Notes: generated by a model from the sequence alone, not told the origin. Positions 1-59,340 are shown, counted from the stretch's first letter. The stretch: DNA of 59,340 nucleotides from Frigoribacterium sp. MEB024 (GCF_000878135.1 NZ_JXQZ01000018.1:1-59340); one strand, 5' to 3'. Translations and numbers: made by a program.

Positions 1-336
1 GTGTTCGTCCAGACCGGCGGACCGGGCGCCGACCAGAGCGTCCCCTTCCCGCTCGACGGCACCCGCACCCCGTCGCTGATCATCGACGGAGACGGCACCG
101 TTTCGCCCACGGGACGCACCACCCTCACCGGCACCGGCGACGCCGGCGCGACCGTGACCTTGCACCCCTTCGGCCAAGGCCGCGGCGGCGAGGTCAGCAC
201 CGAGGTCCGCGCCGACGGCAGCTGGAGCATCAGCCGCGGCTTCGGACCGTCGAAGTACAACGCCGCCGTGTTCGTCCAGACCGGCGGACCGGGCGCCGAC
301 CAGAGCATCCCCTTCCCGCTCGACGGCACCCGCTGA
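1..336 (+). CDS. C-terminal end of repeat-containing surface protein (5' end outside window)
   Basis: The reading frame is open from base 1, so the GTG there is probably internal and the gene starts outside the window. The visible 111 residues hold one full repeat of about 89 residues and the end of another. The phrase VFVQTGGPGADQS recurs, and bases 1-66 and 268-333 differ at one position only. The repeat is rich in Gly, Thr and Asp with a short-strand pattern (TLTGTGDAGATVTL), which is typical of bacterial Ig-like modules in secreted adhesins. No anchor or membrane segment is seen before the stop, so attachment is unknown. It sits directly before the polysaccharide locus. The Ig-like assignment is from pattern only. 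Confidence 0.6.
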   Translation: MFVQTGGPGADQSVPFPLDGTRTPSLIIDGDGTVSPTGRTTLTGTGDAGATVTLHPFGQGRGGEVSTEVRADGSWSISRGFGPSKYNAAVFVQTGGPGADQSIPFPLDGTR

Positions 337-354
337 GACAGACCCACACCGACC

Positions 355-384
355 GACGGGCCCCGAGACACCTCGGGGCCCGTC
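355..384 (+). terminator. GC-rich hairpin terminator after the surface protein
   Basis: A perfect 13-bp stem, GACGGGCCCCGAG at 355-367 and its complement at 372-384, closes a 4-base loop. It starts 18 bases after the stop codon. No T-run follows, which is common for actinobacterial terminators. Confidence 0.8.
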
Positions 385-419
385 GCCGTCTCGACAGCAG
401 GTCGTCTCCCCGTTGACAC

Positions 420-450
420 GAGGAAACCTAAATATTAGTATATTTCACTG
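420..450 (+). promoter_or_regulatory. AT-rich promoter island of the polysaccharide locus
   Basis: The stretch aaatattagtatatttca lies in a region otherwise above 70% G+C. It is 50-80 bases before the first short ORF of the locus. A -10 element within it (TATTAG or TATATT) is likely, but the exact box cannot be fixed. Similar AT-rich islands precede the Wzz/BY-kinase gene and the LCP gene. Confidence 0.5.
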
Positions 451-499
451 GTACGTCGGCAGGGAGCTGATGGTGCCCACCCGAGACGCGAGGAGTCCC

Positions 500-553
500 A
501 TGACCCGCACACCCACCACCCGCCGCGATGCGACGATCGGTCCGCGACGATGA
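500..553 (+). CDS. 17-codon leader ORF coupled to the glycosyltransferase gene
   Basis: ATG at 500 is preceded by GAGGAG at 490-495. The frame reads MTRTPTTRRDATIGPRR and stops at TGA 551-553, which overlaps the ATG of the next gene (ATGA at 550). The large downstream gene has no clear ribosome binding site of its own, so this short ORF probably serves to load ribosomes by translational coupling. It is basic and Thr-rich. No leucine-type or amino-acid-biased attenuation run is seen. It could be fortuitous; the strong ribosome site together with the exact overlap argues against that. Confidence 0.5.
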   Translation: MTRTPTTRRDATIGPRR

Positions 554-2397
554 AGATCCTGTTGATCACCCAGTTCTTCGACCCCGAGCCGACCCTCAAG
601 GGCATGGCCTTCGCCCGCGAACTGACCCGTCGGGGCCACGACGTCCAGGTGCTGACCGGCTTCCCCAACTACCCGAGTGGTCGCCTCTATCCGGGATGGC
701 GGCAGCGCCCGTTCGCCCGCGAGTCCGTCGACGGCATCACGGTGACCCGCGTCCCGCTCTACCCCAGTCATGACGACTCCGCCGCCCGCCGAGCCCTGAA
801 CTACGCATCTTTCGTCGCGAGCGCGTCGCTCGCGGCCCTGCTCGTCGATCGACCCGACGTGGCCTACGTCTACAACCCCACGGCCGGCATCGCCGCCTGG
901 GCGCTCAAACATCTGAGGGGCGTGCCGTTCGTGCTCGACGTCCAAGACCTCTGGCCCGAAACCGTGACCAGCAGTGGCATGATGCGCAACCGAGTGCTCG
1001 TGCGCATCCTCGGAGCGATGACCGCTCGGGTCACCGCCGCCGCAGAGCACGTGGTGACCCTGTCCCCGGGAATGACCCGCGTGGTGGCCGAACGATCGCG
1101 ACGCCCCGAAGCCGTCTCGACGATCCCCAACTGGGCCCACGAGCCCTCCCCGGCGGAACCTGCGGCCCCGGCCCCCCTGGCCCCGGCCGCCCCGGCCGGC
1201 CGGGCCGGCCGGTTCGTGGCGACCTTCGCGGGCAACGTCGGCCCCGCCCAGGGCGTCGACACCCTCCTCGACGCCGCCGCCCTGCTGTCGGACACACCCG
1301 GCGTCACCATCCGCGTGGTCGGCGACGGCCTCGACGCCGACCGCCTGCGGCGCCGCGCCCAGGTCGAGCGACTGTCCAACGTCGAGTTCACGGACCGCGT
1401 GTCCGTCGAGGAAGCCGCGAGGATGCAGCAGTCCTCCGACGCCCTGATCGTGCACCTCACCGACGATCCCCTCTACCGCATCACGGTCCCGTCGAAGACC
1501 CAGGCCTGCCTGATGGCCGGACGCCCCGTCGTGATGGCCGTCCACGGGGACGCGGCCGAGCTCGTACGACGAGCGGGCGCGGGTCCGGTCGTGCCCCCCT
1601 CCGACCCCGGACGACTGGCCGACGCCCTTCGCGACCTCGCCCGGCTGGACCTCCACGAGAGAGAACTCCTCGGAGCGGCGGGACGCCGCTTCTACGACGC
1701 CGAGCTCTCCCTCCGGAGAGGCGTCGACCGGTTCGAGTCGATCCTCGAGCGAGCAGCGTGCGCCCGTCCGCGACTCGACGCCCTCAAGCGGATGGCCGAC
1801 CTGGTCGCCGCGGTCGTCGGGCTCGCCCTGAGCGCGCCCGTCCTCGCCGTGGTCTCCGCTGCGGTCGCGGTCGATCTCGGTCGGCCCGTGCTCTTCCGCC
1901 AGGAGCGCCTCGGGCGCGACGGTCGGATCTTCCGCCTGGTCAAGTTCCGCTCGATGAGCGACGAACGGGGGGCCGACGGCGAGCTGCTGCCCGATGAACG
2001 ACGAGTCACCCGACTCGGCGCCTTCCTGCGCGTCTCCAGCCTCGACGAGGTGCCGAGTCTCGTGAACGTCCTGCGGGGCGACATGTCCCTGGTCGGACCT
2101 CGTCCGACCCTGCCCCGCTACTCGGGCTGGTTCACCGACGTCGAGCGCCACCGCTTCCGGGCCCGACCGGGGGCATCGGGCCTGGCGCAGGTCTCGGGAC
2201 GCCACACCTCGTCATGGGACGAGCGCCTCGCCTTCGACGTGCACTACGTCCGCCACCCGTCCCTTCGCGCCGAGCTCAGCATCGTGGCGCGGACCATCTC
2301 GACGGTGCTGAGGAGGTCCGATGCCGTCGCGGTCGACGCGGTGAGCCGGGCGCACCTCGACCACGAACGGGCGGCGACCCCTCCTCAGCCCTCGTGA
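550..2397 (+). CDS. Fused GT4 glycosyltransferase and undecaprenyl-phosphate sugar-1-phosphate transferase
   Basis: 615 aa with two enzymes in one chain. Residues 1-400 are a GT-B fold family 4 glycosyltransferase resembling WbuB (FucNAc transferase): N-terminal KILLITQFFDPEP, and a donor-site region with VPSKTQACLMAGRP near 313-326. Residues about 408-600 are a monotopic phosphoglycosyl transferase (bacterial sugar transferase family): a hydrophobic hairpin at 415-441, the catalytic Asp-Glu pair at 499-500 (SLDE) and SLVGPRP near 513. The C-terminal half should load the first sugar phosphate on undecaprenyl phosphate at the inner membrane and the N-terminal half should add the next sugar. 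The CapE/F/G genes downstream suggest L-FucNAc as one of these sugars. An Ala/Pro-rich linker lies at about 200-217. Start chosen by the ATGA overlap with the leader ORF. Confidence 0.85.
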   Translation: MKILLITQFFDPEPTLKGMAFARELTRRGHDVQVLTGFPNYPSGRLYPGWRQRPFARESVDGITVTRVPLYPSHDDSAARRALNYASFVASASLAALLVDRPDVAYVYNPTAGIAAWALKHLRGVPFVLDVQDLWPETVTSSGMMRNRVLVRILGAMTARVTAAAEHVVTLSPGMTRVVAERSRRPEAVSTIPNWAHEPSPAEPAAPAPLAPAAPAGRAGRFVATFAGNVGPAQGVDTLLDAAALLSDTPGVTIRVVGDGLDADRLRRRAQVERLSNVEFTDRVSVEEAARMQQSSDALIVHLTDDPLYRITVPSKTQACLMAGRPVVMAVHGDAAELVRRAGAGPVVPPSDPGRLADALRDLARLDLHERELLGAAGRRFYDAELSLRRGVDRFESILERAACARPRLDALKRMADLVAAVVGLALSAPVLAVVSAAVAVDLGRPVLFRQERLGRDGRIFRLVKFRSMSDERGADGELLPDERRVTRLGAFLRVSSLDEVPSLVNVLRGDMSLVGPRPTLPRYSGWFTDVERHRFRARPGASGLAQVSGRHTSSWDERLAFDVHYVRHPSLRAELSIVARTISTVLRRSDAVAVDAVSRAHLDHERAATPPQPS

Positions 2398-2447
2398 CGA
2401 GACTCCGGACGGATGGACGCCGTCCGGCACGCAGCAGCGGGACACTC

Positions 2448-2512
2448 TCGCGAAGTATATATTTATATCCACTCTTGCCGGATGATGTCTGAAATGCAAG
2501 AATAGTTCATGT
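2448..2512 (+). promoter_or_regulatory. AT-rich promoter region before the Wzz/BY-kinase gene
   Basis: The gap between 2398 and 2562 holds the run gtatatatttatatcc and further AT-rich sequence up to an ATG at 2509. Like the island at 420-450, it stands out sharply from the surrounding GC-rich DNA. A -10 in TATATT or TATATC is plausible. It implies a second promoter inside the polysaccharide locus. Confidence 0.5.
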
Positions 2513-2562
2513 CCGAGAGGGCAGCCCGAGCACGGTCTCCGTGCGACTTCGAGGAGAAGAAC

Positions 2563-3957
2563 ATGGATCTGCGCGACTACGCCCGACTGGCTCGACGCTC
2601 GTGGTGGATCGTCCTGATCGCCTCCGCGGTCGGAGCCGGCATCGCCCTGGCGATCTCGTCCGTCGTGACCCCGCGATACGTGTCGACCGCCCAGCTCTAC
2701 GTGGTCGTCCGCGCCTCGGGCGACGCCACCACCGGTGACGTGGTCCAGGGCAGCACCGCCGCCCAGCAGAAGGTCCTCTCGTACGTGGACATCGCGAGCT
2801 CGAGCCGGGTCCTCGGGCCCGTCATCGACGAACTCGGACTCGACGTCTCGTCGCGCGAACTCGCCGAGTCCGTGACGGCGACGTCGCCCGAGGACACCGC
2901 ACTCGTCGTCATCGAGGCCGCTGACCCCTCGGCAGAGCAGTCCGCACGCATCGCCGACGCCATCGCCACGACCCTGAGCCGGGTCGTCGACTCGATCGAG
3001 AACGTCGAGACCGCCGGCGTAGTGAGACTCGAGCTGGTGCAAGGGGCCGACACCCCCGATTCGCCCGAATCACCCCGGCCCGTCGTCAACACCGCCCTGG
3101 GCGCCCTGCTCGGGAGCGTGGCGGGCCTGGGGCTCGCCGTCCTGCGCTCGACCCTCGACACCCGCATCCGCACCGCGGCCGCAGCCGAGGCCGCGTCAGG
3201 AGCCCCGGCCATGGCCGCGATCACCTACGACCCCGACATCCAGCGTCGACCCCTCATCGTGCACAGCGACCCGCACGACCACCGGGCCGAGGCGTTCCGC
3301 ACGCTGCGCACGAACCTCCGGTTCGCCTCGGTGGGCGGACACCTGACGACCCTCGTCATCACCTCTCCCAGCCAAGGCGAGGGCAAGACCACCGTCGCGT
3401 GCAACCTCGCCATCGCCCTCGCCGACAGCGGCGCGCGGGTCGTCCTGGTCGACGCCGACGTCCGTCGCCCCCAGGTCGCCGATCGAATGGGTCTCGAAGG
3501 CGCGGCCGGTCTGACCGACGTGTTGATCGGTCGCGCCGAGGTCGACGACGTCCTCCAGCCCTGGGGTCGTGACCGACTCATGGTCCTGCCCGCCGGCGCC
3601 ATCCCCCCCAACCCCAGCGAGTTGCTGGGTTCGCAGGGCATGTCGACCCTGCTCACCGACCTCGCCCACGAATTCGACCACGTCGTGATCGACGCCGCAC
3701 CGGTCCTCCCGGTCACCGACGCGGCCGTCGTGAGCACGGTGGCCGACGGGGCCTTGATGGTCATCGCGGCCTCCCGGACGCAGATCTCCGACGCCACCGC
3801 CGCCCGCGCGGCCCTCGACCGCGTCGGCGGTCGCGTGGTGGGCGTCGTGCTCAGCATGGTGCCGACCAAGGGTGCCGACGCCTACGCCGCCAACAACTCC
3901 TACTACCGCGCCGAGTCCCGACACGAGACGGGCGCGAGCAGCCCCTCGGGGCGCTGA
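2563..3957 (+). CDS. Polysaccharide co-polymerase with BY-type tyrosine kinase domain
   Basis: 464 aa. Start ATG 2563 is chosen for the GAGGAG at 2551-2556 and because the protein then begins at the Wzz domain; an in-frame ATG at 2509 lacks this. A Wzz chain-length domain has membrane segments at about 14-35 and 177-194. A BY-kinase domain follows: Walker A SQGEGKTT at 270-277, Walker A' VLVDADVRRP at 294-303, and Walker B HVVIDAAP at 373-380. Actinobacteria carry both parts in one chain. It should control polymer length and export at the membrane, switched by autophosphorylation. The tyrosine tail is short (Y441, Y447, Y448), smaller than the usual cluster. It is followed after 67 bases by the nucleotide-sugar genes. 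Confidence 0.9.
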   Translation: MDLRDYARLARRSWWIVLIASAVGAGIALAISSVVTPRYVSTAQLYVVVRASGDATTGDVVQGSTAAQQKVLSYVDIASSSRVLGPVIDELGLDVSSRELAESVTATSPEDTALVVIEAADPSAEQSARIADAIATTLSRVVDSIENVETAGVVRLELVQGADTPDSPESPRPVVNTALGALLGSVAGLGLAVLRSTLDTRIRTAAAAEAASGAPAMAAITYDPDIQRRPLIVHSDPHDHRAEAFRTLRTNLRFASVGGHLTTLVITSPSQGEGKTTVACNLAIALADSGARVVLVDADVRRPQVADRMGLEGAAGLTDVLIGRAEVDDVLQPWGRDRLMVLPAGAIPPNPSELLGSQGMSTLLTDLAHEFDHVVIDAAPVLPVTDAAVVSTVADGALMVIAASRTQISDATAARAALDRVGGRVVGVVLSMVPTKGADAYAANNSYYRAESRHETGASSPSGR

Positions 3958-4024
3958 CGTGTCAGCAACCCACGACGAACGACCATCAACGACCAACCGG
4001 CAGCAGCCGAGCACGGGAGACGCC

Positions 4025-5122
4025 ATGACCACCGCGACGCACCACCGCACGCCGACCGGGCCCGACGGGCCCGGTCCACTCGGCGGCCACGCCGGCCGCC
4101 GTGTCCTCGTGACCGGTGGCACGGGTTCCTTCGGCCGCACCGTCACGCGCCGACTCCTCGACGGCGACGTCGCCGAGGTCCGGATCTTCAGCCGCGACGA
4201 GGCCAAACAGGACGCCCTGCGCCACGAGCTGTCCGACCCTCGGGTGCGGTTCTACGTCGGTGACGTGCGCGACTTCGAGAGCGTGCGCCGCGCCTCCCGG
4301 AACGTCGACCACGTCTTCCACGCCGCCGCCCTGAAGCAGGTGCCGTCATGCGAGTTCTTCCCGCTCGAGGCGGTCAAGACCAACGTGCTGGGCAGCGAGA
4401 ACGTCGTCCGCGCGTCCGAGGAGAACGGCGTGACGTCGCTGGTCTGCCTCAGCACCGACAAGGCCGTGTACCCGGTCAACGCCATGGGCATGACCAAGGC
4501 CATGATGGAGAAGGTCGCGCGGTCCCACGGGTTGAACGACGCGAAGGCCACGACGACCGTGTCGTGCGTGCGCTACGGCAACGTGATGTACAGCCGCGGG
4601 TCCGTCATCCCGCTGTTCATCTCGCAGATCAAGGCCGGCACGCAGCTGTCGGTGACCAACCCCCACATGACCCGCTTCATGATGTCGCTCGCCGACAGCG
4701 TCGACCTGGTCGAGCACGCCTTCGGGCACGCCGAACAGGGCGACCTCTTCATCCGCAAGGCCCCGTCGTGCACGATCGGTGATCTCGCCGTGGCCCTGCA
4801 GTCGCTCTTCGGCGTCGACCGCCCGCTCAAGGTGATCGGCAGTCGTCACGCCGAGAAGATCTCGGAAGCTCTCGCCACACGTGACGAGCTGGCCCGCGCC
4901 GAAGAGCACGGCGAGTACTTCCGCATCCCCGCCGACGGCCGCGACCTCAACTACGGCGAGTACGCCGACGACGGCGACCACACCGTCGACGCGGCCCGGG
5001 ACTACGACTCGCACACGGTCGAGCGGCTCGACGTCGCCGCGGTCCGCCGCATGCTGTTGCAGCTTCCCGAGGTGCGGCGCGAGCTCTCGCGGGCCGGCCT
5101 CGGCGAGGGGGCGGCCGCCTGA
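4025..5122 (+). CDS. capE: UDP-GlcNAc 4,6-dehydratase/5-epimerase (CapE type)
   Basis: 365 aa SDR-family enzyme. The NAD-binding motif GGTGSFG is at 31-37. The catalytic segment STDKAVYPVNAMGMTK at 143-158 has Asp145, Lys146 and an MxxxK in place of the classic YxxxK. A Met there matches the CapE group as I recall it, whereas PseB/FlaA1 have Tyr. It should convert UDP-GlcNAc to the 4-keto-6-deoxy-L-talose-type intermediate, the first step to UDP-L-FucNAc. CapF- and CapG-like genes follow with overlapping stop and start, which strongly supports the pathway. Start ATG 4025 gives GGGAG 8 bases upstream and places the Rossmann motif normally; a GTG or ATG further upstream would run into the kinase gene. 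Confidence 0.88.
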   Translation: MTTATHHRTPTGPDGPGPLGGHAGRRVLVTGGTGSFGRTVTRRLLDGDVAEVRIFSRDEAKQDALRHELSDPRVRFYVGDVRDFESVRRASRNVDHVFHAAALKQVPSCEFFPLEAVKTNVLGSENVVRASEENGVTSLVCLSTDKAVYPVNAMGMTKAMMEKVARSHGLNDAKATTTVSCVRYGNVMYSRGSVIPLFISQIKAGTQLSVTNPHMTRFMMSLADSVDLVEHAFGHAEQGDLFIRKAPSCTIGDLAVALQSLFGVDRPLKVIGSRHAEKISEALATRDELARAEEHGEYFRIPADGRDLNYGEYADDGDHTVDAARDYDSHTVERLDVAAVRRMLLQLPEVRRELSRAGLGEGAAA

Positions 5123-6213
5123 TGGACGTCATGACCGGCGCCGGCGGGTTCCTCGGCTGGCACGTCCGCGCGCTCGCGCACCTCCGCGGACACGACGAAG
5201 CCCGCCGCATCCGACTCGGGCGGGACGCCGACCCCGCCTCGATCGCCACGGCCGTCGAGGGGGCCGACCGGGTCCTGCACCTCGCGGGCGTGAGCAGGGC
5301 GAGCGACGACGACCTGCGCGACGGCAACGTCCTCTTCGCCGAACAACTCGCCCGGGCCGTCACGACGTCCGACCGCCCGCCGGCCACGATCGTCTACGCG
5401 AACTCCATCCAGTCGGGCGCGGCCACCGCGTACGGCCAGGGCAAGGAGCGAGCCCTCGAGGTCCTCCAGGTCGCCGCCGACGCGGTGGGTGCCGACCTGG
5501 TCGACCTGCGGCTGCCGAACGTCTTCGGCGAGCACGGACGGCCGCAGTACAACAGCTGCGTGGCGACGTTCTGCGACGACCTGACGTCGGGCCGAGAACC
5601 ACGACTCCACGTCGACATCCGTCGTGGCTTCGTCTCGGCTCAGACCTCCGCGGAGTTCGTCCTCGGCGAGCGCCCCGCCTCCGAGCTCGCCTCGGCGGCG
5701 CGCTGGCGGCTGGTCTCCGAGGTCATGAGCGAGCTGATCGAGATCGATCGCGAGTACTCGGGTGTCGCCGTGCCCGCGCTCGACGGGGGCTGGCGACGAG
5801 ATCTCGTCAACGCCTATCGGTCGTTCTCGTTCGCCCGACGGCCCGTGATCGACGTCGACGGTCACGTCGACGACCGCGGCGCGTTCCACGAGATCGTCCG
5901 ATCTGACGTGGGGGGCGGGCAGACGTCGTACTCGACCACCGTCCCCGGTGTCACGCGGGGCCAGCACGTCCACCGCCGGAAGGTCGAGCGCTTCTGCGTC
6001 GTCGGCGGTGACGCCGTGATCAGGCTCCGTCGACTGCTGACCGGAGAGGTCGTCGAGATCCCCGTGTCCGGCGACCACCCGGTCGCGGTCGACATCCCGA
6101 CGTTGTGGGCGCACTCGATCGTCGCCGTCGGCGACCGGCCCGTACAGACCATCTTCTGGGTCGACGAACCCTTCGACCCCGCCCGACCCGACACCTACCA
6201 GGAGGACGTATGA
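5122..6213 (+). CDS. capF: CapF-type bifunctional reductase/epimerase (SDR plus cupin)
   Basis: 363 aa. The N-terminal SDR domain opens with TGAGGFLG at 5-12 and carries YGQGK (YxxxK) near 105. The C-terminal cupin, from about residue 245, has RGQHVHRRKVERF, the metal-binding pattern of CapF. In Staphylococcus CapF, the cupin epimerises the CapE product and the SDR part reduces the keto group, giving UDP-6-deoxy-L-talosamine. The start overlaps the capE stop by one base (TGATG) and the stop overlaps the next start (ATGA at 6210), so the three genes are translated together. Confidence 0.87.
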   Translation: MDVMTGAGGFLGWHVRALAHLRGHDEARRIRLGRDADPASIATAVEGADRVLHLAGVSRASDDDLRDGNVLFAEQLARAVTTSDRPPATIVYANSIQSGAATAYGQGKERALEVLQVAADAVGADLVDLRLPNVFGEHGRPQYNSCVATFCDDLTSGREPRLHVDIRRGFVSAQTSAEFVLGERPASELASAARWRLVSEVMSELIEIDREYSGVAVPALDGGWRRDLVNAYRSFSFARRPVIDVDGHVDDRGAFHEIVRSDVGGGQTSYSTTVPGVTRGQHVHRRKVERFCVVGGDAVIRLRRLLTGEVVEIPVSGDHPVAVDIPTLWAHSIVAVGDRPVQTIFWVDEPFDPARPDTYQEDV

Positions 6214-7349
6214 CCCGCCCGCTCAAAGTGATGACGATCGTCGGCACCCGCCCCGAGGTCATCCGACTCGCCGCCGTCATCCGACGGTTCGACGACCACG
6301 TCGACCACGTGCTCGTGCACACCGGCCAGAACCACGACCACACCCTGAACCAGGTCTTCTTCGACGACCTGGGCCTGCGTGCTCCGGACCACGTGCTCGA
6401 CATCGACACGTCGTCGCTCGGCCGCGTGCTCGGCACCGTCCTGATCGAGACCGAGCGGGTGCTGCTCGCCGAGGCGCCCGACGCCGTGGTGGTGCTCGGC
6501 GACACGAACAGCTGTGTCGCCGCCGTCGTCGCGAAGCGCATGCGCATCCCCGTGTTCCACCTCGAGGCCGGCAACCGTTCGTTCGACGAGAACGTGCCCG
6601 AGGAGACCAACCGCCGGCTGGTCGACCACGTGGCCGACTACGCCCTGGTCTACACCGAGCACGCCCGCCGCAACCTGCTGGCCGAGGGCATCCACCCGTC
6701 ACGCATCCTGCTGACCGGCTCGCCCATGCGCGAGGTGCTCGACTCGGCGGCCGACGGCATCGCCTCGAGCGACGTCCTGGCCCGCGAGGGTCTCGAGCCG
6801 GGGCGTTACGTGCTGGTCAGCCTGCACCGTGAGGAGAACGTCGACGACGCCGAACGGCTGACCGACTCGCTGGATGCGCTGGTGCACCTCGCTCGCCATC
6901 TCGACCTCCCCGTGCTCGTCTCGACGCATCCCCGCACCCGTCGCCGGCTCGACGAGCTCGGGGGCGTCGACACGACCGGGCTGGTCTTCCACGAGCCGTT
7001 CGGGTTCCACGACTACAACGCCCTGCAGCGATCGGCCGCCGTCGTCGTCTCCGACAGTGGCACCATCAGCGAGGAGGCGTCGATCCTCGGGTTCGCCGCC
7101 GTCACCGTGCGCGACCGGATCGAACGCCCCGAGGCCCTCGACTCGGGGGCGATCATCACGTCCACCCTGGGACGACACGCGTTGGTCGAGGCGGTGGGCT
7201 ACGCGATGGCCCGGGTCCGTGACGGTCATCGTCCCGCCGCTCCGGACGAGTACCGGATCGACGACACCTCTCACCGGGTCGTCTCGTTCGTGCTCGGCAC
7301 CGCCCGGAGCCACCACGCCCGTCTCGGCCTCCGCCCGCCCGTCCGATGA
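6210..7349 (+). CDS. capG: UDP-N-acetylglucosamine 2-epimerase family (CapG/WecB type)
   Basis: 379 aa, GT-B fold epimerase. Family motifs are seen: VGTRPEVIRL at the N-terminus, LGDTNS, HLEAGNRSFD, PEETNRRLVDH, SLHREENVD and SDSGTISEEAS. Following CapE and CapF it should epimerise C2 to give UDP-L-FucNAc; alone it could also be read as a WecB (ManNAc) enzyme. AGGAGG at 6200-6205 is well spaced from ATG 6210, and the ATGA overlaps the capF stop. Confidence 0.87.
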   Translation: MTRPLKVMTIVGTRPEVIRLAAVIRRFDDHVDHVLVHTGQNHDHTLNQVFFDDLGLRAPDHVLDIDTSSLGRVLGTVLIETERVLLAEAPDAVVVLGDTNSCVAAVVAKRMRIPVFHLEAGNRSFDENVPEETNRRLVDHVADYALVYTEHARRNLLAEGIHPSRILLTGSPMREVLDSAADGIASSDVLAREGLEPGRYVLVSLHREENVDDAERLTDSLDALVHLARHLDLPVLVSTHPRTRRRLDELGGVDTTGLVFHEPFGFHDYNALQRSAAVVVSDSGTISEEASILGFAAVTVRDRIERPEALDSGAIITSTLGRHALVEAVGYAMARVRDGHRPAAPDEYRIDDTSHRVVSFVLGTARSHHARLGLRPPVR

Positions 7350-8785
7350 CGACCGCCCGCGCCCGCCGCACGAGCTCGCTCGGCGCGTTGCTCGCCGCCG
7401 GCGGCGCGGTCGCCACGGCGCGCGCGACGTCCCTGTTGCTCGCCGCCGTGCAGATCCCCCTCGTCGCCCGGCTGCTGCCCGCCGACGAGTTCTCCATCGT
7501 GCCGGCATCCGTCCAGCTCGCGGGCCTGGTCGGTCTGCTCGTCGCCGACCCGGCCGTCCTGGCGTTCCAGCGGCGCCCAGGGGCCGCGGACGACCGCCGC
7601 CACTACCGGTGGGCGCTCCGGTGGACGATCCTCGGTCTCACCCTGGGGGCCGTGGCGCTCGTCGTCGCGGGCGCCGCCTCGGGACTGCTCGAGTTGGCCG
7701 TCGGCGTCGCAGGGTGGACCCTCGGCATGACCGTCAACCGCCTCTCGGCAGTCGCCTGGCTCATGTGGGGTCGGGAGTGGCGGTACACCGCTGCCCTGCT
7801 GGCCAGCACGGCCACGCGCACCGCCGTGCTGCTCGGCACCCTCGTGGCCGGGTGGTCGGCGCCCCTCGCCGTGGCGTCGGCGGGCGCGGCCTCCGCGGTG
7901 GTCGCGATCGTCGCCGCGCCGCGACGACGTCCCGCGGACGACGCCGAACCGTCGGCATCGGCCGGCGGCGATGACGTGACCCCCGACGTGCACCGCCCGA
8001 CGCTGCGGCTCGGAGCAGGCCTGGCCGTCGGCCAACTGGGCATCCAGGTGCAGTCCGTCGCGCCCCTCCTCGTCGCGACCGCCCTGCTCGGCACGGCGGC
8101 GACCGGTGCGCTCGGCGCCGCGACGCAGGTCGCCGCCGTGGTCGCCGCCTGTCTCAACCTGGGCACGACGCTGGCGTACCCGCGTCTGCGCCGGACGTGG
8201 GATTCAGGAGGCGCGGGTGCGGTCCTGACCGTCGCGCGCCTCCTCGTCGGGGGGTGCTTCGCCGTCGGGGCCTGGGCCGTCGTGACGTTGTGCCTCGGTG
8301 ATCTGGCCCTGCTGCGCCGGGCCCTGCCCTCCGGCCTGGTGGACGGCCGCCTCGTGGTGGCCGTCACGGTCGGCGTCTGCCTGTCGTCGATCGGCCTCGT
8401 CTCGTCGTGGCTGCACCAGTTCCGACTGCACACGGCCCTGATCGCCCGACGATCCCTGTTCACCGCCGGCGTGGCCGTCGGACTCGTCGCCGCCGGAACA
8501 CTCGTCGGTGGCGTGACCGGTGCCACCGCGGGTGCCGTCGTGGGACTCTCGGTGTACGCGACCTCGATGATCGTCGGCAGCGGACTGCTCGGCCCGGGCT
8601 GTCTCGCCTCCGTCGTCGGCCTGACCGCCACGGGCCTGGGCGTGATCGTCGCGGGCGACGAGTCCTGGACCCTCGTCGCCACCGGTGCCGCGGTACTCGC
8701 CCTGGCAGGTACGGCACGGCTCGTGCTGCAGGTCCGACGGCTCGTCTCGCGCGACGGGGTGCCTCTTCTCGGCGGCACGACATGA
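7346..8785 (+). CDS. Wzx-like polysaccharide flippase
   Basis: 479 aa with about 12-14 hydrophobic segments and few charges between them, the profile of the polysaccharide transport branch of the MOP superfamily. It should flip the undecaprenyl-linked repeat unit across the membrane. A low-complexity loop at about residues 190-210 contains most of the acidic residues. The start overlaps the capG stop (ATGA at 7346). The dispersed 9-mer occurs at 8217 in a cytoplasmic or external loop (DSGGAGAV). No catalytic motif exists for this family, so the call rests on topology and context. Confidence 0.75.
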   Translation: MTTARARRTSSLGALLAAGGAVATARATSLLLAAVQIPLVARLLPADEFSIVPASVQLAGLVGLLVADPAVLAFQRRPGAADDRRHYRWALRWTILGLTLGAVALVVAGAASGLLELAVGVAGWTLGMTVNRLSAVAWLMWGREWRYTAALLASTATRTAVLLGTLVAGWSAPLAVASAGAASAVVAIVAAPRRRPADDAEPSASAGGDDVTPDVHRPTLRLGAGLAVGQLGIQVQSVAPLLVATALLGTAATGALGAATQVAAVVAACLNLGTTLAYPRLRRTWDSGGAGAVLTVARLLVGGCFAVGAWAVVTLCLGDLALLRRALPSGLVDGRLVVAVTVGVCLSSIGLVSSWLHQFRLHTALIARRSLFTAGVAVGLVAAGTLVGGVTGATAGAVVGLSVYATSMIVGSGLLGPGCLASVVGLTATGLGVIVAGDESWTLVATGAAVLALAGTARLVLQVRRLVSRDGVPLLGGTT

Positions 8786-9954
8786 GGGCCCTGAGAGGAA
8801 CGACGAGCGAGAGCGTCCTCGTGACGCTCGGGCTCCTGGCGCTGGTCGCGACGCTGACCCCCCTCGGCGAGAGCACGGTCGCCGCCCTGGGCGTGCGGGT
8901 CGTCGGCGTCGCACTCGTCGTGGTGGCCGCGGCGCGGACGCGCGCGCCTCGACGCGGCGACGTGGCCTGGCTCGGAGGCCTGATGGCCTCGATCGCCCTC
9001 TACGTCGTCGTGGGCACCTTCTTCCACGGCCAATGGGTCGACGGGATCGTCACCCTCGCCTCGCTCGTGGTCGTCACCTCGGCTCTGCTGTTCGCCCTGC
9101 GGCGTCTCGATCCGGCGGTGTTCCTCACCGCCTGCCGTCGGGTCCTCACGGCGAGCGTCCTGGTCTCGCTCGCCCTGGGCGTGCTGACGCCCGACACCGC
9201 ACTCGAGATGGGCAGGCTCCGGGGTGCGTTCGAGAACGCGAACTCCACGGGTTTCGTGGCGCTGGCCCTCGGCACGCTGACCCTGCTGCGCCCGCGGGGC
9301 GCCTTCTCGACGGTGGTCGCCGTGGGTGGCGTCGCCGCGGCCCTGGCCTGGAGCGCCAGTCGCACGAGCGCCCTCGCGCTGCTGATCGTCGTCGTGATCG
9401 TCCTCATCGCGCGACGATCGGCGACCCTCGTGCTCTTCGCGTTCGTGGTCGCCGTCGGCGTGCTGTGCCTCTGGGCGTGGCAGCCCGAGGTGCAGACCGT
9501 GCTCGACGGTCTCCTGCGTGGCACCGACTCCCGCTCGGCGACGACCGACCTCGCCGTGGAGGTCTTCCGCCGCCGGCCCGAGATCGGCATCGGCATCGGC
9601 AACGAGCACGGCACCCATGTGAGCAGCCCGATCATGGCGTTCGTCCACGCCGGCCTCGCGGGCGCGATCGCGTTCGCCGGGATGGCGGCGGCCTTCGTGC
9701 TCCCGGCCGGCAGAGGCGGGTGGAGCTCGTGGACCGTCACGCTCGCGCTGCTCGTCCACAGCACCGGCGAGTCCTGGCTGCTGAGTCCGATCAGCCCGAT
9801 GCTGCTCGTCTCCCTCTGCGTCTGGCGCGGGGTCGTCGGGACCGACCCGGTGCTGCGTCGACGCGACCCCGAGCCGCCCGTGCCGGACCTCGCCCCGTCG
9901 ACCGCCCTCTGTCTCGTCCCGTCCGCCCCCTCCCGTTCGAAGGTGACCTCATGA
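8782..9954 (+). CDS. Wzy-like O-antigen/capsule polymerase
   Basis: 390 aa, about ten membrane segments. The phrases GAFENANSTGF, ASRTSALALL and RRPEIGIGIGNEHGTH match the conserved spots of the Wzy/WaaL family, where a large external loop carries the catalytic Arg and His residues. It should polymerise repeat units outside the membrane. Start ATG 8782 overlaps the flippase stop. An open frame continues upstream, but it is Arg-rich out-of-frame sequence of the flippase gene. Confidence 0.75.
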   Translation: MRALRGTTSESVLVTLGLLALVATLTPLGESTVAALGVRVVGVALVVVAAARTRAPRRGDVAWLGGLMASIALYVVVGTFFHGQWVDGIVTLASLVVVTSALLFALRRLDPAVFLTACRRVLTASVLVSLALGVLTPDTALEMGRLRGAFENANSTGFVALALGTLTLLRPRGAFSTVVAVGGVAAALAWSASRTSALALLIVVVIVLIARRSATLVLFAFVVAVGVLCLWAWQPEVQTVLDGLLRGTDSRSATTDLAVEVFRRRPEIGIGIGNEHGTHVSSPIMAFVHAGLAGAIAFAGMAAAFVLPAGRGGWSSWTVTLALLVHSTGESWLLSPISPMLLVSLCVWRGVVGTDPVLRRRDPEPPVPDLAPSTALCLVPSAPSRSKVTS

Positions 9955-11108
9955 CCCCCCTCTTCGCCGTCTTCGCACCGCACTTCCCGCCGGCCTCGGC
10001 CGGGGGCGGGCCGATCCGCAGCCTGGACGCCCAGACGGCCAGCATCCCCGACGGCACGAGGGTGTTGGTCCTCACCCGCGACCGGGACGTCGGCTCCATG
10101 ACGCGCCTCGACGTCCCCTCGGGCGAGTGGACCCGTCACGGCGACGTGCCCGTGTTCTTCGCCGACACGACGTCGGTGCCCGCCCTTCTGCGAGCCTTCG
10201 CGGCGGTCCGAGCCCGGCGTCCGGACTACGTGTGCCTGAACACGTTCTTCGGCGTGGCCCTGTCGCTCGCCCCGCGGCTGCTCGGTCGCGTCGGCTGGTG
10301 GCGTGGAGCGCGCATCGTGATCGCGCCCCGGGGTGAGTTCGGCAGCTGGGCCCTGGGCTCGAAGGCCGCGAAGAAGAAGGCCTTCATCGCCGCCTTCCGA
10401 CTGCTCGGTCTGCACCGTGGCGTCATCTGGCACGCCGCCACGCCCGACGAAGCCGACGACGTCCGCGCCGTCTGGGGCCCCACCGCCCAGGTCGTCGTCG
10501 ACACCCCTCGGTCCCCGCTGCCGGCGACCGCCCGACGAACGGCACCGGCGCCGGCACCGGTTCTGAGAGCGGTCAGCTACGGCCGCCTCACCCACCTCAA
10601 GGGCCTCGACCTGGTGCTGAGAGGGCTGGCCGGGCTGCCCACGGGCACCCGGCTGCACCTCGACGTGGTCGGCCCGCCCGAGGACGCCGCGTTCGTCTCC
10701 GAGTGCCGACGGTTGGCCGCCGACCTGCCCGCGGGCATCACGGTCGCCTTCACCGGGCTGCTCGACCACCACGACGTCCAGACGGCACTGTCCCGGTACC
10801 ACGTCGCGTTCATGGGCACCCTCGGCGAATCGTTCGGACACGCGTTGGCCGAGGTGCTGTCGGTCGGCTGCCCCCTGCTCGTCGCCGACACGACCCCGTG
10901 GACGAGCGCGATCGCGGGAGGCGCGGGCCTGGTGGTCCCGGACGTCACCGCGGACGCGTGGGCGGCCACGATCGCGCGGTTCGTCGCCCTCGACGAGGAC
11001 GCGCGCCTCGCCCTCCGCGAAGGAGCCGCCGACGCGTTCGAGCGGGCACAGGACGATGCCGCCCCGCATCTGTTCGAGCGCGTCCTCGCCGCGGACCGGC
11101 ACCGCTGA
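9951..11108 (+). CDS. Glycosyltransferase family 4 protein
   Basis: 385 aa GT-B fold. The N-terminus FAPHFPPASAGGGPIRSL carries the Gly-rich acceptor loop. IAPRGEFGSWAL in the middle and FMGTLGESFGHALAEVLSVG near the C-terminus form the EX7E-like donor site of GT4 enzymes. It should add a later sugar of the repeat unit in the cytoplasm; the sugar cannot be told. The start overlaps the polymerase stop (ATGA) with AAGGTGA upstream. It is the last gene of the operon. Confidence 0.82.
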   Translation: MTPLFAVFAPHFPPASAGGGPIRSLDAQTASIPDGTRVLVLTRDRDVGSMTRLDVPSGEWTRHGDVPVFFADTTSVPALLRAFAAVRARRPDYVCLNTFFGVALSLAPRLLGRVGWWRGARIVIAPRGEFGSWALGSKAAKKKAFIAAFRLLGLHRGVIWHAATPDEADDVRAVWGPTAQVVVDTPRSPLPATARRTAPAPAPVLRAVSYGRLTHLKGLDLVLRGLAGLPTGTRLHLDVVGPPEDAAFVSECRRLAADLPAGITVAFTGLLDHHDVQTALSRYHVAFMGTLGESFGHALAEVLSVGCPLLVADTTPWTSAIAGGAGLVVPDVTADAWAATIARFVALDEDARLALREGAADAFERAQDDAAPHLFERVLAADRHR

Positions 11109-11156
11109 GGCATCGGGGCCACTCGCCCCCTCTCGCTCGCGTTCCCGTTCCCGTTC

Positions 11157-11197
11157 CGCACGACGGCCCGCCACATCACGTGGCGGGCCGTCGTGCG
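11157..11197. terminator. 18-bp perfect hairpin ending the polysaccharide operon
   Basis: The left arm 11157-11174 and right arm 11180-11197 pair perfectly around a 5-base loop. The hairpin lies between the converging glycosyltransferase and LCP genes and could serve both strands. Confidence 0.85.
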
Positions 11198-11212
11198 TCG
11201 GCGGCGCGCTGC

Positions 11213-11274
11213 CGGACGGCGAGACGTCGGGTCGCGAGGGGTCGGGTCGCGCGATGTCCGACGGCGAGACGTCG
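11213..11274. repeat. Short direct repeat between converging genes
   Basis: The phrase GACGGCGAGACGTCG occurs at 11215-11229 and again at 11260-11274, a 45-base step. Read on the minus strand in the frame that continues past the LCP stop, it encodes DVSPS twice. This may be decayed coding sequence of a formerly longer LCP tail or simple GC-rich repetition. Confidence 0.4.
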
Positions 11275-11313
11275 AGCAGTTCGACGTCGGCCGGTCGCCA
11301 GCCGACACGGAGG

Positions 11314-12516
11314 TCACTCGATGGCGGGCTCCGGCGCAGGAGGCGCGGTGAGGTACTCGCCGAGGGTGTCGTCCTGCAGGGCCTCGCGCAGCGGGTAGAG
11401 CGCCTCGACGTCGAGCTGGACGTACGACTGCCCGTCCGCGGCGACGCCTCCACCCGCCGTGGGCAGGGTGAAGGTCTGCACCGCCGACGGTGACAGCGAC
11501 CGGGAGCCCCACCCGATCTCGACCAGACGACCGAAGGTGAGTCCGGGGTCGACCGAGAGGTGCTCGGTGACGGCTCCGACGAAGTCCGACACGGTGGCCG
11601 GTGAGCTGAGCGTGCCCCGGTCGACGACGCCGTCGATCAGACCCCGCATGAACGCCTGCTGGTTGCGCACCCGCTGGTGGTCGGCGTCGGCGAACGGGTG
11701 ACGGGCCCGGACGAAGTCGAGGGCCTGCCGCCCGTCGAGGTGGTTCGGGCCGGCGACGAAGTCGTGCCCCTTGACCGTGAACGCCTTCTCGGAGACGACG
11801 TCGACCCCGCCGAGGGCGTCGGTCATGGCCTGGAACCCGGCGAAGTCGATCTCGGCCACGTGGTCGACCCGCACCTGCAGCAGTTGTTCGACGGTCTGCA
11901 CCGTCAGGGGGACGCCACCCCAGCTGTAGGCGGCGTTGATCTTCGCCATGCCGTGACCGGGCACGTCGACCCAGCTGTCCCGCATGATCGACATGACGTA
12001 CGCGGCCCGGCGGTCGGCGGGGAGGTGCACGAGCATCATCGAGTCGGAGCGACCCGCGGCCCCGGCCTCGCGGGTGTCGGAGCCGAGCAGGAGGACGTTC
12101 AAGGCCCCGGTCTCGTCGGCCACCGGGCGATCGACCTCGGCGGGGAAGGCCTGCTCGATGGTCGTCGTCCGGTCGCCGTAGGTCGAGGCGATGTGCCCCA
12201 GGTAGCCCGCGACGAACAACGCGCCGACGGTCGGCAGCCCCACGACGACACCGGTGATCCAGGCCGTGACCGCGATCCACCGGCGACGTCGGCGGCGCTG
12301 AGTCACGCCCGACTCGACCTGCTCACGCTGGCGCAGTTCACGCCGCGACCGGGGCTCGCCGAGACCGAGCGTCGCGAGACCGTCGTCGGGGTCGACCCCG
12401 TCGACCGGGGTCGGGCCCGAGCGCGTGACGGGGGCGGAGGCGGAGGGCGTCCCGAGCACGCGGCGGGTCGTGGTCGGGTCGCGGTCGTCGCCGGACGACG
12501 GGCTTCTCTCGGGCAT
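11314..12516 (-). CDS. LytR-CpsA-Psr (LCP) family polysaccharide-wall ligase
   Basis: 400 aa. An Arg-rich cytoplasmic N-terminus of about 80 residues precedes one membrane segment (ITGVVVGLPTVGALFVAGY). The external LCP domain has NVLLLGSDTR, GRSDSMMLVHL, SIMRDSWVDVPG, KINAAYSWGG and the Asp/Arg-rich DFVRARHPFADADHQR motif that binds the polyprenyl pyrophosphate. LCP enzymes move glycopolymers from undecaprenyl pyrophosphate to peptidoglycan. Lying tail to tail with the polysaccharide operon, this one likely attaches that polymer to the wall. AAGAGGA lies 5 bases before the ATG. The last codons contain the dispersed 9-mer in antisense. Confidence 0.88.
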   Translation of the reverse strand: MPERSPSSGDDRDPTTTRRVLGTPSASAPVTRSGPTPVDGVDPDDGLATLGLGEPRSRRELRQREQVESGVTQRRRRRRWIAVTAWITGVVVGLPTVGALFVAGYLGHIASTYGDRTTTIEQAFPAEVDRPVADETGALNVLLLGSDTREAGAAGRSDSMMLVHLPADRRAAYVMSIMRDSWVDVPGHGMAKINAAYSWGGVPLTVQTVEQLLQVRVDHVAEIDFAGFQAMTDALGGVDVVSEKAFTVKGHDFVAGPNHLDGRQALDFVRARHPFADADHQRVRNQQAFMRGLIDGVVDRGTLSSPATVSDFVGAVTEHLSVDPGLTFGRLVEIGWGSRSLSPSAVQTFTLPTAGGGVAADGQSYVQLDVEALYPLREALQDDTLGEYLTAPPAPEPAIE

Positions 12517-12524
12517 GGAATCCT

Positions 12525-12575
12525 CTTGATCATGAATGATTCCTCACATCATATTTCGCATGTCGTAGAACCTCA
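12525..12575 (-). promoter_or_regulatory. AT-rich promoter region of the LCP gene
   Basis: The segment around gaatgattcctcacatcata is clearly AT-rich against its surroundings, as at the other two polysaccharide promoters. The -10 on the minus strand could be within TATGAT or AATATG near 12550-12556. The box choice is uncertain. Confidence 0.4.
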
Positions 12576-12638
12576 AGGTGTCGCCCGTCCCCCCACGGGG
12601 TCCGTCCTCAGGACGACGACAACGACGGTGCCGATCCG

Positions 12639-12653
12639 TAGGCTGTGCGGGTG
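12639..12653 (+). promoter_or_regulatory. Leaderless promoter -10 box of the acetyltransferase gene
   Basis: TAGGCT at 12639-12644 is followed after 6 bases by GTG at 12651. This is the spacing at which transcription starts on the start codon itself in actinobacterial leaderless genes. Confidence 0.6.
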
Positions 12654-14042
12654 AGCACCCTCGACGACGACTACGACCTCCGCACGTCCGCGGCCGCGCT
12701 CGACACCGACGGGACGGACGTGGCCGATCCGGCGGCCGCCGCCGATCCCGCCACCGCCGCCACCGACGCCGACGCCGACGACGCGACTCCCCGCGCAGAC
12801 GCCGCGACCGCGGCGTGGATCGGTGCCGAATCGATGGGCTTCCACGGCGCCGTCGACGACACCGCCGCCCTGGGTCGTTCCGCGCGCCGCCTCGTCGCCG
12901 ACGGCCGACGCCTGACCGGCGTCCACCGTCGTGACCCGAACCCCGGCTCGCTCGACGAGCTGGGCTGGCCCGTGGCCACCTTCGCCTCGTTCGACAAGAC
13001 CCTGCACGTCGGCGGCGGGCGCCTGATCGAGGCCGACCTGATCGCCGGGGTCACCGTGCAGCCGACCCACCGCCGCCGGGGCATCCTGCGCCGCATGATC
13101 ACCGACGACCTCGCGCGGGCCAAGGCGGCCGGCACCGCCGTGGCGGCCCTGACCGCGAGCGAGGGCACCATCTACCGTCGCTTCGGCTTCGGGGTCGGCG
13201 TGCGCGAGCGCACGATCGAGGTCGACGCGCGTCGTGCGGGTGGTCTGCTGAGCGAGCCCGAGGGCAGCACCGAGCTGGTGACGACGGCGTCCCTGGCCGA
13301 GGTCGCCCCCGAGGTCTTCGCGCGGTTCCACGTCCGCAGCCCCGGCTCGATCGACCGCCACGAAGGCGCCTGGGACCACGCGCTCGGCCGCGAGCGCGCG
13401 GACGGCACGCCCGACCCGGCCGTCCGGGCCGCGGTGCACCGTGACGCGACCGGCACCGTCGACGGCTACGTCACGTACCGGGTCGAGTCGGTGGGCGGCG
13501 GCGAGGGCGCCACGGGCACGCAGACCCTCGTGGTCGTCGACCTCGTGGCCGCCTCGGACGACGCCTACCTCGGCCTCTGGCAGCTACTGCTCGCGGTCGA
13601 CCTGGTCTCGACGATCCGGTACCCGAACGCCCCGCAGCACGACCCGCTGCCCCATGCACTCGTCGACGGCCGTGCCCTGACCGTCCGCCACGACGAAGAC
13701 CACGTCTGGTTCCGCATCCTCGACCCCGTCACGGCCCTGCAGGCACGCCCCTGGGCGGCGGACGGCGTCGTCACCATCGCGATCGGCGACTCCCTGGGGC
13801 ACGCCGCCGGCACGTACCGCGTCACGAGCGAGGCCGGCGAGGCGACGGTGAAGAAGGCGGCCGTCCGCCGGGCCGACCTCGAACTCGACGTGGCCACGCT
13901 CGGCTCACTCTGGCTCGGCGGCTTCGACCCGGTCACGCTGGCCGCGGCAGGGCTCGTCCGCGAGCGTCGCAAGGGGGCCGTGCAGAAGCTCCGCGCGATG
14001 CTGCTGCCCGAGCGGCCCCTGCACGGCATCACGTACTTCTAG
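12651..14042 (+). CDS. Eis-like GNAT-fold N-acetyltransferase
   Basis: 463 aa. The first GNAT domain has the acetyl-CoA loop VQPTHRRRGILRRM and the phrase IYRRFGFGVGVRERTIEV, as in Eis (enhanced intracellular survival) proteins. A second GNAT-like part and an SCP2-like tail follow, and the chain ends in HGITYF. In Eis enzymes the free carboxylate of the final Phe is the catalytic base, and a terminal Phe is present here. Eis enzymes acetylate amines such as aminoglycosides; the natural substrate here is unknown. An Ala/Asp-rich extension of about 50 residues precedes the domain. Start GTG 12651 chosen from the promoter spacing. Confidence 0.8.
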   Translation: MSTLDDDYDLRTSAAALDTDGTDVADPAAAADPATAATDADADDATPRADAATAAWIGAESMGFHGAVDDTAALGRSARRLVADGRRLTGVHRRDPNPGSLDELGWPVATFASFDKTLHVGGGRLIEADLIAGVTVQPTHRRRGILRRMITDDLARAKAAGTAVAALTASEGTIYRRFGFGVGVRERTIEVDARRAGGLLSEPEGSTELVTTASLAEVAPEVFARFHVRSPGSIDRHEGAWDHALGRERADGTPDPAVRAAVHRDATGTVDGYVTYRVESVGGGEGATGTQTLVVVDLVAASDDAYLGLWQLLLAVDLVSTIRYPNAPQHDPLPHALVDGRALTVRHDEDHVWFRILDPVTALQARPWAADGVVTIAIGDSLGHAAGTYRVTSEAGEATVKKAAVRRADLELDVATLGSLWLGGFDPVTLAAAGLVRERRKGAVQKLRAMLLPERPLHGITYF

Positions 14043-14064
14043 GCGCGGCATCGGCCACGGGGCC

Positions 14065-14110
14065 GGGACGCAGGAGGCGCGGGTCACCCGACCCGCGCCT
14101 CCTGCGTCCC
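14065..14110. terminator. 20-bp perfect hairpin built from two inverted copies of the dispersed 9-mer
   Basis: Arms 14065-14084 and 14091-14110 are perfectly complementary around a 6-base loop. Each arm contains GGAGGCGCG or its complement. It lies between the converging acetyltransferase and beta-glucosidase genes and would end both transcripts. Confidence 0.85.
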
Positions 14111-14134
14111 CCGCGCCCTGCGCGCCGGTGGGAC

Positions 14135-15316
14135 CTACGCCCGAGCCAACCCGTTCGCGCGCGCGACCTCGCCGTACCAGCGGGCGCTCGGCTTGGGCGT
14201 GCGCTCGAAGGTCTCGCGGTCCCACCCGATCAGGCCGAACGTGGGGCGGAACCCACTGGCCCACTCGTAGTTGTCGAGCGCGCTCCAGTGCTGGTAGCCG
14301 AGCACCTCGATGCCCTCGTCGACGGTGTCGTGGACGTGCTCGAGCGCTCCCTGCGTGTAGGCGATGCGTCGAGTGTCGTCGGCGGTCGCGATGCCGTTCT
14401 CGGTGACCATGACGGGCACGTGGCCCGAGAGCTCCCAGGCGCTCCGGATGCCCTCGGCGGCGGCCGGCGGGTAGAACTCCCACCCCGTCAGCGTCGTCTC
14501 GAGCCCTTCGGCGACCGGACGCGGGCCCTCGGGCCCGACGAACGTCTGCGTGTAGGCCTGCACGCCGACGAAGTCGTCACCCGCCGCCATCTCGCTGTAC
14601 CAGTCGTCTCGGACGTAGCCGTACTCGCGCGTCGTCTCGGCGGCACCCGGCTCGTCGACGGCCTTGAACGCCTGGGTCGCGACGGTCCAGCCCGACTTGA
14701 TCTGCGGCAGCTGCGACAACACCTCGCGGCTGCGCTTGTGCGACGCGAGCAGGGCGTCCGCGACCTCGAGGTCGGGGTTCGGCAGGCCGTAGGCGACGAG
14801 GTTCGAGGCGTCCTCTCCCCCGGCCAGCATGGCGGCGATGTTCGGCTCGTTGATGGTGCACACGTACCGGACGCCCTCCGCGACGACCGGCAGCGCGAGC
14901 TCGGTGTACCGGGCGAACAGGTCGGCGGCGTTGGGCGCGCGCCAGAAGCCGTCGCGCTCGAACCAGCGGGGCACGGTGAAGTGCATCAGCGTGACGATCG
15001 GCTCGATGCCGAACTCGTGGCAGGTCTCGACCATGCGGCGGTAGTGGGCGACCTGCGCCTTGCTGACCATGCCGCGCTCGGGCTCGATGCGGGCCCACTC
15101 GATGCTGAAGCGGTAGCTGTTCAGGCCGAGCTCGGCGAGCAGCCGGATGTCGTCGCGGAACCTGTTGTAGCTGTCGGCCGCGTCACCGCTCGGCTCGACG
15201 ATGGTCGTGCCGGGGGCGTTCTCGTGCACCCACCAGTTGCTGTTGACGTTGTTGCCCTCGATCTGGTGGGCGGCGGTGGCGGCTCCCCACAGGAAGCCGT
15301 CGGGGAAGGTCAGCAC
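14135..15316 (-). CDS. Glycoside hydrolase family 1 beta-glucosidase
   Basis: 393 aa. The GH1 entry signature FPDGFLWGAATAAHQIEG is at the N-terminus. Acid/base Glu157 lies in CTINEPN, nucleophile Glu306 in VTENG, and the substrate-site phrase HWSALDNYEW at 343-352. It lacks a signal peptide, so it acts on imported beta-glucosides in the cytoplasm. It starts with GTG 34 bases after the ABC ATPase gene, with AAGGAA upstream, and is the last gene of the importer operon. The chain is some 50 residues shorter than typical GH1 enzymes of 440-470 aa, yet all catalytic parts are present. Confidence 0.92.
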   Translation of the reverse strand: MLTFPDGFLWGAATAAHQIEGNNVNSNWWVHENAPGTTIVEPSGDAADSYNRFRDDIRLLAELGLNSYRFSIEWARIEPERGMVSKAQVAHYRRMVETCHEFGIEPIVTLMHFTVPRWFERDGFWRAPNAADLFARYTELALPVVAEGVRYVCTINEPNIAAMLAGGEDASNLVAYGLPNPDLEVADALLASHKRSREVLSQLPQIKSGWTVATQAFKAVDEPGAAETTREYGYVRDDWYSEMAAGDDFVGVQAYTQTFVGPEGPRPVAEGLETTLTGWEFYPPAAAEGIRSAWELSGHVPVMVTENGIATADDTRRIAYTQGALEHVHDTVDEGIEVLGYQHWSALDNYEWASGFRPTFGLIGWDRETFERTPKPSARWYGEVARANGLARA

Positions 15317-15350
15317 AGGGTGGTTCCTTTCGGGTGGAGCGAGGGAGATG

Positions 15351-17105
15351 TCAGGAGGCGCGGTGCGACCGGCGCGGGTTCGGCACCGCGTCGAGCAGGG
15401 TCACCGTGTAGGGGTCGGTCGGCCGCTGCAGCACCTCGGCCGTGTGCCCCCGCTCGACCACGGCACCCTGGTTGAGCACCATGATGTCGTCGGTGATCAG
15501 CCGGGCACTGAGCAGGTCGTGGGTGATGTAGAGCATCGACACGCCCCACTGTTCGCGGAGGTCCTCGAGCAGCGCCAGCACGCCGGCCCGCAGCGAGACG
15601 TCGAGCATCGAGACGGGCTCGTCGGCGATGATCACCTGCGGGTCGCTCGCGAGCGCCCGGGCGATCACGACGCGTTGTCGCTGACCACCCGACAGCTGGT
15701 GCGGCAGCTTCGCCGCGAACTGCTCGACCGGCGTCAGACCGACCGTCTCGAGCAGCTCGAGCACCCGGCGCCGCGCCTCCTGGCCGGTCAGGCCGGTGTA
15801 GTTCACGACCGGGCGCGTCAGCGTGTACTCGACCGTGTGCAGCGGGTTCAGCGCGGCGTACGGGTCCTGGAAGACCATCTGCACGTCGCTGCGGAAGCTG
15901 CGGAGCGCGCGTCCCCGGAGCTTCGTCACGTCGGTGTCGCCGAACGAGACGCTGCCGCTGGTCGGCTTCTCGACGCCGGTGACGAGCTTGGCGATCGTGC
16001 TCTTGCCCGAGCCGCTCTGCCCGACGAGGGCGAGCGACTGACCCGGTTCGAGCGTGAACGACACGTCGCGGACGGCGCGCACGGGGTCGTCGCCCCGCCG
16101 AGGAGGCGCGTAGGTCTTGGTCACACCGTTCACGGTGATCGCGTGCTGCGCCGTGCGCTGGCCGCGCGTGGCGACGGTCGGCACCGAGGTCGTCGTGTCG
16201 ACGCGGCGGTCGCCCCGGGCCCGACGGACCGAACGGTCCTCGAAGCCGGGCAGCGAGACGACCTCGGCGCGCGGGTCGGCGTAGTGCGACAGCAGCATCT
16301 TCGTGTAGTCGTCCTGCGGGTCGGCGAGCACGTCGGCCGAGCGGCCGTCCTCGACGATGCGTCCCTCGTGCATCACGAGCACGCGCTGCGCCGACTCGAG
16401 CACGATGCCGAGGTCGTGGCTGATCAGCACGGCCGTGAAGCCCTCGCTCTGCTGCAGCGAGATGATCGTGTCCATCACGGCGTGCTGCACGAGCACGTCG
16501 AGGGCGGTGGTCGGCTCGTCGAAGACCATCAGCTGCGGCTCGAGCGACAGGGCGAGGGCGATCGAGACGCGCTGGCGCATGCCGCCGGACAGCTCTCCCG
16601 GGAACCGCGCGAGGACGCCCGGGTCGAGTTCGACCTTGGCGACCAGCTCGGCGGCGCGGGCGTGCCAGCGGTCGCGCGGCACGTGGCCGTGGGCCTTGAA
16701 CACGTCGACGAAGTGGTTGCGGATCGTGCGCACCGGGTTCAGCGCGTTCATTCCCGACTGCAGCACCATCGCGAAGCCACCCTGTCGCTGCTGACGCAGC
16801 GCCTCGGTGTCGAGGTCGCGGACGTCGGCGCCGTCGAACCAGATGCTGCCGCCGTTGGTCCGCGCCGGTGGCTTCTGCAACCGGGTCAGTGCGTAGCCGA
16901 GCGTCGACTTGCCCGAGCCGGATTCGCCGACCAGGCCGACGAACTCGCCCCGCTTCAGCCGGAACGACACGTGGTCGACGGCCTGCACCGGCTCCGCGCC
17001 GGCGCTCTCGTAGACGACGCTGAGGTCGCGGACGTCGAGCAACACGTCGTCGGAGGACGAGGGCGAGGAGGCGGTGGGCTGGTCGGTGAGGTCCGTGGCG
17101 GTCAC
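15351..17105 (-). CDS. Opp/Dpp-type ABC transporter, fused double ATPase
   Basis: 584 aa with two complete ATPase halves. The first has Walker A GESGSGKST at about 60-68, signature LSGGMRQRV and Walker B LMVFDEPT. The second has GQSGSGKST, LSGGQRQRV and VIIADEPV. The two halves correspond to DppD and DppF joined by a linker with an RRARGDRR stretch. It powers uptake with the two permeases upstream. GTG 17105 overlaps the permease stop (GTGA), and AAGGAGG 7 bases before it is part of the dispersed 9-mer. The gene ends R-A-S-stop, also formed by that 9-mer. Confidence 0.92.
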   Translation of the reverse strand: MTATDLTDQPTASSPSSSDDVLLDVRDLSVVYESAGAEPVQAVDHVSFRLKRGEFVGLVGESGSGKSTLGYALTRLQKPPARTNGGSIWFDGADVRDLDTEALRQQRQGGFAMVLQSGMNALNPVRTIRNHFVDVFKAHGHVPRDRWHARAAELVAKVELDPGVLARFPGELSGGMRQRVSIALALSLEPQLMVFDEPTTALDVLVQHAVMDTIISLQQSEGFTAVLISHDLGIVLESAQRVLVMHEGRIVEDGRSADVLADPQDDYTKMLLSHYADPRAEVVSLPGFEDRSVRRARGDRRVDTTTSVPTVATRGQRTAQHAITVNGVTKTYAPPRRGDDPVRAVRDVSFTLEPGQSLALVGQSGSGKSTIAKLVTGVEKPTSGSVSFGDTDVTKLRGRALRSFRSDVQMVFQDPYAALNPLHTVEYTLTRPVVNYTGLTGQEARRRVLELLETVGLTPVEQFAAKLPHQLSGGQRQRVVIARALASDPQVIIADEPVSMLDVSLRAGVLALLEDLREQWGVSMLYITHDLLSARLITDDIMVLNQGAVVERGHTAEVLQRPTDPYTVTLLDAVPNPRRSHRAS

Positions 17106-18055
17106 TTGCGCGCCTCCTTCTTCTGCTTCGCGCCTTCGCGAAGTCGGGGGTTGCCGACGGCGTCGACGCCGAAGTTGATCAGGGTCAGGCTCATCGCCAG
17201 CAGGGCGATGCAGAGGCCGGGCGCGAAGAGCAGGATCCACTGGCCGGTGAGCAGGGCGTTCGAGTTCTGCGCCCAGTAGAGGATCGTGCCCCAGCTGACG
17301 ATCGACGAGTCGCCGAGCCCCAGGAACTCGAGGCCGGCCTCGGCAAGGATCGCACTGGTCGCGGCACCGAAGAACGAGCCGGTGATCAGCGAGGTCATGT
17401 TGGGCAGGATCTCGCGGAACACGATGCGTCCCGCGCTCTCGCCCGAGAACCGTGCCGCCGTGACGAAGTCGCGCGATCGCAGCGACTGCGTCTGGCTGCG
17501 CAGCACGCGCGCACCCCAGGCCCAGCCGGTGATGACGATCACCGCGAGGATCACGGTGATGCCGCCGTTCTGCAGGTAGGCCGCGATGACGATCATCAGG
17601 GGCAGGCCCGGGATGACGAGGAACAGGTTCACGATGAACCCGACGACGTCGCCGCCGAAGCCCTTCATGTAGCCCCAGCTCAGCCCGATCGCGACGGCGA
17701 CCAGCGTCGACAGCACGCCGGCGACGACGCCGACGAAGACGCTGATGCGGGCGCCGTAGATCAGTTGGCTCAGGACGTCCTCACCGGCGGCCGTGGTGCC
17801 CATCCAGTGGGCCCAGCTCGCGTCGGCGTTGCGCTCGAAGCCGTTCTCGCTGCCGCCGTAGGGCGCGAGCAGCGGGGCGAAGATCGCGACGAGGACGAAG
17901 ACGCCGAAGATGACGACGCCGATCTTCGCCTTGGGGTTCGACCAGATGGTCGCGGCCATGCGGCCGATGGTGAGCCAGCGACTGGGCGCCTTCTGCTCGG
18001 CGGGGCCGGTGGGAGGCGCGCCCTCGGGCAGGTGGACGGACACGGTGGAGGTCAT
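17102..18055 (-). CDS. Opp/Dpp-type ABC permease, DppC-like
   Basis: 317 aa, about six membrane segments after a 40-residue cytoplasmic lead. The EAA loop reads RFSGESAGRIVFREILPN, where the ATPase docks. WMGTTAAGEDVLSQLIYGARIS is the family's hallmark segment in the first external part. ATG 18055 overlaps the stop of the DppB-like gene (ATGA). Both its N-terminal tail and its last codons carry the dispersed 9-mer. Confidence 0.92.
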   Translation of the reverse strand: MTSTVSVHLPEGAPPTGPAEQKAPSRWLTIGRMAATIWSNPKAKIGVVIFGVFVLVAIFAPLLAPYGGSENGFERNADASWAHWMGTTAAGEDVLSQLIYGARISVFVGVVAGVLSTLVAVAIGLSWGYMKGFGGDVVGFIVNLFLVIPGLPLMIVIAAYLQNGGITVILAVIVITGWAWGARVLRSQTQSLRSRDFVTAARFSGESAGRIVFREILPNMTSLITGSFFGAATSAILAEAGLEFLGLGDSSIVSWGTILYWAQNSNALLTGQWILLFAPGLCIALLAMSLTLINFGVDAVGNPRLREGAKQKKEARK

Positions 18056-19032
18056 CGGCGGGTCCTTGGGTCGAGCACGCCGTACAAGATGTCGACGAGG
18101 AAGTTGGCGACGAGCACGCTGACCGTGATCATCAGGAAGAGGGCCTGCATCAGCGGGTAGTCCTGGCCGATGACGGCGTTGAACAGCAGGTAACCGATGC
18201 CGGGGTAGCCGAACACCTGCTCGACGAGGATCGAGCCACCGACCACGCCGCCCAGGGCGAGGCCGAAGCCGGTCAGGTTCGGCAGGATCGCGTTGCGGGC
18301 GGCGTAGCGCACGGCGACCGTGCGGCCCTTGAGCCCGTTGGCCTCGGCGAAGGTGACGTAGTCGTCGCCCAGCGTCGAGATCATCGCGTTGCGCATGCCG
18401 AGTATCCATCCGCCGAGACTCGTCAGCAGGATGGTGATGGCCGGGAGCACCGCGTGCTGCAGGGCGTCGCCGACGAAGGCCGGCGTGAACCCGGGCGTGG
18501 TCGTCGCGCCGTAGGCCCCCGTGGTCGGGAACCAGTGCAGCACGTAGCCGAGGAAGAACAGCAGCAGCAGGGCCGTCCAGAAGTACGGGAACGTGCTCAT
18601 GAAGCTGCCCGACAGGGTGGGCAGCGAGTCGAGCCAGGTGCCGCGCTTCCACGCCGCGGCGACGCCGATCAGGGTGCCGAGCACGAAGGCGATGATCGTG
18701 CAGACCCCGACGAGGATCAGCGTGAACGGCAGGGCCTGGCCGACCAGGTGTCCGACCGTCTCGGGGAAGAAGGTGTAGCTCGTGCCGAAGTCGAGACGCA
18801 CGACCTGGCCGAGGTAGCTGACGTACTGCTGCAGCACGTTGCCGTCCGGCACGCCGAGCTGGGCCTCGATGGCGGCACGGGTCGCCGCGCTGACCGGACC
18901 GTTCAGCGACAACTTCGCGATCGCGGCGTCGGTCGGGCTGCCGGGCATCAGCCGCGGCAGGATGAAGTTCAGGGTGACCGCGGCCCACAGGGTGAGCACG
19001 AACAGGCCGAGTTTCTGGGCTGCGTACTTCAC
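18052..19032 (-). CDS. Opp/Dpp-type ABC permease, DppB-like
   Basis: 326 aa. The first membrane helix begins at residue 7 (LGLFVLTLWAAVTLNFIL). A large external loop contains QYVSYLGQVVRLDFGTSY, and the EAA motif reads YVTFAEANGLKGRTVAVRYAARNAILP. GTG 19032 overlaps the stop of the binding-protein gene (GTGA). With the DppC-like partner it forms the membrane channel. Confidence 0.92.
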   Translation of the reverse strand: MKYAAQKLGLFVLTLWAAVTLNFILPRLMPGSPTDAAIAKLSLNGPVSAATRAAIEAQLGVPDGNVLQQYVSYLGQVVRLDFGTSYTFFPETVGHLVGQALPFTLILVGVCTIIAFVLGTLIGVAAAWKRGTWLDSLPTLSGSFMSTFPYFWTALLLLFFLGYVLHWFPTTGAYGATTTPGFTPAFVGDALQHAVLPAITILLTSLGGWILGMRNAMISTLGDDYVTFAEANGLKGRTVAVRYAARNAILPNLTGFGLALGGVVGGSILVEQVFGYPGIGYLLFNAVIGQDYPLMQALFLMITVSVLVANFLVDILYGVLDPRTRR

Positions 19033-20717
19033 TGGTCGCCCTCTTTCTGGTCGACGCGCTTGAGCTTCGTGAAGATCAGCAGCGGTGCCTGGTCGTAGTT
19101 CTGCGGTGCCATGTACGGGTTCTCGGCGGTGGGCCAGCCGGTGAACTTCGAGTCGTTGAACAGACCCCAGAGCCCGCCGTAGTAGAGGCCGATCACGGGC
19201 AGCTGGTCGTAGACGACGTTCTGCAACCGGTAGGCGTACTGCTTCTGCTGCTCGGGGTCGGTCGTGGCCTTCCAGTCGTCGAGCAGCTGATCGACCGCCG
19301 GGTCGCTGAAGCGCTCGTAGTTGGCCGCCGTGGTCTCGCCGACCGGGGTGGCGAACTGGCTGTTGAGCAGGTTGTTGTAGGCCTGGTAGACGTTGCCGTT
19401 GCCCATGCCGCCCATCGCCATGTCGAACTCGCCGTTCGCGATGGCCGACTGGTAGCCGGCCGGCTGGGGAGCCTGGATCTGCACGTCGATGCCGATCGCG
19501 CCCAACTGGCTCCGCACCTCCTGCACGGCCCGCAGCCAGTCGGTGTAGCCGTTGGCGGTGAGGATCGTGATCTTCAACTGCGTGCCGTCGGGGCCGACCA
19601 GCTCGTCACCCTGCTGCGTGTAGCCCGACTCGGCGAAGGCCGCGAGGGCGCCGTCGACGTCCTGCTCGATCACGCCGGCGTTCGGGATCGACGGGTCGAG
19701 GTCGTCCTGCTGGTTGGGCAGGATGAGCCCGGTCTGGCCGGCCGGCTCGAGGTAGCCCTCGGTGGCCGACTCGGCGATCGGACCGCGGTCGAGCGCCAGG
19801 GCGATGCCGCGACGCACGTTGATGTCGTCGAAGGGTGCCTTGGTGAGGTTGGGCACGAGACCGATCACACCTCCCGGCGGGAACCAGAACTGGTTGTCGG
19901 GGCTGGCGGCGCCCCAGGTGCCCTCGACGTCGCTGATGAACGAGTACGACCAGTCGTAACCGCGCGTGACGGTGTCGAGCTGGTTGTTCGTGGCGGGCAG
20001 GATCAGGTGGCCGATCTCGATCTTGTCCGCCTGCCAGTACGACTCGTTCTTGTCCATCGAGTACTGCTGCGGCGAGTAGTTGCCGAGCGTGAACGGGCCG
20101 GTGCCGACCGGGTCGGGGTTGCGGAAGGTCGTGGGGTCGTCGACGTCTTTCCACAGGTGCTCGGGCACGATCGTCGTCTGGCCGATGATCTCCATCGCGG
20201 GGACGTCGTCGGTCTGCAGGTGGAAGACCACGTGGTCGCCCTGCTGCTCGATCGTGTCGATGTGCTGCCAGGCGCCCTTGAGGTCGAGCGACGGGTTCGC
20301 CTTGATCAGGTCGAACGTGTAGACCACGTCCGCCGGGGTCATCGGCGTGCCGTCGGACCACTCGACGCCGTCGCGGATCGTCATGTCGATCGTGCGCGCG
20401 TCGGGCAGCACCGTCTCGCTCGCGAGCCAGGGCGTGATCTCGCCGTCGAGCGGGTTGATCTCGAGCAGGGGCTCGTAGATCCAGGTCGAGGCGGTGCGCT
20501 TGTTCGTGAGGAACGGGTTGAAGTTGCGCTCGAACTGCGGGTTGCCCTTGTCGGCGTTGATCAGCATCGTGTCGGCCCCGATGCTGGGGTCGGGCTGGCT
20601 GCGGATCTGGATGCTGCAGCCGGTGGCCACGAGCACGGCGGCCGTGGCCGCTGCCAGGGCCGCGAGCGTGCGGAAGCGTCGGCGTGGGTGTCGCCGAGGG
20701 GGTGTCGCGTGCGTCAT
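19029..20717 (-). CDS. Extracellular solute-binding lipoprotein of the Opp/Dpp importer (SBP family 5)
   Basis: 562 aa from ATG 20717, chosen because GAGAG lies 9 bases upstream; an in-frame GTG at 20723 would be too close to it. A basic lead and the hydrophobic run TLAALAAATAAVLVATGC give a lipobox cysteine at 34. The phrase RDGVEWSDGTPMTPADVVYTF is the SBP_bac_5 signature. It captures the solute outside the membrane. Although the family is best known for peptides, the GH1 enzyme at the operon end and the LacI regulator nearby point to a beta-linked oligosaccharide. Confidence 0.9.
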   Translation of the reverse strand: MTHATPPRRHPRRRFRTLAALAAATAAVLVATGCSIQIRSQPDPSIGADTMLINADKGNPQFERNFNPFLTNKRTASTWIYEPLLEINPLDGEITPWLASETVLPDARTIDMTIRDGVEWSDGTPMTPADVVYTFDLIKANPSLDLKGAWQHIDTIEQQGDHVVFHLQTDDVPAMEIIGQTTIVPEHLWKDVDDPTTFRNPDPVGTGPFTLGNYSPQQYSMDKNESYWQADKIEIGHLILPATNNQLDTVTRGYDWSYSFISDVEGTWGAASPDNQFWFPPGGVIGLVPNLTKAPFDDINVRRGIALALDRGPIAESATEGYLEPAGQTGLILPNQQDDLDPSIPNAGVIEQDVDGALAAFAESGYTQQGDELVGPDGTQLKITILTANGYTDWLRAVQEVRSQLGAIGIDVQIQAPQPAGYQSAIANGEFDMAMGGMGNGNVYQAYNNLLNSQFATPVGETTAANYERFSDPAVDQLLDDWKATTDPEQQKQYAYRLQNVVYDQLPVIGLYYGGLWGLFNDSKFTGWPTAENPYMAPQNYDQAPLLIFTKLKRVDQKEGDQ

Positions 20718-20759
20718 CGCCACGTTCTCTCATTCGTCGTCGAGGTGAGCTGGGCCCAC

Positions 20760-20773
20760 TGTAAGCGCATACA
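20760..20773. promoter_or_regulatory. Candidate LacI-family operator before the importer operon
   Basis: TGTAAGCGCATACA is a 14-base near-palindrome with 12 of 14 symmetric positions and a central CpG, as in most LacI-family operators. It lies 43 bases before the binding-protein ATG. The LacI repressor at 22399-23568 is the obvious candidate to bind it. Confidence 0.65.
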
Positions 20774-20995
20774 TCGCATGGGCGCAAGCAGGGGAACTCG
20801 AGAAGACGCGCCGACCTGCCGCTCGGGTCCGACCGTGAGCGTCACGTCATCGCCTCTCCGGGCCGCGAACCCCGGAGGACGAGGAGGCGCGAGGTCGTTC
20901 GACGCCGAGCCAACCGTCAGGGGATGCCCGGGCCCGCACGCCAGAATCGGCGTCGGGTGCCGGTCGCGGTGCCCCGGCCGACCGGAGGGACCCCT

Positions 20996-22360
20996 ATGGC
21001 GAGCACGACGCAGCTGCGAGCGCTCCGCGCCTCGCTGCCCGTGGTCGCCGAGCGGGCGCGCGACATCGCCGACGAGTTCTACCGCCGCCTGTTCGGCACC
21101 CGACCCGATCTGCTGCGCGACCAGTTCAACCGCGGCGACCTCGCGCAGGGGCGGCAGCAGCGCGAGCTCGCCCGCACGATCGTCGCGCTCGCACAGGCCG
21201 TCCTCGACGCGGCCCCGGGGTCGACGCGCGGCGAGGGGGCCGACCGGCACCGCGCCTCCTCGGGGGGCCGACCGTCCGGCGGGGACGCCGCCCGCCAGGC
21301 CGGGGCGCCGACCCTCGCGCCGGCGACACCCGGTGAGATCGTCTCGCGATTGGCCCAGCGGCACGCGGCACTCGGCGTCACCCGCGACGAGTACGACCTG
21401 TTCGAGCGGCACCTCGGCGAGGCGTTCGCGGTCGCCCTCGGCCCGGACCTCACGGCCGACGTCGCCGACGCCTGGGCGGCCGTCTACCGTCAGGCCCGCG
21501 ACGAGATGGTGGCGACGGTCGAGGCGATCTACCGGCAGGCCGACCTCGAGCCCGGTGACGAGTGGCGCGAGGCCCTCGTCACCGAACACCGCGTGGAGGC
21601 CGAGGACGTGGTTGCGCTCACCCTGGTCTCGGCCGACAGCGAGGCCCTGCCCCGGTACCGCGCCGGCCAGTTCGCGTCGGTGCAGGTGCGGCTGGCCGAC
21701 GGGGCCCGGCAGATCCGGCAGTACAGCCTGCGCGGCGGTCACGACGAGCAGTGGCGGATCAGCGCCCGATTGCTGGTCGGCGAACCGCCCGCGCCCGACG
21801 GCGAGGTGTCGTCGCACCTGATGGGCGAGCTGCGGGTGGGCGACGTGGTGAGCGTGTCGCCCCCGATCGGGTCGCTGACCATCGACGACCTCGACGACGC
21901 CCCGCTGCTGTTCGTCTCGGCGGGCATCGGCTGCACGCCCGTGCTCGGCATGCTCGACCACCTGGCCCGGACCGAGCCCGACCGCGTCGTGACGGCGCTG
22001 CACTTCGAGCGCACGCCCGAGCGGCACGCGCACCGCGTCGAACTCGAGGCGCTGGTCGCGTCGATGCCGAACGCGACCCTGCGGGTCAGCTACACGCAGG
22101 GGTCGCTGTCGGCGCTCAGCGCGCTGGCCGAGGCGTCGATCGACGGGCCGGGCGTCTACCTCGACCCGATCGACCTGGCCCGGGTCGACCTGACCGCGTC
22201 GCACCGGGTGTTCCTGTGCGGACCGGTGCCGTTCATGGCGATCGCCCGGGCGGCCCTGATCGGCCACGGGGTCGACGCCGACCGCGTGCACTACTTCGTC
22301 TTCGGGCCCGACGACGGGAGCGTCACCGGCGCCGACACCGGGCAGGGCGGGCTCGGGTAG
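20996..22360 (+). CDS. Flavohemoglobin (Hmp type) with a 39-residue insert in the globin domain
   Basis: 454 aa. The globin domain (1-180) keeps Tyr29 in FYRRLF and the proximal His123 in AQRHAALGV. A reductase domain follows with RQYSLR (FAD) at 241-246, GIGCTP (NAD) at 311-316 and a C-terminal FLCGP. Such enzymes oxidise nitric oxide to nitrate. Residues about 74-112 are a Gly/Ala/Arg-rich insert between the E and F helices, encoded around a copy of the dispersed 9-mer at 21251. Start ATG 20996 has GGAGGGA 6 bases upstream. The importer operon diverges from it; a -10 may be CAGAAT at 20942-20947. Confidence 0.85.
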   Translation: MASTTQLRALRASLPVVAERARDIADEFYRRLFGTRPDLLRDQFNRGDLAQGRQQRELARTIVALAQAVLDAAPGSTRGEGADRHRASSGGRPSGGDAARQAGAPTLAPATPGEIVSRLAQRHAALGVTRDEYDLFERHLGEAFAVALGPDLTADVADAWAAVYRQARDEMVATVEAIYRQADLEPGDEWREALVTEHRVEAEDVVALTLVSADSEALPRYRAGQFASVQVRLADGARQIRQYSLRGGHDEQWRISARLLVGEPPAPDGEVSSHLMGELRVGDVVSVSPPIGSLTIDDLDDAPLLFVSAGIGCTPVLGMLDHLARTEPDRVVTALHFERTPERHAHRVELEALVASMPNATLRVSYTQGSLSALSALAEASIDGPGVYLDPIDLARVDLTASHRVFLCGPVPFMAIARAALIGHGVDADRVHYFVFGPDDGSVTGADTGQGGLG

Positions 22361-22398
22361 GACGGGCTCGGGCAGGGCGGGCTCGGTAGGGGCGGCCC

Positions 22399-23568
22399 TC
22401 AGAGCGCGGGGCAGCTCTCGCGCAGCAGCACCTCGACCGGCAGGGTGACCCGCTGCGGCGGCGCCCCGGGGTCGGTGAGTCGTCGGACGACCGTGCGGAC
22501 GGCGATGCGGCCGAGTTCACCCATCGGCTGGCGCACCGTGGTGAGCCGGGGCCGGGAGAACCGGCCGGCGTCGATGCCGTCGAAACCCGTCACGAGCACG
22601 CGACCGGGCACGTCGACGCCCTGCTCGCCGAACACGTCGAGGACGCCGAGCGCCGACTGGTCGTTCGCGCAGAGGACGGCCCGGGGCAGGTCGCCGGTCT
22701 CGAGCAGCGCCGCTGCCGCACGACGACCGCCGGCGCGGGAGAACTCGCCCGGCTCGACCCGGACGGTGACGCGCACCCCGGCGGCGCGGTGCGCCTCGAC
22801 GGCCCGGTCGAACCCGGCGTGACGGTCGAGTTCGTCGGGCGAGTCGGACGGCCCGGCGACGTAGGCGAGGTCGTGCACGCCCCGCGTCCCCAGCACGAAG
22901 TCGGTCAGGGCGTGCATGCCGGCGACGTTGTCGACGCCGACGTGGTCGAGGTCGTCACCCGGCCTCGAGTCGGCGAGCACGACGACTGGGATGCGTCGCG
23001 AGACGTGCGCGAGCAGGTCGCCGGGCACCGTCTGGGCCAGCACCGCGAGCCCGTCGACCCGGCCCGCGATGTCGTTGACCATCACCTCGCGGCTCGACCC
23101 CCGGCCGGCGGCGACCATGAGGGCGAATCCCCGCCGCCAGGCCTCGACCTCGGCGCCGCGCAGCACTTCGTCGAAATAGAGGTTCGCCGGGTTCGACCCG
23201 TGGTCGGACGCAGGAGGCGCGGTGAGGCTCGTCGCACCGCGGCCCGGCTCGACGACGGTCGACGCCTCCACGCGCTCGCGGTCGTCGATCAGCGGGATGC
23301 GCGACGCGTCCGACACCCGAGCCCAGTCGGGTTCGGGGCCGTCGATGCCGTCGTGGCCCGGCAGGAAGAGCCCGAGCACGCCCGTGCGCCGCCCGGCGAG
23401 GCCGCGGGCCGCGCCGCTCGGCACGTAGCCGAGGGCACGCACCGACTCGAGCACCCGGCTGCGGGTCTCGGGGCGCACGTCGTCGGGACGGCGCAGCACC
23501 CTCGACACCGTCGCGATCGACACGTCGGCGTGGGCGGCCACGTCGTACACGGTCGGGGCCTTGGTCAC
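22399..23568 (-). CDS. LacI-family transcriptional repressor
   Basis: 389 aa. The N-terminal helix-turn-helix TVYDVAAHADVSIATVSRVL is followed by the hinge ALGYVPSGAARGLAGRRT and a periplasmic-binding-protein-like sensor domain. Between residues about 80 and 130 there is an extra, low-complexity stretch containing TAPPASDHG, encoded over the dispersed 9-mer. GTG 23568 has GGAGGA 6 bases upstream. A -10 TAGGAT lies at 23612-23607. Its likely target is the sugar importer/GH1 operon 2 kb away; effector unknown. Confidence 0.88.
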   Translation of the reverse strand: MTKAPTVYDVAAHADVSIATVSRVLRRPDDVRPETRSRVLESVRALGYVPSGAARGLAGRRTGVLGLFLPGHDGIDGPEPDWARVSDASRIPLIDDRERVEASTVVEPGRGATSLTAPPASDHGSNPANLYFDEVLRGAEVEAWRRGFALMVAAGRGSSREVMVNDIAGRVDGLAVLAQTVPGDLLAHVSRRIPVVVLADSRPGDDLDHVGVDNVAGMHALTDFVLGTRGVHDLAYVAGPSDSPDELDRHAGFDRAVEAHRAAGVRVTVRVEPGEFSRAGGRRAAAALLETGDLPRAVLCANDQSALGVLDVFGEQGVDVPGRVLVTGFDGIDAGRFSRPRLTTVRQPMGELGRIAVRTVVRRLTDPGAPPQRVTLPVEVLLRESCPAL

Positions 23569-23885
23569 GAGGGGTCCTCCAGGCGGGCGGCGGCGGGTCG
23601 CGGACCATCCTAGGTCGGTCGGCGTCCGAGACCGGGCCGCGGCTCCGGTGCCGGACGGACGACGGACCGGGCCCGGCCCGGTGGCGTGACCGGTGGTGCG
23701 GCGCGGTGGTGCGGTGCGGCGGTGCGGTGCGGCGCGGTGTGGTGCGGACCACCGTCGGACGCCGTCGTCGAGGACGTCGGTGACGGACGTCGCCGGGCGC
23801 CGGTTGTCGGAGCCCGCGATGCCGGGCATACTCGGTATGCACGAGCGCCGCAGGGCGACGTCGCCATTCGATCACAGGAGGCCAC
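23569..23885. other. Intergenic stretch with a GGTGCGG low-complexity tract
   Basis: 317 bases between the divergent LacI and PadR genes. It holds the repressor's leader and a likely -10 on the minus strand (TAGGAT, 23612-23607). A tract at about 23690-23750 is made of imperfect copies of GGTGCGG and GGTGCGGCG, and a palindrome lies at 23826-23840. Some frames are open across it, but the GT-rich tract reads as low complexity in every frame, so I call no gene here. Confidence 0.6.
23826..23840. promoter_or_regulatory. Candidate PadR operator palindrome
   Basis: GCATAC-TCG-GTATGC is a perfect 6-3-6 palindrome, 92 bases before the padR ATG and 46 before the leader ribosome site. PadR regulators usually repress their own operon through such a site. 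Confidence 0.55.
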
Positions 23886-23921
23886 GTGACGGCACGACCG
23901 GACGGCGGGGCGGCCGCATGA
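23886..23921 (+). CDS. 11-codon leader ORF coupled to the PadR gene
   Basis: GTG 23886 follows a full AGGAGG at 23877-23882. The frame reads MTARPDGGAAA and ends at TGA 23919-23921, overlapping the ATG of padR at 23918 (ATGA). padR has no ribosome binding site of its own. The arrangement repeats that before the fused glycosyltransferase gene at 550. Confidence 0.5.
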   Translation: MTARPDGGAAA

Positions 23922-24622
23922 CCGTGCGACTCGGCCTGTTGGCGATCCTCGACCAGGGCCCGGGCTACGGCTATCAGCTGCGCAGCGAGTTCGACCGGCG
24001 CACCGGGTCCACCTGGCCGCTCAACGTCGGCCAGGTGTACTCCACCCTCGACCGGCTCGACCGCGACGGGCTCGTCGAGCGCGACGAGCCCGCGCCGGAC
24101 GGCACGTCGCCCGAGGCCGAAGGGGCACCCGCCGCCGAGGCCTCGGCGGCGGGCACCACGCACCCCGTGGGCGAGCAGCAGCGGCTCTGGCGCATCACGG
24201 CCGCCGGGCGGGCCGAGGTCGCCCGCTGGCTCGGCACGGCCGTCGACACCCCCGACGCCACCCGCGACGAGCTGCCGCTCAAGTTCGCCCTCGCCGCGAC
24301 CCTGCCGGGGGTGGACGTGGCGACGCTCGTGCAGACGCAGCGCCGCGCCTCCTTGGCTAAGCTGCAGCGGCTGACCCGCACCAAGCACGCCGGCGGCGAC
24401 CCGGGCGCGCCCGGAGAGTTCGCCTGGCGCCTCGTCGTCGACTCGATGATCTTCGCGGCCGAGGCCGAGGTGCGCTGGCTCGACCACGTCGAGTCGAGCC
24501 TGCGTCGTGCGTCGCTCGCCGAACGGCAGTGGGCGGTCGAGGCCGTGGCCCCGACGACGGGTGTGCCCCGATCCACGGCCCTGACGCCGGACCCGGCACC
24601 CACCGCGCGAGGCCGGTCGTGA
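23918..24622 (+). CDS. PadR-family transcriptional regulator
   Basis: 234 aa. The winged helix reads LGLLAILDQGPGYGYQLRSEF, then NVGQVYSTLDRLDRDGLVE. The wing contains an Ala/Glu-rich insert of about 35 residues before QQRLWRITAAGRAEV. A C-terminal coiled helical domain follows. It leads an ABC exporter operon, with the next gene overlapping its stop (GTGA at 24619). PadR proteins in this position usually repress the exporter until a membrane-active drug or peptide binds. Confidence 0.88.
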   Translation: MTVRLGLLAILDQGPGYGYQLRSEFDRRTGSTWPLNVGQVYSTLDRLDRDGLVERDEPAPDGTSPEAEGAPAAEASAAGTTHPVGEQQRLWRITAAGRAEVARWLGTAVDTPDATRDELPLKFALAATLPGVDVATLVQTQRRASLAKLQRLTRTKHAGGDPGAPGEFAWRLVVDSMIFAAEAEVRWLDHVESSLRRASLAERQWAVEAVAPTTGVPRSTALTPDPAPTARGRS

Positions 24623-25347
24623 CCGGGCGCGCCGAGGTGCTGACCCTGCTCGGGGTGGGGCACGAACACGGAACCGGCGACCTCGCCCGCACCGCCCTCG
24701 ACGGCGTGAGCCTGACCGTCCTCGAGGGCGAACTGGTCGCCGTCATGGGCGCGTCCGGCTCGGGCAAATCGACCCTCTTGGCGATCGCGGGCGGCCTGAC
24801 GACGCCGACCGCCGGGCACGTGCAGGTCGACGGCACCTGGCTCGCCGACCTGAGCGCGGCCGAGGTCGCCCGGGTGCGACGCCGGTCGGTCGGCTTCGTG
24901 TTCCAGCAGTTCAACCTCGTCTCGACGTTGACCGCGGCCGAGAACGTCGCCCTGCCGCTCGAACTCGACGGCATCGGCACCCGTGCCGCCCGGCGTGCCG
25001 CCGACGACGCCCTGGCCGCCCTCGGCCTCGCCGGTCGCGGGCGGGCCTTCCCCGCCGAGCTCTCGGGCGGCGAGCAGCAGCGGGTCGCCATCGCGCGCGC
25101 CCTCGTCGGCAGCCGTCGCCTCGTCCTCGCCGACGAACCGACCGGCGCGCTCGACAGCAGCACGGGCGACGAGGTCATGGGCCTGTTGCGCGAACGGGTC
25201 GACGCAGGTGCCGCAGGCCTGCTCGTCACGCACGACGCCCGACACGCCGCCTGGGCCGACCGGATCGTGTTCCTCCGCGACGGCCGCCTCGTGGACGAGT
25301 CCGCGCCGCGAGGGCCCGAGTCGCTGCTGACCCCGGAGGCGCGGTGA
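24619..25347 (+). CDS. ABC exporter ATPase (MacB/LolD type)
   Basis: 242 aa. Walker A GASGSGKST, Q-loop VFQQFNLVSTLTAAENV, signature ELSGGEQQRV and Walker B LVLADEPTGALDSSTGDEV give the pattern of the FtsX-partner ATPases. GTG 24619 overlaps the padR stop and its own stop overlaps the permease GTG. The last codons (PEAR) contain the dispersed 9-mer, which also supplies GGAGG for the permease. Confidence 0.92.
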   Translation: MTGRAEVLTLLGVGHEHGTGDLARTALDGVSLTVLEGELVAVMGASGSGKSTLLAIAGGLTTPTAGHVQVDGTWLADLSAAEVARVRRRSVGFVFQQFNLVSTLTAAENVALPLELDGIGTRAARRAADDALAALGLAGRGRAFPAELSGGEQQRVAIARALVGSRRLVLADEPTGALDSSTGDEVMGLLRERVDAGAAGLLVTHDARHAAWADRIVFLRDGRLVDESAPRGPESLLTPEAR

Positions 25348-28148
25348 CGGCCGGCGGCCTCGTCGCGCGTCGCCAGGTGCTCAAGCGCCTGCGCGAGTAC
25401 GTGATGGTCGTGCTGCTGATCGCGCTGCCCGTGGCCGGCGCCTCGGGGGCGGCGGTGCTCGTCGCGAGTGCGATGCCGACGACCCGCCAGGAGATCACCT
25501 CGACGCTGGGCCACACGGCCGCCCGGGTGCACTGGACCGGCTACGAGACCCGGCAGTCCGTCCGGGGGCTGAACCAGTGGTCGGGCGACGAGGTGACCTA
25601 CCGCGCGCCGGCCGACGTCGTGCCCGGGGTCGACCGGACGCTCACCCTGCGCACCCTCTGGACCCGGGTCGGCACGTCCCCTGCCGGCGTCGTGATCGGA
25701 CCGGTGACGGACCCGGCCTTCGAGGGCCGCTACGTGCTCGAGCGGGGGCGGGCCGCCGAGCAGGGCGACGAGGTGCTCGTCACGCCCGCCCTCGCCCGCG
25801 ACGACGGGCTCGAGACCGGGTCGACCACGACCCTCCACCGCGTTCCCGGCGCCGACGGTGCACGCGACCTCGAGGTGACGGTCGTCGGCATCATGTCCGA
25901 GGTCGGCGGCGGCACGGACGACCGACAGGTGTTCGCCCGTGACGACCTGGCGGCGGGTCTGCCCGACCCGTCGTCGACGGCCTCCTCGTCGTCGACCGAG
26001 CAGTACCTCGTGGGCGACGCCGTCGATTGGGCCGAGGTGCGCGAGTTGGGACGCGCGGGATTCGTCGTCTGGTCGGCCGCGGTCGTCGCCGACCCTCCGC
26101 CCGACGGCACCCCCGGCCTCGAGAGCGAGGCGGGCTACGGCAGCACGGGCACCTACGCCGCCCTCGGCGTGGTCTTCGCCGTGTTCGCCGGCGCCGAGGT
26201 CGCCCTTCTCGCGGGGGCGGCCTTCGGGGTCGGGGCCCGTCGGCAACGCCGCACCCTGGCCGTGCTCGCCGCGGTCGGTGCCGACCAGCGCACGCTGACG
26301 CGCGTCGTGACGCGGCAGGGGGTGTGGGTCGGCGTCGTCGCCGCGGTCACCGGTCTCGCCGTCGGCGTCGACCTCGGCATCGGCGTCGTGGCCCTCGCCC
26401 GTCGAGCCGGCGTCGACGTGGGCCCGTTCGCGTTCTGGGGCGTCCACGTCCCCGGCGTCGTGGTCGCGGGCATCGGGCTCTTCGCCGTCGCCGTGTCGTG
26501 GATCGCGGCCGTGGTGCCCGCGCGTCGTGCCGCCCGGGTCGACGTGATGGACTCGCTGCGCGGCGGGACGGCCTCCGGCGCGGTGGACGCCGCGTCGGAC
26601 CGGGGCCGCGGCCGCGGCCGACGGTCCGCCGTGCTCGCCGGCGTCCTCGTCGTCGGCGGCGTGCTCGCCTGCTTCGGGGCGGGATGGACCTCGTACGCCA
26701 CCTCGGTCCCGGTCGGCTCACGCTGGTGGTGGGCGGCGTTCGTCGGCCTCGCGGTCTCCGCCGTGGTCGCCCTCGTCGGCGTCCTGCTGCTCGTGCCGAC
26801 GCTCGTCCGTCGGCTCGGACGCGCGTCCACGCTCGCACCCGTGCCGTTGCGGCTCGCCCTGCGCGACGCCTCCCACGGGGTCGCGCGCACCGCTCCCGCC
26901 GTGGCGGCCGTCACCACGGCGGTGTTCGTCGCGGTGTTCGGCGTCTCGATGTCGACCGCGGCCGCACGACAGTCCGAGGACTCCTTCTACCGCCCCTACC
27001 CGGCGGGCACCGTGGCGATCTCGTACGACCAGGCGTCCGACCTCCGCGTGCCGGGCGGCTCCCCCGAGGCGGCCTCGCTCGACTCCGCGGCCGTCGCCGC
27101 CGTCGCGCGCGACCTCCCGGTGGGCGACCGTGCCGTGTGGCAGACCCCGGTCCCCAGCGGTTACGACTCGAACGGCGCCCCGGTCGCCGTCGACGCGGTC
27201 ACGCCGTGGGCCGTGCTGACCGTCCCCGACCGTTGCGACTCGTCGACGGGGCGCCTCGAGGGCCTGTCGTCCCGTGAGGCGCAGCGGATCACCGATGCCG
27301 ACCCTGCCTGCGACTACCCGCTCGGCTCGTTCACGTCACAGGACAACATCATCGTGACCGACGAGGACGGCCTCGCCGTGACCCTGGGGGCCGCTCCGTC
27401 CACGGCCGCCCGAGCCGCGTTCGAGTCGGGCGGCGTCATCGCCTTCGACCCGTCGCTCGTCGTCGACGGCGAAGCCACCATCGGTCTCGCCACCCCGGCC
27501 GAGGTCGAGGACGGCTTCGACGCCTCGGCCACCCCCTCGACGTCCGTGTCGCTCCCGGCCGTCGTCCAGCGTCCGACGACGCTCAGCACCGGGGCCGTCC
27601 TGATGAGCCCCGGGACCGCCGAGCGGCTGGGCTTCGAGCTGACCCAGCGTGCCGTGGTGATGGCCACCGACCGGCAACCGACCGAGGACGAGGCCGCCGG
27701 CCTCCGGGCCGCGGTCACCGCCGCCACCGACGGCCGGGCGACGGTCGAGACGAGTCCCGTCGATCGGGGCCTCGACCTGGCACTCGTGCTGGCACTCGTC
27801 GCGACGACCCTCGTCTGTGCCGCGGCAGCCGCGGTCGCCCTGGGTCTCGCCCGCGCCGAGGGGCTGAGCGACCAGGTGACCATGCAGGCCGTCGGCGGCA
27901 CGGACGCCCAGCGACGCGCCATGTCGTTCTGGCAGGGCGTGGTGGTCGTCGGCACGGGTGCCGTACTGGGCACCATCCTGGGCCTGGTGCCGACGGGGGC
28001 CATGGTCTGGGCCTCCGACCTACCGTTCACCCCACCGTGGTGGGTGCTGGTCGTCGTCGTCGTCGGGCTTCCCCTCGTCGTCGCCGCCGGCAGTGCCCTG
28101 ACGAGCCGTCGACCGCGCTCCCTCGTGCGGCGACCCGTGCTGGACTGA
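25344..28148 (+). CDS. Large FtsX-domain ABC permease
   Basis: 934 aa. An N-terminal membrane helix (YVMVVLLIALPVAGASGAAVL) precedes a large external domain of about 200 residues. Then come a first FtsX block (about 265-490, with the cytoplasmic phrase VPARRAARVDVMDSL), a second external domain, and a second FtsX block near 820-930. Such double-FtsX permeases pair with a single ATPase and export or clear antimicrobial peptides, lipids or macrolides from the membrane. Substrate unknown. GTG start with GGAGG 4 bases upstream, itself part of the dispersed 9-mer. Confidence 0.85.
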   Translation: MTAGGLVARRQVLKRLREYVMVVLLIALPVAGASGAAVLVASAMPTTRQEITSTLGHTAARVHWTGYETRQSVRGLNQWSGDEVTYRAPADVVPGVDRTLTLRTLWTRVGTSPAGVVIGPVTDPAFEGRYVLERGRAAEQGDEVLVTPALARDDGLETGSTTTLHRVPGADGARDLEVTVVGIMSEVGGGTDDRQVFARDDLAAGLPDPSSTASSSSTEQYLVGDAVDWAEVRELGRAGFVVWSAAVVADPPPDGTPGLESEAGYGSTGTYAALGVVFAVFAGAEVALLAGAAFGVGARRQRRTLAVLAAVGADQRTLTRVVTRQGVWVGVVAAVTGLAVGVDLGIGVVALARRAGVDVGPFAFWGVHVPGVVVAGIGLFAVAVSWIAAVVPARRAARVDVMDSLRGGTASGAVDAASDRGRGRGRRSAVLAGVLVVGGVLACFGAGWTSYATSVPVGSRWWWAAFVGLAVSAVVALVGVLLLVPTLVRRLGRASTLAPVPLRLALRDASHGVARTAPAVAAVTTAVFVAVFGVSMSTAAARQSEDSFYRPYPAGTVAISYDQASDLRVPGGSPEAASLDSAAVAAVARDLPVGDRAVWQTPVPSGYDSNGAPVAVDAVTPWAVLTVPDRCDSSTGRLEGLSSREAQRITDADPACDYPLGSFTSQDNIIVTDEDGLAVTLGAAPSTAARAAFESGGVIAFDPSLVVDGEATIGLATPAEVEDGFDASATPSTSVSLPAVVQRPTTLSTGAVLMSPGTAERLGFELTQRAVVMATDRQPTEDEAAGLRAAVTAATDGRATVETSPVDRGLDLALVLALVATTLVCAAAAAVALGLARAEGLSDQVTMQAVGGTDAQRRAMSFWQGVVVVGTGAVLGTILGLVPTGAMVWASDLPFTPPWWVLVVVVVGLPLVVAAGSALTSRRPRSLVRRPVLD

Positions 28149-28165
28149 CGAGCGCGTCGGCGTCG

Positions 28166-30604
28166 CTACCGGCCGTCGTCGACGGGACGACGCCGCCCGA
28201 CGCCGACGCCGACCACGCCGAACACGACGATCAGCAGGGCCGCGAGAGCCACCGGCCCCGGCTCGGAGCCCGTCCAGGCGAGAGCATCCGAGGAGGCGCG
28301 GGCCGGCTCGGCGGCGATCCGGCGTCCCGAGGCACCCGCGTCGAGCACGGTCCCGCCCGGCCGCGCACCCGGGGCGGGCGACGTGGACCCCTGGCCGGCC
28401 GGCGCGGCCCCGGGCCCGACCGGGACGCCGCTCTCGTCATCCGGCGCGGGAGCGGGGAGCGGGTCGACGGCGAAGAGGACGACGGGGCCGGTGGCCGAGA
28501 CGACGTCGTCCACCGTCCGGGTGACGGCCGAGACGTGCCAGTCCCCCTCGGCGAGGCCGAAGAACGTCGCGCTGAACGTTCCGTCCTGCTGGGCGCGGAC
28601 CGTGGTGGACACGGCAGCGGCCGCCACGGCCCGGGTCGACGCGAGAACCTCTGCGGCGGGCTCCACGGTGACGGTGACGCGGGCGGAGTCGATCGAGGTG
28701 CCCTCGACGACCACGTCCTGCCCCGAGGGCACCCGTGCCCCGCCGGAGGGTGAGGTGACGACCGGGCCGGCCAGCGCCTCCTGCACCTCGACGTCGACGA
28801 CCGCGCTCGCGCCCGACGACCCGACCACGGCGAACGTCGAGGGGCCCGGCGGGGTGCCGGGCGAGAGCCGGACGGGCAGCTGGACCCGCCCACGCTCGTC
28901 GGCGACGGTCGACGTCGACTCGTCGAACGCGTCCCCCTCGGCCCGGACCGTCTCGCCGGGCACGAAGCCGGTGCCGCGCAGGGTGGCCGCCGCGCCCGCC
29001 CGCAGCGTGCCGTCGGGGGCGACGACGACCGGTCCGAGCGAGAGGTCTTCGGTCACGGCGGCGAAGGCGTCGACCATGCCGGCCCCGAAGTACTCGGCCG
29101 GGGTCTCACCGCCGGCCTGACGGGTGAGCAGGTCACGCAGCTGGGCCGGGGTCGCGTCCGGATGCACGCTCGCCAGCAGGGCCGCGACCCCGGCCACGTG
29201 CGGAGCCGCCATCGAGGTCCCGCTGAGGGCGGCGAACCCGCCACCCGGCACCGTGCTGAGCACGGCGGACCCGGGGGCCGTCAGGTCGACGACGCCCGCC
29301 CCGTAGTTCGAGAAACGGGACTTCTCGATCGAGCCCCCGGTGCCCTGCTGGGCCGACGAGACCGTGACGACGCCGTCGACCTCGGCGGGCAGCTGCGCGC
29401 ACCCCTGCGAGACGTCACGCCCCGACTGCGGGGTCGAGTCGTTCGGGCTGAGCGAGTCGGTCGTCTTGTGGGCGAGGTCGACGGCGACGGCACCGGTCGC
29501 GGCGTTGCCGGCGGCCGCCACGTCGAGGACGCCCTCGTGCTGCGACCAGGCGACGGCCCGCGCGACCGCCTCGAGGGCCGGGGCCTGGTCGGGGTCGGCC
29601 GAGCACCAGGCGGCCCACGGGTCGACGAAGAGGCTGGCGTTCGTCACGTCCATCTGCTGCTGCGCCGCCCACATGTAACCGCAGATCGCGTACTCGGGGT
29701 AGATGAAGCCGTTCGCGTCGACGACTTTGACGCTCGCCAGCCGCACGCCCGGGGCGACGCCGACGACACCCCGGCCGTCGTCGGCCGCGGCGATGACGCC
29801 CGCCACGTGGGTGCCGTGTTCGCGCGTGCTCGTCGCGGCGTCGGGTGAGGGCGCCCAGGCGGCGGGGTCGCTGTCGGCGACGCCGTCCACGCTGCAGCCC
29901 ACCGAGGCGGCCGGGTCGACCTGCGAGGCGAGGTCGGGGTGCGTCGCATCGATCCCGCTGTCGAGCACGCCGACCAGCACGTCGCGGCTGCCGGGCTGCA
30001 CCGCCCGCGCCTCGGCCGCGTGCACGGCCTGGTCGTTCCACCCTCGTTCCTCGGCGGGGTCGGCCACGTCGGTCACCCGCTCGGCCAGGCCGGTCGACTG
30101 CACACCGACCGTCGGGGCCGGCACGGAGCCCGCGTCGTCGCGCGGGTCGGCTCCGGCCGCCGTCCGGACGGCGGCCGTCCGCGTCGGACCCGCCGATCCG
30201 ACCGCCGAGGAGGCGCGGACCCGGTCGACGAAGTCGGCTGCGGTCGACCGCGCGGTCACCACCCCGATCTCGTCCCACCGGGCGAGGACGGTGCCGCCCG
30301 CGGCGACCACGGCGGCCGACGCCGCGTCGGTCGTGACGGCACCGGGCGCGGCGTTGACGACGTAGGTCATCGCGTCGACGGCGGTCGGCACCGAGCTCGA
30401 GGCGGGCGCGGACAGCTGGGGGACGGCGGTCGTCGGCGCCGGAGACGAGGTGGCGGTCGCCGGGGCCGGGGACGAGGTGGCGGTCGCCGGGGCGTCCGCG
30501 GCGAAGGCCGTGACCGGTGCGAGCACGAGCACCGCGGCGAGCGCCGCCCCACCCAGTGCACGGGTCGATCGACGAGCGAGAGGACGTCGAGGGCTGCTGA
30601 TCAC
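28166..30604 (-). CDS. Sortase-anchored subtilisin-like (S8) serine peptidase
   Basis: 812 aa. The signal peptide ends around AFAADA (36). A prodomain of about 160 residues follows. The catalytic triad is Asp215 (VGVLDSGID), His263 (HGTHVAG) and Ser464 (SGTSMAAP), with the oxyanion Asn367. Two beta-rich modules lie at about 525-610 and 612-712, then a Pro/Gly linker. The tail is LAWTG at 775-779, a membrane helix at 785-803 and RRRP: an LAxTG signal for class E sortases of high-GC Gram-positives. It should be an exposed, wall-anchored peptidase. Cys residues at 237, 308, 334 and 402 may form disulfides. GTG start inferred from TATCGT 6 bases upstream. Confidence 0.9.
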   Translation of the reverse strand: MISSPRRPLARRSTRALGGAALAAVLVLAPVTAFAADAPATATSSPAPATATSSPAPTTAVPQLSAPASSSVPTAVDAMTYVVNAAPGAVTTDAASAAVVAAGGTVLARWDEIGVVTARSTAADFVDRVRASSAVGSAGPTRTAAVRTAAGADPRDDAGSVPAPTVGVQSTGLAERVTDVADPAEERGWNDQAVHAAEARAVQPGSRDVLVGVLDSGIDATHPDLASQVDPAASVGCSVDGVADSDPAAWAPSPDAATSTREHGTHVAGVIAAADDGRGVVGVAPGVRLASVKVVDANGFIYPEYAICGYMWAAQQQMDVTNASLFVDPWAAWCSADPDQAPALEAVARAVAWSQHEGVLDVAAAGNAATGAVAVDLAHKTTDSLSPNDSTPQSGRDVSQGCAQLPAEVDGVVTVSSAQQGTGGSIEKSRFSNYGAGVVDLTAPGSAVLSTVPGGGFAALSGTSMAAPHVAGVAALLASVHPDATPAQLRDLLTRQAGGETPAEYFGAGMVDAFAAVTEDLSLGPVVVAPDGTLRAGAAATLRGTGFVPGETVRAEGDAFDESTSTVADERGRVQLPVRLSPGTPPGPSTFAVVGSSGASAVVDVEVQEALAGPVVTSPSGGARVPSGQDVVVEGTSIDSARVTVTVEPAAEVLASTRAVAAAAVSTTVRAQQDGTFSATFFGLAEGDWHVSAVTRTVDDVVSATGPVVLFAVDPLPAPAPDDESGVPVGPGAAPAGQGSTSPAPGARPGGTVLDAGASGRRIAAEPARASSDALAWTGSEPGPVALAALLIVVFGVVGVGVGRRRPVDDGR

Positions 30605-30616
30605 CTGGCAACGATA
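30605..30616 (-). promoter_or_regulatory. Leaderless promoter -10 of the subtilase gene
   Basis: On the minus strand TATCGT (30616-30611) lies 6 bases before the GTG, so transcription likely starts on the start codon. There is no convincing ribosome site. Confidence 0.55.
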
Positions 30617-30752
30617 AGCGGCGACGCATCACGGCGGGGTCACGATCCTGCCGCCTCGGCAGGACTCGGTCGCACGCCTCGTCCCCACCCTCCGGATCGC
30701 CCGCGCGTTACGCAGCGTTGCCCCGCGGCGCCCGACGCCGCCGAGCCGCCCG

Positions 30753-30768
30753 TAGCGTGGGGCGCATG
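30753..30768 (+). promoter_or_regulatory. Leaderless promoter -10 of the acetyl-CoA synthetase gene
   Basis: TAGCGT at 30753-30758 is 7 bases before ATG 30766, with no ribosome site between. Confidence 0.6.
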
Positions 30769-32823
30769 GCCACCAGCGACACCATCTCGAACCTGCTCGA
30801 CGAGCGACGGACCTTCGCCGCGCCTCCCGCGCTCGTCGAGGGGGCCAACGTCAGGTCCGCCGAGCACGCGCGGGCGGCCGCCGACCCCGTGGCGTTCTGG
30901 GCCGAGGCGTCGCAGCGGCTCGACTGGCACACGCCGTGGACGGTCGCGCACACCTGGAAGCCCGTGACCGAGGGGCCGGGCGGCGAGCTCACCGTGCCCG
31001 AGGCGACCTGGTTCGCCGACGGCACGCTCAACGTCGCCGTCAACTGCGTCGACCGGCACGTCGACTCCGGCCTTGGCGACAAGGTCGCCCTGCACGTCGA
31101 GGGCGAGCCCGGCGACCGTCGCGACATCACGTACGCGCAGCTGCAGCGCGAGGTCGTGAAGGCCGCCAACGGCTTGCGGTCGCTCGGCGTGGGGAAGGGC
31201 GACCGCGTGGTCGTCTACCTGCCGGTGATCGCCGAGACGATCGTGGTGACCCTCGCCATCGCCCGTCTCGGTGCCATCCACTCGTTGGTCTTCGGCGGGT
31301 TCTCGGGCGAGGCGCTGAAGTTCCGCGTCGAGGACACCCGCGCCAAGCTGCTGGTCACGACCGACGGGCAGTTCCGTCGTGGCACCGCGGTGCCGGTCAA
31401 GGCGAACGCCGACCACGCGGTCAGCGGCGACAACGAGATCGAGCACGTGCTCGTCGTCCGGCGCACCGGCGAGCAGACGCCCGACGTGCCGTGGACGGAC
31501 GGCCGCGACCTGTGGTGGCACGATGTCGTCGACGACCAGCCCGACACCGACGAGCCCGAGTACTTCGGCGCCGAGACGCCGCTGTTCATCATGTACACGA
31601 GCGGCACCACCGGGAAGCCCAAGGGACTCGTGCACACGAGCGGCGGCTACCTGACGCAGGCGAACTGGACCCACTGGGCCGTCTTCGACGTCAAGCCCGA
31701 CGACGTGCACTGGTGCACGGCCGACCTCGCCTGGGTGACGGCGCACACCTACGAGATCTACGGTCCGCTGTCGAACGGCCTGACCCAGGTGATCTACGAG
31801 GGCACGCCCGACACCCCCCACCCGGCCCGGCACCTCGAGATCATCGAGCGCTACGGCGTGACCACCTACTACACGGCCCCGACGCTGGTGCGGACGCTGT
31901 CGTCGTGGTTCCCCGACGGATTGCCCGACACCCACGACCTCTCGTCGCTGCGCCTGCTCGGCACGGTCGGCGAGGCCATCAACCCCGAAGCGTGGGTCTG
32001 GTTCCACGAGCAGTTCGGCCGGGGCCGGTGCCCGATCGTCGACACCTGGTGGCAGTCCGAGACGGGGGCCGCCGTCATGGCCCCGCTGCCCGGGGCCGAC
32101 ACCCTCAAGCCGGGCTCGTCGCTGCGGGCCCTGCCCGGGCTCTCGACCGCCGTGGTCGACGACGCCGGCGAGCGCGTCCCGAACGGCAGTGGCGGCTACC
32201 TCGTGGTCCAGCAGACCGGGCCGGCGCTCGCCCGCACGGTCTGGGGCGACCCCGAGCGGTACCGCGACAGCTACTGGGCGACCTACTGGCGGCAGGGCTG
32301 GTTCTTCTCGGGCGACGGCGCGAAGTACGACGCGGACGGCGACATCTGGGTGCTCGGGCGGGTCGACGACGTGATCAACGTGTCGGGTCACCGCCTGTCG
32401 ACCATCGAGATCGAGTCATCGCTCGTGTCGCATCCGGCCGTCGCCGAGGCGGCCGTCGTCGGCGTGGCCGACGAGCGCACCGGCCAGGCGATCGCGGCCT
32501 TCGTGGTGCCTGCGGCACGACCGGCAGGAGGCGCGGTGCGGGACGCCGGCGACGTCGCCGAGCCGTCCGTGTGGGCTCCGCTCGCGGGGTCGCTGTCCCC
32601 CGTGCTGCGCGCCCACGTGGCCGATCAGATCGGGCCGATCGCCAAGCCCGCGACCGTGCTCGTCGTGCCCGACCTGCCCAAGACCCGCTCGGGCAAGATC
32701 ATGCGGCGGCTGCTGGCCGACATCGTCGACGGCCGCCCCCTGGGTGACACGACGAGCCTGCAGGACGAGACCGTGCCCGGACGGGTCGCGGCGATCCTCG
32801 CGGAGGCGACCCGCGCCTCCTGA
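30766..32823 (+). CDS. acs: Acetyl-CoA synthetase (AMP-forming)
   Basis: 685 aa, near the usual 650 for Acs. The AMP-binding motif YTSGTTGKPKGLVHTSGGYL, the acetate pocket phrase WVTAHTYEIYGPL, WWQSETGAAV, and the C-terminal PKTRSGKIMRRLL with the Lys that is controlled by acetylation are all present. It activates acetate to acetyl-CoA through acetyl-AMP. About 20 extra residues near 585-605 (VPAARPAGGAVRDAGD) interrupt the C-terminal domain, encoded over the dispersed 9-mer at 32527. A second copy of the 9-mer forms the last codons R-A-S-stop. Start ATG 30766 set by the leaderless promoter. Confidence 0.93.
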   Translation: MATSDTISNLLDERRTFAAPPALVEGANVRSAEHARAAADPVAFWAEASQRLDWHTPWTVAHTWKPVTEGPGGELTVPEATWFADGTLNVAVNCVDRHVDSGLGDKVALHVEGEPGDRRDITYAQLQREVVKAANGLRSLGVGKGDRVVVYLPVIAETIVVTLAIARLGAIHSLVFGGFSGEALKFRVEDTRAKLLVTTDGQFRRGTAVPVKANADHAVSGDNEIEHVLVVRRTGEQTPDVPWTDGRDLWWHDVVDDQPDTDEPEYFGAETPLFIMYTSGTTGKPKGLVHTSGGYLTQANWTHWAVFDVKPDDVHWCTADLAWVTAHTYEIYGPLSNGLTQVIYEGTPDTPHPARHLEIIERYGVTTYYTAPTLVRTLSSWFPDGLPDTHDLSSLRLLGTVGEAINPEAWVWFHEQFGRGRCPIVDTWWQSETGAAVMAPLPGADTLKPGSSLRALPGLSTAVVDDAGERVPNGSGGYLVVQQTGPALARTVWGDPERYRDSYWATYWRQGWFFSGDGAKYDADGDIWVLGRVDDVINVSGHRLSTIEIESSLVSHPAVAEAAVVGVADERTGQAIAAFVVPAARPAGGAVRDAGDVAEPSVWAPLAGSLSPVLRAHVADQIGPIAKPATVLVVPDLPKTRSGKIMRRLLADIVDGRPLGDTTSLQDETVPGRVAAILAEATRAS

Positions 32824-32913
32824 CGTCGGGAATCACGCGGGGGCGGGCGGAGTTGTCGTGTCCGTGGCTCGACGGCGCGCCCACCCCCTTGTCACCGAGA
32901 AGAAAGAGGCACC

Positions 32914-33516
32914 ATGTCGATCTCCGAGTCCACCGCCCCGTCCACCGTCCGCACCGCCGAGACCAGCGTGCCCCTCGTGTCGCTCCTCGACGAGCGCTGG
33001 AGCCCGCGCTCGTTCGACCCGACCGCCGAGATCTCGGACCGCCAGCTCGACGCCCTGCTCGAGGCCGCCCGCTGGGCCCCGTCGGCCCAGAACCACCAGC
33101 CCCGCCGCTTCATCGTGGCCCGCCGCGGCAGCGAGTCGTTCGACACGATCGTCGGCACCCTCATGAGCTTCAACGCGATGTGGGCCGGCAACGCCGCGGC
33201 ACTGATCGTGGCCGTCGCCGAGACCTCGACCGTCGAGGGCGACGCACGCCCGACCGCCGAGTACGACCTCGGCCAGGCCGTCGCCCACCTCACGGTGCAG
33301 GCCCACGCCGAAGGCTTCCACACCCACCAGATGGCCGGCGTCGAGTGGGACAAGATCGTCGCCGCGTTCGACCTGACCGACAACCTCAAGCCCGTCACGA
33401 TCACGGCCGTCGGCGTCGTCGACGAGGCCGACAAGCTGATCGAGGCCCTGGCCGAGCGCGAGACCGCCCCCCGCGAGCGCCTGCCGCTCAGCGAGCTCGT
33501 CCTGCGACGCGACTAG
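32914..33516 (+). CDS. Nitroreductase-family FMN flavoprotein
   Basis: 200 aa. The N-terminal FMN phosphate site reads LLDERWSPRSFDPTAEISD, then LLEAARWAPSAQNHQPRRF. The AHLTVQAHAEGFHTHQMAGV stretch is the helical core of the short nitroreductase group. It would reduce quinones, nitro compounds or similar with NAD(P)H; the substrate is unknown. AAAGAGG lies 5 bases before the ATG. Confidence 0.88.
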   Translation: MSISESTAPSTVRTAETSVPLVSLLDERWSPRSFDPTAEISDRQLDALLEAARWAPSAQNHQPRRFIVARRGSESFDTIVGTLMSFNAMWAGNAAALIVAVAETSTVEGDARPTAEYDLGQAVAHLTVQAHAEGFHTHQMAGVEWDKIVAAFDLTDNLKPVTITAVGVVDEADKLIEALAERETAPRERLPLSELVLRRD

Positions 33517-33531
33517 CAGCTCGGCGAGGCG

Positions 33532-33561
33532 AGCCCGGGCTGGTGCCTGCCAGCCCGGGCT
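33532..33561 (+). terminator. Hairpin from two copies of AGCCCGGGCT
   Basis: The self-complementary 10-mer occurs at 33532-33541 and 33552-33561 with 10 bases between, so the two can pair as a stem. It lies just after the nitroreductase stop. Confidence 0.6.
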
Positions 33562-33575
33562 GGTTGGCTGGGCGC

Positions 33576-34373
33576 ATGTCGATCTCCAGCACGGCCGAGA
33601 AGGCCGAACTCCTCCGCTCCCTCCACATCCCCGGCGACCCGCTGATCGTGACGAACGTCTGGGACAGCATCACCGCGCGCATCGTCGCGGGCGCACCGGG
33701 CGTGAAGGCATTGGCCACCGCCTCCCACTCGATCAGCGAGGCGCACGGCGTCGAGGACGGCGAGGGCCTCGACGTCGACGACATGCTGGCCGCCGCCCGC
33801 ATCGTGATCCGCTCGGTCGATCTGCCCGTCTCCGTCGACTTCGAGAAGGCCTACGCGACCGACGCCGCCGGCACGCTCGACAACGTCTTCCGCCTCATCG
33901 AAGAGGGCGCCGCCGGTCTCAACATCGAGGACAGCATCGGCCAGGCCAAGGCGCCGCTGTACGACATCGACACCCAGGTCTCGAAGATCGCCGCCGCCCG
34001 CCGCGCCGGCGATCGCGCCGGTGTGCCGATCGTGATCAACGCCCGGGTCGACGCCCTGGCCGGCGACCCCGATTCGTTCGACGACGCGATCACCCGCGCC
34101 AACGCCTACCTCGATGCCGGCGCCGACTGCGCGTTCGTCCTCGGTCTGGGCACCGAAGATCTCGTCAAGGCCGCCCTCGACCAGATCCACGGCAAGGTCA
34201 GCGTCATCTCGAACCCGTCGTCCGTCCCGCTCGCCCGCCTGGCCGGGCTCGGCGTCTCGCGGGTCAGCTTCGGCCCGACCACGATGGGCCTGACGCTGTC
34301 GCACCTGCGCGACGCCGCGACCACGCTCACCGCGCGCGGCGACTACCCGTCCGAGCTCGGCTTCGAGTTCTAG
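33576..34373 (+). CDS. Isocitrate lyase/PEP mutase family protein
   Basis: 265 aa TIM-barrel protein. VTNVWDSITARI, LPVSVDFEKAYA, AAGLNIEDSIGQ and VINARVDAL match the metal- and substrate-binding strands of the ICL/PEP-mutase superfamily. The lyase catalytic loop KKCGH is absent, so it is not isocitrate lyase itself. 2-methylisocitrate lyase-like, oxaloacetate decarboxylase-like or phosphonate-related activity are options. ATG 33576 has TTGGCT 6 bases before it and no ribosome site, possibly leaderless. Confidence 0.82.
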   Translation: MSISSTAEKAELLRSLHIPGDPLIVTNVWDSITARIVAGAPGVKALATASHSISEAHGVEDGEGLDVDDMLAAARIVIRSVDLPVSVDFEKAYATDAAGTLDNVFRLIEEGAAGLNIEDSIGQAKAPLYDIDTQVSKIAAARRAGDRAGVPIVINARVDALAGDPDSFDDAITRANAYLDAGADCAFVLGLGTEDLVKAALDQIHGKVSVISNPSSVPLARLAGLGVSRVSFGPTTMGLTLSHLRDAATTLTARGDYPSELGFEF

Positions 34374-34478
34374 CCCGCCTGGGACGCCCAGCCCCTTCAC
34401 CCCGGTGTGCAATTCGCGACCATCCGAGCACGACACGCCGTCCGCATCGCCTGTCGGGCGGCGTGTCGCCACGGCATG

Positions 34479-34633
34479 GTCGGGTTCGGCACGCACGTCG
34501 CGCACGCGCAGGTCGGGTTCGGCACGCCCGACGAGCACGTGCAGGTCGGGTTCGGCACGCACATCGCGCACGCGCAGGTCGGATGCGGCACGCCCGACGA
34601 GCACCCGCAGGTCGGGTGCGGCACGCCGGTCGG
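34479..34633. repeat. 33-bp tandem repeat, about 4.7 units, with 66-bp higher order
   Basis: Units start at 34479, 34512, 34545, 34578 and 34611, each opening with GTCGG(G/A)T(T/G)CGGCACGC. Units 1 and 3 continue alike (acgtcgcgcacgcgcag type) and units 2 and 4 continue alike (ccgacgagcac type), so the real period is 66. Both strands stay open: plus would read VGFGTHVAHAQ-type 11-residue repeats, minus would read PTCxC repeats. No ribosome site supports either frame. The 34374-34738 stretch otherwise holds an inverted pair around cgacacgccg and the hairpin at 34675-34718. Confidence 0.75.
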
Positions 34634-34674
34634 GGCGGACGCGACCCGGTGACCGTTGCCGCCGCACGAGAGAC

Positions 34675-34718
34675 GACCCGCGCCTCCCGAGCTCGTGAGA
34701 GCCGAGGAGGCGCGGGTC
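34675..34718. terminator. Hairpin of two inverted copies of the dispersed 9-mer after the YihY gene
   Basis: Arms 34675-34687 and 34706-34718 pair over 13 bases around an 18-base loop. It lies 20 bases beyond the yihY stop on the minus strand and is the likely terminator of the four-gene envelope operon. Confidence 0.7.
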
Positions 34719-34738
34719 GCGTCGTCGAAGGACGTCAC

Positions 34739-35926
34739 CTAGTCGTCGCGGTCGCCCTTCGAACGGTCGCCCTTCGAGTGCCCGCCGTCGGCGCGCTCGT
34801 CCTTCTTCCGGTCGGACTCGGACGCCTCGGAGCCGCCCTCGCCGTCCGGCTCGGGCACCTCGTCGCCGTTCCGCTCGATCGTCGCGGCGGCGGCCTGACG
34901 CAGTCGCATCCCGGCGAGTTCGTCCTTGGCGAGGGCCGCGGCCTTCTTCTCGCTCTGGGCGGTGTCGCGGGGCGGCAGCAGGATGTCGCGCTCGGCCCGG
35001 AGGCCGGCCTGCAACTCGCGGCCACGCTCGAGCTCGGCGTCGAACTCGGCCCCGAAGAGCAGGGCGTTGTTCGTGATCCAGAGCCACAGCAGGAAGACGA
35101 TGACCGCACCGAGCGAGCCGTACGTCTTGTTGTAGTTCGAGAAGTTCGCGATGTAGAAGGCGAACCCCACGGACGCGACCAACCAGATGACGAGCGCCAC
35201 GAGCGACCCGAGGCTCATCCACTTGAACTTCGGCTGCTTGACGTTCGGGGCCCAGTAGTAGAGCACCGCGACGATCACGACGGCGATGATCGCGAGGATC
35301 GGCAGCTTCGCGATGTCCCAGACGAACACCGCGGTGCTGCCCAGTCCGACGAGGTCGCCGACCGTCTCGGCCACGGGACCGCTGATGACCAGGATGAGCG
35401 CCGCGACGACGATGAGCACGACCGTGAACGCCGTGACGCCGAGCATGGTCGGGCGGAGCTTCCAGATCGGACGCCCCTCGTCGATGCCGTAGACGCGGTT
35501 CATGGCCCGACCGAAGGCACCCACGTAACCGGAGGCCGACCAGAGGGCACCCAGCACACCGACGATCAGAGCGACCCCGGCGGCCGGCGAACCGGTGAGC
35601 TGCATGATCGGGTCCCGCAGCAGGTCGGCGACCTGCGGCGAGCCGAACTGCGAGACGAGGTCGAGCAGCGTCTTGGCGGTCGAGTCCGCCTGCCCCACGA
35701 CTCCGAGCAGCGACACGATCGCCAGCAACGCCGGGAAGATCGCCAGCACCGCGTAGTACGTGAGCGCGGCGGCGAGGTCGGTGCACTGGTCACGCGTGAA
35801 CTCGCGCTGGGTCTTGCCCAGCACGTACCCCCACGAGGGCTTGGAGACGTCCGTCAGGTCTTGCGGCTTGCGCGAGTCGTCCTCGTCGGGTGACTGCTGC
35901 TCGCGCTCGGTGCTCTTCTGGGCCAC
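34739..35926 (-). CDS. YihY/BrkB-family inner membrane protein
   Basis: 395 aa with about six membrane segments. The family phrase LAAALTYYAVLAIFPALLAIVSLLG is near residue 50, with GALWSASGYVGAFGRAMNRVYG and YGSLGAVIVFLLWLWITNNALLFGAEFD further on. A charged, Lys/Asp-rich cytoplasmic tail of about 90 residues ends in KGDRSKGDRDD. Despite the old name ribonuclease BN, the family is a transport-like membrane protein of unknown function. GTG 35926 lies 3 bases after the stop of the DUF3618 gene. Confidence 0.87.
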   Translation of the reverse strand: MAQKSTEREQQSPDEDDSRKPQDLTDVSKPSWGYVLGKTQREFTRDQCTDLAAALTYYAVLAIFPALLAIVSLLGVVGQADSTAKTLLDLVSQFGSPQVADLLRDPIMQLTGSPAAGVALIVGVLGALWSASGYVGAFGRAMNRVYGIDEGRPIWKLRPTMLGVTAFTVVLIVVAALILVISGPVAETVGDLVGLGSTAVFVWDIAKLPILAIIAVVIVAVLYYWAPNVKQPKFKWMSLGSLVALVIWLVASVGFAFYIANFSNYNKTYGSLGAVIVFLLWLWITNNALLFGAEFDAELERGRELQAGLRAERDILLPPRDTAQSEKKAAALAKDELAGMRLRQAAAATIERNGDEVPEPDGEGGSEASESDRKKDERADGGHSKGDRSKGDRDD

Positions 35927-35929
35927 GGG

Positions 35930-36346
35930 TCAGCGCCTGATCGTCTTGACGATGCCGGCGACGAGCGCCACGACGCCGACGGTGCCGGCCGCGGCGGCCG
36001 CCATGACGGGCTTCGGGTCGCTGTCGAGGCGCCGTTTGACGCTCGCCTTCAGCCGACGGGCGTGGGCGGGGACGCTCAGCTTGTCCTCGATGGCGTCGAG
36101 CGTGGCCGCGAACTCTTCACGGGTGCGGGCGAGGTCGAGCTCGATCTCGGGGATGCTCGCACCGGGGCGGGGCCCGGTGGCGTTCTCGGCATCCTTGTCG
36201 GGCGACGTGCTGCCGTGGGCATCGGCGCGCTCCTCGGCCGCACGGGCCTCGGCGAGCTCGGCACGGGGGTCGGGCTCGTCGCCCTTGCCGCGCTTCGCCG
36301 TGCCGTGTGCGTCGTGATCGCTCGCGTCAGTGCTTCTCGGAGTCAT
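35930..36346 (-). CDS. DUF3618 membrane-anchored protein
   Basis: 138 aa. A charged, disordered N-terminal 65 residues precede the DUF3618 phrase IELDLARTREEFAATLDAIEDKL, then a single membrane segment AAAAGTVGVVALVAGIV ending in KTIRR. Function unknown; in actinobacteria it sits with holin-X type and YihY genes. Its ATG lies inside the end of the preceding gene (20-base overlap). Confidence 0.83.
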   Translation of the reverse strand: MTPRSTDASDHDAHGTAKRGKGDEPDPRAELAEARAAEERADAHGSTSPDKDAENATGPRPGASIPEIELDLARTREEFAATLDAIEDKLSVPAHARRLKASVKRRLDSDPKPVMAAAAAGTVGVVALVAGIVKTIRR

Positions 36347-36755
36347 AGCTGCCCTGCCCTTTCAATGCGCTGACGTCGGCCTTCACGCTGGCGACGGCCT
36401 TCTCCGGGGTCGGCGGCACGCCCTTCTTGAGGGCCTTGATGCCGAGCAGTGCCAGCACGGCCGTGATGACGAGCAGGACGGCAGCGACGATGAGCGCCGC
36501 GAGCCAGGGAGCGACGACCGTCGCCAGCCCCAACACAACGGCCGTGATGAGCACGGCGAGCAGGAAGAAGCCGAACAGGGCGGCGCCGACCAACAAGCCG
36601 ACACCCACCCCGGCCTCTTTGGCCTTGGTGGCGAGCTCGGTCTTGGCCAGCGCGATCTCGCCGCGGATCAGCCGCGAGATCAGCTCGGGCAGGCTGCCGA
36701 TCAGCGAGCCGAGCGAACGTTTGGTGCTCTGTTCGGGTGCCTTCAGGTCACTCAC
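36327..36755 (-). CDS. Holin-X (phage holin superfamily III) type membrane protein
   Basis: 142 aa. An amphipathic lead with LPELISRLIRGEIALAKTEL, the family signature, is followed by two membrane segments at about 50-72 and 80-103 and a Lys-rich end. Despite the family name there are no phage genes nearby. It is a chromosomal envelope protein, and its GTG overlaps the end of the YtxH-like gene by 8 bases. Confidence 0.83.
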   Translation of the reverse strand: MSDLKAPEQSTKRSLGSLIGSLPELISRLIRGEIALAKTELATKAKEAGVGVGLLVGAALFGFFLLAVLITAVVLGLATVVAPWLAALIVAAVLLVITAVLALLGIKALKKGVPPTPEKAVASVKADVSALKGQGSYDSEKH

Positions 36756-37158
36756 CGACCGTCACCCCCGGCAGCTTGTCGTCGTCGGGGCTGGTGCCCG
36801 CGGTCTGCTTCTTGACGTCGTCGGCCTTCTCGTTCACCTTGTCGGCGGCCTTGTGCGCCGCCTCGGTCGCCTTGGCGGCGGCCTTGTCGGTGGCGTCCGA
36901 GCCCTTGCCCGACACGGACTTCGCCTTGGAGCCGACCGCGTGGGCGGCGTCGTTCGCGACGTCCTGCGCCTTCTTGGCGACGATCGGAGCGTTCTCCTTC
37001 ACGAAGCCCTCGGCCTGCTGGACGCCCTTCTGGACGGTCGGGTTCTCCCACAGGCTCTCGGCCTGGTCCTTGATCTTGACGTACGCGCCGCGACCCGCGC
37101 GGGCTCCGAGGACGTATCCGACGGCCGCTCCTGCGACGAAGAGGATCTTGCCTTTCAT
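36748..37158 (-). CDS. YtxH-like protein with LEA-like helical tail
   Basis: 136 aa. A short N-terminal membrane helix (GKILFVAGAAVGYVLGARAG) carries the YtxH-type glycine pattern. The rest is a hydrophilic Ala/Lys/Asp helix (DATDKAAAKATEAAHKAADK), as in stress-related LEA-like proteins. ATG 37158 has AAGGAG 6 bases upstream; the open frame beyond is out. First gene of the four-gene cluster, which suggests an envelope-stress role. Confidence 0.75.
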   Translation of the reverse strand: MKGKILFVAGAAVGYVLGARAGRGAYVKIKDQAESLWENPTVQKGVQQAEGFVKENAPIVAKKAQDVANDAAHAVGSKAKSVSGKGSDATDKAAAKATEAAHKAADKVNEKADDVKKQTAGTSPDDDKLPGVTVGE

Positions 37159-37294
37159 GGGTGCTCCTTGGCTCGTGGTGGCAGGTAGGCCTTCCACGCT
37201 GGCACGACCCGGCGCACGCGGCCCAGATTGGCCGGGCATCCGTGGACGACGCCGTCCGTCGGCATGCGGGGGACGAGCCACCCCGGCGCCGCGG

Positions 37295-38683
37295 TCAGGA
37301 GGCGCGGGTCGCCACCAGCGGGACGCGCACCTCGAGCGCGTCGCTGCGCACCGTGGCGACCGCCAGCCGCACGAGTCGCACCGTGCACCAGCAGAACAAC
37401 ACCACGAGCAGGGCGTTGCGGGCGCCCAGGACGAGCACGGCCACCGGGTCGAGCTCGATCAGGGATCGGTAGAGGATCGGGAAGACCAGCGTCGTGAGCC
37501 CCGAGGCCCAGGCGGTCAACACGGCCGGCGTCCGGAACGCCTCGGGGCGCGAGGCGTACCCGACGGCCACGATCGGCACGATCCAGAGCAGGTACTGCGG
37601 CGAGCCCACCTTGTTGAAGACGACGAAGGCGAGGGTGAGGGTCAGGGCGCCGAGCAGCACCGTGCCGAACTCGTCGTCGCGGCCACGAGCCGGGACGACG
37701 GCCGCGGCGCCGGCGGACGCTGCCGACCCGCGCCTCCGGAGCCCTCCCCGTCGGGGCAGGCCGAAGCTGGCCACGGCCAGGACACCCGCCAGCAGCACGA
37801 GGACGGCGAGCATGACCTGGGTGCTGTCGTTGATCATCCAGGTGTCGCCTGGGCCCATCACCTCGCGGGTGGCGAGGGCGACGTTCTGGTACACCGAAGC
37901 GCCGGGGACGCGCAGCATGGCCATCCAGAGCCAGGGCGTCGAGAGCGTCGCCTCGAGTTGCAGGGCCCGCCCCGACTGCATCGTGACGAAGCTCGTGATG
38001 TCGTCGGCCCCCCGGCCGAGCAACACGCACGACACGACGACCATGGTGACGAGCACTCCCCCGCGCAGCACGACCGCCCGGTGACGCGACCCGACGACGA
38101 CCGCCGCGATGACGGCGGCGGGCCAGACCTTGATCCACGTGGCCGCCGCCAGCAGCAGCCCGGCCACCCGCGGACGCGTCGAGAGCAGCATCAGGGCGGC
38201 GACGACCAACGGCGCGCTGAACCCCTCGAGCCGCAGGAACGCGACGGGGCTGAGCACGAGCGTCACGAGCAGCCACCACCAGGCGGCCCGGTTGTCGACC
38301 GTGCGTCGGCCGCGGTCGGTCAACAGCCAGAGCGCGGCGGCGTCGAGCGCGGTCAGCAGGGCCAGCCAGACGAACTGGTAGTGCTGTTCACCGAAGACGT
38401 TCGGCAGCACGATCGGCACGAGGGCCCCGGCCGGGTAGACCCACGAGAAGTCGAGGACGGGCCAGACCCCCTCGCTCAGGGCCCCCGTCGCCCAGAGGCG
38501 GTAGAGCGGCAGGTCGCCGGTGACCCCGCCGCCGATCATCAGCGGCGTGAGCGCGAGGAACACGGCGGCGTGCACGGCGACGAAACCGTAGAGCAGGCCG
38601 CGCGGATGGGCCTGCACGCGCGACCAGGTGCGGCGCAGTCGCGTGGGGAGGGGCGCAGGCGCGACGGCGCTCGAGGTGGTCAC
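37295..38683 (-). CDS. GT87-type polyprenol-phosphate-mannose-dependent mannosyltransferase (DUF2029)
   Basis: 462 aa with about ten membrane segments. The first external loop has GVTGDLPLYRLWA, where a conserved acidic residue and Tyr sit in this GT-C family, and VYPAGALVPIVLPN follows. It should add a mannose outside the membrane to a lipoglycan or protein. A linker LRRRGSAASAG contains the dispersed 9-mer, and another copy makes the last codons R-A-S-stop. GTG 38683 is set by TACATT (38695-38690) 6 bases upstream, so leaderless. Confidence 0.75.
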   Translation of the reverse strand: MTTSSAVAPAPLPTRLRRTWSRVQAHPRGLLYGFVAVHAAVFLALTPLMIGGGVTGDLPLYRLWATGALSEGVWPVLDFSWVYPAGALVPIVLPNVFGEQHYQFVWLALLTALDAAALWLLTDRGRRTVDNRAAWWWLLVTLVLSPVAFLRLEGFSAPLVVAALMLLSTRPRVAGLLLAAATWIKVWPAAVIAAVVVGSRHRAVVLRGGVLVTMVVVSCVLLGRGADDITSFVTMQSGRALQLEATLSTPWLWMAMLRVPGASVYQNVALATREVMGPGDTWMINDSTQVMLAVLVLLAGVLAVASFGLPRRGGLRRRGSAASAGAAAVVPARGRDDEFGTVLLGALTLTLAFVVFNKVGSPQYLLWIVPIVAVGYASRPEAFRTPAVLTAWASGLTTLVFPILYRSLIELDPVAVLVLGARNALLVVLFCWCTVRLVRLAVATVRSDALEVRVPLVATRAS

Positions 38684-38689
38684 GCCTCG

Positions 38690-38779
38690 AATGTAAGGCC
38701 GCGGCCTTGCCGTTGTCTTTCCGGCAGGTGAATCCATCGGAAGATCCCTCTCGAGGCGGAGGTCCGACCGGTGTACGGT
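38690..38779. promoter_or_regulatory. Divergent leaderless promoters, GT87 and MarR genes
   Basis: TACATT on the minus strand (38695-38690) and TACGGT on the plus strand (38774-38779) lie 6 and 7 bases before the respective start codons. The 78 bases between hold no further obvious palindrome. Confidence 0.55.
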
Positions 38780-38786
38780 GCCGTCC

Positions 38787-39320
38787 ATGGACCGACGACG
38801 TTCCGCAGACGGAGGCGAGGTCACTCCGCCGACCGACGACACGCACGCACCTCACGACCTCGGCAGCGTCGACGACGACCTGGCCGTCGACCGGGGGCGC
38901 CCGATCGGCTTCTGGCTGAGACTCGTGGACGGGCTGATCGACCGGCGCTTCGAGGAGGTCCTCGACGAACACGGGGTCACTCGCCGTCAATGGCAACTGC
39001 TGAACCTGCTCGAGCGGGGCCCGGCCACCCGCACCACCCTCGACGGGGCCGTCGCGCCCTTCCTCGACCCGGCCACGGGCGAGTCGAGTTCGGACCACCT
39101 CGCCGAGCTGGTCGAGAGCGGCTGGGTGAGCCTCGCGACCGACGGGGTCGGTGACGGTCGCTACGCCCTCACCGAGCGCGGGAGCCTCGCGCACCGCAAG
39201 CTCGTCGACGTCGTCGACGGCATCCGCGACGAGACGGTCCGGGGGGCCGAGCCGGGCGCCCACGCGACCACGGTGCGGTTCCTCCGCACGGCCGCGCTCA
39301 ACCTCGGCTGGCGTCCCTGA
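38787..39320 (+). CDS. MarR-like winged-helix regulator
   Basis: 177 aa. An acidic lead of about 35 residues, then FWLRLVDGLIDRRFEEVLDEHGVTRRQWQLLNLLERG and a winged-helix region with LAELVESGWVSLATDGVGDGRYALTERG, the MarR wing. Start ATG 38787 is 7 bases after TACGGT. Target unknown; the divergent GT87 gene or the carotenoid cluster downstream on the opposite strand are candidates. Confidence 0.78.
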   Translation: MDRRRSADGGEVTPPTDDTHAPHDLGSVDDDLAVDRGRPIGFWLRLVDGLIDRRFEEVLDEHGVTRRQWQLLNLLERGPATRTTLDGAVAPFLDPATGESSSDHLAELVESGWVSLATDGVGDGRYALTERGSLAHRKLVDVVDGIRDETVRGAEPGAHATTVRFLRTAALNLGWRP

Positions 39321-39386
39321 TCGCCCGGCCCGCCCGACCCGCCCGACCCGGCGGGCCGAGGGCCGACGAGCGCAGGAGGCGCGGCG

Positions 39387-40370
39387 TCAGTTCCGCAGGA
39401 AGACCCACCAGATCATCAGCATCGTCACGACGAACCCGCTGACGAAGTTGAGGGCCAGGAAGCGCCGCCACCCACGGTTGACCTCTTCGGCCCGGTCGTC
39501 GGTCACGTTCCACCACGGGGCGCAGCTCATCGCGTAGGGCAGGGTGAGCAGGGCCGCCAGCGGGCCGGGCCAATCGGTGAAGGTCAGCAGCACGCCGGCC
39601 AGCAGGTAGGCCACCACCGAGAGACGCACCGTCGAGCGAGCCCCGATCTCGGTCGCGATCGACGAGATGCCGCCCTCGCGGTCGGCCAGCACGTCCTGCA
39701 CGGCACCGAACGCGTGACTCGCGACGCCCCAGAGGAAGAACGCCCCGAGCAGCGCCCACAGCTGGGGCGTGAACGTGGCCCCGGCCAGCACGAGACCGTA
39801 GACGGCGGGGCTGACGAAGTGCGTGCTCGAGGTGATCGAGTCGACGAAGGGGCGCTCCTTGAAGCGCAGGCCGGGGGCCGAGTAGGCGATCACCGCGAAG
39901 ACGCTGACGGCCAGCACGAGCCAGCTCAGCGGACTGCCGACCGCCACGAGGAACACCAGGAACGGGACGTTCGTGATCACCGCCGCGCGCAACGTCGTGC
40001 GGTGCAGGCTGCGATCGAGCAGCGCGCCCTCGACTCCGCCCTTGCGCGGGTTGTGCAGGTCGCTCTCGTAGTCGAAGACGTCGTTGATGCCGTACATCGC
40101 GAGGTTGTAGGGGATCAAGAAGTAGAGCGCGCCGACGATCAGTACGAGCCAGTTCACCGGGCCCAGCACGTTCTCGGCCGTGAGGAAGATGACGGCCTCC
40201 GTGCCGGCCGGCGTCACGTCGACCTGGGACAGCGGCTGGTACGAGCCCAGGTACCCGGTCGTCGTCGGCGCGAGCAGCGACGTCAGCACGTACGCCGCCG
40301 CGAACGGGAACGCCGTGTTGATCCAGCTCAGGGGCCGGGACGAGACGAACAGGGCCTTGAGCGTGTTCAC
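39387..40370 (-). CDS. crtEb: Lycopene elongase / UbiA-family prenyltransferase
   Basis: 327 aa with about eight membrane segments. The prenyl-diphosphate site reads NLAMYGINDVFDYESD, and HAFGAVQDVLADREGGISSIAT is the second Asp-rich site. The family includes CrtEb/LbtBC-type enzymes that add C5 units to lycopene. Position after the cyclase subunits makes this role strong: it would give a C50 flavuxanthin-type intermediate. GTG 40370 overlaps the crtYf stop (GTGA), and AAGGAGG 7 bases before it belongs to a copy of the dispersed 9-mer. The end of the gene leads to another copy at 39375. Confidence 0.87.
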   Translation of the reverse strand: MNTLKALFVSSRPLSWINTAFPFAAAYVLTSLLAPTTTGYLGSYQPLSQVDVTPAGTEAVIFLTAENVLGPVNWLVLIVGALYFLIPYNLAMYGINDVFDYESDLHNPRKGGVEGALLDRSLHRTTLRAAVITNVPFLVFLVAVGSPLSWLVLAVSVFAVIAYSAPGLRFKERPFVDSITSSTHFVSPAVYGLVLAGATFTPQLWALLGAFFLWGVASHAFGAVQDVLADREGGISSIATEIGARSTVRLSVVAYLLAGVLLTFTDWPGPLAALLTLPYAMSCAPWWNVTDDRAEEVNRGWRRFLALNFVSGFVVTMLMIWWVFLRN

Positions 40371-40783
40371 GAGCGCGCCTCCTTCACGGTCGTCGATCCG
40401 CCGGCCGCCGGCGCCGCGGGAGCGCGGGGCGTCTTGGGGCCGCCGAGCAGCACCCACACCGAGGGCAGCAGGACCAGCGCCGCGACCGCGTAGGCGAAGT
40501 CCTCGAGCGGGGCGATGCCCACGAAGACGCCGCTGATGCGGGCGGCGTCGTAGCCGACCAGTCCGATGCCGATCATGACGTTGTCGAACACGGCGGTCAT
40601 CACGAGCAGCACGCCCGTCGCGAGGCCCGCCCCCAGCAGCCGTTCGCGTCGCCGCCGCGACGTCTCGGCCGGGGACGAGGAGGCGCGCGCGGCCCGGCCA
40701 CGCACCCCTGCGGCCACCAGCGCCAGCACCCCGAGCACCGCGACGATCGACAGGAACACCGCGTTGACGGCCCAGTAGGTCAC
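40367..40783 (-). CDS. crtYf: Lycopene cyclase subunit CrtYf type
   Basis: 138 aa, three to four membrane helices. The phrase VFDNVMIGIGLVGYDAARISGVFVGIAPLEDFAYAV carries the conserved PLEDF of heterodimeric cyclases. A loop RGRAARASSSPAETSRRRR, encoded over the dispersed 9-mer, links two helices. Works with CrtYe to close the epsilon or gamma rings of the C50 carotenoid. GTG 40783 overlaps the crtYe stop. Confidence 0.85.
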   Translation of the reverse strand: MTYWAVNAVFLSIVAVLGVLALVAAGVRGRAARASSSPAETSRRRRERLLGAGLATGVLLVMTAVFDNVMIGIGLVGYDAARISGVFVGIAPLEDFAYAVAALVLLPSVWVLLGGPKTPRAPAAPAAGGSTTVKEARS

Positions 40784-41154
40784 GACGCCACGCCGTCCGC
40801 CCGGCGACCGGCCCGCGCGTGGCTCTCGTCGCGCCGGTCGAGGACGACCGCCGCCGCCATCCGGGCTCCGGCCAGGAGGTTCATCGTCAGGTAGCAGAGC
40901 AGCGCCAGGAAGAAGAGCTCTTCGAGCGGCAGCTCGGTCGCCACCAGGACGCCGGTCATGAACGAGGTCTCGCCCCGGAAGAAGATGCCGAGGTCGATGC
41001 CCACGACGTCCCAGATCAGGAAGAACACGACGCCGACCAGCAGCGTCACCGCGGCCCGGGGCACGTCGCGCCAGAAGAACAGGTGGAACCTGCGGTCGAG
41101 CATCACCATTCCGAACAGCGAGACGAGCAACGCCGCGAGGTAGACGAACCCCAT
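40780..41154 (-). CDS. crtYe: Lycopene cyclase subunit CrtYe type
   Basis: 124 aa, three membrane helices. The motif VATELPLEELFFLALLCYLTMN has the PLEE signature of the partner subunit. Start ATG 41154 overlaps the crtI stop (ATGA); no frame upstream is needed. The charged tail is RRDESHARAGRRADGVAS. Confidence 0.87.
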   Translation of the reverse strand: MGFVYLAALLVSLFGMVMLDRRFHLFFWRDVPRAAVTLLVGVVFFLIWDVVGIDLGIFFRGETSFMTGVLVATELPLEELFFLALLCYLTMNLLAGARMAAAVVLDRRDESHARAGRRADGVAS

Positions 41155-42857
41155 CAGCCGGCGGCGGGCTCGGGGAGCGGCTCGGTGCTGGTGTCGCCGC
41201 GCAGGTTCTTGAGCAGGACCTCGGCGCTGATCAGGCACATCGGCAGGCCGATGCCGGGGCGGACCGACCCGCCGGCGTAGAACAGCGAGTCGACGCGGGT
41301 CGAGACGTTGCCGGTGCGGAACAGGGCGCTCTGGGCGAGCGTGTGCGCGGGACCGAGCATGCTGCCGCTCCAGGCGTTGACGTCGTCGACGAAGTCCCGC
41401 GGTCCGCGGGTGCGTCGGACCACGACGCGGTCGGCGAGGTCGGGCACGTGCGCCCACTCGGCGATCTGGGCGATGACGCCGTCGGCGAGCCGCTCGATCA
41501 TCGGGTCGCCGTCACCGTCGACGTCGCCGGAGCCGAGCGCAGGGTCGGCGGGCAGCGGCACCAGGACGAAGAGGTTCGTGTGACCGGCGGGCGCCGTCGA
41601 CGGGTCGACCGTGCTCGGTTTGCAGACGTACAGCGACGGCGGGTCGGGGATGCGCTTGTCGGCACCGAAGATCCGCTCGAAGTTCTCGTGCCAGTCCCGG
41701 GCGAAGAGCAGCGTGTGGTGCTCGAGCTCGGGGATCTCGCCCTCGACGCCCAGGTAGAGCAGCAGGGCGCTCGGCCCGGGGTTCTTCTTCGCCCAGTACG
41801 ACGAGTCGTAGGTGCGCAGCTCGCGCGGCAACAGCTGCGTCTCGGTGTGGTGCAGGTCGGCCGCGCTGACGACGAGGTCGGCGTCGACGCGGTGCGTCTC
41901 GCCCTCGGCGTCGGTCCAGTCGACCCCGGTCGCCTCGGCGGTCGCCTTCGAGCCGCGCGGCAGGGCAGCGCCCTCGGCTGCGAGCGGCTGCGTGACGATC
42001 TGCGTCACGGCCGCGCCGGTCACGACGGTCACCCCGGCCTCGACGGCCACGTCGCGGATCGCCTCGATCACCGAGATCAGGCCGCCCTGCGGGTACAGGA
42101 CGCCGTCGTCGAGGTCGAGCGTGCTCATCAGGTGGTACATGCTCGGGGTGTCGAACGGCGACGAACCGAGGAAGACCGCGGGGTACCCCAGGATCTGTCG
42201 GAGGCGCGGGTCGGTCACCGTGCGGGAGGCGTACGAGTCGAGGCTCGTCAGCAGCAGCCGCGCCAGCTTCGGCAGGCGCACCAGCACGTCGCCGCGCAGC
42301 AGCGGCGTGAGGCTGCCGAAGCTCGTGTAGAGGAACCGCCGCTTGGCGATCTCGTAGGTGTCGCGGGCCGAGCGCAGGTACCGGCGCATGCGTTCGCCGC
42401 TGCCGGGCTCGACGCGCTCGAAGAGCTCGACGTTCTGGTCGAGCCCGCGGGGCACGTCGATCGGTGCGCTGGCCGCGGGGTCGTCGGGCGTCGGCTCGAA
42501 CAGCACGCGGTAGCCCGGGTCGAGTTCGACGAGGTCGAGGCGCTCGGCCGCCGACGTGCCCATCAGGCGGAAGAAGTGGTCGAAGACCTCGGGCATGAGG
42601 TACCAGCTCGGGCCGAGGTCGAAGCGGAAGCCCTCGTGGCTCCACGACCCGGCGCGGCCGCCGACCTCGTCGTTCTTCTCGAGCAGGGTGACCTCGTGGC
42701 CTTCGCGGGCCAGCAGCGCGGCCGAGGCCAGGCCGCTGATGCCACCACCGATCACGACGACGCGGCGGCCGTGGCGGGTGACGCTGAGGCCGTGCGACTC
42801 GTCGGGCGCACCGGTGCCGGCCCCCGTGGCCCCGCGGTCGACCGTGTCGCGGCTCAT
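41154..42857 (-). CDS. crtI: Phytoene desaturase
   Basis: 567 aa FAD-dependent desaturase. The dinucleotide fold [13 protein letters not shown] is at 33-45, the family phrase [21 protein letters not shown] follows, and [21 protein letters not shown] closes the FAD site at the C-terminus. Converts phytoene to lycopene. An insert of about 18 residues, [18 protein letters not shown], interrupts the middle domain. The start lies 3 bases inside the crtB stop (ATGA). Confidence 0.93.
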
Positions 42858-43735
42858 GCGCGGGCCTCGGGCAGGCGCGTGACGCGACCGGCCGCGGCCC
42901 CCGCGGCGATGCGGACCTTGACCGGGTTCGGCACGCGCACGCGCGCCCGGACCAGGGAGGAGGCGGGGGTCGCCTCGAGACGCCGGTTCAGCTCGGCGAA
43001 CAGGCCGTGGGCCAGTGCCACCGCACGACGCGAGGACGTCGGCAGCACGGGGATGATCTCGCCGCTCACGCGGAGGTCGTCGTCGATGTCTCGCACCAGT
43101 CTCGTCTTGGTCTGCTCGTCGAACGTGGTCACGTCGACGCCGGGGAAGTAGCTGCGGCCGAGCTGCTCGAAGTCGGCTGCGAGGTCGCGCAGGAAGTTCA
43201 CCTTCTGGAAGGCCGCGCCCAGGCGGCGAGCCCCCTCTTCGAGCTCGGCGACCGTGCTCGACGGGAAGGAGTGCCCCTGCAGGAACGCCTTCAGGCACAT
43301 CAGGCCGACGACCTCGGCCGAGCCGTACACGTAGGCGTCGAACGAGGCCTGGTCGTGCTCGCGGGCGCTGAGGTCGGCCCGCATGGAGGCGAAGAAGGGA
43401 GCGGTGAGCTCGGCACCGAACCCGGTGGCGCGGGCGGTGCGGGCGAAGGCGTGCACGACCAGGTTGGGGCTGAATCCCTCGACCAGGGCCCGCTCGGTCT
43501 CGGCCTCGAAGCCATCGAGCAACCGGCCGGCCGCCTCGGCGCCCAGACCGGCCTCGGTCGCGGGGCCGTCGACGATCTCGTCCGCGACGCGCACGAGCGC
43601 GTACACGTTCTCGACGTGCTGCCGCACCTCGCCGCCCAGCAGGCGGGACGCCAGGCCGAAGGACGTCGAATAGCGGCGGATCACGCCTCCCGCGGTCGCG
43701 TCGGCCACGGAGTCGTACAGCGACAGGCCCGTCAT
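42854..43735 (-). CDS. crtB: Phytoene synthase
   Basis: 293 aa. The two Asp motifs are DEIVD in [14 protein letters not shown] and the [15 protein letters not shown] region near 190, with [11 protein letters not shown] between. Condenses two geranylgeranyl diphosphates. ATG 43735 overlaps the crtE stop (ATGA). Confidence 0.93.
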
Positions 43736-44802
43736 CGCACCCTCTCGAGGACGTCCTGGACGACCGGCGTCAACGCCTCGCGCAACGACTCGGGCACCTC
43801 GGCCCGGTCGAGCACGTCGAGCGCACGGCGGGCGTGCTGCTCGACGAGTCCCTCGGCGAAGGAGCGGGCGCCGCAGACCTCGAGGCGACCACGGACGTGC
43901 TCGGCCTCGGCCTCGCTGAGGTCGGCCTTGCCGATGAACGGCTGGATCGTGAACCACTCGTCGGTGGTCGCGGCGTGGGCGACGAGCACCGTGCGCTTGC
44001 CCTCACGCAGATCGCCGCGTGTGGTCTTGCCGGTCGCCTCTTCGGTGCCGAAGACGCCGAGCAGGTCGTCCACCACCTGGTACGCGACCCCGACCTCGCG
44101 GCCGAAGTCGCCGACCGCCGTGACGACGGCCTCGCCCGCACCGGCCAGGACGGCGCCCGCCTGCAGCGGTGCCTCGAACGAGTAGACGGCCGTCTTGGCG
44201 CGCTCCATCTCGAGGATCTCGTCGACGGTCGGCAGGTCGGCGGACAGCGAGAACTCGACGTCGACCATCTCTCCGCCCGCGCTGACGAAGATCGCCTCGT
44301 CGAGCAGGTCGAGCAAACGCGTGCGGACGTGGTCCTGGCAACCGATGCCGAGCAGCATGCGGCTGGCCCCGGTCAGGGCGAGGTCGCCGGCGATCACGGC
44401 GGCCGACATGCCCCGGTGCTCTGCCGCGGGGGTCGGGATGCCCGCCGTCGTCGCGGTGTCGCGATAGCTGCCCGAGACGTTGGGGATGCCGCGCCGCGAG
44501 AAGTCGCGGTCGATGACGTCGTCGTGGACGATCAGGGCCGTGTGCAGCAACTCGAAGGCCGCACCGACCCGGGCCACGGCCTCGTCGTCGGTGCCCCCGA
44601 GGGCGTCGTAGGCCGTGAAGACCATGCGGGGCCGGAAACGCTTCCCCCCGGCGCTGTTGCGCTCGAGCACCGACCACAGGTCGACGTATCGCCAGCCCAC
44701 CGACTCGGCGCGGCGCTTGGCCAGCGCGAAGAAGTCGTCGAGGACGGCGTCGACACGATCGTGTCTCGCCCGCGTGCCTGCGTGCAGGTGATCACCGTCC
44801 AC
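43732..44802 (-). CDS. crtE: Geranylgeranyl diphosphate synthase
   Basis: 356 aa polyprenyl synthase. The first Asp motif [13 protein letters not shown] and the second [12 protein letters not shown] are both present, with [10 protein letters not shown] and [18 protein letters not shown] 44802 lies 6 bases after TAGTCT on the minus strand, so leaderless. First gene of the crtEBIYeYfEb operon, in which every start overlaps the previous stop. Confidence 0.92.
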
Positions 44803-44820
44803 CAGGGCAGACTACCTCTC
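44803..44820. promoter_or_regulatory. Bidirectional promoter with overlapping -10 boxes, crtE and idi
   Basis: The 18 bases between the two start codons hold TAGTCT on the minus strand (44814-44809, 6 bases before GTG) and CAGACT on the plus strand (44808-44813, 7 bases before ATG). The boxes share five base pairs. Both genes would be leaderless from one symmetric element. Confidence 0.55.
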
Positions 44821-45390
44821 ATGACCCGTGAGATCTCGACGCATCCCCAGCCGACGTCCGGTGACCGCCCCGGCGCGCACGACGAGCTCGTGGTGCTGCT
44901 CGACGACGAGGGCACGCCCATCGGCACGACCGCGAAGGCGACCGTGCACACCGCCACGACGCCGTTGCACCTGGCCTTCAGCTGCCACGTCACCGACGAC
45001 CTCGGCCGCGTCCTCGTCACCCGTCGCGCCCTGTCGAAGAAGACCTGGCCCGGCGTCTGGACCAATTCGTTCTGCGGCCACCCCGCCCCCGGCGAGACGC
45101 CGGCCGAGGCGCTGATGCGGCGCGCCCACCAAGAGCTCGGCATGGAGGTCCGCGACGTCGAGGTGATCCTGCCCGAGTTCCGGTACCTCGCCACCGACGC
45201 CTCGGGCGTGGTCGAGAACGAGATCTGCCCGGTCTTCACGGCCCGCGCCGTGGGCCTGCCCGACCCCTCGCCCGACGAGGTCGCCGAATGGGCCTGGGTC
45301 GAGCCCGCCGAGCTGCGCGACGCGGTCGCGGCCGCGCCGTTCGCGTTCTCGCCCTGGTTGGGCTGGCAGCTGGCCGCCTGGCCCGCCTGA
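44821..45390 (+). CDS. idi: Isopentenyl-diphosphate delta-isomerase, type I
   Basis: 189 aa. The catalytic Cys85 lies in TNSFCGHP, the Nudix-like EALMRRAHQELGM follows, and the second catalytic Glu lies in VVENEICPVF (134). It balances IPP and DMAPP for crtE. It is divergent from crtE across an 18-base gap. Followed by an 8-bp hairpin. Confidence 0.93.
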   Translation: MTREISTHPQPTSGDRPGAHDELVVLLDDEGTPIGTTAKATVHTATTPLHLAFSCHVTDDLGRVLVTRRALSKKTWPGVWTNSFCGHPAPGETPAEALMRRAHQELGMEVRDVEVILPEFRYLATDASGVVENEICPVFTARAVGLPDPSPDEVAEWAWVEPAELRDAVAAAPFAFSPWLGWQLAAWPA

Positions 45391-45420
45391 GAGCACCGAA
45401 CCTTCAACGGTAGCCCCCGC

Positions 45421-45443
45421 CGAGGGGCCTGACAAGCCCCTCG
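45421..45443 (+). terminator. Hairpin terminator after idi
   Basis: CGAGGGGC at 45421-45428 pairs with 45436-45443 around a 7-base loop. Confidence 0.6.
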
Positions 45444-45463
45444 CGAACGGCCTCGCGCACTCG

Positions 45464-45469
45464 TATCGT
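45464..45469 (+). promoter_or_regulatory. -10 box of the small ORF at 45519
   Basis: TATCGT, about 50 bases before GTG 45519, fits the TANNNT boxes of the window but leaves a normal leader. Confidence 0.4.
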
Positions 45470-45518
45470 GGCGATCGAGGGACCGGATGCGACGTCCGGC
45501 CCGCGACGGGAGGCGACC

Positions 45519-45716
45519 GTGGGTTCCACCTACACGAGGGACGCGACGACGTCCCCGGTCGCGATCCACCCCTACCCCAAGCACCAGTCCCGAGCGGTCG
45601 GGGACCGCGACCACTCCTCGGCGACCCGGGAGGCGGGGGCCGCGTCGGGCGACGCACGTCCCGTCCGCTACGCGGACTTCTTCGGGGACGACGAAGGCGC
45701 GAGCCGGTCCGCCTGA
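45519..45716 (+). CDS. Small hydrophilic protein, unknown
   Basis: 65 aa: GSTYTRDATTSPVAIHPYP near the N-terminus and RPVRYADFFGDDEGASRSA at the end. GGGAGG lies 5 bases before GTG 45519, which favours this start over an in-frame GTG at 45468. No membrane segment or motif. An intergenic 9-mer copy follows at 45724. I do not recognise the family. Confidence 0.5.
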   Translation: MGSTYTRDATTSPVAIHPYPKHQSRAVGDRDHSSATREAGAASGDARPVRYADFFGDDEGASRSA

Positions 45717-45756
45717 CCCGGCCCGCGCCTCCTGCGCTCTCCGTGCTCGACGCGGC

Positions 45757-46899
45757 CTAGCGCGGACGCATGGCGTACGCCGCGGGGCAGTCGAACGGGT
45801 CGCGGGCCGAGAGGCCGACGCGGTTGAGGTACCGGATCACGATCGCGTACGACTTGCCGATCGTCGTCTCGGTGTAGGGGATGCCGTGCTCGGCGCAGTG
45901 CGCCTTCACCAGGGCGCTGGCCGCGCGCAGGTTCGGACGCGCCATGCTCGGGAACAGGTGGTGCTCGATCTGGTAGTTCAGCCCGCCCATGAAGGCCGTC
46001 GAGTGCCGGCCCGTGATGTTGCGCGAGGTGAGCACCTGCTTGCTCAGGAAGTCGACCTTCGCACCCTCGGGGATGATCGGCATGCCCTTGTGGTTCGGGG
46101 CGAAGGACGATCCCATGTAGAGGCCGAAGACGGCCATCTGCACGCCGATGAAGGCGAAGGCCATGCCGAGCGGCAGGAACCAGAAGACGACGCCGAAGTA
46201 GGCGACGAGTCGCACGGCGATCAGCGTGATCTCGAGCGCGCGGCCCTCGACCTTGTCGCGGCCGAGCAGCGTGCGGAACGACGTCACGTGCAGGTTGACG
46301 CCTTCGCCGAGCAGCAGGGGGAAGAAGAAGTAGCCCTGACGACGGGTGACGAAGCCGAGCACGCCGCGCTGCTTCGCCGCGTCCTCTTCGAGGAACGAGA
46401 TCGTGTCGAACGCGATGTCGGGGTCTTTGCCCTTGGTGTTCGGGTTGGCGTGGTGGCGGCTGTGCTTGGTCATCCACCACGCGTAGCTGATGCCCACGAC
46501 GCCGGCCGCGAGGACGCGACCGACCTTGTCGTTGCGCGTGCCCGACTCGAACACCTGGCGGTGCGCGGCCTCGTGCGTGAGGAACGCGAACTGCGTGAGG
46601 ATGACGCCGAGGGCAGCGGCGATCAACAGCTGGAACCAGCTCGAGCCCAACAGGACGAACCCGGTGGCCGCGCCGCCGAGGCACGCGACGAGGACGACGA
46701 AGACCGTGACGTAGAAGCCGGTGCGGCGCTGCAGCAGACCCGCCTCGCGCACGGACTTGAGCAGGCTCGAGTAGGTGCTGGTCGGCTTGCCGACCTGACC
46801 CGCGACGGTGGGTCGGAACCCGGCGGGCGCGGCACCTGCCGGCGCGTGGACGATGCGCGGGTACGAGGTTCGGGGGGTCGTGGGGACGGTGGCGGTCAT
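45757..46899 (-). CDS. Membrane fatty acid desaturase
   Basis: 380 aa. Three His boxes are seen: HEAAH at 109-113, HSRHH at 146-150 and QIEHH at 310-314, which bind the di-iron site. Membrane segments flank them. It resembles DesA3/linoleoyl-type acyl-lipid or acyl-CoA desaturases. The QxxHH form is typical of front-end or omega desaturases. ATG 46899 has GGGAG upstream. A -10 on the minus strand could be TACGTT (46972-46967). Confidence 0.9.
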   Translation of the reverse strand: MTATVPTTPRTSYPRIVHAPAGAAPAGFRPTVAGQVGKPTSTYSSLLKSVREAGLLQRRTGFYVTVFVVLVACLGGAATGFVLLGSSWFQLLIAAALGVILTQFAFLTHEAAHRQVFESGTRNDKVGRVLAAGVVGISYAWWMTKHSRHHANPNTKGKDPDIAFDTISFLEEDAAKQRGVLGFVTRRQGYFFFPLLLGEGVNLHVTSFRTLLGRDKVEGRALEITLIAVRLVAYFGVVFWFLPLGMAFAFIGVQMAVFGLYMGSSFAPNHKGMPIIPEGAKVDFLSKQVLTSRNITGRHSTAFMGGLNYQIEHHLFPSMARPNLRAASALVKAHCAEHGIPYTETTIGKSYAIVIRYLNRVGLSARDPFDCPAAYAMRPR

Positions 46900-47035
46900 C
46901 GGGCTCCCGCGGCTGGTCGACTTCTCAGCCGGGTGGATGGGCCGGAGGCGGCCCGAAGATGCTGCGAACGTAACGGCGTGGGCTGGGAAGGTGTCGGGAG
47001 ATCGCCGTGTCGTGACGCGCTTGCCCTCACTCGCA

Positions 47036-47063
47036 TGTCACACGTAACCTGTCACACGTGACA
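47036..47063 (+). promoter_or_regulatory. Promoter with TGTCACACGT direct repeats and palindrome
   Basis: TGTCACACGT occurs at 47036-47045 and 47050-47059, and the second copy is part of TGTCAC-AC-GTGACA (47050-47063). The -10 box TAACCT (47045-47050) lies between them, 7 bases before GTG 47058. A regulator bound here would block a leaderless promoter directly. Confidence 0.55.
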
Positions 47064-47741
47064 GCCAGTTTCGTCGAGCGTCTCAGCGGGGTGGTCCACG
47101 ACCTCGAGCAGGTGCCCTACCGCACGGGCGAGCGCGACGCCCGACAGGGGCACGGGCTGCGGCACCGCGCCCTCGAGGCCGCGGCCTCGGCCGCACCGGT
47201 ACGCGAGATCGAGATCTCGGGGCTCGAGGTGCTCGTCGAGACCTGGCCCGACGCCAAGGACGGCCACGGCTCGTGGGTCACGGGGGGCACCGTCGTCGGC
47301 ACCGGGCCGCGGCCCGCCTCGGTCGTGGCGGGCTACGTCGACCTGCTCTTCATGAGCACCGCGGGCGTCCGGCGCACGTACTACCGACTGCTCACCGTCG
47401 ACGACCCCGACCCCGACGTCGCGACGGCCCGCCTGATCGAGTGCGTCAAAGAGGTCGGACCCGACTGGCGATCCACCTGGGCCGACACGACGACCGCCTA
47501 CACCCGGGTCAGCCGCCTGCCGGCCGGCGTGCTGATCGCGGACCAGCTGCACACGGCCGAGGGGCTGGCCTCCACCCGACGCGTGATGGACGGCGTGCTC
47601 ACCGGGTTGTCGCTCGAGTCCGAGGGGGTGCTGCGGGTGACGCCCTCCGGCATGGCCCGTCAACTCACGACGCTCAGGGGCCGCGGCTGGCCACTGACCT
47701 TCGGCACCGCCCGCCGCCTGGCGTTCAGGAGCGCGCGGTAA
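47058..47741 (+). CDS. Conserved-looking protein of unknown function
   Basis: 227 aa, soluble. It contains LEVLVETWPDAKDGHGSWVTGG, AGVRRTYYRLLTVDDPDPDV and RLIECVKEVGPDWRSTWAD. No signal peptide or membrane segment. Base composition and codon pattern match neighbours, so it is a real gene. I do not recognise a family. Divergent from the desaturase gene; GTG 47058 set by the leaderless promoter. Confidence 0.7.
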   Translation: MTASFVERLSGVVHDLEQVPYRTGERDARQGHGLRHRALEAAASAAPVREIEISGLEVLVETWPDAKDGHGSWVTGGTVVGTGPRPASVVAGYVDLLFMSTAGVRRTYYRLLTVDDPDPDVATARLIECVKEVGPDWRSTWADTTTAYTRVSRLPAGVLIADQLHTAEGLASTRRVMDGVLTGLSLESEGVLRVTPSGMARQLTTLRGRGWPLTFGTARRLAFRSAR

Positions 47742-47744
47742 ACT
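47739..47744 (+). promoter_or_regulatory. -10 box for the membrane protein pair
   Basis: TAAACT at 47739-47744 overlaps the stop codon of the previous gene and would give a 25-base leader holding GAAAGAGG before GTG 47776. Confidence 0.5.
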
Positions 47745-47775
47745 CGGCGGGTCCCCCACCCGTGAAAGAGGTCTC

Positions 47776-48474
47776 GTGACGCCTGCGCACCACGACTCCG
47801 GCGCGACCGCCCCCGTGGCGTCGCCCGACCCCTCGGACCGGGGCGTCGACCCCTCGCCCTCCGCGTACTGGCCCGTGCCCGTGTTGCGTGCCGTCCCCGC
47901 CCTCGCGGCCGCCGCCGCGATCACCTTCACCCCCGATCACTCACCGCAGGTCGGCCTGCTCGCCTTCGGGTCGTCGGCGGTCGTCGGCGGCGTCGTGCTC
48001 GCCGCGGGCTCGGCCCTGCGCCTGTCCGACCGATCGAGCCGCACCATCGCCGTGCTCCAGGGTGTCGTCGGTGCCGTGATCGGCGCTCTCTGCCTCGTCT
48101 TCTCGCACGGGCAGCTGCCCGTGCTGGTCGCCTTCGTCACGGCCTGGGCCGTGCTGACGGGCGTCCTCGAACTGCTGACCGGCCTGCGCCGTCGTCGTCG
48201 CTCGCCGCTCGCCCGTGACTGGACGACCGTCGGCGTGCTCACCCTGGCCCTGGCCGTGGTCTTCCTCGTCGTCCCGCCGGACTACAGCCAGCAGCTCGGC
48301 GGCATCGAGCAGATCGAGGGCGAACTGACGTCCTCGACCGTGCTCGTCGGCATCCTGGGCGCCTACGGCGCCCTGGTCGGCGTCTTCCTCGTGATCGCCG
48401 GCCTCTCGCTCAAATGGCAGACCGGTCACCCGGCCGCTGCCGACACCCCCGACGACAAGGCACGAACGTCATGA
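47776..48474 (+). CDS. Multi-pass membrane protein, unknown function
   Basis: 232 aa with about six membrane segments in short hairpins and an acidic, Pro-rich N-terminal tail. The layout resembles HdeD/DUF308-type acid-resistance membrane proteins, but no motif proves it. GTG 47776 has GAAAGAGG 5 bases upstream. The stop overlaps the next ATG (ATGA). Confidence 0.7.
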   Translation: MTPAHHDSGATAPVASPDPSDRGVDPSPSAYWPVPVLRAVPALAAAAAITFTPDHSPQVGLLAFGSSAVVGGVVLAAGSALRLSDRSSRTIAVLQGVVGAVIGALCLVFSHGQLPVLVAFVTAWAVLTGVLELLTGLRRRRRSPLARDWTTVGVLTLALAVVFLVVPPDYSQQLGGIEQIEGELTSSTVLVGILGAYGALVGVFLVIAGLSLKWQTGHPAAADTPDDKARTS

Positions 48475-48716
48475 CCCACCCCACCTGGCGCGACCGGTTC
48501 CGCCCCGCCGAGTTCCTCGGCCTGTCGGGGGTCTTCGCCGCCTTCGTCGGCCTCGTCGTCCTCATGACGACGCGCGACCTGCAACTCGCGCTGATCTTCC
48601 TCTGCATCGGCTTCATCGTCGCGCTCGTCACCATCGCCATGCTCGCCCTCGCGGCCAAGCCCAACGACGACGAACGCCACGAGATCGACGACGCCGACAA
48701 GCCGCGCGGCCACTGA
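48471..48716 (+). CDS. Small two-helix membrane protein, unknown
   Basis: 81 aa. Membrane helices at about 15-33 and 40-62 are followed by an acidic tail KPNDDERHEIDDADKPRGH. Overlaps the stop of the larger membrane protein gene and probably forms a unit with it. Confidence 0.7.
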   Translation: MTHPTWRDRFRPAEFLGLSGVFAAFVGLVVLMTTRDLQLALIFLCIGFIVALVTIAMLALAAKPNDDERHEIDDADKPRGH

Positions 48717-48780
48717 CGCGACGCGGATCGACTGCCGCTGCCTCTCGGCCGCTGCTCCGTCGCGCGGCGCCCTCGGGTGC

Positions 48781-48807
48781 GCGGGCCGTCCTGACGGGCC
48801 GGCCCGC
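48781..48807. terminator. Hairpin between the converging small membrane gene and purB
   Basis: GCGGGCC at 48781-48787 pairs with GGCCCGC at 48801-48807. A degenerate copy of the dispersed 9-mer (gcacctcctg) follows. Confidence 0.5.
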
Positions 48808-48818
48808 ACCTCCTGGGG

Positions 48819-50201
48819 TCAGGCCAGGTGGTCGACCAGCTGCGACGCGATGCCCGTGTAGGTCGCCGGGGTCAGCGCCACGAGGCGCTGCTTCGCCTCG
48901 TCGGAGACGTCGAGGCCCTCGACGAACGCGACCAGTTCGGCCTGCCCGACGCGCTTGCCGCGGGTGAGCTCTTTGAGCATGGCGTACGGGTCGTCGATCG
49001 ACGAGCGTCCGGCGACGACCTCGGCACGGATCACCGTCTGGATGGCCTCGCCGAGGACCTCCCAGTTGGAGTCGAGGTCGGACTCGAGCGTCACGGTGCC
49101 GACGGCGATCTCGCCGAGGCCACGGCGCAGGTTGTCGAGCGCGAGCATCGAGTGACCGAAGGCGACCCCGATGTTGCGCTGGGCCGACGAGTCCGTGAGG
49201 TCGCGCTGCTGGCGACTGGTGACCAGGGTCGAGGCCAGCGAGTCGAAGAGTGCCGACGAGATCTCGAGGTTGGCCTCGGCGTTCTCGAAGCGGATCGGGT
49301 TGATCTTATGCGGCATGGTCGACGACCCGGTCGCCCCCGCCTGCGGGATCTGCGTGAAGTAGCCCATCGAGATGTACGACCACACGTCGGTGGCGAGGTT
49401 GTGCAGCACGCGGTTGGCGTGGGCGACGCGCGAGTAGAGCTCTGCCTGCCAGTCGTGCGACTCGATCTGTGTCGTCAGCGGGTTGAAGGTCAGCCCGAGG
49501 GCGTCCTCGACGAAGGCGCGGGCCGTCGCGGGCCAGTCCAGCCCGGGGTCGGCGACGACGTGGGCCGAGAAGGTGCCGGTCGCCCCGCTGAACTTGCCGA
49601 GGAACTCGGTGCCGACGATCTGCGAGCGCAGTCGCTGGAGGCGGTGCGCGAAGACGGCGAACTCTTTTCCGACCGTGGTCGGCGTCGCCGGTTGCCCGTG
49701 GGTGTGCGCGAGCATCGGCACGTCGCGCGCGTCGGTGGCCCAGGTGGTGAGGGCGGCGAGGACGGCGTCGAAGGCCGGCAGCCAGACGTCGAACAGGGCC
49801 GCCTTGACGGTGACCGCGTACGAGAGGTTGTTGATGTCCTCGCTGGTGCAGGCGAAGTGGGTGAGTTCGGCGATCTCGTCGAGCCCGAGCTCGGCCAGAC
49901 GGGCCCGGACGAAGTACTCGACCGCCTTGACGTCGTGCCGGGTCGTCGCCTCGAGGCCGGCGAGCTCGTCGATCGCGGCCTGGCCGAAGTCGGTGACGAC
50001 GGCCCGCAGTGCCCGCTTCTGCTCGTCGTCGAGCGGGGCAGAGCCGAACGCGCGGCGGTCGGTCTGGGCGATGAGCCACTCGACCTCGACGTGCACGCGG
50101 GCCCGGTTCAGCCCCGCCTCGCTGAGGTGGTCGCCCAGCGTGCCGACCGACGAGCGGTAGCGGCCGTCGAGCGGGCTGAGGGGCTGAGGAGGCAACGTCA
50201 T
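48819..50201 (-). CDS. purB: Adenylosuccinate lyase
   Basis: 460 aa. The fumarase-superfamily signature GSSTMPHKINPIRFENAEAN and the phrases SLLDGRY-like SPLDGRYRSS at the N-terminus, TSEDINNLSYA and HTHGQPATPTTVGKE are all seen. It acts in purine synthesis, on SAICAR and adenylosuccinate. The long, E. coli-like form with SPLDGRY is used. ATG 50201 has AAGGGA upstream and overlaps the phosphatase stop (ATGA). Confidence 0.94.
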   Translation of the reverse strand: MTLPPQPLSPLDGRYRSSVGTLGDHLSEAGLNRARVHVEVEWLIAQTDRRAFGSAPLDDEQKRALRAVVTDFGQAAIDELAGLEATTRHDVKAVEYFVRARLAELGLDEIAELTHFACTSEDINNLSYAVTVKAALFDVWLPAFDAVLAALTTWATDARDVPMLAHTHGQPATPTTVGKEFAVFAHRLQRLRSQIVGTEFLGKFSGATGTFSAHVVADPGLDWPATARAFVEDALGLTFNPLTTQIESHDWQAELYSRVAHANRVLHNLATDVWSYISMGYFTQIPQAGATGSSTMPHKINPIRFENAEANLEISSALFDSLASTLVTSRQQRDLTDSSAQRNIGVAFGHSMLALDNLRRGLGEIAVGTVTLESDLDSNWEVLGEAIQTVIRAEVVAGRSSIDDPYAMLKELTRGKRVGQAELVAFVEGLDVSDEAKQRLVALTPATYTGIASQLVDHLA

Positions 50202-50704
50202 GACTGTCCCTTGCGGAGTGCGGGTTCGATCTGGCGGAAGAGGGCCGAGCAGGCGCGCTCGACCATGTCGAGCACCTCGTCGAAGAGTCCTGCGTCGGAG
50301 TAGTACGGGTCGGGGACGTCGAGACCGCCGCCCGTCGGCGCCGCGTCGGGAGCGAAGGTGAGCAGCAGCTGCACCTTCGAGCGGTCGGCGTCGTCGCCTG
50401 CCCAGGCCCGGAGGATGCGTTCTTGGCCGCGATCGAACGCCACCACGAGGTCGTAGCGCGCGAAGTCGTCGGCCTCGAACTGTTTCGCCCGGTGCCGGGA
50501 ACCATCGTAGCCGCGGCGTTCCAGGGCCTCGACGGTGCGGGGATCGGCCCCCTCGCCGACGTGCCAGTCGCCGGTGCCCGCGCTCGTGACCTCGACCCGG
50601 TCGCCGAGGCCCGCGTCGTCGGCGAGCGAGCGCAGCACCGTCTCGGCCATGGGCGAACGACAGATGTTGCCCGTGCAGACGAAGCAGATGCGGAACCGGT
50701 TCAC
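50198..50704 (-). CDS. Low-molecular-weight protein tyrosine phosphatase
   Basis: 168 aa. The P-loop VCTGNICRS at 9-17 has the CX5R form, and the general acid lies in DVPDPYYSDAG. Such enzymes often counter BY-kinases in capsule control. One BY-kinase lies 47 kb away, but this gene is in a purB unit and may have other targets. GTG 50704 overlaps the stop of the upstream holin-type gene (GTGA). Confidence 0.9.
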   Translation of the reverse strand: MNRFRICFVCTGNICRSPMAETVLRSLADDAGLGDRVEVTSAGTGDWHVGEGADPRTVEALERRGYDGSRHRAKQFEADDFARYDLVVAFDRGQERILRAWAGDDADRSKVQLLLTFAPDAAPTGGGLDVPDPYYSDAGLFDEVLDMVERACSALFRQIEPALRKGQS

Positions 50705-51108
50705 CGCTTCCGGTCACCCCGCCCGACCACGGGACGGACGACGACGCCGATGGCCCAGGCGAAGACCGCGAGCACGACGGCACCGATCACGCCCCACCAG
50801 AAACCGTCGATCGTCAACCCGAAGCCGAAGAGATCCGAGATCCACGCCACGATCAGCAGCAGCAGCCCGTTCACGATCAACGCGATCAGGCCGAGCGTCA
50901 GGACGTAGAGGGGGAAGGCCACCACCCGGATCGCCGTGCCGACCACGCCGTTGACGATGCCGAAGACCAGGGCGAGCAGCAGGAAGGTCACGATCGTCTC
51001 GGGGGTGCCTCCTGCTCCGTAGGGCGTCACCGTCACCCCCGACACGAGCAGCGTGGTGAGCCACAGGGCCACCGCGTTGATGAGCAGCCTCACGACGAAT
51101 CGGGTCAT
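50701..51108 (-). CDS. Four-helix membrane protein of phage holin family 4
   Basis: 135 aa with four membrane helices. The phrases FGIVNGVVGTAIRVVAFPLYVLTLGLIALIVNGLLL match the PF04020-type proteins (mycobacterial four-TM holin family). It is a chromosomal membrane protein without phage context. ATG 51108. Confidence 0.82.
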   Translation of the reverse strand: MTRFVVRLLINAVALWLTTLLVSGVTVTPYGAGGTPETIVTFLLLALVFGIVNGVVGTAIRVVAFPLYVLTLGLIALIVNGLLLLIVAWISDLFGFGLTIDGFWWGVIGAVVLAVFAWAIGVVVRPVVGRGDRKR

Positions 51109-51204
51109 GCCCCCATCATGCCGACCTCTCCTCCACGGGCGGTAGTGCCCGACCGGATCCCCCGAGGAGGCGCGGTGCCCTGCCGCGACGCGGCCCCCGC
51201 CCCA

Positions 51205-51210
51205 TAGGCT
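51205..51210 (+). promoter_or_regulatory. Leaderless promoter -10 of the aminotransferase gene
   Basis: TAGGCT lies 6 bases before GTG 51217. The same box and spacing occur before the acetyltransferase gene at 12651. Confidence 0.6.
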
Positions 51211-51216
51211 GACCGC

Positions 51217-52287
51217 GTGACCACTCCCGTCCGACTCCGTCCCGAGATCGCCGCCCTCCCGCCCTACCGCCAGGGCAAGCAGGCGTCCCCCGACGCCTTC
51301 AAGCTGTCGTCGAACGAGAACCCGTTCGAGCCCCTCCCCTCGGTCGTCGAGGCCGTCCGTGGCGCCGTCTCGCTCAACCGCTACCCCGACGCCTCGGCGA
51401 CGGCCCTGCGGACGGCCCTCGCCACCCGGTTCGGCGTCACCGTCGACGAGGTTCACGTCGGCGCGGGGTCGGTCTCGTTGCTGGCCCAGTTCGTGCTCGC
51501 CGCGGCCTCGGTCGGCGACGAGGTCGTCTACGCCTGGCGTTCGTTCGAGGCCTACCCGGGGCTCGTCACGGTGGCCGGTGCGACGAGCGTCCAGGTGCCG
51601 TTGCGGGCCGACGGGGGCCACGACCTCGAGGCCATGGCCGCGGCCGTCACCGACCGCACCCGCGTCGTCATCATCTGCTCTCCCAACAACCCGACGGGCA
51701 CCACGGTGTCGACGAGCGAGTTCGAGTCGTTCATGGCCGCGGTGCCCGACGACGTGCTCGTGCTGCTCGACGAGGCGTACGCCGAGTTCGTCACCGACAG
51801 CACGGCCGTCGACGGCGAGACGCTCACCGAGCTGCACCCGAACCTCGTCCTGTTGCGCACCTTCTCCAAGGCGTACGGGCTGGCCGCACTCCGCGTCGGG
51901 TACGCGATCGGCGCCTCCTACCTGCTCGACGCCGCGCGGGCCACGGCCATCCCCCTCGCCGTCACCGAGCAGGGCGCGGCCGCGGCCCTCGCCTCGCTCG
52001 ACCACGCCGACGAGCTGCTCGCGCGGGTCGACCGCATCGTCCTGCTGCGCGACCAGGTGCGACGCGCCCTGATCGACCAGGGGTGGACGGTCCCCGAGGC
52101 CCAGGGCAACTTCGTCTGGCTCGCCACGGGCGAGCACACGGCCGCCGCGGCCCAGGTGTTCGCCGACCACGGGGTCGTGGTCCGGCCGTTCGCGGGCGAG
52201 GGCGTCCGCGTCACGATCGGCGAGCCGTCGTCGGTCGACAAGCTGTTGCACGCCGCCCAGCAGGTCGCCGACCTCACATCCCGGTGA
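51217..52287 (+). CDS. hisC: HisC-like (histidinol-phosphate or aromatic) aminotransferase
   Basis: 356 aa class II PLP aminotransferase. [15 protein letters not shown] is the substrate lid, [11 protein letters not shown] and DEAYAEF bind PLP, and [15 protein letters not shown] has the Schiff-base Lys218. Sequence alone does not separate HisC from the aromatic aminotransferase Pat of actinobacteria. No other his genes are nearby, and the 2-oxoacid dehydrogenase genes follow, so an aromatic or branched-chain-linked role is possible. Confidence 0.82.
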
Positions 52288-52304
52288 CGGCATATGCCGC
52301 GGAA

Positions 52305-52310
52305 TAGATT
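52305..52310 (+). promoter_or_regulatory. Leaderless promoter -10 of the 2-oxoacid dehydrogenase operon
   Basis: TAGATT lies 7 bases before ATG 52318, and no ribosome site is present. Confidence 0.6.
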
Positions 52311-52317
52311 GGACGCC

Positions 52318-53478
52318 ATGTCTTCCTCCGAAGCGACCGACGCGCCCCCGCCCGTCCAGCTCCTGTCGCCGTCGGGCGAGGTGGTCGAGTCGGCCGCGGC
52401 CGACGAGTTCCGCCCCTACGTCGACGCCCTCGGCGACGACGGGCTCCGCGCCCTCCACCGCGACATGGTGTTGACCCGTCGGTTCGACCGCGAAGCCGCG
52501 GCACTGGCCCGCCAGGGTCAGCTCGCCCTGTGGGTGCCGAGCCACGGCCAAGAGGGGGCCCAGGTCGGCCTGGCCCACGCCACCCGTCCGCAGGACCACC
52601 TCTTCCCGTCCTATCGCGAGCACGCGGTCGCCCTGTCCCGCGGCATCGACCCGGTCGACATCCTGCGCCTGCTGCGCGGGCACACGCACGGCGGCTGGAA
52701 CCCCGCCGAGCACCAGAACTTCCACATCTACACGCTGGTCATCGGCTCGCAGACGCTGCACGCGACCGGTTTCGCCATGGGGCTCGGCCTCGACGGCAAG
52801 AGCGGCACGGGCGATCCCGAGGTCGACCAGGCCGTCGTGACGTTCTTCGGCGACGGCGCGACCAGCCAGGGCGACGTCAGCGAGGCCCTGGTGTTCGCCG
52901 CGAGCTTCCAGACCCCCGAGTTGTTCTTCCTGCAGAACAACCAGTGGGCGATCAGCGTGCCGGTCGCACGCCAGTCGCGCACGCCCCTCGTCGCCCGCGC
53001 CGGCGGCTTCGGCATCCCCGGCACCCAGGTCGACGGCAACGACGTGCTCGCGAGCTACGCCGTCAGCCGCCGCGACCTCGAGGCCGCCCGTGGCGGCGGT
53101 GGGCCCCGCTTCATCGAGGCGCTCACCTACCGCGTCGGCGCGCACACCTCGTCCGACGACCCCACCAAGTACCGCACCGACGACGAGCTGCAGTCGTGGA
53201 TCGCCCGTGACCCGATCACGCGGTTCGAGGCCTTCCTGCGCAACCGAGGCGAGGGCGACGCGTTCTTCGCCGACCTCGAGACCGAGGGCGACGACCTCGG
53301 AGCCGACGTCCGACGGCGCACGGTCTCGCTGCCGAACCCCGACCGCGGCCTCATCTTCGACCACGTGTACTCCGAGCCGCACCCGCTGATGACCGAACAG
53401 AAGCAGTGGTTGGCGACCTACGAGCAGAGCTTCGGCGACGCGGGCGAGACCGTGACCACCGACGAGGGGGCAGCATGA
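52318..53478 (+). CDS. 2-oxoacid dehydrogenase E1 alpha subunit (probably branched-chain, BkdA type)
   Basis: 386 aa. The thiamine diphosphate site FFGDGATSQGDVSEALVFAASF with NNQWAIS, and HGQEGAQVGLAHA, FPSYREHAVAL are seen. Actinobacteria usually make acetyl-CoA with a single-chain AceE, so separate alpha and beta chains more often mean the branched-chain enzyme that feeds iso- and anteiso-fatty acids. A pyruvate enzyme is the alternative. The stop overlaps the next start (ATGA). Confidence 0.85.
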   Translation: MSSSEATDAPPPVQLLSPSGEVVESAAADEFRPYVDALGDDGLRALHRDMVLTRRFDREAAALARQGQLALWVPSHGQEGAQVGLAHATRPQDHLFPSYREHAVALSRGIDPVDILRLLRGHTHGGWNPAEHQNFHIYTLVIGSQTLHATGFAMGLGLDGKSGTGDPEVDQAVVTFFGDGATSQGDVSEALVFAASFQTPELFFLQNNQWAISVPVARQSRTPLVARAGGFGIPGTQVDGNDVLASYAVSRRDLEAARGGGGPRFIEALTYRVGAHTSSDDPTKYRTDDELQSWIARDPITRFEAFLRNRGEGDAFFADLETEGDDLGADVRRRTVSLPNPDRGLIFDHVYSEPHPLMTEQKQWLATYEQSFGDAGETVTTDEGAA

Positions 53479-54503
53479 CCGACACCGCCGAGAACCCGAC
53501 CGGCACGGTCGAGTCGACCCGCGCCTCCGTGCAGACCATGCCGCTCGGCAAGGCGATCAACGCCGGACTCCGCCAGGCCATGGCCGACGACCCGCGCGTC
53601 CTGCTGATGGGAGAAGACATCGGCACGCTCGGTGGCGTCTTCCGTGTGACCGAGGGGCTGCAGGCCGAGTTCGGCGAGAAGCGCGTCATCGACACCCCGC
53701 TCGCCGAGTCGGGCATCGTGGGCACCGCGATCGGACTCGCGATGGGTGGCTTCCGCCCGGTCTGCGAGATCCAGTTCGACGGCTTCATCTACCCCGGCTT
53801 CGACCAGATCACGTCGCAGCTCGCCAAGATGACCAACCGTCACGAGGGTGCGGTCACGATGCCTGTCGTGATCCGGGTGCCCTACGGCGGACACATCGGC
53901 GCGGTCGAGCACCACCAGGAGAGCCCCGAGGCGTACTTCGCCCACACGGCGGGCCTGCGCGTCGTCAGCCCGAGCACACCGCACGACGCCTACTGGATGA
54001 TCCAGGAGGCGATCGCGTCGAACGACCCCGTCATGTTCTTCGAGCCCAAGAGCCGCTACTGGCCCAAGGGCGAGGTCGACCTGAGCGACCCGCAGGCGCC
54101 GCTGCACGCGAGCCGTGTCGTCCGGACGGGCACCGAGGTCACCCTGCTGGGGCACGGAGCGATGGTCAGCGTGCTGCTCCAGGCGGCCGAGATCGCGGCA
54201 GCCGAGGGTGTCTCGGCCGAGGTCGTCGACCTGCGCTCGCTCTCGCCGGTCGACTACGGGCCCATCCTCGAGTCGGTCCGCAAGACCGGGCGTCTCGTGG
54301 TGGCCCAGGAGGCCCCCGGTTTCGTCTCGGTCGGCTCCGAGATCGCCGCCACCGTGGCCGAGAAGGCGTTCTACTCGCTCGAGGCGCCCGTGCTGCGCGT
54401 CAGCGGCTTCGACGCCCCCTTCCCTCCTGCCAAGCTCGAGACGCAGTACCTGCCCGACGCCGATCGCGTGCTCGAGGCGGTCGACCGGGCCCTGGCCTAC
54501 TAG
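53475..54503 (+). CDS. 2-oxoacid dehydrogenase E1 beta subunit
   Basis: 342 aa. [48 protein letters not shown] and [22 protein letters not shown] match the transketolase-like beta chains. GAGGGGG lies before ATG 53475. The N-terminal 15-residue tail holds the dispersed 9-mer (STRASV). Overlaps the E1 alpha stop. Confidence 0.9.
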
Positions 54504-54513
54504 GAGTCACGAC

Positions 54514-56031
54514 ATGACCAGCGAATTCACCCTGCCCGACGTCGGCGAGGGCCTGACCGAGGCCGAGATCGTCGAATGGAAGGTCGCCCCCGGCGACAAC
54601 GTCGAGATCAACCAGGTGCTCGTCGAGATCGAGACCGCGAAGTCGCTCGTCGAGCTGCCGTCGCCCTACGCCGGTGTGGTCGAGAGCATCCTCGTCGAAC
54701 CGGGCACCACGGTCGACGTCGGCACCCCGATCATCAGGGTCGGCGACTCGTCGGCACCCGCGACCCCGTCGGGTCGTGCCGCCGAGTCCGAGTCGCTCGA
54801 GTCGGGCGGACTCGCGCGCACGGCGCAGGTGGTGTCGCAGAACGAAGAGGCGCTCTCGGCGCAGCGTGCCCGTCAGGCCGAACCCGCGGCACCCACCGCC
54901 CCCGCGTCGGCAGAGGGCTCGACCCCCGTCGCCCCGGCCCGCTCGGCCGACGCGGTCAGCGCCGACGGCGACACCGGTTCGGTGGCGCACGCACCCGAGG
55001 CCCCTGCCGACTCCGGTTCGGGTGCCGTGCTCGTGGGCTACGGCGCCGCGGGCGGTCACGGCTCGACCCGCCGCCGTCGCCCGTCGCAGACCGAGGTCGA
55101 CGCGCGGCAGCTGCGCGTCGCCGAGCAGGCCCGGCGGCGCCCCACCACCTCGGTGCCCGCCGCGCAGGCCCTGCCGATCATCGCCAAGCCGCCGATCCGC
55201 AAGCTGGCCAAGGACCTCGAGGTCGACCTCGCCGTCGTCCAGCCGACCGGCCTGGCCGGCGAGGTCACGCGCGACGACGTCATCCGTCACGCCCAGCAGG
55301 CCAGCGTCTTCCGCAACATCGAGACGCCCGAGTGGGGCGAGGAGCGCGTCGAGCGCATCCCGGTCAAGGGCGTCCGCAAGGCCATCGCCGCGGCCATGAC
55401 GTCGTCGGCGTTCACCGCCCCGCACGTCAGCCTGTTCGTCGACGTCGACGCCACCCGCACGATGGAGTTCGTCAAGCGGCTCAAGGCGTCGCCGCAGTTC
55501 GCCGGCGTCAAGGTCTCGCCGCTGCTGATCATGGCCAAGGCGATCATCTGGGCCGTGCGCCGCAACCCGATGGTCAACTCGGCCTGGACCGACCGCGAGA
55601 TCCTCGTGCGCCACTTCGTCAACCTCGGCATCGCCGCGGCGACCCCCCGTGGCCTGATCGTGCCGAACGTCAAAGAGGCCCAGTCGATGAGCCTGCTCGA
55701 GTTGGCCCAGGCCCTCGAGCAGCTGACGCTGACCGCGCGCGACGGCAAGACCACGCCCGCCGACATGCGGGACGGCACGATCACGATCACCAACATCGGC
55801 GTCTTCGGCATGGACACCGGCACGCCGATCCTCAACCCGGGCGAGGTCGCGATCGTGGCCCTCGGCACGATCAAGCCCAAGGCCTGGGTGGTCGACGGCG
55901 AGGTGCGTTCGCGCATGGTGACGACGATCGGGGCGAGCTTCGACCACCGCGTGGTCGACGGCGACGTCGCCAGCCGCTTCGTGGCCGACGTGGCGAGCGT
56001 CCTCGAAGAGCCGGCGCTCCTGCTCGACTGA
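54514..56031 (+). CDS. 2-oxoacid dehydrogenase E2 dihydrolipoyl acyltransferase
   Basis: 505 aa. One lipoyl domain, [19 protein letters not shown] with lipoyl Lys43 in IETAKSL, then an Ala/Pro/Glu-rich linker of about 100 residues. The E3-binding domain contains [17 protein letters not shown], and the catalytic domain ends with FDHRVVDG at 476-483 (His478, Asp482). It passes the acyl group to CoA. AGGAG lies upstream of ATG 54514. No E3 gene follows; lipoamide dehydrogenase must come from elsewhere. Confidence 0.92.
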
Positions 56032-56109
56032 CGCCGCGCCTCCCCGTCCGTTCCTGAGAACGGCGCGGTCGGCCGGGTCCTCACCTGGCTGGGGAGGGAC
56101 GGCGTGGAC

Positions 56110-56143
56110 TAACGTCGAGTGCAGGACGACCGGTCATGACCAG
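56110..56143 (+). promoter_or_regulatory. Promoter and operator before the GntR gene
   Basis: TAACGT at 56110-56115 is a likely -10. CCGGTCATGACCAG at 56130-56143, just after the expected start of transcription, contains the perfect palindrome GGTCATGACC. The same 14 bases, inverted, lie between the PTS genes at 57714-57727. The core resembles the TGGTCTAGACCA site of DasR. Confidence 0.65.
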
Positions 56144-56179
56144 ATGGGACCACCCTCGGGCGCGATCGACGAGGGGGCC

Positions 56180-56911
56180 ATGACCGAGCACATCACCGAC
56201 GGAGCCGTGCCGAAGCACGAGCAGTTGCGCTCCATCGTGCAGCGCCTCGCGGCCGGGTCCCAGCCCGGCTCGGCGATCGCGAGCGAGCGCCAGCTCATGC
56301 TCGAGTACGGCGTCAGCCGCATCACCGTGCGCGAGGCCGTGGGGCAACTCGTGAACGAGGGCTGGTTGACCCGCGTCCGGGGCAAGGGCACCTTCGTGGC
56401 GCACCGCGTGGTGCAGTCGACGCTGCACCTGGCCTCGTTCACCGACGAGATGACCAAGCTGGGTCACGTGCCGAGCACGGTCGTGCTGGTCAAGGCCGAG
56501 ACGACTCCCCCGCCCGAGACGGCCGCCGCGCTCGGACTCGAGGTCGGCGCGTCGGCGTTCCACGTCAAGCGCCTGCGACTGGCCGACGGCGTGCCGGTCA
56601 GCATCGACGACGGCTGGTATCCCGCGGACCGCCTGCCCGGCCTCCTCGACCACGACCTCAGCAGATCGCTATACCGCATCCTCGACGGCGACTACGCGAC
56701 ACCGATCACGCGCGCGACCCAGACCGTCAGCGCCGAGGGGGCAGACGCCGACGTCGCCACGCTGCTCGGCACGAGCGAGGGCGCCCCGGTGATGTACTTC
56801 GACCGGATCTCGTTCGCCGGCGACGTCCCGCTCGAACACGCCAAGAGCTGGTACCGCTCCGACCGCTACCGCCTGCAGATGCAGGTCGAGTCGGGCACGA
56901 CGCCCGACTGA
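56180..56911 (+). CDS. GntR-family regulator with UTRA domain (DasR/NagR type)
   Basis: 243 aa from ATG 56180; an in-frame ATG at 56144 abuts the operator and lacks a ribosome site. The winged helix reads ASERQLMLEYGVSRITVREAVGQLVNEGWLTRVRGKGTFV. The UTRA effector domain follows (HVKRLRLADGVPVSIDDGWYP, YFDRISFAGDVPLEHAKSWYRSDRY). HutC-subfamily regulators like this bind sugar phosphates such as GlcN-6-P. It precedes PTS genes with a matching operator, which makes an amino-sugar or glucose PTS repressor likely. Confidence 0.87.
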   Translation: MTEHITDGAVPKHEQLRSIVQRLAAGSQPGSAIASERQLMLEYGVSRITVREAVGQLVNEGWLTRVRGKGTFVAHRVVQSTLHLASFTDEMTKLGHVPSTVVLVKAETTPPPETAAALGLEVGASAFHVKRLRLADGVPVSIDDGWYPADRLPGLLDHDLSRSLYRILDGDYATPITRATQTVSAEGADADVATLLGTSEGAPVMYFDRISFAGDVPLEHAKSWYRSDRYRLQMQVESGTTPD

Positions 56912-56934
56912 CTCCCGACCGCTACGCGCCGGCC

Positions 56935-57393
56935 TCAGAGGTCGAAGAGGGGCTCGCCCGAGGCGACGGTCGTGCCGACGGCCCGCTGCGAGACGCTGTC
57001 GGGGGTGCTGTCGAGCACGACGACCGGGATGACCGCCGAGTAGCCCGCCTCGGCCACGACGGCCGGGTCGAAGCGGACGACGAGGTCGCCCGCCGCGACG
57101 GTCGCGCCCTCGGCGACGGCGAGCTCGAAGCCCGTGCCGCCGAGCTTGACGGTGTCGATGCCGACGTGCACGAGCAGGCCCGTGCCCGACTCCCCCACCA
57201 CGACGAACGCGTGCGGGTGCAGCTTGACGATCTCGCCCGCGACGGGCGAGACGACGGCGACCAGGCCGCCGGCAGGAGGCGCGCTCGGCTCGACCGCGAC
57301 GCCCGCGCCCACGAGCTGCCCCGCGAACACGGCGTCGGGCACCTCGGCGAGCGCCGTCACCCGGCCGGCGACGGGTGAGACGACCGTGGTCAC
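56935..57393 (-). CDS. PTS EIIA component, glucose/GlcNAc family
   Basis: 152 aa. The phosphorylated His76 lies in GLLVHVGIDTVKL with the partner His61 in KLHPHAF; SPVAGRVTALAEVPDAVFA is the N-terminal core. A loop VEPSAPPAGG is encoded over the dispersed 9-mer. It takes phosphate from HPr and passes it to EIIB. GTG 57393 overlaps the EIIB stop (GTGA). Confidence 0.9.
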   Translation of the reverse strand: MTTVVSPVAGRVTALAEVPDAVFAGQLVGAGVAVEPSAPPAGGLVAVVSPVAGEIVKLHPHAFVVVGESGTGLLVHVGIDTVKLGGTGFELAVAEGATVAAGDLVVRFDPAVVAEAGYSAVIPVVVLDSTPDSVSQRAVGTTVASGEPLFDL

Positions 57394-57623
57394 GGCAGCA
57401 GGTCGTTGATGTCTTCGGCGAGCGAGTCGGCGATCGTGCCGACGATCACCTGGACGCTGCCGCCCGCGTGGACGACGGCCGTCGCTCCCGCGGCCTTGAG
57501 GGCGGCGTCGTCGACGAGGGAGACGTCCCGCACGTCGGTTCGGAGGCGCGTGATGCAGCCCTCGATCTCCTCGATGTTGTCGGCGCCGCCGAGTCCGTCG
57601 ATCATGGCCTGTGCTTTCGACAT
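57390..57623 (-). CDS. PTS EIIB component, glucose/GlcNAc family
   Basis: 77 aa from ATG 57623 with GGAGGAG upstream. The phosphorylated Cys23 lies in IEGCITRLRTDVRD. It is a free-standing domain, whereas in most bacteria it is fused to EIIC. Divergent from the EIIC gene across a 215-base gap with the GntR operator. Confidence 0.9.
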   Translation of the reverse strand: MSKAQAMIDGLGGADNIEEIEGCITRLRTDVRDVSLVDDAALKAAGATAVVHAGGSVQVIVGTIADSLAEDINDLLP

Positions 57624-57713
57624 GAGTTGTTCTCCTCCGTGGGTCGGTCCCTCGCGGTGACAGGGGGTCGTCCTAGTTGACACCACCCGTCGGTCTGAGG
57701 AAACTACCACTCA

Positions 57714-57727
57714 CTGGTCATGACCGG
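57714..57727. promoter_or_regulatory. GntR operator between the divergent PTS genes
   Basis: CTGGTCATGACCGG is the exact reverse complement of the site at 56130-56143. It could control both EIIB-EIIA and EIIC transcription. Confidence 0.65.
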
Positions 57728-57838
57728 ACAGGACCGGGCTGGCTCCGCGCTCGACGCGACCCGCGCCTCCCGAACCGCCTCCGCCCGCACGACACCCACC
57801 CCCGCACCACGGCTGCTCACCGACGAGAGGACCACCTG

Positions 57839-59098
57839 ATGACGACGACGACCGAGTCGGCCCCGACCAAGAAGAGGGGCTCGGCCGCGTTCGCGGTGCT
57901 GCAGCGCCTCGGGCGCAGCCTCATGCTGCCGATCGCCGTGCTGCCCGCCGCGGGCATCCTGCTGCGCCTCGGGCAGGACGACCTGCTCGGCGCCATCCCG
58001 GGCTTCGAGACCGGCGCCTCGGTGATCGGCGCCGCCGGGCAGGCGGTGTTCACCTGGCTGCCGCTGATCTTCGCGGTCGGCATCGCGATCGGCTGGGCGA
58101 AGAAGTCGGACGGCTCGACGGCCCTCGCCGCGGTCGTCGGCTACATGGTGATCGACGGCGTCTTCAAGGCCATGTCGCCGGTCGTGCTCGCCGGCCGCGA
58201 GACCCCGACGGGCGACCCCGAGGTCATCAACTACGGCGTGCTGGCCGGCATCGTGATGGGCATCCTCTCGGCGATGATCTGGCAGCGCTTCTACCGCACG
58301 AAGCTGCCCGACTTCCTCGGGTTCTTCTCGGGCCGTCGCATGGTGCCGATCCTCACCGCCGTCACGGGCCTGGTCGTCGGCGTCGTCATGTCGTTCATCT
58401 ATCCCCTGTTCAACAACGCCCTCACCGGCATCGGCCAGGCGGTCGCGTCGAACGACGTCGTCGGCAGCGGCGTCTACGGCGTCGCCAACCGCCTGCTGAT
58501 CCCCACCGGCCTGCACCACATCCTCAACTCGGTCGTCTGGTTCCTGGTCGGCGACTACACGAACGCGAGCGGCGAGGTCGTGCGCGGCGACCTGAACCGC
58601 TTCTTCGCCGGCGACCCGAGCGCCGGGGTGTTCATGACCGGGTTCTTCCCGATCTTCATGTTCGCCCTGCCCGCGGCGGCACTGGCCATCTGGCGTCACG
58701 CCCGCCCCGAGAAGAAGAAGCTGATCGGCGGCATCATGCTGTCCACGGCGCTGACCGCGTTCATCACGGGCATCACCGAGCCGCTCGAGTTCTCGTTCAT
58801 GTTCGTCGCCTGGCCGCTGTACGTGATCCACGCGGTGCTGACCGGGACGTCGATGATGCTGGTCAACGCGCTCGACATCCACACCGGGTTCACCTTCTCG
58901 GCGGGGTTGATCGACTACGTGCTGAACTTCAACATCTCGCAGAACTCGATCTGGCTGATCCCGATCGGGCTCGGGTACGCGGTCGTCTACTACGTCCTGT
59001 TCAGCTTCGTGATCAAGAAGTGGAACCTCAAGACACCCGGTCGCGAGGACGACGACGCGGCCGGCGCCGAGTCCGTCGAGGCCGCCACGAAGGCCTAG
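57839..59098 (+). CDS. PTS EIIC component, glucose/GlcNAc family (NagE/PtsG type)
   Basis: 419 aa with about ten membrane segments. LQRLGRSLMLPIAVLPAAGILLRLG is the N-terminal signature, NRLLIPTGLHHILNSVVWF and FITGITEPLEFSFMFVAWPLY contain the sugar-binding Glu and His. It imports and phosphorylates its sugar with the EIIB and EIIA of the opposite strand. No IIB domain is attached. GAGAGGA lies before ATG 57839. GlcNAc is favoured by the DasR-like regulator, glucose is possible. Confidence 0.9.
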   Translation: MTTTTESAPTKKRGSAAFAVLQRLGRSLMLPIAVLPAAGILLRLGQDDLLGAIPGFETGASVIGAAGQAVFTWLPLIFAVGIAIGWAKKSDGSTALAAVVGYMVIDGVFKAMSPVVLAGRETPTGDPEVINYGVLAGIVMGILSAMIWQRFYRTKLPDFLGFFSGRRMVPILTAVTGLVVGVVMSFIYPLFNNALTGIGQAVASNDVVGSGVYGVANRLLIPTGLHHILNSVVWFLVGDYTNASGEVVRGDLNRFFAGDPSAGVFMTGFFPIFMFALPAAALAIWRHARPEKKKLIGGIMLSTALTAFITGITEPLEFSFMFVAWPLYVIHAVLTGTSMMLVNALDIHTGFTFSAGLIDYVLNFNISQNSIWLIPIGLGYAVVYYVLFSFVIKKWNLKTPGREDDDAAGAESVEAATKA

Positions 59099-59122
59099 GT
59101 CCGGCGAGACCCCAGGAAGTGA

Positions 59123-59154
59123 CCGAGACCCCCGTGCGCCCACGGGGGTCTCGG
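59123..59154 (+). terminator. 14-bp hairpin terminator after the EIIC gene
   Basis: Arms 59123-59136 and 59141-59154 pair perfectly around CGCC. Confidence 0.85.
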
Positions 59155-59178
59155 CGCATTCCTGGGGTGCCGACCAGC

Positions 59179-59217
59179 CGAGGAGGCGCGCTCGGTCGAC
59201 CCGCGCCTCCTCGTTTT
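59179..59217 (+). terminator. Intrinsic terminator from two inverted copies of the dispersed 9-mer plus T-run
   Basis: CGAGGAGGCGCG (59179-59190) pairs with 59202-59213 over 12 bases, and TTTT follows directly at 59214-59217. It is the only classical T-tailed terminator seen in the window and it isolates the next promoter. Confidence 0.75.
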
Positions 59218-59244
59218 GACAATCATTATCAGTAGCAATAGCGT
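59216..59244 (+). promoter_or_regulatory. Promoter with Zur-box-like operator
   Basis: TTGACA (59216-59221), a 17-base spacer and TAGCGT (59239-59244) form a full promoter, 7 bases before ATG 59252. TGACAATCATTATCA at 59217-59231 closely matches the actinobacterial Zur box (TGAAAATCATTTTCA type). A bound repressor would cover the -35 and spacer. Confidence 0.65.
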
Positions 59245-59251
59245 GACGACC

Positions 59252-59340
59252 ATGAAGATGCGCTCGCTGCCGACCCTGCTCGTCCTGCCCGCCGCCGCGG
59301 CCCTCGTGCTGAGCGGTTGCGCCACGGGCGCCTCGGGCTA
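59252..59340 (+). CDS. N-terminus of a lipoprotein, probably zinc-binding ABC component (partial)
   Basis: 29 codons are visible before the window ends: MKMRSLPTLLVLPAAAALVL then SGCATGASG. The lipobox LSGC gives Cys23. The Zur-like operator suggests ZnuA/AztC-type high-affinity zinc uptake. The protein body is outside the window, so the function is inferred from the promoter only. Confidence 0.6.
   Translation, partial: MKMRSLPTLLVLPAAAALVLSGCATGASG

Follow-up and report, generated by a model that had tools for sequence, protein, structure and literature searches.

Among described systems, close parallels to the word reported here include the DNA uptake sequence (DUS) of Neisseriaceae and the uptake signal sequence (USS) of Pasteurellaceae. 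DUS is a short word present in thousands of copies on both strands, at permissive coding positions and in terminator-associated inverted pairs able to form hairpins, with differing words in related taxa (PMC3630211). USS has a 9-bp core with weaker flanks, is commoner in one orientation within reading frames, and is richest in the first and last tenths of genes (PMC1939737, PMC2346458); an excess of singly mismatched forms is reported for the Haemophilus and gonococcal words (PMC1939737). The cyanobacterial word HIP1 is a GC-rich palindrome of very high copy that is tied to methyltransferases and replaced in some genomes by other words (PMC4390886). In the actinobacterium Micrococcus luteus, competence depends on Flp/Tad pili, and ComEA/ComEC homologues are widespread; the terms "uptake sequence" and "sequence-specific" do not occur in that paper (PMC4322843).

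The 9-mer GGAGGCGCG occurs in 39 exact copies (22 plus, 17 minus) in a 59,340-nt stretch of the Frigoribacterium sp. MEB024 genome, hereafter the window, versus a mean of 5.47 in 100 dinucleotide shuffles of the same DNA (sd 2.61, largest 13). The whole genome (3,406,371 b) holds 1075 forward and 1070 reverse copies, 2145 together, versus 44 + 48 = 92 for the reversed word. When a 359-kb sample was counted against a third-order Markov model, a comparison that the preliminary description had called for, GGAGGCGCG was the top-ranked 9-mer, with 212 copies versus 11.9 expected; at lengths of 7, 8, 10, 11 and 12 the leading words were parts or extensions of it. The extended consensus is AGGAGGCGCGG and the core GGAGGCGC; the word is asymmetric, differing from its own reverse complement, and the variation it tolerates lies at its last base. 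These counts confirm that the over-representation is real. The preliminary description had seen a 9-mer far above chance but understated the excess: its tally of about 34 copies (21 plus, 13 minus) falls short of the true 39, and the copies at 4289 and 8207 begin upstream of its range of 8217-59210.

Where do the copies in the window lie? The leftmost is antisense within a Polysacc_synt_2/epimerase gene at 4025-5122 (copy 4289-4297, -), followed by an inverted pair inside the predicted gene 7346-8785, which has no Pfam match (left arm 8207-8215, +; right arm 8235-8243, -; 28 b start to start). A glycosyltransferase group 1 gene carries a coding copy (10917-10925, +) and a LytR_cpsA_psr gene an antisense one (11339-11347, +). 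Between convergent predicted genes stands an intergenic hairpin with arms at 14073-14081 (+) and 14094-14102 (-), 21 b apart start to start. An ABC-transporter ATPase gene holds three copies: one antisense at its C-terminal end (15354-15362, +), one coding (15772-15780, -) and a second antisense one (16102-16110, +), the latter two identical in 7/7 relatives covering them. The permease gene with an OppC_N domain has a coding copy at its C-terminal end, also identical in 7/7 relatives covering it (17109-17117, -), and an antisense copy at its N-terminal end (18012-18020, +); of 7 relatives, 3 have a single mismatch at this site and 1 has an indel. Beyond an intergenic copy (20883-20891, +), antisense copies fall in a flavohemoglobin-type gene with Globin, FAD and NAD domains (21251-21259, -), a LacI-family regulator (23213-23221, +) and a PadR-like regulator (24344-24352, -), and an ABC ATPase gene has a coding copy at its end (25335-25343, +). 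The subtilase gene bears two antisense copies (28292-28300 and 30209-30217, both +). Three lie in an acetyl-CoA synthetase-type gene: antisense at the N-terminus (30819-30827, -), coding (32527-32535, +), and antisense at the C-terminal end (32812-32820, -).

An intergenic -/+ pair between convergent predicted genes (34679-34687, -; 34706-34714, +) precedes the GT87 gene, with an antisense copy at its C-terminal end (37298-37306, +) and a coding copy (37729-37737, -). After an intergenic copy (39375-39383, +), the lycopene cyclase domain gene has one coding (40374-40382, -) and one antisense (40679-40687, +), and an FAD-dependent amine oxidase-type gene one antisense (42200-42208, +). Further intergenic copies are found at 45724-45732 (-), 51166-51174 (+), 56035-56043 (-) and 57762-57770 (-); antisense copies occupy the N-terminus of a transketolase-type gene that follows an E1 dehydrogenase gene (53520-53528, -), a PTS EIIA gene (57275-57283, +) and a PTS EIIB gene (57542-57550, +). 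The last hairpin, intergenic and downstream of the PTS EIIC gene, has its left arm at 59182-59190 (+) and its right arm at 59202-59210 (-), 20 b start to start. All three intergenic hairpin pairs that had been described (14073/14094, 34679/34706 and 59182/59202) are present, the middle one oriented -/+, and the pair 8207/8235 is a fourth, lying within a predicted gene.

The word is spread across the genus. All 16 Frigoribacterium genomes contain 1355-2305 copies versus 84-256 of the control, and Frondihabitans carries it at background. The excess withstands a codon-aware background, the test set beforehand as critical: 146 coding copies were counted versus a mean of 27.7 in synonymous-codon shuffles (sd 4.4; largest of 100, 37). 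The glycine codon before GGC-GCG is GGA in 28/41, 73/100 and 26/51 cases, versus 4.5-6.8% elsewhere. Among five close relatives, 146 of the 154 aligned comparisons of GGAGGCGCG are unchanged: 94/100 of the coding ones, versus 0.40-0.585 of control 9-mers, and 52/54 of the noncoding ones, versus 0.17-0.39. When 12 named genomes were compared with one another in 132 ordered pairs, the word was kept in 685/1186 cases, and base-permuted control words in 16/145, 24/206 and 22/139. These observations support the conclusion that the copies are selected, or actively maintained, at the DNA level.

About two thirds of the sampled copies (140/212) are coding, mostly outside close pairs, and antisense copies outnumber sense ones (66 v 90, 139 v 206 and 70 v 92, sense first), approximately in proportion to codon expectation. 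The first and last tenths of genes are richest. As had been proposed, coding copies occupy protein sites that tolerate change: identity in their flanks is.535 versus.633 for the gene (p.004), from 38 usable sites of 55, drawn from 45 of 490 genes, with 17/55 copy sites unaligned or too near an edge versus 142/900 random positions; on those 38 sites only, copies are not equally common in conserved cores. Low-GC tiles hold few copies: per 5 kb, those under 69% GC have 0.4-1.4 and those at 69-75% have 2.2-4.3, GC being only a proxy for foreign origin.

Outside genes, density in genome G000 peaks between convergent genes, at 4.0 per kb versus 0.43 in coding DNA; this enrichment is weaker in G005 and absent in the small G015 sample. 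Noncoding +/- pairs fold below -15 kcal/mol in 41 of 42 cases, and 26/42 are spaced at 20-21 or 27-28 b. Could the word be a transcription-terminator stem, selected as an RNA hairpin? The abundance of copies between tandem as well as convergent genes of G000, the stability of the hairpins, their recurrent stem extensions GGTC and GTGC, and the mostly intergenic palindromic setting of a similar word in the related genus g32 (see below) are all consistent with it. However, some two thirds of copies are coding and mostly unpaired, the antisense excess roughly follows codon expectation, and a terminator needs pairing rather than a single fixed word, so that we regard this role as very unlikely.

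Within these pairs the spacers recur: 13/18 in the 27-28 b class start with GTGC, and in the 21-b class the six spacers, each of 12 b, have a mean identity of 0.70 with one identical pair, although some of the pairs compared may be orthologues. Recurrent spacers, and the common interior sequence of the g32 palindromes, are what a small mobile palindromic element of REP/BIME type would leave had it spread the intergenic pairs. A RAYT (Y1) transposase is defining for such elements; by PF01797, none was present in the 16/16 Frigoribacterium genomes, and 5/14 control genomes were positive. Nor do intergenic palindromic units gained by insertion describe most copies: viewed from the relatives' side, 54 of 65 aligned non-identical copies differ without gaps and 11/65 involve indels. 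Together with the coding majority, this makes a mobile origin highly improbable. The small spreading palindromic element of the preliminary description finds no support for the bulk of copies, although the intergenic pairs do resemble recurrent modules.

Is the word polar? Chi and KOPS sites are usually strongly skewed with replication, and orientation bias is their defining feature. A Chi-type recombination site or KOPS-type guide for FtsK would suit copies that are many, mostly coding and conserved in the genus. With replication direction based on located dnaA, however, co-directional and opposed copies in sampled stretches number 267 and 254 in G005 (p 0.60); the figures for G015 are 108 and 114 (p 0.74). 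The skew that had been suggested as a check is absent from these stretches, polar signals are largely refuted, and we give them hardly any credence; of the earlier proposal of a selected genome-wide signal for segregation, recombination or uptake, selection or active maintenance is supported and the polar versions are disfavored. In the complete genome G005 the five stretches nearest the terminus contain 8 copies in 100 kb, and in G015 the two nearest contain 7 and 8 per 20 kb. Since the depletion is absent in G015, the G005 stretch may be an acquired region, but a terminus effect is also conceivable.

What, then, maintains the word? We tentatively favor, at somewhat less than even confidence, a genome-wide self-recognition signal tied to natural transformation and resembling DUS and USS. 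At the cell surface, a part of the transformation machinery that binds DNA would prefer molecules bearing the word, conspecific DNA would be imported through ComEA/ComEC, and homologous recombination would restore mutated copies and spread new ones. Restoration and spread would let some 2,000 copies build up where tolerated, presumably in variable protein segments, at gene ends and in hairpin-forming inverted pairs. Transformation itself, a protein reader of the word and uptake bias as the maintaining force are all steps that we infer; no report of transformation in this bacterial group was found in the literature searched. ComEC is encoded in 16/16 Frigoribacterium genomes, with a ComEA homologue beside it in the 5/5 looked at (G000, G006, G012, G014 and G015). 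MEB024 has a probable type IV pilus operon, named from sequence and gene order, and type IV pilins (PF07963) occur in 13/16 genomes. A Flp/Tad pilus of the kind used by Micrococcus luteus was not detected when the sampled DNA was searched, at partial coverage, by tblastn with PilB.

Two results run against uptake. PF07963 pilins were not found in G002, G006 and G014. These genomes, a single clade with 100/100 support in a tree built from 3.4 kb, carry 2058, 2063 and 2167 copies, and keep them in 27/37 cases versus 0.26-0.33 for controls; type IV pili are therefore not required for the motif. Of the 84 sampled genera, 48 have pilins and most of these lack GGAGGCGCG. In addition, singly mismatched words number 355 (G000), 784 (G005), 654 (G015) and 258 (G006) versus means of 378, 828, 471 and 236 for 12 permuted words, no clear excess, with all four genomes within the permuted range and only G015 well above the mean. 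Both results would be expected of the main rival, a site bound inside the cell by a genus-specific, non-polar chromosome-maintenance protein (a nucleoid organiser, a nucleoid-occlusion factor, or a repair or recombination factor), each copy being under direct purifying selection: specificity would be sharp, leaving little or no near-miss excess, and retention would be independent of type IV pilins. The poor stretches near the G005 terminus also resemble those of a terminus-excluded site, but the depletion is not seen in G015; moreover, this explanation needs about 2,000 individually constrained sites and does not predict the convergent-gene enrichment of G000 or the preferred spacings of the hairpin pairs. 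We consider it unlikely. The uptake version best fits the anatomy of the copies; with two tests contrary, it is unproven. The paucity of copies near the G005 terminus also weighs against it.

Other Microbacteriaceae have words of their own. In genus g32 the word CTGGAGGCGCG reaches 531, 574, 72 and 535 copies versus 25-32 of the control, and 31/41 sampled copies are noncoding, mostly in palindromes with shared interior sequence. Words based on GGATGCC are at high copy in Agromyces, Cryobacterium and Salinibacterium, with weaker conservation (Agromyces 72/195 versus 0.233; one typed control word 12/16). CTGGAGGCGCG and the GGATGCC words are reminiscent of the DUS dialects, but the mainly noncoding setting in g32 makes a kinship of its word with the Frigoribacterium signal doubtful, and that setting and the weaker conservation of the GGATGCC words count against the uptake reading. 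It is conceivable, though we lean against it, that the words of Microbacteriaceae (GGAGGCGCG, CTGGAGGCGCG and those based on GGATGCC) mark self-DNA and evolved independently as a third such set, which would be the first in Gram-positive bacteria and persists without type IV pili. Different words by genus, and variation tolerated at the last base, would also suit DNA modification and repair as in HIP1, through an orphan methyltransferase and biased mismatch repair; HIP1 is likewise GC-rich, of very high copy and supplanted in some genomes (PMC4390886). But GGAGGCGCG is non-palindromic and that mechanism leaves inverted pairs in intergenic DNA unexplained, which makes it improbable.

If the uptake reading is true, self-recognition would have evolved anew in cells without an outer membrane; neighboring genera with different words could let one ask how such words originate. 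If it is not, a non-polar nine-letter signal that some other force maintains in roughly 2,000 places is unusual in its own right. In practice, donor DNA supplied with the word might transform these bacteria more readily.

How does GGAGGCGCG compare with the described systems? We do not assign it to DUS or USS as a member. In contrast to DUS its host is actinobacterial, the word is unrelated and known here from sequence alone, and it is kept without type IV pilins. The AT-rich extended flank given for USS was not seen, and mismatched forms, over-represented for USS (PMC1939737), are not clearly so here, a difference from DUS as well; neither this excess nor a type IV pilus in every genome was found. 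Unlike HIP1 it is asymmetric, with intergenic inverted pairs. With Micrococcus luteus it shares an actinobacterial host and ComEA/ComEC genes; competence there depends on Flp/Tad pili (PMC4322843). It resembles USS (PMC1939737, PMC2346458) in its 9-bp core, weaker flanks, commoner orientation in reading frames and crowding at gene ends. With DUS (PMC3630211) it shares thousands of copies on both strands and differing words in related taxa, and with both a hugely over-represented, short asymmetric word, balanced in orientation and free of replication polarity, set in permissive coding positions and intergenic hairpin pairs.

The 9-mer AGGAGGCGCGG (identical to GGAGGCGCG; hereafter the motif) occurs 39 times in the window, 22 times on the plus strand and 17 on the minus, where shuffled sequences hold a mean of 5.47 (sd 2.61). 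The 3.41 Mb draft genome (G000), in which the window is contig C47, carries 1075 forward and 1070 reverse copies, against 44 and 48 of the word read backwards, which bears out the preliminary description of a word far above chance. In a 359-kb sample of this genome, the motif is the top over-represented 9-mer, the leaders at k = 7, 8, 10, 11 and 12 are words inside it or extensions of it, and A precedes 69% of the copies while G follows 68%. A simple GC effect is ruled out by the rarity of the reversed word and of 12 base-permuted words (mean 21.7, against 233 for the motif in G000). Low-GC tiles hold few copies. Nor do the sites form a regular ruler, given a gap CV of 0.97, near random, with pairs collapsed. 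At window positions 1-14000, polysaccharide-type genes (epimerase, glycosyltransferase, LytR) hold five copies, and the sites there did not align with the sampled stretches of relatives.

The motif is held at the level of DNA. The 146 coding copies found compare with an expectation of 27.7 when synonymous codons are shuffled and the encoded proteins left as they are; this rules out an artefact of codon usage, and the excess first described thus survives a codon-aware background. Totals in three genomes behave likewise (156 vs 28, 345 vs 60 and 162 vs 40), and glycine preceding GGC-GCG is coded by GGA in 51-73% of cases vs 4.5-6.8% elsewhere. Aligned coding copies are unchanged at 20/20, 21/22, 21/22, 17/18 and 15/18 sites in five relatives of 91-95% identity, compared with 40-58% of neighbouring 9-mers of the same GC; for noncoding copies the figures are 12/12, 9/9, 10/10, 11/11 and 10/12, compared with 17-39%. 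Third codon positions in these relatives are 96-100% identical within copies vs 84-88% alongside. Fewer copies are kept in the more distant relatives G015 (8/14 coding, 0/2 noncoding) and G001 (5/7 and 0/1). When 12 genomes were compared in all 132 ordered pairs, each pair aligning over at least 4 kb, the motif was kept at 685/1186 sites vs 16/145, 24/206 and 22/139 for three base-permuted control words of our own choosing, in counts that, as in the other pairwise comparisons below (the pilin-less clade and the GGATGCC words), reuse sites across pairs and are not independent.

Where do the copies lie? The 212 sampled copies divide into 140 coding and 72 noncoding; our own codon-usage gene caller, run without annotation, assigns 88% of the sampled DNA to coding sequence. 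Density in G000 is 0.43 per kb in genes, 4.0 in convergent gaps, 2.1 in tandem and 0.9 in divergent ones; the gradient is weaker in G005 (1.8, 1.6 and 1.1 per kb) and not seen among the nine intergenic sites of G015. Coding copies sit in protein segments that vary between genera and run antisense more often than sense, a bias that shuffling synonymous codons also predicts. Among 42 noncoding plus/minus pairs within 100 b, drawn from G000, G005, G015 and G006 (those of G000 and G005 may include orthologues), 8 are spaced at 20-21 b and 18 at 27-28 b, and 41 fold below -15 kcal/mol. The pair spacers are non-random: the six of 12 b are alike (mean identity 0.70, two identical), and those of 18-19 b start with GTGC in 13/18, their interiors being otherwise little alike (0.37-0.38). 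Spacer ends of the forms GGTC..GACC and GTGC..GCAC recur.

Pure terminator stems are disfavoured by the coding copies. Had a mobile palindrome spread the intergenic pairs, their recurrent spacers would be accounted for, but with a coding majority of 140/212 and with most non-identical copies ungapped we regard this origin as very improbable. The small spreading palindromic element once proposed is accordingly not supported for the bulk of copies. When motif copies of relatives were compared, differences at aligned non-identical copies were mostly ungapped (26/32 in seven genomes, 28/33 at seven further loci, after 67/258 and 33/84 unaligned sites were dropped), against insertion as the general origin; indels were involved at 6/32 and 5/33 of them.

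All 16 Frigoribacterium genomes are rich in the motif (1355-2305 copies; reversed control 84-256). A survey of the family (249 genomes, 85 genera) found a clear excess in 4/4 genomes of a second genus, g32 (631-941 vs 172-236), and in one genome of a third, g55 (1064 vs 337); in the remaining three g55 genomes an excess of the 9-mer is not clear, counts being near control (342 vs 242, 339 vs 417 and 316 vs 242). The shorter GGAGGCG is in excess in the g55 genome G069 (337 vs 123), and G129, from genus g45, is near control for the motif (614 vs 486). By name, 12/12 Frigoribacterium genomes grouping with the window are motif-rich, and 22 other named genomes, three Frondihabitans among them, are near or below control (maximum 116 vs 77). 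An anchor protein places our genome in Frigoribacterium (Microbacteriaceae), its nearest named record being strain Leaf8 (99% identical). Frigoribacterium sp. CG_9.8 (L032), with no motif excess (51 vs 49) and an anchor protein 67% identical, is probably misnamed. Across the order, the 10-mer GGAGGCGCGG is prominent in G000 only (1576 vs 54), among 396 sampled genomes drawn from outside g32, g55 and the other Frigoribacterium.

Related genera carry words of their own. The g32 word CTGGAGGCGCG reaches 531, 574, 72 and 535 copies vs 25-32 and, in the sample of the g32 genome G046, lies mostly within intergenic palindromes. Those palindromes (L149-L158, e.g. L157:19101) have the stem CGGmCTGGAGGCGCGG, often an identical interior, and mainly occupy convergent or tandem gaps; they could be either REP-like or terminator modules. 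In G069 (L159-L167), the 12-mers TTCGTGCCGAAT and TTCGGCACGAAT each occur 7 times in 180 kb, 0.0 being expected. A second high-copy family, around GGATGCC, is found in Agromyces (L056, L058, L059, L060, L078), Cryobacterium and Salinibacterium. Its words are far above Markov expectation and exceed synonymous shuffles in Agromyces and Cryobacterium: GGATGCCGC occurs 71 times in 105 kb of Agromyces vs 5.8 (coding, 58 vs 6.5 shuffled), CGGATGCC 203 times vs 29 in Cryobacterium, and GGATGCCG 58 times vs 9.1 in Salinibacterium, as totals only, the gene caller having returned 0 coding bases. Conservation over control is weaker in all three: 72/195 vs 0.233 in Agromyces, 471/1066 vs 0.256 in Cryobacterium and, for the 7-mer, 305/378 vs 0.445 in Salinibacterium. 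Frondihabitans gave no clear word excess and Leifsonia a slight one at most. To the eye, these words appear to have a GGAnGC frame in common.

What maintains the motif? A segregation or recombination signal had been suggested. With dnaA located in two complete genomes, polarity was read from sampled stretches: 267/521 copies in G005 and 108/222 in G015 are co-directional with replication, and this lack of polarity speaks against KOPS- and Chi-type signals. The five G005 stretches nearest the terminus (L140, L141, L204, L205, L206) hold 8 copies in 100 kb, a gap not seen in the sampled stretches of G015, and may be either an acquired region or a terminus effect; L140 and L141 have strong GC skew (-0.13 and +0.11). 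A genome-maintenance site without polarity is the main rival to the reading we prefer, possible though rather unlikely. Ranked after it, a modification-driven word like HIP1 (compared from PMC4390886) seems doubtful.

Our leading, still tentative, reading is an uptake-type signal of self-recognition. ComEC is present in 16/16 Frigoribacterium genomes, and a ComEA homologue adjoins it in 5/5 inspected. The ComEC frames of G006 and G014 are open over 839 and 830 aa, respectively; that of G000 (L193:9586-13071) continues without a stop into a conserved region downstream, where the other two end, through either a fusion or a frame difference. A type IV pilus operon, its genes named from sequence and order, lies beside rpoC in G000 (L168, contig C106), and such operons adjoin rpoC in three Microbacteriaceae genera (L168, L154, L167). 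For a Tad ATPase, a PilB-similarity search of partial coverage matched type IV pilus loci only. A profile search, on which the absence of the pilus in G006 rests, found pilin signatures in 13 genomes and not in G002, G006 and G014, whose counts match those of F. faeni NBRC 103066, Leaf263 and CFBP 13712. These three form one clade (support 100/100) with high motif counts (in sampled G006 DNA, a density of 0.76 per kb) and keep motif sites at 27/37 vs 0.26-0.33 for controls, so the pilus is not what maintains the word there, unless it was lost several times, recently.

Single changes at positions 1-8 show no excess over Markov expectation (ratio 0.70-0.83), and the ninth position tolerates change. 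In 4/4 genomes, pooled single mismatches fall between the extremes set by 12 permuted words, G015 being highest relative to the permuted mean (654 vs 471). For the Haemophilus and gonococcal uptake words, one account reports an excess of mismatched forms (PMC1939737). Because two tested expectations failed, we do not class the motif as a member of the DUS or USS, the uptake sequences of Neisseriaceae and Pasteurellaceae. Only two proteobacterial families are described in PMC12616744 as known to discriminate DNA by such words; among the matches listed, literature searches returned no such actinobacterial word in titles or summaries on actinobacterial or Gram-positive uptake sequences and, for the motif itself, no title on a bacterial genome motif. 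The uptake reading is favoured because the anatomy matches a published description of neisserial uptake sequences (PMC3630211), in which thousands of copies occupy permissive positions, form terminator-associated inverted pairs and differ in word among related taxa. The Frigoribacterium motif resembles them in copy number, permissive sites, inverted pairs and word differences between related taxa.
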